A stretch of DNA of 40,227 nt, taken from Sulfuritalea sp. (GTDB lineage: Bacteria > Pseudomonadota > Gammaproteobacteria > Burkholderiales > Rhodocyclaceae). Made by a program: the position numbers and the translations under genes. The stretch is from assembly GCA_030696505.1 (NCBI GenBank), contig JAUYSD010000062.1, positions 1-40,227 on the forward strand. The letters are read 5' to 3'. The notes beneath the pieces were generated by a model, which had not been told where the DNA came from, did not search any database, and saw only the letters and a list, made by a program, of their open reading frames with translations. Each line of letters opens with the position of its first letter. Within the stretch, counting starts at the first letter, position 1. Positions 1 through 40,227 of this stretch are shown here, one piece after another.

Positions 1-34
1 AGGCGCCGATCAGTTTGCCATAGCGTTTTGTCAT
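1..34 (-). CDS. cbiL: Precorrin-2/cobalt-factor II C20-methyltransferase, N-terminal fragment (cut by window edge)
   Basis: Only the first eleven codons are visible, reading MTKRYGKLIGA. This matches the usual beginning of CbiL/CobI, which continues into the glycine-rich SAM-binding loop of the tetrapyrrole methylase fold. The ATG overlaps the TGA of the upstream cbiET gene (ATGA), as at other junctions of this operon, so translational coupling is likely. The product would methylate C20 of cobalt-factor II. The assignment rests on the short N-terminus plus operon context. Confidence 0.6.
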   Translation of the reverse strand, partial: MTKRYGKLIGA

Positions 35-1326
35 GACGATTCCAGATGAGTGGTGACTATCCACACGGGATTTTGAGCGGCCAGCCGGTGCATGTCGAGG
101 ATGGGCTGGCTGCGACTGGCTTGCAGTTGCACCACATCCCACGTCGCACCGGCAGCGGCGAGCGCGGCGATGGCGGTGGCGAGGTTTTCGATGGTGACGA
201 AGTTCATCACCAGCCTACCCTGCGGCTTGAGACGGCCGAGGATCAGGCGAATCAGCTCGTCCAGCTCGCCGCCGGAGCCGCCGATGAACACCGCATCGGG
301 GTCCGGCCAGGTATCGAGATGGGCGGGTGCCTTGCCTTCGACCAGGGTGTAATTCGTGATGCGGAAACGGGCCGCGTTGGCGCGGGCATTCGCCGCATCG
401 CCTGCGTTCTTTTCGATGGCCCAGACATGGCCCAGCGGCGCCAGCCGCGCCGCTTCGAGGCCGACCGAGCCGGCGCCGGCGCCGATGTCCCAGACGACGG
501 CATCCGCCGCCAGCCGCAGCTTGGCCAGCGACACGGCGCGCGCCTCCTGCTTGGTGATCAGTCCCTTCTCCGGCGTGCGCTGGATGTATTCGAGGTCTTC
601 GAGGCCAAAGGCCGGCTGACGTGCGTCGGGCGCGCGTTCGATCAGCACCACGTTGGGATCGGGAAACTCCATTGTCGCGGCAGCGGCGGGCGTGAGGTCG
701 GGGAACAAGGCTTCGTCGGGCAGCAGCAGGCGGCTGGCCACCGACAGCCGCACGCCATCGCCGTAGCCGGCGGTGAGGAGCGCACGCGCCAGCCGCGCCG
801 GGTTGTTGTCGGGGCCGGTGAACAGCGCTACCTGCGGGTGCCGGGCAATGGCGCGCATCGCCTGGTACAGGCCGTGGTCGGGGGTGGCGCCGACGGCCCA
901 TTCGCCGGCATCGGCGCTATGGCAGGAAACGATTTTTACATCCTGCCAGGGCTTCCTGAAGCGGGCGAAGGCCAGTTGCAATGTCGTCGGCGCGGGCAGG
1001 ATTTCGATCTTCCCGGCACCGAGCTTGCCGGCGAGAAAGCCGGCGATGCCGTGGCACAGCGGGTCGCCGGTGGCGATCATGGCGACGCGCTGGCCGGCCC
1101 CCATCGCCGCCTCGATCCACGCCGGCGTCTGCGTCAGCGCGCCCTTCATGTCCTTCAACGTGGTGCTTGCCGGTACGTGCTCTCGAATCAGTTCCAGCGT
1201 GCGACCGGCGCCGAAGATCAAGTCGGCTCTGGCGAGACGGCGGCGCGCGGCGGCGGACAGGCCATCCCAGCCGTCGTCGAGGATGCCGATCAGGGCACAA
1301 GTATTCAACTTTTCAGCGGGCTTCAT
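31..1326 (-). CDS. cbiET: Bifunctional precorrin-6Y/cobalt-precorrin C5,C15-methyltransferase (decarboxylating)
   Basis: A fusion of about 431 residues. The first half (to about residue 215) is a tetrapyrrole-methylase domain of CbiE type beginning LIGILDDGWDGLS. The second half (from about 240) is a class I SAM methyltransferase of CbiT type with motif I VVWDIGAGAGSVGLE. The enzyme methylates C5 and C15 of the corrin ring and removes the acetate carboxyl on C12. The ATG at 1326 is preferred; an in-frame TTG at 1344 would only lengthen the overlap with cbiD. The gene begins 14 nt inside cbiD and ends in an ATGA overlap with cbiL. The fused length is normal for CobL/CbiET. Confidence 0.93.
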   Translation of the reverse strand: MKPAEKLNTCALIGILDDGWDGLSAAARRRLARADLIFGAGRTLELIREHVPASTTLKDMKGALTQTPAWIEAAMGAGQRVAMIATGDPLCHGIAGFLAGKLGAGKIEILPAPTTLQLAFARFRKPWQDVKIVSCHSADAGEWAVGATPDHGLYQAMRAIARHPQVALFTGPDNNPARLARALLTAGYGDGVRLSVASRLLLPDEALFPDLTPAAAATMEFPDPNVVLIERAPDARQPAFGLEDLEYIQRTPEKGLITKQEARAVSLAKLRLAADAVVWDIGAGAGSVGLEAARLAPLGHVWAIEKNAGDAANARANAARFRITNYTLVEGKAPAHLDTWPDPDAVFIGGSGGELDELIRLILGRLKPQGRLVMNFVTIENLATAIAALAAAGATWDVVQLQASRSQPILDMHRLAAQNPVWIVTTHLESS

Positions 1327-2491
1327 CTTCTTCGACGCGGACAATGAATTGGCCTTCGAAATCGCAGACGAGGACGGCGAGGCGGTAGTCGCCGGGATAG
1401 CAGGACTTGAGGCTGCGGATGGCTTTCTTCGCCAGCGCGCGATGGTAATCGACGGTGAGGCCGAGTTCGGCCAGATGCTCGGCGGCGAAGCGCGCGGTTT
1501 CGGCGGCGCGGATTTTTTCCACCAGGTCGGGCGGGGCGCCGACTTCCCGCGCCGATTCGGCGAGGATGTCGCGGTCCACTTCGGCCTTCCAGGCGTGGGT
1601 GACGGCCAGACCCTGGCTCATCTTGGTCAGCTTGCCGACCATGGCGCCGACGGTAATCTCTTTCATGTTCGTACGGATGGCGGACAGGAAGGCGGCCTTG
1701 ACGAAATCGCCCATCTGCACGAAGCAGGATTCGTCGAGTTCGGGCAACTGGCGCATGGCGAATTTTTCGGTGCGCCCGCCGGTGGTGAGCACCACGCGGG
1801 TCTGGCCCTGGTTGGCGGCGACGTCGATCGCCTGCACCACGCTGGCGCGGAAGGCCGCCGTGGAATAGGGCCGCACGATGCCGGTGGTGCCGAGAATGCT
1901 GATGCCGCCGAGGATGCCCAGCCGCGCATTGAGCGTCTTCTTCGCCATTTCCTCGCCGCCCGGCACGGAGATGACGACTTCGAGGCCGTCGTGGTCGAGC
2001 AGCTCGCCGGCTGCCGCCTGCACGTTCTCGCGGATGTTGCGGTTGGGCACGGGATTGATCGCCGGTCCGCCGACTTCGAGGCCGAGGCCGGGCTTGGTGA
2101 CGGTGCCGACGCCGGCGCCGCCGAGCAAGGCGATCTCGCCGGCGCGGTGCGGCAGCAGGCGCACGTCGGCGGTCATGTGCGCGCCGTGGGTCGCGTCCGG
2201 GTCGTCGCCGGCATCCTTGACGATGACGGCGTGGGCGATGCGCGCTTCGCCTTCGCCGTCGATGCGTCCGTCCTGCACGACGAAGGTGACGTCCTTGCCC
2301 ATCGGCAGCCGGCACACCACGCTTTGCGGCACCTCGCCGCCAACCAGCCCCAGCGTCGCCGCGCGCGCCGCCGCCGCCGAGCAGGCGCCGGTGGTGAAAC
2401 CGGTGCGGTTGCCGCGGTTGCGCTTGGGATCGCCCTTGCGAACCTTGGGCGTCTCCGCGGGAGAATCGGCAGACGCGTCGTCCTCGCTCAT
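1313..2491 (-). CDS. cbiD: Cobalt-precorrin-5B C1-methyltransferase
   Basis: The 392-residue product carries the CbiD signature near its start (RTGFTTGACSAAAARAA) and the conserved block ISVPGGEEMAKKTLNARLGI, including TTGI soon after. CbiD is specific to the anaerobic, cobalt-early route and methylates C1 during ring contraction. This is direct evidence for which B12 route the organism uses. The start ATG overlaps the stop of cbiC by four bases. There is an N-terminal charged extension of roughly 25 residues before the conserved region. Length and motifs look intact. Confidence 0.95.
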   Translation of the reverse strand: MSEDDASADSPAETPKVRKGDPKRNRGNRTGFTTGACSAAAARAATLGLVGGEVPQSVVCRLPMGKDVTFVVQDGRIDGEGEARIAHAVIVKDAGDDPDATHGAHMTADVRLLPHRAGEIALLGGAGVGTVTKPGLGLEVGGPAINPVPNRNIRENVQAAAGELLDHDGLEVVISVPGGEEMAKKTLNARLGILGGISILGTTGIVRPYSTAAFRASVVQAIDVAANQGQTRVVLTTGGRTEKFAMRQLPELDESCFVQMGDFVKAAFLSAIRTNMKEITVGAMVGKLTKMSQGLAVTHAWKAEVDRDILAESAREVGAPPDLVEKIRAAETARFAAEHLAELGLTVDYHRALAKKAIRSLKSCYPGDYRLAVLVCDFEGQFIVRVEEDEAR

Positions 2492-3162
2492 GCGCTACGT
2501 TTCTGTGCGGCCTCGGCCAGCGACAGCAGGGCATGAATCGCGGCGACGACCAGGGTGGAGCCGCCCTTGCGGCCGCGTATCGCGATCCAGGGCGTGTCGC
2601 TCAGCGTCATCAGCAGCTCCTTCGATTCGGCGGCCGAGACGAATCCCACCGGCATGCCGACGACCAGTGCCGGGCGCACGCCCTCCTCGCGGATCAGGCG
2701 CACCAGTTCGATCAGCGCCGTCGGCGCGTTGCCGATGCCGACGATGGCGCCGTCGAGCCGGCCTTTGCGTTTGGCCTTGCGCATCGCCTGCACCGCGCGG
2801 GTGCTGTTTTCCGCCTTGGCCTGCTCGATCACGTCGGCGTCGGAAATGTAATGGTGCGTGCGCATGTCGAAGTGCCTGAGGCGCGGCGCCGAGAGGCCGA
2901 CGCAGATCATCTCGACGTCGGCGACGACGGGCGTGCCGCCCTCGAGCACGGCGGCCAGGCCGGCGGCCATCGCCCGCGGATGGAAGGCGGTGAGGCCGTT
3001 GAACTCGAAATCGGCATTGGCGTGGATCATGCGCCGCACCAGCGGCCACTGCTCGGCGGTGTAGGCGTGCGGGCCGGCCTCGGCATCGATGATGGCGAAG
3101 GAGTCGTGCTCGATGGCGCGACCGGCGGCGGTGAGCTGTTCGGTGACGATGTTGGCGGTCAT
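2488..3162 (-). CDS. cbiC: Cobalt-precorrin-8 methylmutase
   Basis: A 224-residue CbiC/CobH family protein that moves the methyl group from C11 to C12 to give cobyrinate. Visible conserved parts are the early ERSF-like segment (IEHDSFAIIDAEAG), the substrate-pocket stretch ADVEMICVGL, and the C-terminal GMPVGFVSAAESKELL followed by the RGRKGGSTLVVAAIHAL block. The reading frame is open further upstream, but that extension is low-complexity and lies over the cbiX 3' end. The ATG at 3162, immediately followed by the family-like N-terminus, is therefore chosen. It sits 4 nt after the cbiX stop. Confidence 0.94.
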   Translation of the reverse strand: MTANIVTEQLTAAGRAIEHDSFAIIDAEAGPHAYTAEQWPLVRRMIHANADFEFNGLTAFHPRAMAAGLAAVLEGGTPVVADVEMICVGLSAPRLRHFDMRTHHYISDADVIEQAKAENSTRAVQAMRKAKRKGRLDGAIVGIGNAPTALIELVRLIREEGVRPALVVGMPVGFVSAAESKELLMTLSDTPWIAIRGRKGGSTLVVAAIHALLSLAEAAQKRSA

Positions 3163-3166
3163 GGCT

Positions 3167-4081
3167 TTAGGCGGGAACGTGGGGGTGGACGCTATCGTGG
3201 TGGTGGTGATGTTCGGGTTCGTGACCATGCGCAACAACGGTGGCCGTGTGGCTGTGGTCGTGCAGGTGCTCGGCCTCGGCGGCTGCGCGGTACTTGCAGC
3301 CGTCGCATTCGAGCAGGCCACCGTCGGACAGTTCGTGGCCGGCAACCTTGGCATCGAGCAGATCGAAGATGCCCTTGTCGAAGCCGAAATGCGAGCCCAG
3401 GGCGAAGGCGATGCCGGGATACTGCGCCTTCAGGCGCTCGACCTGGGACTTGATGCGCTCCATGAGTACGCCGGTGAACAGATAGACCGGCACGATGCAG
3501 ACCTGCGTCATGCCCAGCCGGGACTGGCGCTGCACCACGGTTTCCAGCCGCGGCCAGGTGATGCTGGTGAAGGCGAGGTCGACCAGTTCGTGCTCGTTGT
3601 CCTCGAATATCCAGCGCGCCATCTTCGCCAGTTCGCCGTTGGCGCCGGCATCCGACGACCCCCTGCCGAGCAGGATCACGCCGGTGGTTTGCGGGTCGGG
3701 CATGGCCAGCGATTTCATCAGGCGAGCGAGCTGGCCCTGCAGCACCGCGAGAATTTCGCGCCCCATGCCGAGGTGGCGGGCGACCAGGAATTCGACTTGC
3801 GGGTGGCGCGCCCGCACCGCATCCAGGGCCGCCGGCAGTTCCATCTTGACGTGACCGGCGGCGTTGAGAATGAAGGGCAGCACGAGGACGCGCTTCGCGC
3901 TCTTGGCGGCGCGGTCCATGCCCTCGGCGAGCAGCACCTCGGCATGTTCGATGAAGCAGACTTCGATGCGCCAGTCGGAATGGCGTTCGCGCCATTCCGC
4001 GGCGAAATGCTGAATTTCCTTGTTGCCTTCCTGGTTGCGCGAGCCGTGACCGACCAGCAGGAGTGTTGTCGAGTCATTCAT
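3167..4081 (-). CDS. cbiX: Sirohydrochlorin cobaltochelatase, two-domain form with CxxC and His-rich tail
   Basis: The 304-residue protein has two CbiX/chelatase repeats. The first opens with LLLVGHGSR (metal-binding His at about residue 12). The second includes FTSITWPRLETVVQR and PVYLFTGVLMERI. It inserts cobalt into sirohydrochlorin, committing it to B12. The C-terminus carries ECDGC (Cys259 and Cys262) and then a tail in which 13 of the last 33 residues are histidine. Family knowledge: long CbiX proteins can carry a Cys-ligated Fe-S site and a His-rich metal-binding stretch. Here the His tail is terminal. The ATG at 4081 is chosen because the conserved fold begins directly after it; it overlaps the cobM stop by 8 nt. 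Confidence 0.93.
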   Translation of the reverse strand: MNDSTTLLLVGHGSRNQEGNKEIQHFAAEWRERHSDWRIEVCFIEHAEVLLAEGMDRAAKSAKRVLVLPFILNAAGHVKMELPAALDAVRARHPQVEFLVARHLGMGREILAVLQGQLARLMKSLAMPDPQTTGVILLGRGSSDAGANGELAKMARWIFEDNEHELVDLAFTSITWPRLETVVQRQSRLGMTQVCIVPVYLFTGVLMERIKSQVERLKAQYPGIAFALGSHFGFDKGIFDLLDAKVAGHELSDGGLLECDGCKYRAAAEAEHLHDHSHTATVVAHGHEPEHHHHHDSVHPHVPA

Positions 4082-4859
4082 TGGCGGCGGCCTTGCGAAA
4101 GCGGTGGGTGAACGTGGGATCGTATAGTTTCGAACGGGCAAGGTCGGGCCAATCGGCTGCGCCCAGCGTCGGGCTGGCGATGATCATGGCCTGGCTGCCG
4201 ATCTTCTCGGCCTGGCATTTCTTCTTGATGTCGGCGAGGGTGCCGCGAATGATCTTTTCCGCGCCCGGCCAGCTCGCCTTTTGCACCACGAGGATGGGCG
4301 CATCCTCGTCCCAGCCGGCCGCGCGCAGCGCCTGCTGCACATCATGCAGCAGCGTGATGGATAGAAATATGCACAGCGTGGTCTTGTGCGCGGCGAGCGA
4401 CTCCAGGTCCTCACCCGGCGGCATCGGCGTGCGCCCGGCGACGCGGGTCAGGATCACCGTCTGCGTCACTTCGGGCAGGGTCAGCGTCTCCGCCGCCGCC
4501 GCCGCCGCCGCCATGGCCGACGACACCCCCGGCACGACTTGCCACTCGATGCCGGCGGCCGTCAGCGGCCGTGTCATTTCGATCAGCGCCCCATACAGGC
4601 CGGGGTCGCCCGTCTGCAGGCGGACGACGGTCTCGCAGCGGCCGCACTGCTCGATCAGCCAGGCCGTCATCTCCTCCAGCGTCATGTCCTTGGAGTCGCG
4701 AATGACGCAGTCCGGCGGCGCGAAGCGCGTCGCCGTCCGGTCGACCAGCGAGCCGGCGAACAGGATGGCCCCGGCCTGGGCAAGCAGATCGCGGCCCTTG
4801 ACCGTGATTAGGTCCGGATCGCCCGGCCCCGCGCCGACGAACCAGACACGGCCCGGCAC
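4074..4859 (-). CDS. cbiF: Cobalt-precorrin-4 C11-methyltransferase
   Basis: A single tetrapyrrole-methylase domain of about 261 residues with the SAM loop VWFVGAGPGDPDLITVKG at its start, the VRLQTGDPGLYGA block and VVPGVSSAMAAAAA in the middle. It methylates C11 (CbiF, equivalent to CobM). The long upstream open frame is an overlap artefact over the cbiM-like gene. No ATG lies near the conserved start; GTG at 4859, 10 nt past the upstream stop, gives the usual family length, and TTG at 4880 is the alternative. A run of nine alanines in the middle comes from a GCC/GCG repeat near 4494-4514. Start choice is the weak point. Confidence 0.92.
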   Translation of the reverse strand: MPGRVWFVGAGPGDPDLITVKGRDLLAQAGAILFAGSLVDRTATRFAPPDCVIRDSKDMTLEEMTAWLIEQCGRCETVVRLQTGDPGLYGALIEMTRPLTAAGIEWQVVPGVSSAMAAAAAAAETLTLPEVTQTVILTRVAGRTPMPPGEDLESLAAHKTTLCIFLSITLLHDVQQALRAAGWDEDAPILVVQKASWPGAEKIIRGTLADIKKKCQAEKIGSQAMIIASPTLGAADWPDLARSKLYDPTFTHRFRKAAANE

Positions 4860-4869
4860 GCCGCCAAAC

Positions 4870-5553
4870 TCAAGCTGCAACGGAGTTGTACAAGCGTTTG
4901 TCGACAGCGCCGGAACGCTTGAGGGCGTGCAGGGACTTGGCTCCCGCCAGCACGGCCAGATCGACCAGCGGTTCGGCGATGATGACGAGCAGGTAGGCGC
5001 CACCAAAAGAAGCGACATTCGCCAGGTTCTCGGCGCCGAACCCTTGTCCATAGAACGCCCAGAACGCCACCCAGGCGATGATGCCGCCCTGATAGGCCGC
5101 CGAGAGCTTGAGCGTCTGGCCGTAGGAAAGGTCGACGTAGGCGGTGTGCGCGGGAATGATCTTTTTCGCCAGCACATCCATGACGAACATCGGCGCCAGC
5201 AGGGTGGTCAGGTTGATCGCATACTGAGGCAGGTCGGCCGGGGCGAAGAACAGGCCCTGAACCAGCAGGCCGCCGGCCAGCCCGATGGCTGCGGGCGCCA
5301 GGCCGAAAAACAAAAAGAGCGTGGTGCCCAGGATCAGGTGCACTTCCGAGACGCCGACCGGGTAGTGCAAGAACACCTCGAAGAAACAGAAGACCATCAG
5401 CGCGGCCAGCGCGCTGCGCGCCAGCAGGGCGCCAAGCCCGTTCTCGCGAACAAAATCGGCGCCCGCCTTGACGGTGGCCCCGGCAGCGACCGCGGCCGTG
5501 CCATAACTGAGGATGATTTTTGCGCTGTCGACGACGCCCGGTTCGATATGCAT
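4870..5553 (-). CDS. cbiM: CbiM-like cobalt transport membrane protein
   Basis: A polytopic membrane protein of about 227 residues that begins MHIEPGVVDSAKI. In CbiM/NikM proteins the N-terminal Met-His forms part of the metal site, and that His is present at position 2. Several hydrophobic segments follow, for example LAALMVFCFFEVFL and LILGTTLFLFFGLAP. The start at 5553 has an AAGGAG ribosome-binding site 7 nt upstream, so the slightly longer frame (5571) is not preferred. It is the first gene after the riboswitch, consistent with cobalt uptake under B12 control. No cbiN, cbiQ or cbiO partner is seen in the window, which is unusual for an energy-coupling-factor transporter. Confidence 0.82.
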   Translation of the reverse strand: MHIEPGVVDSAKIILSYGTAAVAAGATVKAGADFVRENGLGALLARSALAALMVFCFFEVFLHYPVGVSEVHLILGTTLFLFFGLAPAAIGLAGGLLVQGLFFAPADLPQYAINLTTLLAPMFVMDVLAKKIIPAHTAYVDLSYGQTLKLSAAYQGGIIAWVAFWAFYGQGFGAENLANVASFGGAYLLVIIAEPLVDLAVLAGAKSLHALKRSGAVDKRLYNSVAA

Positions 5554-5677
5554 GTTTGAACTCCTTGACAATCCAATTCAACCAATCGCTGGACCCGTGA
5601 AGCTCAAGGATTTCTGGCGGAACCATGAGGCGTTCGCCAGCCTTCGCCCGCACCCCGGGGTTCAACGCCAAATGTTC

Positions 5678-5848
5678 GGGCCGGTCTTCTGGCTTGCCAT
5701 CGATCTTCTCCGAGCCTTCCCATGCGTTGCACAGTGGCGGTTGCGGAGTCGTCAGGCTTACAGCAGCGGGGGCTGCGCCGGAATGACTGGTTTCCCAGCG
5801 CCACCGGCTTCCCGTTTCACCCGCCCCAAGTCAATAGGGCAAGGCACC
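5678..5848 (-). promoter_or_regulatory. Cobalamin riboswitch upstream of the cbi operon
   Basis: Read on the minus strand, the order matches the cobalamin aptamer. It starts with GGTGCC (5848-5843), then GGGTGAAACGGGAAGCCGGTG, the core GCGCAGCCCCCGCTGCTGTAAGC, a GCCACTG box, GGGAAGGC, and a final AGCCAGAAGACCGGCC. It lies about 125 nt before the cbiM-like ATG. Binding of adenosylcobalamin would reduce expression of the operon. Whether control acts on transcription or on the ribosome-binding site cannot be read with certainty here. Confidence 0.93.
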
Positions 5849-6194
5849 CAAAACGCCGCCATCTTATGCCAAAACTTTCCCGTCGTGTTGCGCGCTTGGG
5901 AAAGGCGCAGGGCCGGAGCATGAAAACTTGCTTATCGCCGGGCGAGTATGACAATAGCCAATTGAGCGACGTGAAAAGGCGTCTACTCTCGATTATTGGA
6001 AGCCGAGAGTATGGGCGAGGAGCGCCAGCCGGCTGCGGCGGCGCGACGCATGTGTCGCGAATTGCCGCTTCACTCCCTCATGGGGAGGCGATCAAACATG
6101 GCGATATATAGCGCCGCATCATTGGCGCCGACGCCCTGTGTCCATGGGATGTTCAGGCCGCACATGAGGCAACATTTAGCACGTCATGTTTAGT
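5849..6194. other. Intergenic stretch without a supported gene
   Basis: About 350 bp between the riboswitch 5' end and the repeat preceding the VOC gene. It should hold the cbi operon promoter on the minus strand, but I cannot pick convincing -35/-10 boxes. A stem of eight pairs (TACTCTCG at 5984-5991 with CGAGAGTA at 6004-6011, 12-nt loop) and an imperfect CTCCCTCATGGGGAG hairpin (6073-6087) are visible. The short open frames here have no ribosome-binding site or recognisable product. Confidence 0.5.
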
Positions 6195-6251
6195 GGGCAC
6201 GCTGCGCTCGACTGTTACCATCGGCGCTTGCCATCGTATTTCACGTTAATC
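6195..6251 (+). repeat. Dispersed intergenic element, partial copy 1
   Basis: This segment shares with the copies at 16840 and 36710 the block CACGCTGCGCTCGA and the terminal TTTCACGTTAATC. The hairpin half of the element is only weakly recognisable about 110 bp upstream (6072-6088). The copy ends about 30 bp before the ribosome-binding site of the VOC gene. Confidence 0.55.
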
Positions 6252-6296
6252 AGGATGCCGCCTGATCGAGCACGCAGCATTTCAAAGGAGCCTGCC

Positions 6297-6710
6297 ATGT
6301 CGAGTTTCCACTATGCCTTTGCGATATCAGACATCCAGCGCACGCGGGAGTTCTATGTCGGCCAGCTCGGCTGCACCGAGGGGCGCAGCACCGAGCACTG
6401 GATCGATTTCGAGTTGTTCGGCCACCAGCTCTCGGCTCACCTGGGCCGGCCCGGCGGCGCCTGCTGCGAGGGCCTGGTCGATGGCCATGCGGTGCCGATT
6501 CCGCACTTCGGCGTGATCCTCGACATCGAGGAGTTCTGGACCTTCGCCGCACGCCTGCGCGCGGCCGGCATCCATTTTCTGATGGAACCGGGATTGCGCT
6601 TCGTCGGTAAGCCCGGCGAACAGGCTACGATGTTCTTCCTCGATCCCGACGGCAACGCGCTGGAGTTCAAGGCCTTCGTGCGCGAGGGCGAAGTGTTCGC
6701 GCGGCAATGA
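6297..6710 (+). CDS. VOC (glyoxalase/bleomycin-resistance fold) family protein
   Basis: The 137-residue product starts after an AAAGGAG site 6 nt upstream (ATG at 6297). It shows the paired beta-alpha-beta-beta-beta layout of the vicinal oxygen chelate fold. It opens with FHYAFAISDIQRTREFYVG and ends with MFFLDPDGNALEFKAF, where the glutamate of NALEFK is the usual metal ligand. The metal-ligand histidine near the start (FHYAF) is also present. Family members range from lyases to dioxygenases and resistance proteins, so no substrate can be given. It stands alone between a dispersed repeat and the inverted-repeat-bounded block, with no operon partner. Confidence 0.8.
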   Translation: MSSFHYAFAISDIQRTREFYVGQLGCTEGRSTEHWIDFELFGHQLSAHLGRPGGACCEGLVDGHAVPIPHFGVILDIEEFWTFAARLRAAGIHFLMEPGLRFVGKPGEQATMFFLDPDGNALEFKAFVREGEVFARQ

Positions 6711-6734
6711 AGAGTTGGCGCTGGGGATACGGCA
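6711..6734 (+). repeat. 24-bp interspersed motif, copy a
   Basis: AGAGTTGGCGCTG followed by GGGATACGGCA, starting at the base after the VOC stop codon. It matches the AGTTGGCGCTG core exactly and the second half (ACGGC) closely. It fills the gap between the VOC gene and the 60-bp inverted repeat. Confidence 0.7.
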
Positions 6735-6754
6735 CAAATCTTGTGACGAAATCG

Positions 6755-6814
6755 TAGCGAGCACCGCCCAAGCTCCGATTCGGCACGCGCAGTAGATTTA
6801 TTCACAAACTTTCA
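6755..6814 (-). repeat. 60-bp inverted repeat, left copy
   Basis: Read on the minus strand it begins with the TGA stop of the SH3-like gene and runs through TGTGAATAAATCTACTGCGC to GGTGCTCGCTA. The right copy (12472-12531) matches 56 of 60 positions and also begins with a stop codon, that of the kinase gene. The two copies face outwards and bracket a four-gene block. Confidence 0.93.
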
Positions 6815-8248
6815 GCGGATGCTGACGGTGATCGCCTTCCAGGCCGGGCTCTGCCAGCGATAGAAGCTGCTCAGGTGGTTTGGCCGGTCGGCGCGTCTTT
6901 CCACTTCCAGCGTACTCATGCGCAGCAGCTCGAAGCTCTGTTTGTGGCGGCCCGCCACTCGGGCTTCGCGCGCCGCTAGCAGTTGTTTGCCGCCCGGCAC
7001 CCAGCCGGCGAATTCGACATAGCCGAGGCCGGGGTGGTCCGCGGCCGGCGGCACGACGTCGAGGCTCCAGCCCTGCGGCCCGCGGCGGAACACCCACAGC
7101 TCGCGCCAGGTGTCGAGCGGCTGCACCGCCAGTGCGAGCGCCGTGCCTTGCGGGTTGGGCGCGGCCGAGGCGGTCCACACGATGCCGTAAGTGCAGCGCG
7201 TCAGCAGCGGGTTCTTCAGATCGTGTTTGGCATCGACCAGATGCACGCAGGTTTCGCCAGGCTGGCCGGGGCTCGCCGCCACCGAAACTTTTTGCGCCTT
7301 CGCCGCCGGCGCGCCGGCTTCGGTGGCCCAGCGCGAGGCGCCGACGCGCATCGCGGCGTCACTGTAGGCGTAGGCGTCGCTTTCCATGAGTTCGCCCTGG
7401 TCGATGCCGGCGAGTTCATTCAGCGCACGCTGCCCCGCCTGCTGCACGGCGGGCGCGCCGAGTTCCGGGCGCCGCGCGCGCTGGTAGGCGAGGCTGGCCC
7501 AGACGCCGGCCTTGCGCAGGCGCAGGCGGTTCTTCAGCACTGCGGGCAGTTTGCTTGTATCGATGCGGTCGAGTATTTCGGCGCGCCAGTTGTCGTGCGC
7601 GAAGCGCTGCACTGGCGCGAGGTCCGGCGCCACGCAATCGTGGCGGGTCAGCGCCAGCGCGGCGGCGGCCTTTTGCGGCGCGGTGGCCGGCAGCGCCAGC
7701 ACGCGGCGATGCGCCTCGCCCTCGTAGCAAAGCCGCAGCTGTCCGTCGCGTTCGAAGCTGAGCATGTTCACGCCGTAGGCGGCGGCGACTTCGAGCTGGG
7801 CGGCGACGGCCGGACCCGCCTTGCCCTGCTGGGTGCCGGAAGCGCGCCGGGCCAGACGCTCGGCCATGGCGCCCAACGCATCGAAGGCCTCGCCGTCGAT
7901 GGCTGCGGCCGGCGCCGCCTTCAGGTAGGCCGCGGCGTAGGCGATGCCCAGCGCCTCCGAGCCCGGCGTGTCGCGCAGGAAGCGCAGCACCGCGAGCAGG
8001 TCAGGTGCGGCGGCCGGCTGCAGCGACTGGACGCGCACGCTGGGTGCCTTGATGTAGCCGGCGCGTTCGCGGCGATGGTCGTAGACCTGCAGGAAGTCGC
8101 CTTTCTCGCCGCGGACTTCGAGGCTGTCGCCGGCCCACAGCTGGGCTTGCTGGGGCGCCGAATCGCGCGGTGCGGCACGCAGCGCAGTCTGGTCCTGGGT
8201 GACGATGGCCAGCGCGGACAGCGCGGCAATTGCGGTGGCGGTCAGCAT
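6812..8248 (-). CDS. Secreted protein with N-terminal SH3-like domain, function unknown
   Basis: A protein of about 478 residues with an N-terminal hydrophobic stretch (LTATAIAALSALAIVTQ) that looks like a signal peptide. A bacterial SH3-like segment follows (about residues 20-70, with ALRAAPRDSAPQQAQLWAGD and VYDHRRERAGYIKAP). The rest is alanine-rich and mostly helical, with a C-terminal part that resembles beta structure but that I do not recognise. ATG at 8248 is preferred because GGGAGG lies 9 nt upstream; GTG at 8254 would overlap the SPFH stop as GTGA. It is coupled to the SPFH gene, so a shared envelope role is plausible but unproven. Confidence 0.75.
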   Translation of the reverse strand: MLTATAIAALSALAIVTQDQTALRAAPRDSAPQQAQLWAGDSLEVRGEKGDFLQVYDHRRERAGYIKAPSVRVQSLQPAAAPDLLAVLRFLRDTPGSEALGIAYAAAYLKAAPAAAIDGEAFDALGAMAERLARRASGTQQGKAGPAVAAQLEVAAAYGVNMLSFERDGQLRLCYEGEAHRRVLALPATAPQKAAAALALTRHDCVAPDLAPVQRFAHDNWRAEILDRIDTSKLPAVLKNRLRLRKAGVWASLAYQRARRPELGAPAVQQAGQRALNELAGIDQGELMESDAYAYSDAAMRVGASRWATEAGAPAAKAQKVSVAASPGQPGETCVHLVDAKHDLKNPLLTRCTYGIVWTASAAPNPQGTALALAVQPLDTWRELWVFRRGPQGWSLDVVPPAADHPGLGYVEFAGWVPGGKQLLAAREARVAGRHKQSFELLRMSTLEVERRADRPNHLSSFYRWQSPAWKAITVSIR

Positions 8249-8250
8249 GA

Positions 8251-9450
8251 TCACTCGCCTCCCTGCTTTCCGGCGCCGAGCAGGTTGGCGCCGATGAAGC
8301 CGCCGCTGGTCGAGGGCGGCGCGATGATCACCGAGATCTTGTCGGAGAGCTTGTCGGCCATGGTCTTCTGGATCAGCAGCGGATGCCTGGTGATCAGCTC
8401 GCCGTCGCGCGCCAGTTGTTCGCTGGCGACCTTGCCCAGGCGCTCCTGGCGATAGCCTTCGGCGTCGGCCAGCTTGCGCCGCGACTCGGCCTCTCCGGTG
8501 GCCTCGATCAGGCGCGATTGCGATGTGGCCTCGGCGGCCTTGACGCGGGTGATCTTGGCGGCTTCGGCTTCGAGTTCGCGCTGTTCGATCTGTTTCTGCT
8601 TGAACGGCAGCACATGCTTCATGGCTTCGGCCTGGGCCTTGGCGGCGATGATTTGTTCCTGGCCGGCGGCCTCGGCGGCCTTCTCGCGGCGCACCTTGTC
8701 GGCCTGGCCTTCGAGCTCGGTCTGCTTGACCTGCTTGTCCTTGAGTTCCAGCGTGTAGCGCATTTTCTCCGAGGCCAGTTCCTCGGCCAGCAGCCTTTCC
8801 ATGCCGGCCTTGTAGTCGGCCGGCAGGTCGATCTTGCCGATCATCACGCCCTGCAGCTTGATGCCGTCTTTCGCCAGCAGCGGCTTGAGTTCGCCTTCGA
8901 TCGCCTGCTGGATCGCCACGCGCTTGGTCGAGAAGATCTCGCGCACCGTGTAGCCGGCGAGCGTCTTGTAGAGCACGCTCTGCGCCGCCGGCTCGACCAC
9001 TTCGCGGCCGATATCGGCGGGCAGGGCGCGGGCCATGGCGGCGATGCGGCTGCGGTCGAGCACGTAGCGCACCGAGACGTCCACCCCGATCGAGAGGCCC
9101 TCGATGGTCTGGAAGGGCGCCGCGCCGCTGGCGCTCTGACCGTCGGCCGGACGGTAGATCTGGTCGCGCAGGGAAATGCGACGCAGCTCGTGCAGGCCGG
9201 GGATGATCAGCACGGCGCCGTCCTCCACTTCATCGACGACGCCGCTGAAGCGGTTGACGCGCAGGCCGAGTTCACCGCGGCCGACGCTCTGCAGCGGCGG
9301 GTTGCTGACGATGGCATAGGTGCCGATGCCGGCGACGGCCAGCGCGATGACGCCGCGCTGCGAGTCGCGCATGCGGCGGCCGAGGCGCTGGGCGATGGCT
9401 TCGACCGAGTCGCGCAGGTTGTTGGCGATGTTGCGGATTTGTTCCGACAT
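8251..9450 (-). CDS. SPFH/band-7 domain membrane protein
   Basis: The 399-residue product has one N-terminal membrane segment (about 35-52, GVIALAVAGIGTYAIVS). An SPFH/prohibitin-like domain follows (about 60-230, with VDVSVRYVLDRSRIAAMA and GVMIGKIDLP), then a long charged Glu/Lys/Ala-rich coiled coil (about 230-350). The tail is glycine-rich (SGGFIGANLLGAG). This is the stomatin/flotillin/HflK-like layout, typical of oligomeric membrane scaffolds. The start at 9450 has a GGAG site. It is the first gene of a pair with the SH3-like protein and is divergent from a two-component system. The reading frame upstream of 9450 lacks support. Confidence 0.88.
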   Translation of the reverse strand: MSEQIRNIANNLRDSVEAIAQRLGRRMRDSQRGVIALAVAGIGTYAIVSNPPLQSVGRGELGLRVNRFSGVVDEVEDGAVLIIPGLHELRRISLRDQIYRPADGQSASGAAPFQTIEGLSIGVDVSVRYVLDRSRIAAMARALPADIGREVVEPAAQSVLYKTLAGYTVREIFSTKRVAIQQAIEGELKPLLAKDGIKLQGVMIGKIDLPADYKAGMERLLAEELASEKMRYTLELKDKQVKQTELEGQADKVRREKAAEAAGQEQIIAAKAQAEAMKHVLPFKQKQIEQRELEAEAAKITRVKAAEATSQSRLIEATGEAESRRKLADAEGYRQERLGKVASEQLARDGELITRHPLLIQKTMADKLSDKISVIIAPPSTSGGFIGANLLGAGKQGGE

Positions 9451-9691
9451 GATGGCTTTCTCCAGGTCTTGATCTTCCGGGGATGGCGGCGGAGGCGGGA
9501 AGATCGATCGCCTTCCGTCATGGCTGCCATCGTCGCGGCAAGGCCGTGGAGCGATCCATGCCGTCGCGGGGCGACTTCGGTATGTCGTGGGTAGCACCCG
9601 TTCCGCGGCGTGAACAAACACTCACGCGCGGGCGCTGCCAAGGCCGGCAAAAACGGCGATACTTGGCGCAGACAATCGCGCGGAGCATGAA

Positions 9692-10402
9692 ATGAGCATC
9701 AAGGTCGCCGTCATCGAGGACGACATCCCCACCAGCAAGCAGCTCAGGGCCTGGATACTTTCCGCGCGGCCGGGCATCACGGTGGACGCCTGGTTCAACC
9801 GCGACGACGCCGAGGCCGCGATTGCCCGCGAGAACTACGACGTGGTGGTGCTCGACATCGAGCTGGGGCGCGAGCGCCATGCCGGCGTCGCCATCATCAA
9901 CGCCATCAACAAGGCCGCGCGCGGCACGCCGGTGCTGGTGGTGTCGGCCATGCCGGCCGCTATCTACCGCAGCATCATGAAGGCGCTCGACGCCTGGGAC
10001 TATTTGCAGAAAACCACTTTCGAGGAGGCCGATTTCATCGACACCTTCCTCGAAATCCTGCGCGCCTCGCGCGATCGCGAGGGCGCCAAGCCCGCCCAGC
10101 CTGCCGGCGACGAACTCGCGCTCGATCCCCTGCGGCAGAACACGCCGCTGTGGCGCGGCAAGCGCGTGAACCTGCCGCTGACCGCCCAGCGCATCCTCGC
10201 CGCGCTCTACCAGCGGCGCGGCCAGGTGGTGTCCTACGACGAGCTGTTCCAGGTGGTGAAGAGCGGGCGCAACCGCGACAACATCCGCAAGCACATCAGC
10301 ACCATCCGCGAGGCCTTCCGCGAACTCGACGAAGGCTTCGACCGCATCGAGAACGTGCCGATGCGCGGTTTCCGCTGGTCCGACCCGGCGGTCGGTAAAT
10401 GA
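9692..10402 (+). CDS. OmpR-type response regulator with atypical switch region
   Basis: A 236-residue protein: receiver domain at 1-120 with acidic pocket EDD (9-11), phospho-acceptor Asp55 (VVVLDIELG) and Lys107. A winged-helix DNA-binding domain follows (about 140-230, with VNLPLTAQRILAALYQ and RNRDNIRKHISTIREAF). In most receivers the conserved lysine is followed by proline; here it is LQKT, with Thr108. The gene is divergent from the SPFH/SH3 pair across about 240 bp, the natural place for its operator. Its stop overlaps the kinase start (ATGATG). Regulation of the neighbouring membrane genes is an inference from position. Confidence 0.88.
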   Translation: MSIKVAVIEDDIPTSKQLRAWILSARPGITVDAWFNRDDAEAAIARENYDVVVLDIELGRERHAGVAIINAINKAARGTPVLVVSAMPAAIYRSIMKALDAWDYLQKTTFEEADFIDTFLEILRASRDREGAKPAQPAGDELALDPLRQNTPLWRGKRVNLPLTAQRILAALYQRRGQVVSYDELFQVVKSGRNRDNIRKHISTIREAFRELDEGFDRIENVPMRGFRWSDPAVGK

Positions 10403-12474
10403 TGAAGGCGGCGCTGCAATGGCTGGCCTCGTTCCGCCTGCGCATCCTGTTTCGCACTTCCTTCCTGCTGCTGTCGCTGGCCGTGCTGGCGATGGCGGTG
10501 GCCGTGCTGCAGGAGGAAAAGCAGCGTAGCTACGACAGCTACCAGAGCCATGTGGCGAAGACCAAGGAGCAGATCGTCGCCCGCCTGCGCCACCCGGCCG
10601 GGCAACTGGCCCTGCTTAACCCGCCGCGCGGCAATGGCGCCGCGGTGGCGGGGCGGCCCGTGGTGTTGCCGTATTCGGCGATCGATTTCGACGACCAGAG
10701 CAAGGTCAGGAACGCCGTCGAAATGGCCGGCTGCCTGGTGCAGTACAAGCGTCATGGCAGCCTCTGCGTCGCCATCGGCAACAACCCCTGGGCCGGCGGC
10801 TACATCTATGCCGCCGGCACTTTCGCCAGCAATGCACTGGTGCCGCACGCCATCGGCGACGAACAACTCGACGGTGCGCATCGCCTGCGCGTGGTGGTCA
10901 ACCTGCGCGGCGAGACCTACCGCTGGCTGGCGCCCTTCGAGACGCTACCCGGCAACGGCACGCGTGCCGAGGGCGCGCGCGGCCGCTTCACCGGCTATGT
11001 CGAGCGCGAAGGCGCCAACTACAGGGGCGCGCGGCCGGTCAGGGAATTTCGCGGCTGGGTCTGGCAGGGCGGCAAGTGTCTCGATGCTGCGCAGGACGAA
11101 GCTGAGGGCGACTGCGCGCGCAAGTCCTTCTTCTCGCTGCGCCTGCCGGTCGATGTACTGCGCGAGGCGCTGTTCCGCGCGAAGAAGCCGCAGTGGCCGC
11201 CGCCCGACCTCGACCAGTTCCGCGTCCATGTCGAGGTGCTGGCGCCGGGCCCGGCCACCACTGGCGCGGCGATTTTCGACAGCGACGAGCCGGGCGCCGT
11301 GCCGCCGTTCTCGCTCAAGGACCTCGCCGGCCTGCTGCTGCCCGGCGAGACGCTGGCGATCCGCAAGGCCGGCGGCAGCGCCGACGTGGTGCAGTTGAGC
11401 GGCACGGAAGATGGCGCGGAGCCGTCCTCGCCGCTGATCACGCGGCTGATCCGCCGGCTGCCGGTGGCGAGCTACGACGCGCCGGTGGAATTCGCCGACG
11501 AAATCGCGACGCCGCTGGGCAGCTACCGGGTGCTGCTGAAGGGCGACGCGCGCAGCGTGAACCAGGCGCTGGCGGCGGTCGCCACGCGCGTCTCGTGGTT
11601 CGTCGGCGCCATGCTGCTGGCCATCGCGCTGGCCTGGCTGGTGATGGAAATCGGCATCGTGCGCCGCATCGCGCTGCTGACGCGGCGCACGCGCGGCCTG
11701 TCGCAGACCGTGCACACCGACGGCGGGCTGGAGCGCTTCGATCTGGCCGACCTGCGCGGCGGCGACGAGTTGGGCATCCTCGCCACCGGCCTCGACGACC
11801 TGCTGCGGCGCGTGAAGGAAGACGCCGAGCGCGAGCGCATCCGCGCCGGCCAGGAAAAGGACATGTGGCACGCCGTCGGCCACGAGATCATGTCGCCGCT
11901 GCAATCGCTGCTGGCCCTGCACGGCGGCAGCGACGACCCCAGCCATCGCTACATCCAGCGCATGCAGCAGGCGGTGCGCATCCTCTACGGCAGCGCCAGC
12001 CCGAGCGAGGCCTTCGAGTCGTCGAGCATCAGCGTGCAGGCGCTCGACCTCGCCCGCTTCCTGAAGAACGTGGCCGACAACGCCGGCATCGCCGATGTGG
12101 TGTGCACCGGTGTTGCGGCGCCGCTGCCGGTACGCGCCGACGAATACCCGCTGGAAGACGTGTTCGCCCACATCCTGAAGAACGCCGACCGCTACCGCCG
12201 GCCCGGCACGACCATCACCCTGGGTCTCGACAGCTCGGAGAGCACCGCCACGGTGAGCATCCACAATGTCGGCCCGCGCATCGCCGAAGACTTCATCGAG
12301 CGCATCTTCGAGTACGGCGTTTCCGACCAGGCCGAGGCCGGCGCCCACGGCAACCGCGGCCAGGGCCTGTTCGTGGCGCGCACCTACATGGCCAAGATGG
12401 GCGGCACGGTCATCGCGCGCAACGAGGACGACGGTGTCAGTTTCGTCCTGACGCTGCAGCGGGCACGCGGCTGA
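10399..12474 (+). CDS. Membrane sensor histidine kinase with large extracytoplasmic domain
   Basis: The 691-residue kinase has a first membrane segment at about 18-36 (FLLLSLAVLAMAVAVL) and a sensor region of roughly 360 residues that I do not recognise. A second membrane segment follows (about 397-415, SWFVGAMLLAIALAWLVM), then a HAMP-like linker and the phospho-acceptor helix with His495 in VGHEIMSPLQSL. The ATPase domain shows HILKNADRYRRPG (N box). The usual DxGxG is HNVGPRI here, and GNRGQGLFVARTYM is the G2 box. The N1/G1 boxes are therefore non-canonical. It is translationally coupled to the response regulator. Its stop codon lies inside the right copy of the 60-bp inverted repeat. Confidence 0.88.
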   Translation: MMKAALQWLASFRLRILFRTSFLLLSLAVLAMAVAVLQEEKQRSYDSYQSHVAKTKEQIVARLRHPAGQLALLNPPRGNGAAVAGRPVVLPYSAIDFDDQSKVRNAVEMAGCLVQYKRHGSLCVAIGNNPWAGGYIYAAGTFASNALVPHAIGDEQLDGAHRLRVVVNLRGETYRWLAPFETLPGNGTRAEGARGRFTGYVEREGANYRGARPVREFRGWVWQGGKCLDAAQDEAEGDCARKSFFSLRLPVDVLREALFRAKKPQWPPPDLDQFRVHVEVLAPGPATTGAAIFDSDEPGAVPPFSLKDLAGLLLPGETLAIRKAGGSADVVQLSGTEDGAEPSSPLITRLIRRLPVASYDAPVEFADEIATPLGSYRVLLKGDARSVNQALAAVATRVSWFVGAMLLAIALAWLVMEIGIVRRIALLTRRTRGLSQTVHTDGGLERFDLADLRGGDELGILATGLDDLLRRVKEDAERERIRAGQEKDMWHAVGHEIMSPLQSLLALHGGSDDPSHRYIQRMQQAVRILYGSASPSEAFESSSISVQALDLARFLKNVADNAGIADVVCTGVAAPLPVRADEYPLEDVFAHILKNADRYRRPGTTITLGLDSSESTATVSIHNVGPRIAEDFIERIFEYGVSDQAEAGAHGNRGQGLFVARTYMAKMGGTVIARNEDDGVSFVLTLQRARG

Positions 12475-12531
12475 GAGCTTGTGAATAAATCTACTGCGCG
12501 TGCCGGATCGGGGCTTGGGCGGTGCTCGCTA
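12472..12531 (+). repeat. 60-bp inverted repeat, right copy
   Basis: Begins at the TGA of the kinase gene and is 56/60 identical to the reverse complement of 6755-6814. All four differences are transitions. Confidence 0.93.
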
Positions 12532-12755
12532 TCCTCATGTACAAACGCGTACATTCCGGTAGCTGCGCTCCGGCCGCACCCCGCTGCGGCCCAGCGGCTA
12601 CGCCCCGAAGGAAGTCCCCTTGGGGGACGATTTCTTCGCAAGCTCTGATTCGGCCGCGGAAAGTTGGCGCTGATGAAGCCCCTGCGCAGCAAGGCGGTCG
12701 AGCAAAATACGCTCTCCTCGCCGCTGCGGATGGCGACACGGCGCGGCGCGGCGGG
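12532..12755. repeat. Mosaic intergenic repeat region between kinase and XRE genes
   Basis: No gene is supported. The stretch holds a small palindromic hairpin (GTACAAACGCGTAC), GC-rich stems around 12572-12604, and a strong stem GTCCCCTTGGGGGAC (12614-12628). It also contains AAGCTCTGATTCGGC (12640-12654), which repeats in inverted form part of the 60-bp element, and the core of the interspersed 24-bp motif at 12660-12672. The stems could terminate transcription of the convergent kinase and XRE genes, but no T-tract follows. Confidence 0.55.
12660..12683 (+). repeat. Interspersed motif, copy b (core only)
   Basis: AAAGTTGGCGCTG is exact, but the expected second half does not follow. A stretch GGCGACACGGCG fitting the second half occurs 60 bp further on (12732-12743). 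This may be a split copy or coincidence. Confidence 0.5.
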
Positions 12756-13460
12756 TCAGGCGTCGCGCTTGCCGCAGCGGCCATGAAATGCCATGGCCAT
12801 TTCGAATGCGGCGCGGGTGAAGGCCAGCACCGCAGCGAATTCCTGGTCGCTCAGTTTGCGCGCCTCGTCGTCGGCGCGGTAGATGTTGGCGAACTCGCGT
12901 TCGCGCGCCGACTGGATCAGCAGTTTGCCGACGCCGAGGTTTTCCAGGCTGCGCCACAGGTCGGGATTGGAACTGCGGGTGAACTTCATGACGAAGCCGA
13001 CCGGGTCGTTGCGGCCGAGCACCGCCGCCAGCCGTAGCACGATTTCGAAGGGCACCGCGATGCGGCCGTTTTCCCAGGCTTCGATCAGCGAGGGGTCCTT
13101 GAGGTTGATCGCCGCGCCGACCTCGGCAACGGTGAGGCCGGTGGCCTTGCGCAGGCGGCGCAGGGTCGCGCCGGTCCGCGTCCATACACCGGGTTCGGAA
13201 AAGCCCGGCAGCAAGGCCTTGAGCAGGTCGCCGGCGGCTTCCAGGGTCTTGCCCTTGGCCAGCGCCCGGGCCACTTCGCTCGCGGTGTGCAGGCTGGCCG
13301 CGGCGCCCACCGTGGCGGCGCCGATGTCGAGCACGCGGCCGGCCATCGCGCGCATCTGATCGACCAGACTGGATTCCGTCGCCTCAACTGTCGGCGCCAC
13401 GCGCCTGGCCGGCGCCCGCTTTCTGGCGGGCGCCTTGCGCTTGGGCGTGGCGGCGACCAT
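12756..13460 (-). CDS. XRE-type helix-turn-helix regulator
   Basis: A 234-residue protein. Residues 1-25 are Lys/Arg/Ala-rich and likely disordered. Residues 30-90 form an Ala-rich helical part with a run resembling a short hydrophobic segment. Residues about 98-160 carry an HTH of Cro/C1 type (TGLTVAEVGAAINLKDPSLIEAWENGRIAVPFEIVLRL region). A C-terminal helical domain of 70 residues ends the protein. The product probably binds DNA as a dimer; the target is unknown. It is followed in the same direction, upstream, by dksA with a gap of about 20 nt, so the two may be cotranscribed from the dksA promoter. Confidence 0.8.
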   Translation of the reverse strand: MVAATPKRKAPARKRAPARRVAPTVEATESSLVDQMRAMAGRVLDIGAATVGAAASLHTASEVARALAKGKTLEAAGDLLKALLPGFSEPGVWTRTGATLRRLRKATGLTVAEVGAAINLKDPSLIEAWENGRIAVPFEIVLRLAAVLGRNDPVGFVMKFTRSSNPDLWRSLENLGVGKLLIQSAREREFANIYRADDEARKLSDQEFAAVLAFTRAAFEMAMAFHGRCGKRDA

Positions 13461-13481
13461 GGGCGGGTGGGTCGTGCCGGA

Positions 13482-13904
13482 TTACTTGCCCTGTATCCGC
13501 TGGCGCGACTCGTGCCGCTCCTGCGCCTCGATCGAATAAATCGTGGTCGGGCGCGCCAGCAGCCGGCGCAAGCCGATCGGGTCTCCGGTCTCCTCGCAGA
13601 ATCCATAGGAGCCGTTGTCGATGCGCTTCAGCGCCGCGTCGACCCGCGGCAGCATCTTGCGCTCGCGATCGCGAATGCGCAGTTCGATGGCGTTCTCCTC
13701 TTCGATCGTGGCGCGGTCGTTGGGGTCCGCTTCGGCCTCGCCATCGCGCAGATGATCGATGGTCATCGAGGCGTTGTCGATCAGGTCCTGGCGCTGCTTG
13801 CGCAACAGGTCGCGAAAGAAGGCCAACTGTTCGGCGTTCATGTAGGAACTGCTGGGCATTGCCAGCAGGGCTTTTTCGCTGAGAGGTTTGGTCATGGTAG
13901 CCAT
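13482..13904 (-). CDS. dksA: RNA polymerase-binding transcription factor DksA (cysteine-poor form)
   Basis: The 140-residue product has the DksA coiled coil (about 25-105) with DPNDRATIEEENAIELR. The aspartates that act in the secondary channel of RNA polymerase belong in this coiled-coil tip region. The globular end reads YGFCEETGDPIGLRRLLARPTTIYSIEAQERHE. Only the first of the four zinc cysteines of the E. coli protein remains. This pattern is common in alpha- and beta-proteobacterial DksA and implies zinc-independent folding. DksA works with ppGpp in the stringent response. ATG at 13904 or the internal ATG at 13895 could serve as start. Confidence 0.92.
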   Translation of the reverse strand: MATMTKPLSEKALLAMPSSSYMNAEQLAFFRDLLRKQRQDLIDNASMTIDHLRDGEAEADPNDRATIEEENAIELRIRDRERKMLPRVDAALKRIDNGSYGFCEETGDPIGLRRLLARPTTIYSIEAQERHESRQRIQGK

Positions 13905-14195
13905 GGCTTGTGGTCCTGGGTTTCTGTTCGGAGGGCGGTGGCAAGTCGGCGATGCCGCCCGCCTTCAATATACCGCTGGTGGTCAGGCCGGGGGCAATTC
14001 ATTTTCCCCTTCGGCAAGTCGATACTAGCCACTATATCGAAAGACCGGGCGAGCGTCGGGGGAATCTTGCCCGGCAGCCGCCCGAGGCGGGATTCTGCGC
14101 TTTTTGCGGGCATGGTGGAAGCGAACAATCGGGATTGTGCAAGTTGCCGAATGATCTATGCTTTGGTTAAAAGCGGTCGGCACAGGGAGGTCGAC

Positions 14196-14561
14196 ATGAC
14201 ATACCAAATCACATGGGAAGAGCGGGGCGTCTACAAGCGGTTCCAGGGTTTCGTTTCGTTCCAGGAATACTCGAGAAGCCAGGAACTGGTGCTGGGCGAT
14301 GCCCGCGCCGACGATATCCGCTACATCATCAACGACCTCCTTGAGGTGGAAGGCTATACCGTCACGACGGACGAGGCGGAATACCTTGCCGCGTTTAACC
14401 GCGGCTCCAGCTTCTCCAATCCGCGAATTCGCATCGCCTACGTCACCCGCGATCCGAAGCTCATCTGGCTGATGAGGGCTGCCGCGGTTTTTTCGTCTTA
14501 CAGCGTGCAAGCCTTTCCGACGCTCGACGCGGCGCGGGAGTGGGCGGCGAAGGAATCCTGA
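14196..14561 (+). CDS. Small conserved-looking protein, possible SpoIIAA/STAS-like fold
   Basis: A 121-residue soluble protein with a clear GGGAGG site 7 nt before ATG 14196. The longer open frame upstream is discarded. The pattern is an N-terminal beta hairpin (YQITWEERGVYKRFQGFVS), a helix and strand (DIRYIINDLLEVEGY), a segment RIRIAYVTRDPKLIWLM, and an ending QAFPTLDAAREWAAKE. That ending resembles the C-terminal helix of SpoIIAA-like/STAS-like proteins. No catalytic motif is visible. Neighbours (dksA divergent, ttr downstream) do not suggest a function. The fold guess is weak. Confidence 0.7.
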   Translation: MTYQITWEERGVYKRFQGFVSFQEYSRSQELVLGDARADDIRYIINDLLEVEGYTVTTDEAEYLAAFNRGSSFSNPRIRIAYVTRDPKLIWLMRAAAVFSSYSVQAFPTLDAAREWAAKES

Positions 14562-14624
14562 TACTCGCTAGCGGATAGCCGCTGGTTGCCGCCGCTTGCG
14601 CCGGTCCGTGTAGCGTCGGCGCCC

Positions 14625-14672
14625 GGTTTTCAACTTGCTTTTCAACCTGGTTTGCCACTTGGTTCGCCACGC
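14625..14672. repeat. 12-bp imperfect tandem repeat, four units
   Basis: Units are GGTTTTCAACTT, GCTTTTCAACCT, GGTTTGCCACTT and GGTTCGCCACGC. On the minus strand they would encode Asn/Lys-Gln-Val-Ala/Glu repeats in a short open frame that has no ribosome-binding site, so coding is not supported. Confidence 0.75.
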
Positions 14673-14689
14673 CGTTCCCCGTGCGCTTC

Positions 14690-14713
14690 GCCGTGTCGCC
14701 AGCGCCAACTTTC
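14690..14713 (-). repeat. 24-bp interspersed motif, copy c
   Basis: Minus strand reads AAAGTTGGCGCTG then GCGACACGGCG. Core and second half both match the consensus. Confidence 0.75.
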
Positions 14714-14912
14714 AGGGCGGCCGGCGATATCCGCCGCCACCGCTTTGCGGCCGGCATAGGGAAAACCATCTAGTCGCCTGACTCATCTCCCCAATTACCT
14801 CATGGGCGTTGCCTGCCTAAGCTGTGATCGTTCCATCTCGACAGGGCCGCTCACGGAACGCCTCGCGCCGGAAGGCCTGATCTGACAACAAGCTTGAATC
14901 ACGGAGATTGCC

Positions 14913-15686
14913 ATGACACAAACGCAAATCTGCCCACCGGAAGCCGTGGAGGAAAGCCCGGCGTCGGCCTCGCGCCGCAACTTCCTGCGCGGCCTGCCGG
15001 TCATCACGGCGGGCGCCGTCGGCGCCCCGCTGCCGGCGCTGGCCGGCCAGCCGGGCTCGCGCTGGGGAATGCTGGTCGATGTGCGCAAGTGCATCGGCTG
15101 CCAGGCCTGCACCATCGCCTGCATCAATGAAAACGAGGTACCGGAAGGCAGCTACCGCACCATTGTTTCCACCTACAGCGTCAAGCAGCCCGAAGCGGCG
15201 GGTCAGCCGGCCGGCACCTACGTCCTGCCGCGCCTGTGCAACCACTGCGACAACCCGCCCTGCATACCGGTGTGCCCGGTCGGCGCCACCTTCAAGCGCG
15301 AGGACGGCCTGGTGCTGGTCGACGGCGACCGCTGCGTCGGCTGCGCCTATTGCGTGCAGGCCTGCCCCTATGACGCGCGCTACATCAATCACGACACCGG
15401 CAAGGCCGACAAATGCACCTTCTGCGGCCATCGGCTGGAAGCCGGCCTGCTGCCGGCCTGCGTCGAAACCTGCGTCGGCGGGGCGCGCATCTTCGGCGAC
15501 CTCAACGATCCCAAGGGCGAACTGAGCCGGCGCATCGCGGCCGCCGGCGATTCGCTGAAAGTACTCAAGCCCGAACTGGGCACCAAGCCCCGCGTCTTCT
15601 ACATCGGCCTCGACCCACGCTTCGCGGGCAAGGTCGCGGGCCAGGGCGCCTTATGGAATCCGCAACTGCATGGAGGCAGATCATGA
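14913..15686 (+). CDS. ttrB: Tetrathionate reductase iron-sulfur subunit
   Basis: A 257-residue ferredoxin-like subunit with a twin-arginine leader (SRRNFLRG at 20-27, then a hydrophobic stretch and ALAGQ), so it is exported folded. Four Cys groups for [4Fe-4S] clusters are visible: CIGCQACTIAC, CNHCDNPPCIPVC, CVGCAYCVQAC and CTFCGHRLEAGLLPACVETC. It passes electrons from the membrane subunit TtrC to the catalytic TtrA. A GGAG-type site precedes ATG 14913. The stop overlaps the ttrC ATG (ATGA). Identification as Ttr rather than another NrfC/PsrB-type protein comes from the neighbouring ttrA and ttrSR. Confidence 0.92.
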   Translation: MTQTQICPPEAVEESPASASRRNFLRGLPVITAGAVGAPLPALAGQPGSRWGMLVDVRKCIGCQACTIACINENEVPEGSYRTIVSTYSVKQPEAAGQPAGTYVLPRLCNHCDNPPCIPVCPVGATFKREDGLVLVDGDRCVGCAYCVQACPYDARYINHDTGKADKCTFCGHRLEAGLLPACVETCVGGARIFGDLNDPKGELSRRIAAAGDSLKVLKPELGTKPRVFYIGLDPRFAGKVAGQGALWNPQLHGGRS

Positions 15687-16780
15687 ACCCGAGCATCGTC
15701 GAAACCGTCAATGTCGCGCGCGAAGTCGCCTGGCTGCCCTGGGCGGTTCAGTATTTCTTCCTCATCGGCCTGTCCTACGGCGCGTTTCTGCTCTCGCTGC
15801 CGGGCATAGTCGGCCGCCGCCGCGGCTGGGCCGGCATTTCGCGCCTGGCCCTGTTGGGCGCCCTGGTCTGCGGCCTCGCCGCGCCCGTGGCGCTGCTGGC
15901 CGACCTGCACCAGCCAGGCCGCTTCTACCATTTCTACCAGTTCTTCACGCCATCCTCCTGGATGTCCTGGGGCTCCTTCTTCATCCCGGTCTATCTCGGC
16001 GGCCTGGTCCTCTATGCCTGGCTCGCCTTCCGCCCGCTGCTCGCGCAGCAGGCCACGGACGGCAGTCTCTCGCCGCGTCTGGCGCGCCTGGCGCGGACGC
16101 TGGCCTACGGCGGCCTGGAAAGTCGCGGCGCGCTGCTCGCCGCGGCGGCGGTGGCCCTGGTCGGCGCCGCCCTGGTGGCGCTCTATACCGGGATGGAAGT
16201 CATGGTGGTGCGGGCTCGCCCGCTGTGGGACACGCCGCTCTTGCCGGTGCAGTTCGCGCTTACCGCGCTGGCCGGCGGTGTCGGCCTGACGCTGCTGCTC
16301 AAGCGTTTTTCCGGCCAGCCGGATGCGGCGCAGGGCAGCATCCCGCTGTTCCGTGCGCTGGCGGCGACCCAGGCGCTGGCCTTGCTGGTCGGCGCCGTCT
16401 GGCTGTTGCTCGGGCTGACCGGCCTGTCGCCGCGCCACGCCCAGGCGCTGGCCGAGGTGGCGCCGTCCGCCGCGTGGCGGCTGACGGCAGTGTGGGCCGC
16501 CGGCAGCACCGCGCTGACGCTGTGGCTGGCGCTGCGCCGGCCCGGCAGCGGCCTGCTGATCGGCCTGCTGGCAATGCACAGCGCGTGGATGATGCGCTGG
16601 ACCATCTTCATCGGCGGCCAGGAAATCCCCAAGACCGGCGCCGGTTTCTACCAGTACCAGTTGCCGCTCGGCTACGACGGCCTGCTCGGCATCGTCGGCA
16701 CCGGCGGCCTCTGGGTCGCCCTGTTCATCGCACTGACCACCCTGCTGCCGGTTGCCCGCCTGAACCGCGAAGCCGCTTGA
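15683..16780 (+). CDS. ttrC: Tetrathionate reductase membrane anchor (NrfD/PsrC type)
   Basis: The 365-residue protein shows about nine hydrophobic segments, beginning at AVQYFFLIGLSYGAFLLSL. It contains the NrfD-family stretch FYHFYQFFTPSSWMSWGSFFIP and, near the end, MHSAWMMRWTIFIGGQEIPKTG. It oxidises menaquinol or ubiquinol and delivers electrons to TtrB on the periplasmic side. The chosen ATG overlaps ttrB; a longer frame upstream lies over ttrB and is rejected. After it come 185 bp with a dispersed repeat before ttrA, so ttrA may have reduced or separate expression. Confidence 0.9.
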   Translation: MNPSIVETVNVAREVAWLPWAVQYFFLIGLSYGAFLLSLPGIVGRRRGWAGISRLALLGALVCGLAAPVALLADLHQPGRFYHFYQFFTPSSWMSWGSFFIPVYLGGLVLYAWLAFRPLLAQQATDGSLSPRLARLARTLAYGGLESRGALLAAAAVALVGAALVALYTGMEVMVVRARPLWDTPLLPVQFALTALAGGVGLTLLLKRFSGQPDAAQGSIPLFRALAATQALALLVGAVWLLLGLTGLSPRHAQALAEVAPSAAWRLTAVWAAGSTALTLWLALRRPGSGLLIGLLAMHSAWMMRWTIFIGGQEIPKTGAGFYQYQLPLGYDGLLGIVGTGGLWVALFIALTTLLPVARLNREAA

Positions 16781-16839
16781 TGCTCATGGCTTCGGCAAAA
16801 CAGCCAACAGTATGAAATCTCGCACCCTTGATGGATCCC

Positions 16840-16951
16840 AAGCGGGCAAATGGGCCCGCCCCTCCCATCCTCCCCTCACGGGGAGGCTACTGATCGGCTC
16901 GCTGCGCTCGAACCTGACACAGCACGCTTGGCGATGCATTTCACGTTAATC
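16840..16951 (+). repeat. Dispersed ~108-bp intergenic element, full copy 2
   Basis: Order: AAGCGGGCAAATGGGCCCGC, CCCTCCCATCCTCCCC, a hairpin CCTCCCC-TCAC-GGGGAGG (16869-16886), GGCTCGCTGCGCTCGA, and terminal TTTCACGTTAATC. It matches the minus strand of 36710-36817 module by module. It sits between ttrC and ttrA and ends just before the ttrA ribosome-binding site. Confidence 0.85.
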
Positions 16952-16965
16952 GCAAGGAGAAAATC

Positions 16966-19900
16966 ATGAAAATCGCACGTCGCCAACTCATCGCCGCCGG
17001 CGGGCTCGCCGCCTTCGCCGCCGGTTTTTCGCAAACCCTGGGCCGCATGGCCGACAAGCTGATGGGCAAGGATGCGCCACGGCACAATGTCTGGGGCAAT
17101 GCCGCCGCGCCCGAATTCACCGTCGATCCGGCCAGCGGCAAGCTGCAGCCGAATCCGGCGCAGCAGGTCAGCTACACCGCCTGCCTCGGCTGCACCACCC
17201 AGTGCGGGGTCCGGGTGCGCGTGGACAAGGCCTCCGGCCGCGTCATCCGCGTCGCCGGCAATCCCTACAGCCCGCTGTCCACCGAGCCGCATCTGCCGAT
17301 GAAGGCCTCGGTCAGGGACAGCCTGGTCGCCTTGTCGCGCTTCCAGGACAAGGGCCTCGGCGGCCGCTCGACCGCTTGCGGGCGCGGCAACGCCGTGCTG
17401 GCGCAGATGAATTCGCCGTTTCGTGTGCTGGCGCCGCTGAAGCGCGTCGGCCCGCGAAACGGCGGCCAGTGGGAAGCGATCTCCTTCGAGCAACTGGTCA
17501 AGGAAGTGAGCGAAGGCGGCAACCTCTTCGGCGAAGGCGAAGTGGCAGGCCTGCGCGCCCTGCGCGATCTGGCCGCGCCGATCGATCCGGCACAGCCCGA
17601 ACTCGGCGCCCGGGTCAACCAGGTGGCGCTGCTGTCCAGCGTCAATGACGGCCGCGAAGCCTTCGCCCGGCGCTTCTGGAACAAGTCCTACGGCACGCTC
17701 AACTTCGTCGGCCACGGTTCCTACTGCGGCGGCGCCTACCGTTCCGGCAGCGGCGCGATGTTCGGCGACATGAAGAAAATGCCGCATGCCAAGCCCGATC
17801 TGGCCAATGCCGAATTCGTGATCTTCGTCGGCACCGCGCCCGGCAACGCCGGCAATCCCTTCAAGCGCACCGGCGCCATGCTGGCCAAGGGGCGCAGCGA
17901 CGGCAGGCTCAACTATGTGGTGGTCGACCCGGTGCTGACCAACGCCGACAACCGCGCCGCCGCCGACCGCGGGCGCTGGATTCCGATCCGTCCCGGCAGC
18001 GACAGCGCGCTGGCGCTGGGCATGATGCGCTGGATGCTGGACAACGAGCGCATCAACACCGCCTACCTCGCCAACCCCAATCTCGCCGTCGCCGAACAGC
18101 AGGGCGAGCCGTCCTTCAGCAGCGCCACCTGGCTGGTCGTCACCGAAGCCGGCCATCCGCGCCAGGGGCGCTTCCTGCGCGGCTCCGACATCGGCCTGGC
18201 GATCGCCGAGGACGAGCGCTACAAGGAGAACGATCCCTACCTGATCCTCGATGCCAAGGGCAAGCCGGTGCCGGCCGAGAAGGCCGCCGCGCCGGCCGCG
18301 CTCGAAGCGGAAACGGTGCTTACGCAAGACGGCAAGCCGCTGGCGGTGAAGACCGCCTGGCTGTTGCTCAAGGCCTCGATCCTGCAGCAGACCATCGCCC
18401 AGTGCAGCGATGCCTGCGGCATTCCAGCCGCCACCATCGGCGCGCTGGCCGACGAATTCACGCGCCACGGCCGCAAGTCATCCGTCATCGCGCACGGCGG
18501 CATGATGTCGGGCGCCGGCTTCTACAACGCCTTCTCGCTGATGACGCTGAACCTGCTGATCGGCAACCTCAACTGGAAGGGCGGCCTGGTCATGAACGGC
18601 GGCGGCTTCAAGGACGACGGCGAGGGGCCGCGCTACAACCTCGACAACTTTGCCGGCGCGGTCAAGCCCAAGGGCACGCCGCTGGGGCGCAACGTGCCCT
18701 ACGAGAAGAGCAGCGAATTCGCGCGCAAGAAGGCCGAGGGCAAGCCCTACCCGGCGCAGTCGCCGTGGTTCCCCAATGCCCCGGGCCTCGCCACCGAATG
18801 GTTCACCGGCGCCATGAGCGGCTATCCCTACAGCATCAAGGCGCTGATCCTGTGGAGCTCCAATCCGCTGTACGGCATCGCCGGCCTGCGTGCGCAGATC
18901 GAAAAGGATCTCGCCGATCCGCAGAAGATTCCGCTGATCATTTCGGTGGACCCGCTGATCAACGAGAGCAACGCCTATGCCGATTACATCGTTCCGGATT
19001 CGCTGATGTACGAGAGCTGGGGCTGGACCTCGGCCTGGAACGGCGTGCCGACCAAGGCCTGCACTGCGCGCTGGCCGGTGGTGGAGCCGATCGCGGCGAA
19101 AACCCCGGACGGCCAGGCGGTCGGCATGGAAACCTTCTTCATCGCCTTGGCCAAGGCCATGGCGCTGCCGGGCTTCGGCGCCGCGGCGATGAGCGACGCG
19201 GCGGGCCAGCCGCTGCCGCTGGAACGTCCCGAGCACTGGTATTTGCGCGGCGGCGCCAACATCGCCTGGCTCGGCAAGGAGCCGGTGCCCGATGCCAGCG
19301 ACGAGGATCTCGCGCTGTCCGGCGTCGACCGCCTGCGCCCGCTGCTCGAAGCGACGCTGACGGCCGAGGAGTGGCGCAAGGTGGCCTTCCTCTACACCCG
19401 CGGCGGACGTTACCAGCCGGCCAGGGATGCGCAGGACGAAGACCATCCCGAATGGCAGACCAACCGCTTCAAGAACGCACTCTGGCTCTGGAGCGACGTG
19501 GTCGGCGGCAGCAAGAACAGCATCACCGGCAAGCGCTTCGCCGGCTGCGCCAGCCTGCAGCCGCCGGCCTTCATCGACGGCACGCCGATGCGCAAGATCT
19601 ACGGCGAGAAGGAGTGGCCGCTGCAGGTGGTCAGCTTCAAGTCGGCGCTGCAGAATTCCTACAGCATCGCCGCGACCCGGCTCACCGGCATCCATGCCGA
19701 GAATCCGCTGCTGGTGCATCCGGCCGACGCCGCCCGCGCCGGCCTCAAGAGCGGCGATACGGCGCAGCTCGTCACGCCGGGCGGCGCCGTCAGCACCACG
19801 GTGATCGTGCATGAAGGCGTGATGCAGGGCGTGGTCGCCATCGAGCACGGTTTCGGCCACCGCGAGCTGGGCGCCCGTGCCCACCGCATCGGCAATCAGC

Positions 19901-20052
19901 AGCAGCCGGACAAACCCGCGCTGCGCGCCGGCATCAACCTCAACGACCTCGGCCTCGCCGATCCGACGCGGCCGGGCAAATCGGTATGGGTGGATGCCGT
20001 CTCCGGCTCCTCGGTGCGCAACGGCTTGCCGGCGAAACTTGTGCGCGCCTGA
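16966..20052 (+). CDS. ttrA: Tetrathionate reductase catalytic subunit (molybdopterin oxidoreductase)
   Basis: The 1028-residue protein is of normal TtrA length and has a twin-arginine leader (ARRQLIAAGG). The N-terminal cluster site CLGCTTQC (73-80) and a later CGRG supply the [4Fe-4S] ligands. GHGSYCGGAYRSG puts a cysteine at about residue 254 where the Mo ligand is expected. Downstream are typical bis-MGD binding blocks (VIAHGGMMSGAGFYNAFS, LILWSSNPLYGIAG) and the C-terminal molydopterin dinucleotide domain (NPLLVHPADAARAGLKSGD). It reduces tetrathionate to thiosulfate in the periplasm. The start has AAGGAG 7 nt upstream. The gene order ttrBCA and convergent ttrSR support the call over other arsenate/thiosulfate reductases. 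Confidence 0.92.
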   Translation: MKIARRQLIAAGGLAAFAAGFSQTLGRMADKLMGKDAPRHNVWGNAAAPEFTVDPASGKLQPNPAQQVSYTACLGCTTQCGVRVRVDKASGRVIRVAGNPYSPLSTEPHLPMKASVRDSLVALSRFQDKGLGGRSTACGRGNAVLAQMNSPFRVLAPLKRVGPRNGGQWEAISFEQLVKEVSEGGNLFGEGEVAGLRALRDLAAPIDPAQPELGARVNQVALLSSVNDGREAFARRFWNKSYGTLNFVGHGSYCGGAYRSGSGAMFGDMKKMPHAKPDLANAEFVIFVGTAPGNAGNPFKRTGAMLAKGRSDGRLNYVVVDPVLTNADNRAAADRGRWIPIRPGSDSALALGMMRWMLDNERINTAYLANPNLAVAEQQGEPSFSSATWLVVTEAGHPRQGRFLRGSDIGLAIAEDERYKENDPYLILDAKGKPVPAEKAAAPAALEAETVLTQDGKPLAVKTAWLLLKASILQQTIAQCSDACGIPAATIGALADEFTRHGRKSSVIAHGGMMSGAGFYNAFSLMTLNLLIGNLNWKGGLVMNGGGFKDDGEGPRYNLDNFAGAVKPKGTPLGRNVPYEKSSEFARKKAEGKPYPAQSPWFPNAPGLATEWFTGAMSGYPYSIKALILWSSNPLYGIAGLRAQIEKDLADPQKIPLIISVDPLINESNAYADYIVPDSLMYESWGWTSAWNGVPTKACTARWPVVEPIAAKTPDGQAVGMETFFIALAKAMALPGFGAAAMSDAAGQPLPLERPEHWYLRGGANIAWLGKEPVPDASDEDLALSGVDRLRPLLEATLTAEEWRKVAFLYTRGGRYQPARDAQDEDHPEWQTNRFKNALWLWSDVVGGSKNSITGKRFAGCASLQPPAFIDGTPMRKIYGEKEWPLQVVSFKSALQNSYSIAATRLTGIHAENPLLVHPADAARAGLKSGDTAQLVTPGGAVSTTVIVHEGVMQGVVAIEHGFGHRELGARAHRIGNQQQPDKPALRAGINLNDLGLADPTRPGKSVWVDAVSGSSVRNGLPAKLVRA

Positions 20053-20066
20053 GCGGTCCCCGCCGG

Positions 20067-20085
20067 GCCGCCCCCAGGGGGCGGC
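20067..20085. terminator. GC-rich hairpin after ttrA
   Basis: Near-perfect palindrome GCCGCCCCC-A-GGGGGCGGC, 14 bp after the ttrA stop and between convergent genes. It lacks a T-tract, so its role as a terminator is inferred from position and symmetry. Confidence 0.55.
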
Positions 20086-20124
20086 GGCCAGGCAATGGAG
20101 CCGCGCAGCGGCGAACCACCGTCA

Positions 20125-20145
20125 CCCCCTGCCTTGGGCAGGGGG
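20125..20145. terminator. Second GC-rich hairpin between ttrA and ttrR
   Basis: Nine-pair stem CCCCCTGCC with GGCAGGGGG and a 3-nt loop. It could act on both strands between the convergent ttrA and ttrR genes. Confidence 0.5.
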
Positions 20146-20203
20146 CTGGGGGGAAGGTAGTCGCGAGTGCCGTCGCTTCGAGCCCCGCCTGGTGCGGGGT
20201 GCG

Positions 20204-20854
20204 TCAGTCGAGCGCGCGCGGGTCGATGCGCAACATCAGGCGCGCCAGTTCGGCGGCGCTGCCGACTTCGGCTTTTTCCATCACATGCTGGCGATGCACA
20301 TGCACTGTCTTTTCGCTGATGTCGAGCTTGCGCGCCACCAGTTTGTTGGGTAGCCCAAGCGCGACCAGGCGTGCGACTTCGTGTTCGCGCGGCGACAGGC
20401 GATCGAGCAGCAGTTGCGCCTGTTCGCGGCGTTGCGCGGTGGCCCGCTGTTCGCCGCCGTGGCGCACGGCGGCGGCCACCGTGTCGAGCAGGGCCTGGTC
20501 GCGGAACGGCTTTTCGAGGAAATCGAAGGCACCCTGCTTCATCGCCTGCACCGCGAGTTCGACGTCGCCGTGGCCGGTCATGAACACCACGGCCGGCGTC
20601 CAGCCCCGTGCGCGCAAGGCCTGTTGCAGTTCCAGCCCGTTCATGCCGGGCATGCGGATGTCCAGTACCAGACAGCCGAAGTCGTCCGGCGGCGCCGGGC
20701 AGGCGGCGAGAAAATCGGCCGCCGAGGCATGGGCCTGCACCGGCCAGCCGAGCGATTCGAGCAGGAAGACCAGCGAGCGGCGGAAGGACGCGTCGTCGTC
20801 CACCACATGGATTACGGAGTTTTCGGCGATCTGGACCATGGAATCATTTGTCAT
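20204..20854 (-). CDS. ttrR: Tetrathionate response regulator (FixJ/NarL type)
   Basis: A 216-residue regulator. The receiver domain has DDD at 19-21, Asp65 in CLVLDIRMPGMNG and Lys in FLEKPF. The LuxR-type HTH reads LSPREHEVARLVALGLPNKLVARKLDISEKTVHVHR. This is the FixJ subfamily, to which TtrR belongs. It is expected to activate ttrBCA when phosphorylated by TtrS. ATG 20854 overlaps the ttrS stop by 11 nt; ATG 20839 is an alternative. The genes are convergent to ttrBCA rather than upstream of it. Confidence 0.9.
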   Translation of the reverse strand: MTNDSMVQIAENSVIHVVDDDASFRRSLVFLLESLGWPVQAHASAADFLAACPAPPDDFGCLVLDIRMPGMNGLELQQALRARGWTPAVVFMTGHGDVELAVQAMKQGAFDFLEKPFRDQALLDTVAAAVRHGGEQRATAQRREQAQLLLDRLSPREHEVARLVALGLPNKLVARKLDISEKTVHVHRQHVMEKAEVGSAAELARLMLRIDPRALD

Positions 20855-22622
20855 GCATCGGCAGTGCGAACGTGAATACCAGCCCGGGCCCTTCGGCCGG
20901 GGCCTGCGCCGACAGCCGCCCGCCGTGCGCCTCGACGATGGTCGCGCAGATCGACAGGCCGAGTCCGAGGCCGTCGGGCTTGGTGGTGAAGAAAGGCTCG
21001 AACAGGCGTTCCTGCGCCTCGGGCGTCAGGCCGCGGCCGAAATCGCGGATGCCGACGCGCAGCGCGGCGCCCTCCGCCTCGCGTTCGAGGGTGATCAGCA
21101 GGCGGCGCTCGGCGGCCGGCAGATCCTGCATCGCGTCGAGCCCGTTCTTCAGCAGGTTGAGTACGACCTGCTGGATCTGCAGCGGATCGACCTCGACAAC
21201 GCAATTCGCCGCCGTGCCTTCGTCGATGCGGATTTCGGGGCGGTTGGAAATCATGCCGGCAAACAGCGCCACGGCTTCGCCCACCAGTTGGGCGAGGACG
21301 CGGCGTTCGCGCACGGCGGCACGCTTGCGGGCAAAGCCGCGGATGCGGCCGAGGATGCCGGCCGCCCGCTCGGCCTGGCCGGCGATCTCGACGCTTGCCT
21401 CGCGCACCGCGGCATCGGTCAGGCGGCCGCTATCGACGCGCCGCACCAGGCTCTGCGCATAGTTGCTGATGCTGGCCAGCGGCTGGTTGATTTCGTGCGC
21501 CAGGGTGCCGGACAGTTCGCCCAGTATCGACAGGCGCGACAAGTGCTCGACCTGCTCCTGGTGCACGCGCATCCGCGCCTCGATCGCCTTGCGTTCGTCG
21601 AGCGCCTGGCGCAGCGCGGCGGTGCGGGCGTGTACCAGATGCTCGACGCGTACCGTGTAGATGATCCAGCCCAGCAGCAGCGTGGCCAGCACCAGCACCA
21701 CCGGCCAGTAGCGCACCGCCGCGGCGCGTAGCGTGCTTTCCTTCAGGTAGCTGTAGGGCCCGGTCTGCAGTTCGCGGAACAGTTCATGCACGGCCTGATA
21801 ATCGGCCGGCACCGTCCACGACATGCCATCCGCCGTCGCCGGCATGGCCAGCAGCGCCCGCGCCACCGCCTTGGCCAGCGCCGGGGGTGTGCTGCGCAGC
21901 GTCGCGATGGGCCAGTCGGGATAGAGCCGGGTCGAGGTCTGGCACGGGAAATCCGCTTCCGCGCGCGGCGACAGCACGCGAAAGCCGGCGCGGGCGGACT
22001 CCGGCAGGTTCTCGATGGTGCAGGCGCGGACGATGCCCGCGTCTGCTCGGCCGCTGGCGACGGCGTCGGTCACCGCGCGCATCGGCAGGCCGACGAAGCT
22101 GAGTTCGGCGAAGTCGGCGTAAGGGTCGAGGCCAAGCTGGGCAAACTCGCGCCATGCCACCTGAAAACCGCCGAAGGCATCCTCGCCCACGGCGGCCACG
22201 TGCTTGCCGGCCAGATCGGCGAGCTTGCTCAGATCTTGGCGGTCGGCGCGCACGATCACCGCCGAACCCACCGCGCGCATCGGCGAAGGCGCCTGCGCGG
22301 TGTCGAGCGTGGCAATCCGGCTGATGCCGAATTCCATTTCGAGCGCGACATAGTTGCCGGGATTGGTGATCACGAAATCCACCGAGCGGCTCGCCACCGC
22401 ATCGCGCAGGCCCTTGTGGTCGAACTGCACGAGCACCGGCTGGTGGCCGGGCAGCGCGGCGCCGAGATGCGCCAGCAGGGGCGCCCACTGGCGGCTCATC
22501 GCCTCGGCATCGAGAAACGCCAGCAGGCCGATGCGCACGGGGTGCTGCTCGGCCGGCGCCGCCGGCGCAGGTCCGGCAAGAACGATCAGGGTGAGAAGAA
22601 TGCAGCGGCGCAGAAATGACAT
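20844..22622 (-). CDS. ttrS: Tetrathionate sensor histidine kinase
   Basis: The 592-residue protein starts at ATG 22622 with a signal-like segment (ILLTLIVLAGPAPAAPAE). A PhnD-type periplasmic ligand-binding domain follows (about 28-275, with VRIGLLAFLDAEAMSRQWAP and DFVITNPGNYVALE), and this sensor type is the hallmark of TtrS. A membrane segment (YWPVVLVLATLLLGWIIYTV) and a coiled linker lead to the His box GTLAHEINQPLASISNY. The ATPase domain has LNLLKNGLDAM, IRDFGRGL and DGLGLGLSIC. It detects tetrathionate and phosphorylates TtrR. The much longer frame upstream runs through cbiA and is not coding. Confidence 0.92.
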   Translation of the reverse strand: MSFLRRCILLTLIVLAGPAPAAPAEQHPVRIGLLAFLDAEAMSRQWAPLLAHLGAALPGHQPVLVQFDHKGLRDAVASRSVDFVITNPGNYVALEMEFGISRIATLDTAQAPSPMRAVGSAVIVRADRQDLSKLADLAGKHVAAVGEDAFGGFQVAWREFAQLGLDPYADFAELSFVGLPMRAVTDAVASGRADAGIVRACTIENLPESARAGFRVLSPRAEADFPCQTSTRLYPDWPIATLRSTPPALAKAVARALLAMPATADGMSWTVPADYQAVHELFRELQTGPYSYLKESTLRAAAVRYWPVVLVLATLLLGWIIYTVRVEHLVHARTAALRQALDERKAIEARMRVHQEQVEHLSRLSILGELSGTLAHEINQPLASISNYAQSLVRRVDSGRLTDAAVREASVEIAGQAERAAGILGRIRGFARKRAAVRERRVLAQLVGEAVALFAGMISNRPEIRIDEGTAANCVVEVDPLQIQQVVLNLLKNGLDAMQDLPAAERRLLITLEREAEGAALRVGIRDFGRGLTPEAQERLFEPFFTTKPDGLGLGLSICATIVEAHGGRLSAQAPAEGPGLVFTFALPMHDK

Positions 22623-22696
22623 GGCGGCAAGACTCGCCGCTTCCAATCGATATGTCAAGTCCGTAGCGCGCGCCGTAGTGCTCGATGTGAAGCCGC

Positions 22697-23977
22697 TCAG
22701 CGCAGGAACAGCCGCGCGCTCGCTTGCGGATTGGACGGGAAATACAAATGCATGTAGGAGGCGGTGAGGCGGCCGCGGCGGTAGATCGCCTCGCCCTGGC
22801 GGCCGTCGGGCGTGCGGGCGTGCAGCAGCGGGACGAGGGCGGTTTCGCTGCGCGAGTGGTGGAAGGTGTGACCGCGCAAGCTGCCCTCCGGCAGTTCGGC
22901 CTGCTGCAGGTCGAGCGCGGCGAGGCGGGTTTGCATGCGCGTGGCGCCGGGCAGCAGGCCGGCCATGGCGTGGCTGACGCCATCCTGCTCGATGAGTTGG
23001 TCGAACAGGCACATCATGCCGCCGCATTCGGCGAGCAGGGGTTTGCCGGCGCCGGCGTGGGCGCGCAACTGCTGCCACAGTCCGCCTGCGCCGAGGCGCT
23101 CGGCGTGCAGTTCGGGGTAGCCGCCCGGCAGCCAGACGGCATCGCAGGCGGGCAGCGCGTCGTCCGCCAGCGGCGAGAAGAAGGCGAGTGTCGCGCCGAG
23201 TTCGCCCAGGGTGTCGAGATTGGCCGGATAGATGAAGCCGAAGGCGGCGTCGCGCGCGATGGCGATGGTCTTGCCGGCGAGCAGGGGTTCGAGAGTTGGC
23301 GCTGGCGGTACGGCGAAGTCGACGCTGGGCGGCAGGTCGGCCACTGCGCTGGCCGCGATGTGGTCCGCAAGCAGGTCGAGGCGTTGTTCCAGGTCGGCGA
23401 TCTCGGCGGCCTGCAGCAGGCCGAGGTGGCGCTCGGGCAGCGCCGCGCCGGCATCGCCCGGCAGGGCGCCGAACCAGCCCATGCCGGGCGGCAGGCTGGC
23501 CTTGAGCAGCTCCGCGTGATGGGCGCTGCCGACCCGGTTGGCGAGCACGCCGGCGAAAGGCAGGCCCGGGCGGTAAGTGGCGAGACCGTGGGCTACGGCG
23601 CCGAAGGTCTGGGCCATGGCCGCGGCGTCGATCAGGGCCAGCACCGGGATGCCGAAACGGCAGGCGATGTCGGCCGCCGAGGGACTGCCGTCGTAGAGGC
23701 CCATGACGCCCTCGACCAGGATCAGGTCGGCCGTCGCCGCGGCAGCGGCGAGACGCCGCGCCGCATCGTCTTCGCCGCACATGCCGAGGTCGAGGTTGTA
23801 CACCGGGGCGCCGCTGGCGACGGCGAGTATCTGCGGATCGAGAAAATCCGGACCGCACTTGAAGACGCGGACGCGGCGCCCCTGCCTGACATGATGTCGC
23901 GCCAGCGCCGCGGTCACCGTGGTCTTGCCCTGGCCGGAAGCCGGGGCGGCGATCAACAGCGCCGGGCAGCTCGGCAT
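22697..23977 (-). CDS. cbiA: Cobyrinate a,c-diamide synthase
   Basis: The 426-residue enzyme begins CPALLIAAPASGQGKTTVTAAL, an ATP-binding P-loop of the dethiobiotin-synthetase-like domain. The C-terminal half is a class I glutamine amidotransferase domain, with nucleophile region PLLAECGGMMCLFDQL and late His HTFHHSR. It amidates the a and c side chains of (hydrogeno)cobyrinate using glutamine. Its ATG shares one base with the cobO stop (TAATG). The upstream extension in frame is an artefact. Codons 219-228 or so (FAVPPAPTL) coincide with a copy of the interspersed 24-bp motif. It is the last gene of the btu/cob operon. Confidence 0.94.
   Translation of the reverse strand: MPSCPALLIAAPASGQGKTTVTAALARHHVRQGRRVRVFKCGPDFLDPQILAVASGAPVYNLDLGMCGEDDAARRLAAAAATADLILVEGVMGLYDGSPSAADIACRFGIPVLALIDAAAMAQTFGAVAHGLATYRPGLPFAGVLANRVGSAHHAELLKASLPPGMGWFGALPGDAGAALPERHLGLLQAAEIADLEQRLDLLADHIAASAVADLPPSVDFAVPPAPTLEPLLAGKTIAIARDAAFGFIYPANLDTLGELGATLAFFSPLADDALPACDAVWLPGGYPELHAERLGAGGLWQQLRAHAGAGKPLLAECGGMMCLFDQLIEQDGVSHAMAGLLPGATRMQTRLAALDLQQAELPEGSLRGHTFHHSRSETALVPLLHARTPDGRQGEAIYRRGRLTASYMHLYFPSNPQASARLFLR
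23285..23308 (+). repeat. 24-bp interspersed motif, copy d (inside cbiA)
   Basis: GAGAGTTGGCGCTG followed by GCGGTACGGCG (23291-23315). On the coding strand it yields FAVPPAPTL, a linker between the P-loop and amidotransferase halves of CbiA. Confidence 0.75.
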
Positions 23978-24585
23978 TAGAACTCCATGCCCGGCATGGC
24001 CTTCACGCCGGCCTTGAAGGCGTGCTTGACCATGGCCATTTCGGTCACGGTGTCGGCGGCGGCGATCAGGCCTTCGGGCGCGCCGCGGCCGGTGACGATC
24101 ACGTGCTGCCGCGGCGGGCGCGCGGCGAAGGCGGCCAGCACCGGGTCGAGTGCCAGCCACTGGTACTTGAAGGCATAGGTCATTTCGTCGAGCACGACCA
24201 GGCCTACGCCTGGGTCCGTCAGGTAGCCGGCGGCGAGTTCCCAGGCCGCGCGCGCGGCGGCGGCATCGCGGCCGGGGTCCTGGGTTTCCCAGGTGAAGCC
24301 CTCGCCCATGACGTGCCAGTGCATGCCCGGCAGCTTGCCCAGCACGGCCTCCTCGCCGGTGTCGCTGCGGCTCTTGACGAACTGCACCACAACCACTTGC
24401 AGGCCATGGCCCAGCGCGCGCGCCGCGACGCCGAAGGCGGCCGAGGACTTGCCCTTGCCGTTGCCGGTGTTGACCAGCAGCACGCCGCGCTCGGTGTCGG
24501 CGGCGGCGACCTGCTGGTCGATGACTTGCTTCTTGCGCTGCATACGCGCGACATGGCGCGCCTCGCGTTGGTTGGCTGTGCTCAT
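23977..24585 (-). CDS. cobO: Cob(I)yrinic acid a,c-diamide adenosyltransferase
   Basis: The 202-residue CobO/BtuR/CobA-type protein has the modified P-loop LLVNTGNGKGKSSAAFG, the FTWETQD block and DEMTYAFKYQWL. It transfers the adenosyl group of ATP to reduced corrinoid and works for both synthesis and salvage. It overlaps btuF by four bases (ATGA) and cbiA by one (TAATG). Length and motifs are normal. Confidence 0.95.
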   Translation of the reverse strand: MSTANQREARHVARMQRKKQVIDQQVAAADTERGVLLVNTGNGKGKSSAAFGVAARALGHGLQVVVVQFVKSRSDTGEEAVLGKLPGMHWHVMGEGFTWETQDPGRDAAAARAAWELAAGYLTDPGVGLVVLDEMTYAFKYQWLALDPVLAAFAARPPRQHVIVTGRGAPEGLIAAADTVTEMAMVKHAFKAGVKAMPGMEF

Positions 24586-25373
24586 GATTTCAGGCTCGCG
24601 GCAAGTTCCCGGTAGCCTTGCAGCAGCGGCGGGCCGGGGTGGAAGAAGTTTTCGCCCCTGAGGCTGACGATGCGCGCCTTGACCGTGCCCAGCGCGGCGT
24701 TGCAGGCGACGCTGGATTCGTGGCTGAGCGAAAACACGATGGCCGGCTTGAAGCGCGCCACCAGGGCGGGGATGTCGGCGAGCTCCTCGCCTGCGCGCAG
24801 GTGGCGCACGCGGGCATCGCGGTCCACCACCTCGAAGCCGGCGCGGGCGAAGGCGTCGCCGATGTAATGCTTGCGGCCGAAGGCGTAGGGTTCGCCGGAG
24901 CAGGCGGAGAGCACCAGCACGCGCTCGCCCTTGCCGCCGACGCCGCGTGCCGCGGCCCGCCAGGCGCGATGGAAGCGCCGCACCTGGGCCTCTGCGTCGC
25001 CCATTCCGCTCGCGACCGCCAGCGTGCGCAGCACCTGTTCACTCTCGGCGATGGAGCCGAAGCCGTCCAGGCGCAGCGTGCGCGTGCCTTGCGGCACGGC
25101 CTGCGCCAGGGTTTCCGGTGTGGCCCAGTCCGAGCTCACCAGCAGCTCGGGCTGCAGGATCGCCAGCACATCGGCATCGGGGTCCATGACGCCGCCGGTC
25201 TTGGGCAGATCGTGTTTGTCGTAGCGCGAGACGCCGACGATGCACTTGCCCTGGCCGAGCCATTCCAGCGCGGCGGTGAGATAGGGCGACTGGCTGACGA
25301 TGCGCGGGCAGGCGGCCAGCGCTGGCCCGGCGGCGAGCCAGGCGAGGAGCAGGAACAGGGAACGCAGTTTCAT
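24582..25373 (-). CDS. btuF: Periplasmic B12-binding protein of ABC transporter
   Basis: A 263-residue protein with a clear signal peptide (LRSLFLLLAWLAAGPALAA) and the helical-backbone solute-binding fold: RIVSQSPYLTAALEWLG at the N-terminus, ILQPELLVSSDWATPE and a long linker helix. It captures corrinoid passed through BtuB and hands it to BtuCD. ATG 25373 is chosen because the signal peptide starts there. Specificity for B12 rather than iron siderophore is inferred from the riboswitch, btuB and cobO in the same operon. Confidence 0.88.
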   Translation of the reverse strand: MKLRSLFLLLAWLAAGPALAACPRIVSQSPYLTAALEWLGQGKCIVGVSRYDKHDLPKTGGVMDPDADVLAILQPELLVSSDWATPETLAQAVPQGTRTLRLDGFGSIAESEQVLRTLAVASGMGDAEAQVRRFHRAWRAAARGVGGKGERVLVLSACSGEPYAFGRKHYIGDAFARAGFEVVDRDARVRHLRAGEELADIPALVARFKPAIVFSLSHESSVACNAALGTVKARIVSLRGENFFHPGPPLLQGYRELAASLKS

Positions 25374-25383
25374 GAGCGGGCTC

Positions 25384-26154
25384 TCAAAGCGGCAGGAAGC
25401 AGCGCTGGCCGTCGGTTTCGACCATGCGCAGGGGATGCTGGTAGAGCGCCGACAGGCGCTCGGCGGTGAGCATCGCGGCGGCGCTGCCGGATTCGACGCG
25501 GCCGTCGCCATGCACCAGCAGGGCGCGGTCGCAATAGCGCGCGGCGAGCCCCGGATCGTGCATCACCATCACCAGCGCGGTGCCGGTTTCCTCTGCGGTG
25601 CGCGAGAGCAGCTGCAGCGCGGCGATCTGGTGGTTGAGGTCGAGGTGCGACAGCGGCTCGTCGAGCAGCGCCAGGCGCGGCTGCTGGGTCAGCAGGGTGG
25701 CGATCGCCAGGCGCTGCCGCTCGCCGCCGGACAGGGTCTGCACGTCGCGCGCGGCGAAGCCGGCGAGGTCGACGGCGGCCAGTGCGGCGCGGGCGATGCG
25801 GGCGTCGGCGGCGCTTTCCCAGGCCCAGCGTTTGAGCCAGGGATGGCGGCCGATCAGCGCGGTTTCCAGCACGCTGGCGGGGAAGGCATCGACCTGCTGC
25901 TGCAGCAGCACGCCGCGCAGTTGCGCGACAAGGCGCGGCGGCGTCTGCGCCAGATCGGCGCCACACAGGTCGATGCGGCCTGCCGCAGGCTCGCGCAGGC
26001 CGGCCAGGGTGTGCAGCAGCGTGGTCTTGCCGGCGCCGTTGCGGCCGAGTATGGCCAGACGCTCGCCGGCGCCGAGTTCCAGATCGAGCCCGCGCACCAC
26101 GGTGCGGCCGCCGACGGCGACCGCGAGCCCGCGCACCGTGAGCAGGCTGCTCAT
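25384..26154 (-). CDS. btuD: B12 ABC transporter ATP-binding protein
   Basis: A 256-residue ABC ATPase of the FecE/BtuD type: Walker A GRNGAGKTT, signature LSGGERQRLAIA, Walker B LALLDEP, and switch His in MVMHDP. It energises corrinoid uptake through BtuC. ATG 26154 overlaps the btuC stop (ATGA). The longer frame into btuC is an artefact. Confidence 0.92.
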   Translation of the reverse strand: MSSLLTVRGLAVAVGGRTVVRGLDLELGAGERLAILGRNGAGKTTLLHTLAGLREPAAGRIDLCGADLAQTPPRLVAQLRGVLLQQQVDAFPASVLETALIGRHPWLKRWAWESAADARIARAALAAVDLAGFAARDVQTLSGGERQRLAIATLLTQQPRLALLDEPLSHLDLNHQIAALQLLSRTAEETGTALVMVMHDPGLAARYCDRALLVHGDGRVESGSAAAMLTAERLSALYQHPLRMVETDGQRCFLPL

Positions 26155-27143
26155 GTCGCACTGCCCTTGGTCTGGCGCGACAGCAAATAGAGGAACACCG
26201 GCACGCCGAGCAGGGCGGTAAGCACGCCGACCGGCAGTTGCTGCGGCGCGACCAGGGTGCGCGCCAGGGTGTCGGCGATCACCAGCAGCGAACCCCCGGC
26301 CAGCGCGGCAGCCGGCAGCAGCACGCGCTGGTCGTTGCCGACCGCCAGGCGCACCAGGTGGGGCACCACCAGGCCGACGAAGCCGACGCTGCCGGCGGTG
26401 GTCACGGCGACCGCGGTCAAGAGCGAGGCCAGCACGTACACGGCGCCGCGCAGGCCGCGCACCCGAACGCCGAGGGTGCGCGCGATCAGATCGCCGCGCG
26501 CCAGCAGGTTGAGGTCGCGCGACAGCGGCAGGGCGGCGGCCAGGCCCAGCGCCAGCACCAGCAGCGCCGGCCACGGCGTGCCGGCATGCGACAGGTCGCC
26601 CATCAGCCAGAACAGCATGCTGCGCAACTGGTGCTCCGGCGCCACCGAGAGGATCAGCGCCACCACCGCGCTGCAGCCGGCGGCGACGATGACGCCGGTC
26701 AGCAGCAGGCGGGTCTGGGTCCAGCTGCCGTCGCCGCGCGCCAGGCCGAATACCAGCAGCATCGCGGCGAAGGCGCCGGCGAAGGCGAACAGATTGATCA
26801 GGGCCAGCGCCAGGCCGGCCAGCATCGCCAGCAGCGCGCCAACCGCGGCGCCGCCCGAGATGCCCAGTACATAGGGGTCGGCCAGGGGATTTCTCAATAG
26901 CACCTGCATCAGCGCGCCGGCCAGGGCCAGCAGGCCGCCGCAGGCGAAAGCCGCCAGCGCGCGCGGCAGGCGCAGGCCGCTGACCACCGCGCCGGCGGTG
27001 TCCTGCCCGGTCCCCGTCAGGGCGGCCCAGACCTCGCCCGGCGCCACCGCGTAGGATCCCGCCAGCAAGGCCGCGACCAGGCTGGCGAGCGCCAGCGCCG
27101 CGAGTGCGGCGAGCAACAGCAGGGCGCGGCGGCGGCTAGGCAT
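26151..27143 (-). CDS. btuC: B12 ABC transporter permease
   Basis: The 330-residue FecCD-family permease has about ten membrane segments. It carries the family motifs RLPRALAAFACGGLLALAGALMQ, NPLADPYVLGISGGAA, and GSVGFVGLVVPHLVR, the cytoplasmic helix contacting BtuD. Its ATG directly abuts the btuB stop (TAA at 27144-27146). Substrate assignment comes from the operon. Confidence 0.91.
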   Translation of the reverse strand: MPSRRRALLLLAALAALALASLVAALLAGSYAVAPGEVWAALTGTGQDTAGAVVSGLRLPRALAAFACGGLLALAGALMQVLLRNPLADPYVLGISGGAAVGALLAMLAGLALALINLFAFAGAFAAMLLVFGLARGDGSWTQTRLLLTGVIVAAGCSAVVALILSVAPEHQLRSMLFWLMGDLSHAGTPWPALLVLALGLAAALPLSRDLNLLARGDLIARTLGVRVRGLRGAVYVLASLLTAVAVTTAGSVGFVGLVVPHLVRLAVGNDQRVLLPAAALAGGSLLVIADTLARTLVAPQQLPVGVLTALLGVPVFLYLLSRQTKGSAT

Positions 27144-29027
27144 TTACTTCATCGCAAAGCGCGCGCCGAGGAACAGCGTCGTGCCCAGCGCGGCGAACTC
27201 CGAGGTGGCGGCGCGCACCACGTCGTAGCGCTTGTCGAACAGGTTGTCGACGCGGGCGAACAGCGACCAGCCGTGATCGAGGCGCAGTTCGCCGCGCAGA
27301 TTCACCAGACCGTAGCCGCCCATTTTCTTGGTGTTGAGTCCGCTCGTGAAGTCCGGCGCATCGTAGCGCGGACCGCTGGCCTGGAGTTCGGCGCCGAGCG
27401 ACCAGTCGCCGAAATCGCGGCTCGCGGCGAGGCTGCCGAACTGTCGTGCGCGGCGCACCAGCGCTTCGCCGTTGGCCAGGTTCTTCGGGTCCTGGACGGT
27501 GAGGCCGGCATCCAGCGTCCAGGCGCCGAGCGAGCTGCGGGCCGCCGCGGTCCAGCCCGTGATGCGCGCCGTGGCGACGTTGCGCGGCGTGTAGAAGAAC
27601 GAGCCCGGCGCGGTTTCCTGCCACTGGATCAGGTTCTCGATCTCGTTGCGGAAAGCGGTCAGCGAGGCCTCGGTGCTGCCCATTTCGTAATGCAGGGCAA
27701 GCTCGCGGCTGCGGCCGGATTCGGGCAGCAGCAGCGGGTTGCCGGCGCCGACGAAGGGCGTGTTGGGGAAATACAGGTCGTTGAAGGTCGGCGCCTTGAA
27801 GGAGGTGCCCGCGCTGGCCGAAAGCCGCCAGGCGTCGCTCAGGCGGTAGCCGTAGCCGAGGGTGTGCGTGTTCCGCGCGCCGAACTGGGAATTGTCGTCG
27901 CGGCGCGCCCCGATCTGCCAGAAATGCGCGCCCGCCGAGCCGTTCCAGCCCAGCACCAGGGAATCGGTGCGGCGCTGCAGGCTGGTATAGACATTGGTCG
28001 AGTCTATGGATTCGCGCAGGCTTTCGACGGCGACCAGGCCGCGCCCGAGCGGCAGGGTCAGGTCGTTCTGCCAGACCACCTGGTCCTGGCGCGTGCGAAA
28101 CGCATCGCGGTCCTGGCCCGCAGTCGACGAAGGCGTGGTGATCGAGTGGTCTTCACCTCGGCCCAGGCGCAGTTCGCTCTGCCAAGCTTCGGCCAGGCGC
28201 GCGCGGGCGAACACGCCGTGGGCGACGACCCGGGTCCGCGTCTGCCAATCCAGGTTGGCGGACGGCCAACTGCTGTCGAAGTGGCTGACGCCGTCGCTTT
28301 CGATGCCGTGGGCGCCGATCTCGATGCCCTCCCGCGGGCGCCAGGTGGCGGCCAGCGACAGGCTGCGGCGCGCAAAACCGTCGCGGTCCGGGTTGTAGGC
28401 GGGGCTGCCCGGATTGGTGATGGCGTTGACCCCCTCGGCGCGCGAGTCGGCCACGCGCACGGCATAGTCGAACTTCCCGACGCGGTTGGCATGGGCCAGC
28501 GTCAGTTCCCGGCTGCCGCGGCTGCCGACCCCGGCGCTGGCTTCGAGGCGCGGGGCGTCGGCTGCGCGCCTGGTGGTGATGCGGATCACGCCGCCGATGG
28601 CATCGGAACCGTAGAGCGCCGACGCCGGTCCGCGCAGGATTTCGATGCGCTCGACCTGGGCCAGCGGAATTGCTTCCAGCGAGCTCTGCCCCAGCGTGGC
28701 CGAACTGATGCGCAGGCCGTCGAGCAGGATCAGGGTATGGCCGGCGTTGGCGCCGCGGATGAATACGCTTTCCGTGGCGCCGCGACCGCCGGCGCGCGAC
28801 AGCTCGATGCCCGGCGTGCGCGCCAGCAGGTCGCCGAGGGTGGTCGACGGTCCTGCCTGCTCGATGGCCTCGCGGTCGATCACGGAGACGTCGGCAATAA
28901 CTTCGCTGATTCGCGTCGGCTGGCGTGTCGCTGTGACCACGACGGCCGCGAGTTGATCGGCAGCGAAGGAAAAACCGGGGGAAAGACAACTGGCCGCGCA
29001 GGCGGCGATGGTGAAATGCTTGTACAT
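27144..29027 (-). CDS. btuB: TonB-dependent outer-membrane B12 receptor
   Basis: A 627-residue outer-membrane receptor with a signal peptide (MYKHFTIAACAASCLSPG, cleavage near SFAAD) and TonB box AAVVVTATR. The plug domain reads PGIELSRAGGRGATESVFIRG and ALYGSDAIGGVIRITTRR. A 22-strand barrel ends in a C-terminal aromatic-type strand (LFLGARFAMK). ATG 29027 is supported by GGGAG 9 nt upstream and by the signal peptide; the frame continues upstream through the riboswitch without being coding. The protein binds cobalamin outside the cell and imports it with TonB energy. It is the first gene of the operon after a cobalamin riboswitch. Confidence 0.94.
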   Translation of the reverse strand: MYKHFTIAACAASCLSPGFSFAADQLAAVVVTATRQPTRISEVIADVSVIDREAIEQAGPSTTLGDLLARTPGIELSRAGGRGATESVFIRGANAGHTLILLDGLRISSATLGQSSLEAIPLAQVERIEILRGPASALYGSDAIGGVIRITTRRAADAPRLEASAGVGSRGSRELTLAHANRVGKFDYAVRVADSRAEGVNAITNPGSPAYNPDRDGFARRSLSLAATWRPREGIEIGAHGIESDGVSHFDSSWPSANLDWQTRTRVVAHGVFARARLAEAWQSELRLGRGEDHSITTPSSTAGQDRDAFRTRQDQVVWQNDLTLPLGRGLVAVESLRESIDSTNVYTSLQRRTDSLVLGWNGSAGAHFWQIGARRDDNSQFGARNTHTLGYGYRLSDAWRLSASAGTSFKAPTFNDLYFPNTPFVGAGNPLLLPESGRSRELALHYEMGSTEASLTAFRNEIENLIQWQETAPGSFFYTPRNVATARITGWTAAARSSLGAWTLDAGLTVQDPKNLANGEALVRRARQFGSLAASRDFGDWSLGAELQASGPRYDAPDFTSGLNTKKMGGYGLVNLRGELRLDHGWSLFARVDNLFDKRYDVVRAATSEFAALGTTLFLGARFAMK

Positions 29028-29165
29028 GGAAAAACTCCCGAACCCCGGCAAGCGTCCCCGCAGCCGGTAGGTGGCAAATGCATGCGCGGGAGGGGAGGGC
29101 AATGAACGGGGTCGGCACGAACCCCCGGCACGCCGCAACCCCGCAACGCATACGCTGGTTTGTCC

Positions 29166-29343
29166 CTGGCCGGTCTCCGGGCTTGGAAGTCTTGGTTCAT
29201 CGCCTTCCCGGGCTTGCGACCCAGTGGCGTCATGATGAACCCGCACTTCCTTACCGTTGCGGGGGCAGCGCCGGAATCGAACTCTTTGGGGGTTCCCACC
29301 GGCTTCCCGTTTCACCCGGCAGGGAAAACCCTGCACAGGCACC
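29166..29343 (-). promoter_or_regulatory. Cobalamin riboswitch upstream of btuB operon
   Basis: Minus strand shows GGTGCC (29343-29338), CCGGGTGAAACGGGAAGCCG, the core GCGCTGCCCCCGCAACGGTA, GCCACTGGG, GGGAAGGCG and AGCCCGGAGACCGGCC, in the canonical order. This is the better conserved of the two aptamers. It lies about 139 nt before the btuB ATG and shares its upstream promoter region with the divergent nirS. Confidence 0.96.
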
Positions 29344-29421
29344 ACGAACAGCGCGGAGTATAGCAAAGCCGAATTTGCCAACCGGGAGGCGGCCCGAAAT
29401 ATTCCTATTCCGAGTGCGATC

Positions 29422-29435
29422 TTGATCCGAGTCAA
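29422..29435 (+). promoter_or_regulatory. FNR/ANR/DNR-type box upstream of nirS
   Basis: TTGAT-CCGA-GTCAA fits the CRP/FNR-family palindrome TTGAY-N4-RTCAA exactly. A possible -10 (TTAATA, 29476-29481) would place the box near -60. It is 108 bp before the nirS ATG. The site would give oxygen- or NO-responsive activation. Confidence 0.8.
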
Positions 29436-29543
29436 GGATTAGCACCTATAGCCGGCGCACGCTTGCGACCATTGGATTAATAGGGTTTTCAGTGCGGGCG
29501 CACTACGCTTTGACTCAGATGAATCATTCAAAAGGAGAGAAGT

Positions 29544-31220
29544 ATGAAAAGGAAGGTACTTGGACTATTTGCCGTTTCCGCCATTGCCGGTGCCATGGGC
29601 AGTGTCTTTGCGCAGGATGCTGCGCCGACCTTGACCGCTGCCGAAAAGGAAACCGCCAAGAAGATCTACTTTGAACGTTGCGCGGGTTGCCATGGTGTGC
29701 TGCGCAAAGGCGCCACCGGCAAGAACCTTGAGCCGCACTGGACCAAGACCGACAAGGCAGGCGCCAAGACCGAAGGCGGCACGCTCAAGCTGGGCCAGAA
29801 TCGCCTGGAAAAGATCATTGGTTACGGCACCGACGGCGGCATGGTGAATTTCGACGACATCCTGACCAAGGACGAGATCGCCCTGATGGCCAAGTACATC
29901 CAGAACACGCCGGACGTACCGCCCGAGTACAGCTTCAAGGACACGATGGATTCGTGGAAGGTCATCGTGCCGGTCAAGGACAGGCCGACCAAGCAGATGA
30001 ACAAGTTCAACCTGAAGAACTTCTTCTCCGTTACGCTGCGCGACACCGGCGAAGTGGCCCTGATCGACGGCGACACCAAGGAAATCCGCAGCATCGTCAA
30101 GACCGGCTACGCGGTGCATATCTCGCGCCTGTCGAAGTCCGGTCGTTACGTGTATGTCATCGGCCGCGACGGTCGCCTGTCGCTGATCGACCTCTGGATG
30201 GAGAAGCCTGCCGTGGTGGCCGAACTCAAGATCGGCTTCGATGCGCGCTCGGTCGATACCTCGAAGTTCAAGGGCTTTGAAGACAAATACGCGATCGCCG
30301 GCTCCTATTGGCCGCCCCAGTACGTGATCATGGACGGCGACACGCTGAAGCCGCTCAAGGTGGTGTCGACCCGCGGCATGACCGTGGATGGCGAGTATCA
30401 CCCCGAGCCGCGCGTGGCCTCGATTGTCGCTTCCGAGATCAAGCCTGAATGGGTGGTGAACATCAAGGAAACCGGTCAGATCCTGCTGGTGGATTACACC
30501 GACCTCAAGAACCTGAAGACGACTACCATTCCCTCGGCCAAGTTCCTCCATGACGGCGGCTTTGATGCATCGAAGCGCTACTTCCTGGTTGCGGCCAATG
30601 CCTCGAACAAGATCGCCGCGGTGGATCTCAAACTCGGCAAGCTGGCTGCCCTGATTGACGTTGCCAAGATTCCGCATCCGGGTCGCGGCGCCAACTTCTC
30701 GCATCCGAAGTTCGGTCCGGTCTGGGCCACGGGCCACCTCGGCGCCGATGTGGTGACGCTGATCAGCACGCCGTCGGATGACAAGAAGAACGCCAAGTTC
30801 AAGGAGTTCAACTGGAAGGTGGTGCAGGAAGTCAAGCACGTGCCCGGCAACCTGTTCGTCAAGACCCATCCGAAGTCGAAGAACCTGTGGGCCGACTCGC
30901 CGCAGAATCCCGACAAGGAACTCGCCGAGTCAGTTGCGGTGTGGGACATGGCTGACCTGTCGAAGCCGAAGAAGATCATCAACGTCGCCAAGGACTCCGG
31001 ACTGCCGGTAACCAAGGCAACCCGTCGCGCAGTGCATCCGGAATACAGCGCCGATGGTTCCGAAGTGTGGATCTCCCTGTGGGGCGGCAAGACCGACCAG
31101 TCCGCGATCGTGGTCTATGACGACAAGACATTGGCGATGAAGAAGGTGATCACCGATCCGAAGATGATCACTCCTACCGGCAAGTTCAACGTCTACAACA
31201 CGCAGCATGATATTTACTGA
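29544..31220 (+). CDS. nirS: Cytochrome cd1 nitrite reductase
   Basis: The 558-residue periplasmic enzyme reduces nitrite to NO. A signal peptide (to about FAQ) precedes a c-type heme domain with CAGCH (46-50), then the eight-bladed heme d1 propeller. Residues fitting known NirS enzymes are the proximal d1 ligand His192 (AVHISRLS) and the catalytic pair His336 (FLHDGG) and His378 (PHPGRGANF), 42 apart as in the Pseudomonas enzyme. The C-terminus NVYNTQHDIY is also typical. A strong AAAGGAG site precedes the ATG. Presence of both catalytic histidines argues for NirS rather than the NirN/NirF paralogues. It leads the nir operon behind an FNR-type box. Confidence 0.96.
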   Translation: MKRKVLGLFAVSAIAGAMGSVFAQDAAPTLTAAEKETAKKIYFERCAGCHGVLRKGATGKNLEPHWTKTDKAGAKTEGGTLKLGQNRLEKIIGYGTDGGMVNFDDILTKDEIALMAKYIQNTPDVPPEYSFKDTMDSWKVIVPVKDRPTKQMNKFNLKNFFSVTLRDTGEVALIDGDTKEIRSIVKTGYAVHISRLSKSGRYVYVIGRDGRLSLIDLWMEKPAVVAELKIGFDARSVDTSKFKGFEDKYAIAGSYWPPQYVIMDGDTLKPLKVVSTRGMTVDGEYHPEPRVASIVASEIKPEWVVNIKETGQILLVDYTDLKNLKTTTIPSAKFLHDGGFDASKRYFLVAANASNKIAAVDLKLGKLAALIDVAKIPHPGRGANFSHPKFGPVWATGHLGADVVTLISTPSDDKKNAKFKEFNWKVVQEVKHVPGNLFVKTHPKSKNLWADSPQNPDKELAESVAVWDMADLSKPKKIINVAKDSGLPVTKATRRAVHPEYSADGSEVWISLWGGKTDQSAIVVYDDKTLAMKKVITDPKMITPTGKFNVYNTQHDIY

Positions 31221-31252
31221 TCGGAAACTGATCGAAACTTGATCAGCAGCAA

Positions 31253-31280
31253 GGATAAAGGGGCATATGCCCCTTTATCC
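31253..31280. terminator. Perfect 28-bp palindrome after nirS
   Basis: GGATAAAGGGGCAT followed by its exact reverse complement. It lies 33 bp after the nirS stop and 100 bp before nirT. It has no T-tract, so it may work as a partial terminator or as an mRNA-stabilising 3' stem that raises nirS over downstream genes. Confidence 0.65.
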
Positions 31281-31380
31281 TATAGGTGTATGAAAACGAT
31301 CCAGTTGAAGCGAGCGCCGACCCGGTTGGCGACAGGCGCGGCAGGCGGATCCAACGACCGATGAACTAGGGATAAGGGAT

Positions 31381-31971
31381 ATGGCAGACAATCAAAAATC
31401 AGGCTTTCTGGCGATGATGAGGCGGCCCAGTGCAAAGTATTCGCTGCTCAGTCTGCTGGTGGTCGGTTTCTTCTCCGGGATATTCTTCTGGGGTGGCTTC
31501 AACACCGGCATGGAAGCCACCAATACCCTCGAGTTCTGCATCGGCTGCCATGAGATGCGCGACAACGTGTACGTGGAATACAAGAAGACCATCCACTATT
31601 CCAACCGCACCGGCGTGCGGGCTGTTTGCTCCGACTGCCATGTGCCGAAGGACTGGACGCACAAGATGATTCGCAAGATCCAGGCGAGCAAGGAAGTCTG
31701 GGGCAAGATCACCGGCGTCATCGACACGCCGGAGAAGTTCGCCGAACATCGGCTTAAGATGGCCGAGAGCGAATGGGCGCGGATGAAGGCCAGCGATTCG
31801 CGCGAATGCCGCAACTGCCACAGCTTCGACGCCATGGATGTCGAAAAACAGAAGCTGCGCGGCGCCAAGATGCACAAGATCGGCATCGAAGAGAAGAAGA
31901 CCTGCATCGATTGCCACAAGGGTATCGCCCACACTAAGCCCAAGGGCATGAAGGAAGACGAGGATGAGTGA
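31381..31971 (+). CDS. nirT: Tetraheme cytochrome c of NapC/NirT family
   Basis: The 196-residue protein has a single N-terminal membrane anchor (about 20-40). Four CXXCH sites follow: CIGCH (53-57), CSDCH (83-87), CRNCH (143-147) and CIDCH (175-179). The spacing fits NapC/NirT quinol dehydrogenases, which move electrons from quinol to periplasmic reductases. Its place directly after nirS suggests electron supply to NirS or to its donors, as in the nirSTB arrangement of Pseudomonas stutzeri. A charged Lys/Glu/Asp tail closes the protein. Confidence 0.93.
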   Translation: MADNQKSGFLAMMRRPSAKYSLLSLLVVGFFSGIFFWGGFNTGMEATNTLEFCIGCHEMRDNVYVEYKKTIHYSNRTGVRAVCSDCHVPKDWTHKMIRKIQASKEVWGKITGVIDTPEKFAEHRLKMAESEWARMKASDSRECRNCHSFDAMDVEKQKLRGAKMHKIGIEEKKTCIDCHKGIAHTKPKGMKEDEDE

Positions 31972-32028
31972 GCATCGTGCATGCCAGGGCGGCGTCCATC
32001 CCGCCTGCATGGGTTGCGACCGACACGC

Positions 32029-32042
32029 TTGACACCGATCAA
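32029..32042 (+). promoter_or_regulatory. FNR-type box between nirT and the nirB-like gene
   Basis: TTGAC-ACCG-ATCAA fits TTGAY-N4-RTCAA. It lies only 43 bp before ATG 32085, close for a classical activator position, so it may be a fortuitous or auxiliary site. Confidence 0.5.
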
Positions 32043-32084
32043 ATCCGCCAGCTTTCAATGAAAATCGTTCGAAAGGAGCATCAA

Positions 32085-32909
32085 ATGAGCAAGTCCATCG
32101 TTTCCACCGCCGTTGCCGGCGCACTGCTGGTTCTCGCTTCCCAGGCCGCCGTCGCGGCGCCGGACTGGGGCAAGGTCGCGAAACGCGACATCAACGTCTT
32201 CCATGCCGGCGTCGCGCCGATCGAATGGATGACCAAGAAGTCGGACCACAGCGGCTCGGCCGGCATGCGCAAGGGCGAGAGCTGCGCCGGGTGCCATGAA
32301 GAAAAGGGCACGCTGAATTTCAATTTCAAGCGTCTGGCCGACAAGGAGCTGGAGCCCAAGGGTGCGCCCAAGACGATGATGTTCCCGGTCAGCGTGCAGG
32401 CGGCCTACGATGCGGCCAACCTCTACATCCGCCTGACCTTCAAGGCACCCTCCGGCGGCGCCGACAAGGGCGACAAGGACAACGAGGTCAAGGCCACGCT
32501 GCTGTTCGCCGATGCCAAGGTGCCCCAGGCCGATCAGTACGGCTGCTGGCAGACCTGCCACACCGACGCCCGCACCATGCCCGGCGCCGACGACAAGAAG
32601 ACCAAGTACACCGCGGCCGGCGCCTACGAACTGATTCAGTGGGCGAGCAAGGGCAACAAGGTTTCCGACGGCAGCGTCACCACGGAACGCAAGATGAGCG
32701 GCGGCGGCACCGGCGCCAAGGCCGAAGCCAGCAAGAGCGGCGATACCTACACGGTAACCTTCACGCGCAAGAATCCGGGCGAAGGCAAGGCGATACCATT
32801 CGGTGTGGCCATCCACGCCGATCATGCGCAGGGCCGCTTCCATCACGTATCGCTGGGCTACAAGCTGGGCATCGGTGCCGATGGCGACGTGAAGGCGACC
32901 AAGCAGTAG
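32085..32909 (+). CDS. nirB: NirB-like diheme cytochrome c-552 (ethylbenzene-dehydrogenase gamma-type heme domain)
   Basis: A 274-residue periplasmic protein with signal peptide (to about AVAAPD) and an N-terminal CAGCH site (67-71). A beta-sandwich domain of the cytochrome c-552/DMSO-reductase-like heme-binding type follows (VQAAYDAANLYIRLTFK, later AIPFGVAIHADH). Inside that domain is CWQTCH (154-159), a CX3CH pattern rather than CX2CH. An AAAGGAG site 7 nt upstream supports ATG 32085. Position after nirS and nirT parallels nirB of P. stutzeri, a diheme c-552. Use of the symbol nirB here refers to that cytochrome, not the NADH nitrite reductase. Homology to P. stutzeri NirB should be confirmed. 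Confidence 0.75.
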   Translation: MSKSIVSTAVAGALLVLASQAAVAAPDWGKVAKRDINVFHAGVAPIEWMTKKSDHSGSAGMRKGESCAGCHEEKGTLNFNFKRLADKELEPKGAPKTMMFPVSVQAAYDAANLYIRLTFKAPSGGADKGDKDNEVKATLLFADAKVPQADQYGCWQTCHTDARTMPGADDKKTKYTAAGAYELIQWASKGNKVSDGSVTTERKMSGGGTGAKAEASKSGDTYTVTFTRKNPGEGKAIPFGVAIHADHAQGRFHHVSLGYKLGIGADGDVKATKQ

Positions 32910-32922
32910 GCCGGGCCTACAG

Positions 32923-33252
32923 ATGTCCGTTGGCGGCTACCTGTTGCGGCGAGTGCCGGCCATGCTGGCACTCGTTTCGTTCGCCGCGGCGGCCCAGCAG
33001 ACGGTCGAAGTGTCGATTCAGGAGTACCGCTTTTCGCCGGCCGAAGTTCGCATCAAGGCCGGCGACACGGTAAAGTGGACCAACCGCGAAAAGCGCACCA
33101 GCCATTCGGTGCTCTTTCCCGCCGAAAACGGGCTCGAATCGGAGCGGATGTTTCCGCAGGAGCATTGGCAGCGGACCTTCACTCAGCCCGGAAACTACAG
33201 CTACCGCTGTGGTCCCCACGAAGAAATGAAGGGGCTGGTCCTTGTCGAATAG
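32923..33252 (+). CDS. Type-1 copper protein (cupredoxin, amicyanin/plastocyanin-like)
   Basis: A 109-residue small exported protein with a short signal segment (MLALVSFAAAAQQ). The cupredoxin fold is evident from YRFSPAEVRIKAGDTVKW, and all four copper ligands are visible: His61 (TSHSV), Cys96, His99 and Met102 (RCGPHEEM). The Cys-x2-His-x2-Met loop is the amicyanin-like spacing. Cupredoxins can donate electrons to cytochrome cd1. It occupies the slot of nirM (cytochrome c-551) in nirSTBMCFDLGH and is followed immediately by nirC, so a donor role to NirS is a reasonable inference. Confidence 0.88.
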   Translation: MSVGGYLLRRVPAMLALVSFAAAAQQTVEVSIQEYRFSPAEVRIKAGDTVKWTNREKRTSHSVLFPAENGLESERMFPQEHWQRTFTQPGNYSYRCGPHEEMKGLVLVE

Positions 33253-33571
33253 TGGCATTCCTTCCGTGCTGACCTTGCTGTTGCTGGGCTGTTTCGCGCT
33301 GCCCGCGGCGGCGGAGCCCTCGGCGGCGCGGCAGCAGGAATTGATCCACCTGGTGCGCCAGGATTGCGGCTCCTGCCACGGCATGACGCTGCAGGGCGGG
33401 CTGGGTCCGGCCTTGCTGCCGGCGACGCTGGCCGACAAGCCGGCCGAAGGACTGGTGGCCACCATCATCGGCGGCCGTCCGGGCACGCCGATGCCGCCCT
33501 GGCACCGCTTCCTTGCCGAAGACGAGGCGCAGTGGATAGTCGCCAAGCTGATGGCAGGCTTCCCGCAATGA
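33242..33571 (+). CDS. nirC: Monoheme cytochrome c, NirC-like
   Basis: A 109-residue exported cytochrome (signal VLTLLLLGCFALPAAAEP) with one CGSCH site (42-46) and a likely Met ligand near PGTPMPPW. NirC proteins of this size accompany heme d1 genes and can act as electron donor or in NirS maturation. No ATG fits: TTG 33242 overlaps the cupredoxin by 11 nt and has AAGGGG upstream, and GTG 33266 is the alternative. The stop overlaps the nirF ATG (ATGA). Confidence 0.82.
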   Translation: MSNSGIPSVLTLLLLGCFALPAAAEPSAARQQELIHLVRQDCGSCHGMTLQGGLGPALLPATLADKPAEGLVATIIGGRPGTPMPPWHRFLAEDEAQWIVAKLMAGFPQ

Positions 33572-34743
33572 GGCGCGCCGTGCAATCCCTGCTGCTCGGC
33601 CTCGTTGCGCTGCTGCTCGCCGCCTGTGTCGGCGCGCCCTTGCGCGGCACCGGCGATCTCGGCCTGGTGATCGAACGCGCCAGCGGCCACGTCACACTGG
33701 TGAATACTAGCTCGCGTTCCGCCTATGCGCGCATAGGCGGACTGGGCGATCTCTCGCACGCCTCGGTGGTGTATTCGCGCGATGCGCGCTATGCGTTCAT
33801 CTTCGGCCGCGACGGCGGCCTCTCCAAGGTCGATCTGCTCGAAGCCCGCATGGTCAAGCGCATCATCCAGTCGGGCAATGCGATCGGCGGCTCGATTTCG
33901 CAGGACGGCCGCATCGTCGTGGCGCAGAACTACACGCCGGGCGGGATCAAGGCCTTCGACGCCGATACGCTGGAACTGTTGTCGGAAGTCCCGGCCGAAT
34001 ATGCGCCGGGACGTTTCTCCAAGGTGGTGGGCCTGGCCGACGTGCCGGGCAACAAGTTCGCCTACGCGCTGTTCGACGGCGGCGAGATCTGGGTCAGCGA
34101 TTTTTCCGATCCGAAGCGGCCGGTGACCCAGCGCTACCCGGCTGGCCAGCAGCCCTATGACGGCCTGGTCACACCGAACGGACGCCACTACCTGGCCGGC
34201 CTCTTCGGCGAGGACGGCATTGCGCTGCTCGACCTCTGGCAGCCGGAACTGGGGGCGCGCAAGATCCTCGAAAAATACGGCCGCGGCGAGGAAAAGCTGC
34301 CGGTGTTCAAGATGCCCCATCTGCGCGGCTGGTCGGTCGCGGCGGGCCGCGCCTGGTTGCCGGCGATCGGCCGCCATGAGGTGTTGGTGGCCGATGCGGC
34401 GACCTGGCAGGAAACCGGCCGCGTCGCGGTCAAGGGCCAGCCGGTATTCGTCATGGCCAGCCCCGACGGGCGCCAGATCTGGGTCAATTTTGCTTTCCCC
34501 GACAACGGCTGGGTGCAGGTGATCGACACCCTGAGCGGAAAAGTAGTGCAGACCCTGCAGCCGGGCAAGGCGGTGCTGCACATGGAATTCACGCCGCGCG
34601 GCGAGGCCGTCTGGATCTCGGCGCGCGATGACAACCGCGTCCTCATCTACGACACGCGCAGCTTCCGCCAACTGGGCAGCCTGGCGGCCGATGCGCCGTC
34701 CGGCATCTTCTTCAGCAGTCGCGCCGCACGCATCGGATTCTGA
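33568..34743 (+). CDS. nirF: Heme d1 biosynthesis protein NirF
   Basis: A 391-residue lipoprotein-like product with signal LLLGLVALLLAAC (lipobox LAAC) and a beta-propeller homologous to the d1 domain of NirS. Blocks include YAFIFGRDGGLSKVDLLEA, VVAQNYTPGGIKAFD and GQQPYDGLVTPNGRHYLAGLF. It contains no CXXCH heme site. NirF is required late in heme d1 formation in the periplasm. It is coupled to nirC and lies 2 bp before nirDL. Length is typical. Confidence 0.93.
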   Translation: MRRAVQSLLLGLVALLLAACVGAPLRGTGDLGLVIERASGHVTLVNTSSRSAYARIGGLGDLSHASVVYSRDARYAFIFGRDGGLSKVDLLEARMVKRIIQSGNAIGGSISQDGRIVVAQNYTPGGIKAFDADTLELLSEVPAEYAPGRFSKVVGLADVPGNKFAYALFDGGEIWVSDFSDPKRPVTQRYPAGQQPYDGLVTPNGRHYLAGLFGEDGIALLDLWQPELGARKILEKYGRGEEKLPVFKMPHLRGWSVAAGRAWLPAIGRHEVLVADAATWQETGRVAVKGQPVFVMASPDGRQIWVNFAFPDNGWVQVIDTLSGKVVQTLQPGKAVLHMEFTPRGEAVWISARDDNRVLIYDTRSFRQLGSLAADAPSGIFFSSRAARIGF

Positions 34744-34745
34744 CC

Positions 34746-35756
34746 ATGGACTCGCCCTACAGCCCGCTCGAATACTCGCTGCTCAATGACTGGCAGCGCG
34801 AGTTCCCGATCGCCGCGCAGCCCTTCGGCGAACTCGGTGCAAGAGTTGGCGCTGACGAGACGGCGGTGCTGGCCACACTGCGGCGTTTGCAGGCGCGCGG
34901 CGCCATCAGCCGCGTCGGCGCGGTGTTCGCGCCGCGCCGCGTCGGTGCTTCGACGCTCGCCGCACTGGCGGCGCCGGTGGAACGGCTGGAACAGATCGCG
35001 GCGCAGGTCAGCGCGCGGCCCGAAGTCAATCACAACTACCAGCGCGAGCACCGCTACAACCTCTGGTTCGTCGCCACGGCGGCCGACCCGGCCTCGCTCG
35101 CCGCGGCGCTGGGCGGGATCGAGGGCGAGACCGGCTGCGCCGTGATCGCATTGCCGCTGGAGAACGAATATCACATCGACCTCGGCTTCGATCTCGGTTC
35201 GGCACACAAGCATCATGCCGAGCTGCCGAGCACACCGGCGCGCATGCCGGATGCGGCCGAGAAGGCTTTGATCGCGGCCCTGCAGCCCGGCCTGGAACTG
35301 GTGCCGCGCCCCTTTGCGCGCCTGGGCGAGCGCGTCGGCATGGATGAGGGCGAAGTGCTGGCACGTGTCGCCGGCTGGCTGGAGGAAGGGCTGATCAAGC
35401 GTTTCGGCGTGGTGGTGCGTCATCACGAGCTGGGCTACCGGGCCAATGCCATGGTGGTGTTCGATGCACCCGACGACCAGGTCGACCGCATCGGCCGCCA
35501 GCTTGCGGGCGAACCCGGCGTGACGCTGTGCTATCGCCGCCGACGCAGTCTGCCGGAGTGGCCGTTCAACCTGTATTGCATGGTCCATGGCCGCTCGCGC
35601 GAGGAAGTCCAGCCGGTGATCGAGCGCCTGAGCCGTCTGGCCGGCCTGCCGGCCCAGGCACTGTTTTCGACGCGCCGCTTCAAGCAGTGCGGCGCACGCT
35701 ATTTTGCCGACGCGTCACGTGGCACCGTGCCCATGGACGGCCTGGTCAATGCCTGA
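34746..35756 (+). CDS. nirDL: Siroheme decarboxylase, fused NirD-NirL
   Basis: A 336-residue fusion of two AsnC/Lrp-like units. The first (1-155) has HTH-like LRRLQARGAISRVGAVFAPR and the motif NHNYQREHRYNLWFV. The second (about 175-320) has VAGWLEEGLIKRFGVVVRHHELGYRANAM and TLCYRRRRSLPEWPFNLYCMVH. With NirG and NirH it decarboxylates siroheme at C12 and C18 to didecarboxysiroheme. Fusion of D and L occurs in several denitrifiers. Codons around residues 32-40 (ARVGADETAV) coincide with a copy of the interspersed 24-bp motif. It overlaps nirG by 8 nt. Confidence 0.92.
   Translation: MDSPYSPLEYSLLNDWQREFPIAAQPFGELGARVGADETAVLATLRRLQARGAISRVGAVFAPRRVGASTLAALAAPVERLEQIAAQVSARPEVNHNYQREHRYNLWFVATAADPASLAAALGGIEGETGCAVIALPLENEYHIDLGFDLGSAHKHHAELPSTPARMPDAAEKALIAALQPGLELVPRPFARLGERVGMDEGEVLARVAGWLEEGLIKRFGVVVRHHELGYRANAMVVFDAPDDQVDRIGRQLAGEPGVTLCYRRRRSLPEWPFNLYCMVHGRSREEVQPVIERLSRLAGLPAQALFSTRRFKQCGARYFADASRGTVPMDGLVNA
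34841..34864 (+). repeat. 24-bp interspersed motif, copy e (inside nirDL)
   Basis: AAGAGTTGGCGCTG then ACGAGACGGCG. It is translated as ARVGADETAV in the first AsnC-like unit, just before the HTH-like helix. Confidence 0.75.
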
Positions 35757-36222
35757 AGCCGCGGCGTCCGGCGCGGCGCTGGATGAAATCGACAAGCGGC
35801 TGATCAATGCCCTGCAGGGCGATTTCCCGCTGGTCGCCGAACCCTACCGCGAGGTCGCCGAATCGCTGGGCCTCAGCGAAACGGAATTGCTGCAGCGCCT
35901 TGAGTCGCTGCTCCAGCGGCGCGTGCTGACGCGCTTCGGTCCGATGTTCCAGATCGAACGCGCCGGCGGCGCTTTTGTCCTCGCCGCGATGAAGGTGCCG
36001 GAGCAGGAGTTCGAGCGCATCGCGGCGCAGGTCAATGCCTTCCCCGAAGTGGCGCACAACTACCGCCGTGAACATGCGCTGAACATGTGGTTCGTGCTGG
36101 CCACGGCGACGCCGCAGGGGATCGCCGAAACCATCGCGGCGATCGAGGCGGCGACCGGATTGCCGGTTTTCCCCTTCCCCAAGGAGCGCGAGTATTTCGT
36201 GGAAATGAAGCTCCATGCCTGA
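35749..36222 (+). CDS. nirG: Siroheme decarboxylase subunit NirG
   Basis: A 157-residue AsnC/Lrp-like protein with ALDEIDKRLINALQGDFPLV at the start, the HTH-like LLQRLESLLQRRVLTRFGPMF, and the signature VAHNYRREHALNMWFVLA shared with NirD. It is part of the NirDLGH siroheme decarboxylase. ATG 35749 overlaps nirDL by 8 nt and nirG itself overlaps nirH by 8 nt, with the same arrangement ATGCCTGA at both junctions, so the three are probably translated together. Confidence 0.9.
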   Translation: MPEAAASGAALDEIDKRLINALQGDFPLVAEPYREVAESLGLSETELLQRLESLLQRRVLTRFGPMFQIERAGGAFVLAAMKVPEQEFERIAAQVNAFPEVAHNYRREHALNMWFVLATATPQGIAETIAAIEAATGLPVFPFPKEREYFVEMKLHA

Positions 36223-36709
36223 ATCGAAACCCGATCTCGATGCAATCGATCGTCGCCTGATCGTCGCCACCCAGGGCGGTCTGCCGCGCGTGCCGCGGCC
36301 CTACGACGCGATCGGCGGCGAACTCGGCATCGGCGGCGACGAAGTGATCGCCCGCCTGCGGCGCATGCTCGATAACGGTGTGATCCGCCGTATCGGCGCG
36401 GTGCCCAACCACTATGCGATCGGCTACACGGCCAACGGCATGTCGGTGTGGGACGTCGATGACGCGCGCATCGACGAGCTGGGGGCCAGGGTCGGCACCC
36501 TCGAATTCGTCACCCATTGCTACCGGCGCCCGCGCCGGCTGCCGGACTGGCCCTACAACCTGTTCGCCATGGTGCATAGCCAGAATCGCGAAGAAGTGGC
36601 GGCCCGCGTGGCCGAGATCGCGGCCCTGCTGGGCGACGCCTGCCGGGCGCACGACATCCTCTACAGCACCGCCATACTCAAAAAAACCGGCCTGCGGATT
36701 GCCGGCTGA
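36215..36709 (+). CDS. nirH: Siroheme decarboxylase subunit NirH
   Basis: A 164-residue AsnC/Lrp-like protein with LDAIDRRLIVATQGGLPRVPRP, HTH-like IARLRRMLDNGVIRRIGAVPNHY and the NirL/NirH-type block THCYRRPRRLPDWPYNLFAMVH. It completes the NirDLGH set. It is the last nir gene on this strand; a dispersed repeat with a strong hairpin begins at the base after the stop codon, and no nirJ, nirE or nirN follows. Confidence 0.91.
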   Translation: MPESKPDLDAIDRRLIVATQGGLPRVPRPYDAIGGELGIGGDEVIARLRRMLDNGVIRRIGAVPNHYAIGYTANGMSVWDVDDARIDELGARVGTLEFVTHCYRRPRRLPDWPYNLFAMVHSQNREEVAARVAEIAALLGDACRAHDILYSTAILKKTGLRIAG

Positions 36710-36817
36710 GGTTAACGTGGAACGATAGGATGGGTCGCTGGTGATATCGAGCGTAGCGAGCCAGATAGTAGCCTCCCCGCGAGGGGAGGATGGGAGGGGC
36801 GGGCCTTTATGCCGCTT
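36710..36817 (-). repeat. Dispersed ~108-bp intergenic element, full copy 3 with hairpin
   Basis: Minus strand reads AAGCGGCATAAAGGCCCGCC, CCTCCCATCCTCCCC, hairpin CCTCCCC-TCGC-GGGGAGG (plus-strand 36772-36789), GGCTCGCTACGCTCGA, ending TTCCACGTTAACC. It matches copy 2 (16840-16951) in opposite orientation. It fills almost the whole gap between the convergent nirH and cytochrome genes and could terminate both. Confidence 0.85.
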
Positions 36818-36825
36818 TTCGATTC

Positions 36826-37479
36826 TTACTGCTGTTCCTGCAGGCTGGTGATGTAGGCCAGTATGTCCTGCATGTCCTCTTCCCTGAGCTTGTTGAGCAG
36901 GCCGCCGATCGCCTCTTCGTCGTGCGGCCGATCGCCCTTCACGTATTTGTCCATCTGCCGCTTCAGGTAGCTCGTGTATTGGCCGACCAGCATCGGGAAC
37001 ATGCCGCGGCCCATGCCGGTCTTGCCGTGGCAGGTATGGCACTGCTTCTGATAGATCGCTTCGCCATTGGCGAGCTTGCCCGGCACGCGCGGAATGATCA
37101 TGACGCGCTCGGTCATGGTCAGGCGCGTCAGCGCGTCGTCGCTATCCTTGAACACCGGCCACTTGGTCGGCAACTCGATCGATGCCAGATAGGCGGCGAC
37201 ATCCCTGATGTCCTCGTCCGGCAGCTCGCGTTCCTGGGTGTAGGGATACATCGGAATGTTGATGCGGGTGCGGGCGCGGAAGGCCTTGAGTTGGGATTCG
37301 AGATACTTGGCGCCCTGGCCCGCGAGGCGCGGGTATTCGCCGCGCGAGCCGCCCTGGCCGAATTCGCCATGGCAACCGGCGCAGGTGCTGTTGATTTCCT
37401 TGCCCTTGTCGAGGTTCTGGGCCTGTCCGGCGAGGCTGAAGAGAGCCGTCAGCCAGAGCAGTGCGAGTCGCAAGCTCAT
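36826..37479 (-). CDS. Diheme cytochrome c (c4-like)
   Basis: A 217-residue exported protein with signal MSLRLALLWLTALFSLAGQAQ and two cytochrome c domains, CAGCH (33-37) and CHTCH (147-151). Met ligands are likely near RINIPMYPYTQ and GRGMFPMLVGQ. Such c4-type donors feed cytochrome oxidases or nitrite/nitric-oxide reductases. ATG 37479 gives a good signal peptide but has no ribosome-binding site; a 13-bp tandem duplication occupies that place. ATG 37527 is an in-frame alternative. It is divergent from regB. Confidence 0.85.
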   Translation of the reverse strand: MSLRLALLWLTALFSLAGQAQNLDKGKEINSTCAGCHGEFGQGGSRGEYPRLAGQGAKYLESQLKAFRARTRINIPMYPYTQERELPDEDIRDVAAYLASIELPTKWPVFKDSDDALTRLTMTERVMIIPRVPGKLANGEAIYQKQCHTCHGKTGMGRGMFPMLVGQYTSYLKRQMDKYVKGDRPHDEEAIGGLLNKLREEDMQDILAYITSLQEQQ

Positions 37480-37482
37480 ATT

Positions 37483-37508
37483 GGTCGATCCGCGCGGTCG
37501 ATCCGCGA
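37483..37508. repeat. 13-bp tandem duplication in the cytochrome leader
   Basis: GGTCGATCCGCGC followed by GGTCGATCCGCGA, immediately upstream of the cytochrome ATG, where the ribosome-binding site would be expected. Confidence 0.8.
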
Positions 37509-37554
37509 AAGTGGTGATGCGGCACATTGTCGCAGGCCTTGGGTGAAATTTTCC

Positions 37555-37568
37555 TTGATCTATATCGG
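37555..37568 (+). promoter_or_regulatory. Weak FNR-like site in the cytochrome/regB divergent region
   Basis: TTGAT-CTAT-ATCGG matches eight of ten positions of the FNR palindrome. It lies 12 bp before the regB ATG and about 80 bp from the divergent cytochrome gene. Confidence 0.3.
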
Positions 37569-37579
37569 ATAATCGCCGA

Positions 37580-38845
37580 ATGACTCCTTCCAGCCCCGTC
37601 GAGGACGCGCGCAACCTGCGGCTCAACCAGCGTCGTGCGGTGATCCTGCGCTGGTGGTTGCTGGCGGCCGTGGCGATCGCCGTGTCGTCAGCGCCAACTT
37701 TGCTCGACATCGCCTTGCCGCAATTGCCGATGTTCGCCGTGATTGTGCTGATGGCGGGTTTCAACGCCGTTCTCGAATGGCGCGCGCGAACGGATCAAGC
37801 GGTGGGCGCCGGCGAGCTGTTCAGCCAACTGTGCGTCGATCTGGTGGCGCTGGCGATCCTGTTGTATCTGTCGGGCGGAGCGGTGAATCCGCTGATATCT
37901 TTTCTGCTGGTGCCGGTTGCCGTCGCCGCGCTGTCCTTGCCCGGCATTCTCACCGCTGCCGTCGCTGTGCTGGCGGTGGCGCTGTATACCTTGCTGATGC
38001 GGCACTTCCTGCCGCTCGCCGTGGCCGACGTCGAGCGCGCTGCGCGCCTGCATCTGGCCGGCATGTGGCTGACTTTCGTGGTTTCCACGGCGATGATCGC
38101 GTGGTTTGTGGCGCGCATGACGGCGTCGATCCGCGCACGCGACAGCCGCCTGGCCGCCGCGCGCGAGCAGGCGCTGCGCGACGAACGCGTGGTGGCGCTG
38201 GGCGCGCTGGCCGCCGGCGCCGCGCATGAACTCGGCACGCCGCTGGCCACTATCGCCGTGCTGGTCGGCGAACTTGAGCGCGAGGCCGGTCTCGATGCCG
38301 GCGCGCGCGAAGATCTGGCGCTGGTGCGCGAGCAGATTGCACAATGCAAAGGCATCATCAGCGGCATGGCGGCACGTGCCGGCGCGCTGCGGCCGGATCA
38401 GATCCAGGCACAGGAGGCGGGCGCCTGGCTGGAAGGCGTGCGTGCGCGCTGGCATGCGATGCGGCCCCGCGCCTCCAGCCGCCTGAGTCTGGAGGGCACG
38501 GCAACGCCTCTGATCGCGACCGAAGCCACGCTGGAGCAGGCCGTGGTCAACCTGCTCAACAATGCAGCCGACGCGAGTGCCGCCGAAATCGACATCCGGC
38601 TGATCCGTGAGCCGGCGACACTGACGATAGTGATCAGGGACGGCGGCCCCGGCTTTCCTGCCGAGGTGCTGCGCTACGCCGGTCGCGCGCCGATGCCGGC
38701 GCGCAGCGGCGGCGCCGGCATCGGCCTGCTGCTGGCATTTTCTGCCGTCGAGCGGCTGGGCGGACGCATCGTGCTGGACAATCCTTCGCCTGGCGGCGGC
38801 CGGGCCACCATCGAACTGCCGGTCGCGCGCAGCGCCGAGCCATGA
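37580..38845 (+). CDS. regB: Redox sensor histidine kinase RegB/PrrB
   Basis: The 421-residue kinase has six hydrophobic segments in the first 190 residues. The loop LSGGAVNPLISFLLVP contains the GGxxNP quinone-site motif of RegB. The His box is AAGAAHELGTPLATIAVL with His216. Cys256 in REQIAQCKGII is where RegB has its redox-active cysteine. N box VVNLLNNAADAS and RDGGPGF/GGAGIGLLLA follow. RegB responds to quinone redox state and controls anaerobic respiration, so its place beside nir genes fits. Residues 34-43 (AVSSAPTLLD) coincide with a copy of the interspersed 24-bp motif. Its stop overlaps regA (ATGA). Confidence 0.9.
   Translation: MTPSSPVEDARNLRLNQRRAVILRWWLLAAVAIAVSSAPTLLDIALPQLPMFAVIVLMAGFNAVLEWRARTDQAVGAGELFSQLCVDLVALAILLYLSGGAVNPLISFLLVPVAVAALSLPGILTAAVAVLAVALYTLLMRHFLPLAVADVERAARLHLAGMWLTFVVSTAMIAWFVARMTASIRARDSRLAAAREQALRDERVVALGALAAGAAHELGTPLATIAVLVGELEREAGLDAGAREDLALVREQIAQCKGIISGMAARAGALRPDQIQAQEAGAWLEGVRARWHAMRPRASSRLSLEGTATPLIATEATLEQAVVNLLNNAADASAAEIDIRLIREPATLTIVIRDGGPGFPAEVLRYAGRAPMPARSGGAGIGLLLAFSAVERLGGRIVLDNPSPGGGRATIELPVARSAEP
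37678..37701 (-). repeat. 24-bp interspersed motif, copy f (inside regB)
   Basis: Minus strand reads AAAGTTGGCGCTG then ACGACACGGCG. On the coding strand it gives AVSSAPTLLD at the end of the first membrane segment; copy d in cbiA gives a similar peptide in the same frame. Confidence 0.75.
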
Positions 38846-39417
38846 CACAGACGGGAAGCGCCATGAATGAGACCATGCTGATCATCGAAGACGACGACAC
38901 CTTCAGCGCAACCCTGCTGCGCGCTCTGAAACGGCGCGGCCATGCGGTCGAGGCGGCGCAGACGTCGGCCGCGGCCATCGAACTGGCACGCGTCCTGCTG
39001 CCGGCGCGGGTGGTGCTGGACCTGAATCTCGGCGGCGAATCCGGCCTCGGCCTGATACCGCGGCTGATGGAAATCAACCCCGCCTGCCGCATCGTGGTCC
39101 TCACCGGCTATGCCAGCATCAGCACGGCGGTGGACGCGATCAAGCTGGGTGCCGTGCAGTACCTGGCCAAACCGGTGGACGTGGACAGCCTGCTGCGGGC
39201 TTTCGGCCACACGCTGGAGGGCGATGCGACCACTCCCGCCGCCAACGCACCGGCCGCCATTTCGTCGCTGCCGATGTCGGTCGAGCGCATGGAGTGGGAG
39301 CATATCCAGCGCGTGCTGCGCGAACACAAGGGCAACATCTCGGCCACCGCGCGGGCGCTCAACATGCATCGGCGCACCCTGCAGCGCAAGCTCCTGAAAC
39401 GTCCGGCGAAGAAGTAG
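38842..39417 (+). CDS. regA: Redox response regulator RegA/PrrA
   Basis: A 191-residue regulator with receiver pocket EDDD (16-19), Asp60 (VVLDLNLGGESGL), Thr88 (VLTGYAS) and Lys110 (LAKPVD). A proline/alanine linker and a Fis-type HTH end the protein (NISATARALNMHRRTLQRKLLKRP). This is the ActR/RegA/PrrA layout. It is coupled to regB. ATG 38863 (MNETMLIIEDD) is a possible later start. It should help regulate the nearby denitrification genes, which is an inference. Confidence 0.92.
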   Translation: MTQTGSAMNETMLIIEDDDTFSATLLRALKRRGHAVEAAQTSAAAIELARVLLPARVVLDLNLGGESGLGLIPRLMEINPACRIVVLTGYASISTAVDAIKLGAVQYLAKPVDVDSLLRAFGHTLEGDATTPAANAPAAISSLPMSVERMEWEHIQRVLREHKGNISATARALNMHRRTLQRKLLKRPAKK

Positions 39418-39435
39418 CGGGCAAGAAGCAGCGAG

Positions 39436-39906
39436 TCAGCGTCCGACCACGAAGCGGTAGGGCACGGCAATGCGCTGGCGGTCGGTCTCGATCACCACCG
39501 TGGCGACCCAGGTCATGCTGCCGGAAACGCAGACCGGCAACGCGGCGTCGCCGGCATAGATGCCGCCGCCGGCAGCGGCGAGCTGGCCGCGGTTGTAGCC
39601 CATGTTCATGCTCTCGCCGGCGAAATCCACCTCGACCTTGCGCGCCTCGATGCCGCCGAGCGCGACTTCGACGCGCAAGGGCTGCAGAAACGCGATCGGT
39701 CGCGGCGTGATGGAAAGCTGCAGCCGCGATCCGTCCGGCAGGATGGCCGGGCACGCCTGGCGCTGCAGGTCGCAGCCGGCTTGCGCGACGCCCGTGGTAT
39801 CGGTTTTGGGCAGCAGCAGGGGCGAAAAGCGCTGACCGAGGACGGCGATCCCGACCAGGGTGGCAATCATGGCCAGGCTGAGCCAGGTGGATTTATTGAG
39901 CTTCAC
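39436..39906 (-). CDS. Small membrane-anchored periplasmic protein of unknown function
   Basis: A 156-residue protein with one N-terminal membrane segment (about 8-30, LSLAMIATLVGIAVLGQRF). A predicted beta-rich periplasmic domain contains two close cysteines (AGCDLQRQACPAI), a third cysteine later (LPVCVSGSM), and the stretch DFAGESMNMGYNRGQL. Met- and Cys-rich patches of this sort occur in proteins dealing with metals or redox assembly, but I do not recognise the family. It is convergent with regA and divergent from the gene starting at 40116, with an FNR-type box between. Confidence 0.7.
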   Translation of the reverse strand: MKLNKSTWLSLAMIATLVGIAVLGQRFSPLLLPKTDTTGVAQAGCDLQRQACPAILPDGSRLQLSITPRPIAFLQPLRVEVALGGIEARKVEVDFAGESMNMGYNRGQLAAAGGGIYAGDAALPVCVSGSMTWVATVVIETDRQRIAVPYRFVVGR

Positions 39907-39970
39907 GAAGGTTGTTTGCTGCAGAGTTTATGTGGCCATTCAGCGAACTGATCCATGCAGCCGGAATGAA

Positions 39971-39984
39971 TTGATCCATGTCAA
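39971..39984 (+). promoter_or_regulatory. FNR/ANR/DNR-type box
   Basis: TTGAT-CCAT-GTCAA, the same half-sites as the nirS box, 131 bp before the ATG of the exported protein at 40116 and 65 bp before the divergent 39906 start. Confidence 0.8.
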
Positions 39985-40115
39985 GGTCGTGACCATTCCT
40001 TCGGGCGTTAAATGTGCGGCATATTGCCGCAGCGGCTGGATGTCGCATTCGCTGTCCGGGAAAAGGGAAATATTTGCAGCATTTGAGAAGTATCAACCGG
40101 AATGGGAGCGAAATA

Positions 40116-40227
40116 ATGAAAAAGTTTAACAAGCAAGCCGGCTCGTGGCTAATTGCGGCGGGGTTGGGGCTGGCGGCAGGCGCGGCGTGGTCGGCGGACA
40201 GCCTGCAGGACGTGCTGAAAGCGCGGG
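40116..40227 (+). CDS. Exported protein, N-terminal fragment (cut by window edge); possibly clade II nosZ
   Basis: GGGAG lies 7 nt before ATG 40116. The 37 visible residues are a Sec-type signal (lysine-rich start, LIAAGLGLAAGAAWSAD) followed by SLQDVLKAR. The gene is AT-richer at its start than its neighbours. The FNR-type box upstream and the denitrification setting suggest an anaerobically induced periplasmic enzyme. Mature N-termini of clade II nitrous oxide reductases look similar from memory and are Sec-exported, but this much sequence cannot decide. Confidence 0.55.
   Translation, partial: MKKFNKQAGSWLIAAGLGLAAGAAWSADSLQDVLKAR

Follow-up and report, generated by a model that had tools for sequence, protein, structure and literature searches.

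DNA uptake sequences have been described for the Neisseriaceae and the Pasteurellaceae, two families living mainly on mucosa, where competition with abundant host DNA has been suggested to matter for such sequences (PMC7811141). Accounts of the Neisseriaceae DUS, whose receptor is ComP, describe many copies located at permissive sites of the core genome and strictly conserved, which are reported to be missing from recently acquired genes and which occur as dialects varying among related species (PMC3630211, PMC2397512). For the USS of the Pasteurellaceae, a core with an extension, two dialects (Hin and Apl) and a relatively even spread are described, together with a predicted minor-pilin receptor, PpdA/ComN (PMC12616744, PMC7811141).

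The repeat unit considered here is a non-palindromic word of about 25 bp, RARAGTTGGCGCTGRCGANACGGCG in the genome of the window, by which we mean the whole stretch of 40,227 nt that was analysed, and its features appear to match those of the uptake sequences of both families. With the Neisseriaceae DUS, as described, it shares very many copies, permissive sites, strict conservation and dialects, and it differs in its unrelated sequence, its length (about 25 bp as against 10–12), its density of about one copy per 6–7 kb and the near absence of close pairs. It resembles the Pasteurellaceae USS in its core plus extension, its dialects and its relatively even spread. Again the sequence is unrelated and, while the USS extension is described as AT-rich and less conserved, the second half of our word is GC-rich and nearly as conserved as its core. 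Chi, KOPS and matS are also short over-represented words, biased to one replication strand or chromosome region, but the word described here is 25 bp long, shows dialects within one genus and has no significant strand or region bias. We regard it as quite probable that uptake sequences arose here a third time, independently of the two known families, and their reader may be a minor pilin of type IV.

A preliminary description of the window had listed six exact copies of an 11-base core, AGTTGGCGCTG, and all of them are present (6713 +, 12662 +, 14700–14710 −, 23294 +, 34844 + and 37689–37699 −), the coordinates given there being off by 0 to 3. The second half reported for five of the six sites was also recovered, with at most 2 mismatches over 22 bases, at 6713, 14689, 23294, 34844 and 37678, and a further copy at 1221–1242 had been overlooked. 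The sites are as follows.

1221–1242, + strand: copy AGTCGGCTCTGGCGAGACGGCG, C-type, 1 mismatch, within a cbiET-like gene (31–1344, −)
6713–6734, + strand: copy AGTTGGCGCTGGGGATACGGCA, 2 mismatches, intergenic, 2 bases past the stop of the gene at 6297–6710 (+)
12662–12672, + strand: 11-base core only, without the second half, between convergent genes (10399–12474, + and 12756–13460, −)
14689–14710, − strand: perfect T-dialect copy AGTTGGCGCTGGCGACACGGCG, intergenic
23294–23315, + strand: copy AGTTGGCGCTGGCGGTACGGCG, 1 mismatch, within a cobyrinate a,c-diamide synthase gene (22697–23956, −), in the stretch linking its CbiA and GATase_3 domains
34844–34865, + strand: perfect copy AGTTGGCGCTGACGAGACGGCG, within nirDL/ahbAB (34746–35756, +)
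37678–37699, − strand: perfect copy AGTTGGCGCTGACGACACGGCG, within a regB-type kinase gene (37580–38845, +)

The gene names proposed earlier fit the products, CobB/CbiA, NirDL (siroheme decarboxylase AhbA-AhbB) and a RegB-type kinase, whose scores against the RegB models stay under the curated cut-offs. The peptide pattern AV-x-x-APTL common to cbiA and regB is the translation of the word in one tolerated frame. Allowing 1 mismatch, the core occurs 11 times in the window, compared with a mean of 1.4 and a largest value of 6 in 100 dinucleotide shuffles, and copies with at most 3 mismatches over the 22 bases were found in none of 60 simulated windows. At up to 5 mismatches there are 11 matches in the window, 10 in the reversed window and a mean of 2.35 in the 60 simulated windows, and the site at 12662, with 5 mismatches over 22 bases, is at background level.

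Genome-wide, the word is over-represented far beyond chance and on both strands. The exact 11-mer occurs 455 times (223 + and 232 −) in the genome of the window, as against 12 for the reversed control, and a near-random count, set beforehand as the outcome that would speak against a selected signal, was clearly not seen. The 22-base part of the word, at up to 3 mismatches, yields 653 copies (313 + and 340 −) as against 1 for the reversed control. In an unbiased count over 423 kb of this genome the most enriched 9- to 12-mers were pieces of the word. Farther than 4 bases from the word the flanks are almost devoid of information, and there are no terminal repeats.

The word has dialects among related genomes; the differences fall at fixed positions, and orthologous copies differ together. 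At base 4 the genome of the window (G000) has T in 59 and C in 10 of 69 sampled copies, while a genome of the same genus (G460) has C in 200 of 200. Among 21 orthologous sites, a less selected test than a set of orthologues fetched for having the word, 17 kept the word, with a flank identity of 72–92%, and all 16 of the 16 T sites that kept it have C in the other genome. A third genome (G412) has the form TTYGCCAGTTGGTGCTGGTGACACGCCGTT, and in a fourth (G439) the form is AGTCGACGCTGG... at 10 of the 10 places listed, the A of this proposed dialect occurring in only half of 42 PWM matches. We claim no dialect for G419, where the PWM iteration drifted to unrelated sequence.

How the copies arose bears on the proposal, made in the preliminary description, of a small mobile repeat (REP/MITE-like) inserting in frame when in genes. 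The many near-identical copies in both orientations would agree with it, but the word has no terminal repeats and hardly any informative flank, and 17 of the 21 orthologous sites align gap-free through the word, the remaining 4 being poor alignments. At the cbiA linker, the word is found with up to 3 mismatches in 12 of the 15 carrier sequences, and 5 non-carriers have, at the same position, 22 bases as well but different ones; this alignment used 20 of the 46 matches listed (full-length ones with an identity of at least about 64%), the 26 omitted comprising 24 distant ones (36–40%) and two partial ones. Insertion is refuted for that site, and the comparison indicates that the cbiA copy arose via substitution in pre-existing sequence, cbiA being the one gene at which this is demonstrated. 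A mobile repeat is thus extremely improbable. Like known uptake sequences, the copies occupy permissive sites, appear not to be insertions and are conserved against their flanks. A transcription-factor site or transcription terminator is also very improbable. It could account for the intergenic enrichment (25 of 72 copies against 5.6 expected in one genome sample and 58 of 188 against 16.4 in another) near gene 3' ends, at a median of 21–29 bases past the stop, and in the two samples convergent gaps are favoured (8 against 4.0 expected and 22 against 11.2). However, 65–69% of the copies lie within genes in either orientation, the word is not palindromic and it points with or against the neighbouring gene end about equally often (same to opposite 35:36 in one sample and 12:17 in the other). 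In Neisseria, closely spaced pairs of uptake sequences form terminators; here a single pair within 150 bp was found in the G460 sample and none in that of G000.

More consideration is due to a site for a chromosomal protein, such as a nucleoid organiser or one acting in nucleoid occlusion, segregation or the stimulation of recombination, that is, a cytoplasmic binder whose specificity shifted between lineages. Hundreds of conserved sites spread evenly over the genome would be expected of it, and a shift in a protein's specificity could likewise change the dialect. The spacing is indeed more even than random, as low a CV being reached in 0.015 (G460) and 0.001 (G000) of 1000 simulations. Nevertheless, in one complete genome of the same genus, of which 1.1 of 3.8 Mb was sampled and in which ori and ter were placed by GC skew, leading-strand bias is not significant (129 leading and 101 lagging, p=0.07) and copies are not concentrated at ori or ter (75 fall in the 20 stretches near ter, 87 in the 18 near ori and 68 in the 17 that lie between), unlike KOPS, Chi and matS. 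Two of 55 20-kb stretches of G460 lack a PWM match, which by count alone is not beyond chance (a density of 4.2 per stretch would leave about 0.8 empty); one is a conjugative element, the other an island of low GC, and the absence of the word from the sampled part of this resident conjugative element argues against a chromosomal-protein site. Copy number was higher in GC-richer stretches (Spearman 0.48, p=2e-4). Finally, apart from biased uptake and gene conversion, we know of no mechanism by which 16 of 16 sites would come to have the same base, and we consider a chromosomal-protein site unlikely.

Of the kinds of selected short signal first envisaged (uptake-like, recombination or protein-binding), the uptake-like one is best supported, by the abundance, the even spacing without significant strand preference, the intergenic enrichment, the dialects and the substitution at cbiA. 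The word would then be a genome-wide tag bound by the cell's own DNA-uptake machinery, such that DNA released by relatives is preferentially taken up and recombined in. This mechanism would start from what is described above, a 25-bp word evenly spread on both strands, enriched in permissive places and, at cbiA, of substitution origin, with dialects at fixed positions among related genomes and orthologous copies that change together. A surface receptor would read the word, and biased uptake and recombination would push sites towards the form that it prefers (molecular drive), so that a change of receptor would lead to the sites being rewritten. The receptor may, more speculatively, be a minor pilin of a type IV pilus operon. 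Candidates are a pilin resembling ComP, with a Cys-Trp...Gly-x-Cys loop at its C-terminal end, and its neighbour, the FimU/GspH pilin.

The hosts carry transformation machinery, which is not specific to carriers of the word. ComEC was found in 60 of 60 genomes and DprA, over the cut-off, in 39 of 41, in each case with or without the word; DprA over the cut-off was not found in two carriers, G399 (676 copies, 99% complete) and G691 (83% complete). ComP_DUS (PF16732) pilins occur in carriers and non-carriers alike, in 40 of the 41 genomes; G439 has no ComP_DUS match and G515 a single one, without the loop. Because these genes are near-universal in the genomes tested, their presence does not mark carriers, and all three were set aside as discriminating genes since they occur in genomes lacking the word. 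The view of the pilins covered a single locus in each genome and two in G000, so that genomes with another pilin as best match, G432, G691 and G515 among them, tell little about the loop-type pilin. In a tree of the pilin operon from 16 genomes, chosen for a visible loop-type pilin or, in G628, its altered form, one distinct minor-pilin lineage is common to G000 and G412 (100% support), which both have AGTTGG and belong to different genera. G000 shares this lineage with G412 although it is in the same genus as G460. The split of the operon lineage coincides with base 4 in one comparison. Tentatively, and at somewhat less than even chance, environmental bacteria would have evolved a third system independently, one based on a word of unusual length, whose dialects were rewritten site by site across the genome after an intergenus transfer had replaced the word-reading minor-pilin operon.

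Within the family 395 genomes were sampled, and 56 of them, in seven genera, are carriers with 117–676 copies each; these include metagenome-assembled genomes named for groundwater and the water column. Viral contigs also have the word (at least 120 stretches); this number and the matches outside the family are raw, unnormalised counts. Near-losses occur inside two genera, in G628 (29 copies) and G633 (1 copy), both of which retain ComEC, DprA and ComP_DUS pilins. In the 287-kb sample of G628 no replacement word was seen among the top-listed enriched 9–12-mers, and one of 66 G000 sites had a spanning orthologue there, decayed to 5 mismatches.

Among the literature matches listed, in which subscription papers and preprints are thinly covered, there was no prior report of an uptake sequence in these bacteria. 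Some carriers bear groundwater and water-column names, and a mucosal setting would therefore not be required. Closely related genomes with different dialects, together with the near-losses, would make the co-evolution of receptor and word testable, and the word could act as a watermark for tracing DNA moving among these bacteria.

All six occurrences of the 11-base core reported from the window in the preliminary description are present, and five of them extend into a longer word of about 25 bp, while that at 12662 is core only. With one further copy, at 1221, the window carries six copies of the longer word, counted over a 22-base part.

Copies of the word in the window (at most 2 mismatches over 22 bases)
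1221, plus strand, word copy, missing from the preliminary description
6713, plus strand, word copy
14689, minus strand, word copy
23294, plus strand, word copy
34844, plus strand, word copy
37678, minus strand, word copy

Sixty simulated windows yielded zero copies at ≤3 mismatches; ≤5 mismatches represents background level because the reversed window yields 10 there. A genome-wide count, proposed earlier as a check, lies far above random: the genome of the window (G000; 4.447 Mb in 398 contigs) carries 653 copies at ≤3 mismatches (313 plus, 340 minus; reversed control, 1) and 455 exact cores (control, 12). In an unbiased count over 423 kb of G000, the top-ranked 9-, 10-, 11- and 12-mers were all pieces of the word. 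Its consensus, from base -3 to 21, is R A R A G T T G G C G C T G R C G A N A C G G C G, derived from 63 G000 copies and 153 copies from other genomes, which revealed neither a palindrome nor terminal repeats. A weak C occurs just before it and columns outside are near background (≤0.32 bits).

Among 399 genomes sampled from the order, 13 of them in the family, those outside the family carry 0–7 copies each. Within the family, 56 of 395 sampled genomes are carriers, with 117–676 copies, by a survey pattern that undercounts other dialects. They include 22 of 23 genomes of the window's genus (311–676 copies; the exception, G628, has 29), 18 of 19 of genus g2 (117–508; the exception, G633, has 1), all four of g6, all nine of g215, and the single genomes sampled from each of g166, g172 and g192. 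The highest counts below these, besides G628, are in G439 (29), G419 (28) and G448 (16), the remainder having ≤12. Exact-match carrier records comprise at least 79 stretches labelled Sulfuritalea sp., Sulfurisoma sp., Rhodocyclaceae, Rhodocyclales or uncultured beta proteobacterium, and the named ones, among the matches listed, are all MAGs. Stretches orthologous to such records, at 83–96% identity, suggest that the window comes from Sulfuritalea or a close relative. NCBI taxonomy places Sulfuritalea in the Sterolibacteriaceae, Nitrosomonadales. Strains named in PMC6397845 include Sulfuritalea hydrogenivorans sk43H and Sulfurisoma sediminicola BSN1.

Placement of the word was judged against gene boundaries from a home-made gene caller (coding fraction 91–92%). 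Intergenic copies number 25 of 72 in 423 kb of G000 (5.6 expected). In G460, a genome of the same genus sampled over 1.1 Mb as 55 stretches of 20 kb from one 3.80-Mb contig, they number 58 of 188 (16.4 expected); reversed controls were 0 in both. Convergent gaps are over-used (8 versus 4.0 expected in G000; 22 versus 11.2 in G460). Intragenic copies lie at any relative position along the gene and mainly use two frames, VGAGDTA or AVxPAPTL. Copies are spaced more evenly than under uniform placement. The check for replication-strand bias in G460 gave 129 leading and 101 lagging copies (p=0.07), and density from origin to terminus, both located by GC skew, was 4.83, 4.0 and 3.75 per stretch.

Whether coding copies were inserted or substituted was examined in cbiA (cobyrinate diamide synthase), where the word occupies the linker joining the two domains. 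The alignment held 20 of 46 matches, 15 from carrier genomes and five from non-carriers. The word was present at ≤3 mismatches in 12 of the 15 and at 4 mismatches in two, and the G642 copy was interrupted by extra bases; in G432 the word is intact with 9 extra bases adjoining. All five non-carriers show 22 unmatched bases at the site (6–13 mismatches), the word here having arisen by substitution rather than insertion. G399 has T at this site though it is C-type by its counts. A second G000 cbiA (G000:C283 1482-2735, L352), 65% identical to that of the window and counted among the 15, has a C-type word in the corresponding place of its linker.

The word forms dialects, named T-type (AGTTGG) and C-type (AGTCGG) after base 4. 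With base 4 left free, 69 G000 copies comprised 59 T and 10 C, and G460 gave C in 200 of 200. On changing from the T-type to the C-type pattern, which differ in mismatch limits, counts drop for G000, G642 and G691 and rise for the remaining 20 members of the genus (395 genomes surveyed). In the other-genus carrier G412 the dialect is TTYGCCAGTTGGTGCTGGTGACACGCCGTT (13 matches in 50 kb; reversed, 0). G439 has AGTCGACGCTG at 10 of 10 places among the matches listed, but base 6 is A in half of 42 PWM hits (131 kb, on contigs picked for having hits; reversed, 1) and its dialect is therefore less sure.

In the sampled DNA of both genomes, alignments of G000 with G460 span the site for 21 of 100 G000 copies. 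The word is kept gap-free in 17, with flank identities of 72–92%; the other four are gapped, poor alignments (59–74%). At 16 of the 17 kept sites G000 has T and G460 has C, and one is C in both. Local selection does not easily account for one and the same base difference at all 16 of these sites, a pattern expected under uptake-driven conversion. On the G000 contig carrying comEC, the orthologue in G460 of the copy at G000:C125 2522 (L217) is a perfect C-type copy.

Competence genes occur regardless of the word: ComEC in 60 of 60 genomes, DprA above cut-off in 39 of 41 and ComP_DUS pilins in 40 of 41. In the carriers listed below, a ComP-like pilin with a terminal Cys-Trp-x4-Gly-Gly-x-Cys loop adjoins a FimU/GspH pilin.

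Carriers with the loop-type ComP-like pilin
G000 (Ser-Gly form of the terminal loop), G412, G460, G150, G020, G491, G506, G611, G536, G248

The loop also occurs in the weak carrier G419 and the near-loss genome G633, is altered in near-loss G628, and is found with Asp or Ser preceding the second Gly in non-carriers G111, G278 and G425; the pilin is therefore a candidate receptor rather than a marker. G000 and G412, of different genera and both AGTTGG, are mutually closest in the minor-pilin operon. Their ComP-like pilins are 45% identical, the next closest being G536 and non-carrier G425 at 44%; the corresponding figures are 50% against 35% for FimU and 53% against 40% for the PilW-like pilin. 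G000 and G460 share 34% (ComP-like) and 32% (FimU). In trees drawn from 16 genomes chosen for a visible loop-type pilin, or its altered form in G628, this pair separates from all others at 100% support: from 14 genomes for the ComP-like pilin, and from 13 for FimU and the joined alignment. This operon split, which appears to match base 4, is a lead and not a test, because it is one contrast. Two other cross-genus pairs group, G248/G506 (ComP-like 97%, FimU 76%, joined 100%) and G611/G536 (96%, 98%, 100%), as if the operon moved between carrier genera.

Of the 55 G460 stretches, two were empty by PWM, which by count is within chance. L256, a conjugative element, encodes TraC, TraE, TraL, TraA and SXT-type TraD above NCBIfam cut-offs, and TraH, TraF, TraB and TraK under them; L220, a low-GC island at 58.6% GC (sample mean 63.3%), carries sulfatase, AMP-ligase and oxidoreductase genes. 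The correlation of copy number with GC across the 55 stretches (0.48, p=2e-4) is the stronger sign of a possible scarcity of the word in acquired DNA.

Four almost word-free genomes of other families each carry 2–3 C-type copies, matching exactly or with ≤2 mismatches, inside 4–7 kb, as if the segment came from a carrier, a possible watermark of transfer.

Clusters of C-type copies in other-family genomes
G035:C3 26363-30944
G011:C29 70403-74366
G302:C55 7700-14339
G201:C24 160-7177

Viral contigs with the exact word comprise at least 120 stretches, of which 80 (L355–L434) were analysed; 115 of 115 copies at ≤2 mismatches are C-type. Ten proteins were scanned, and some are clearly of phage type, such as a tail spike (L383) and primases (L391, L395).

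Among the matches listed, we found no literature report of uptake sequences in this bacterial group, and occurrences of the core as a text string were unrelated. Properties of DUS and USS, the uptake sequences of Neisseriaceae and Pasteurellaceae, were compared as given in PMC3630211, PMC2397512, PMC7811141 and PMC12616744. The word is a real, large, conserved and dialect-forming genome signal, best explained as a putative uptake sequence, for which the pilin is at most a candidate receptor.
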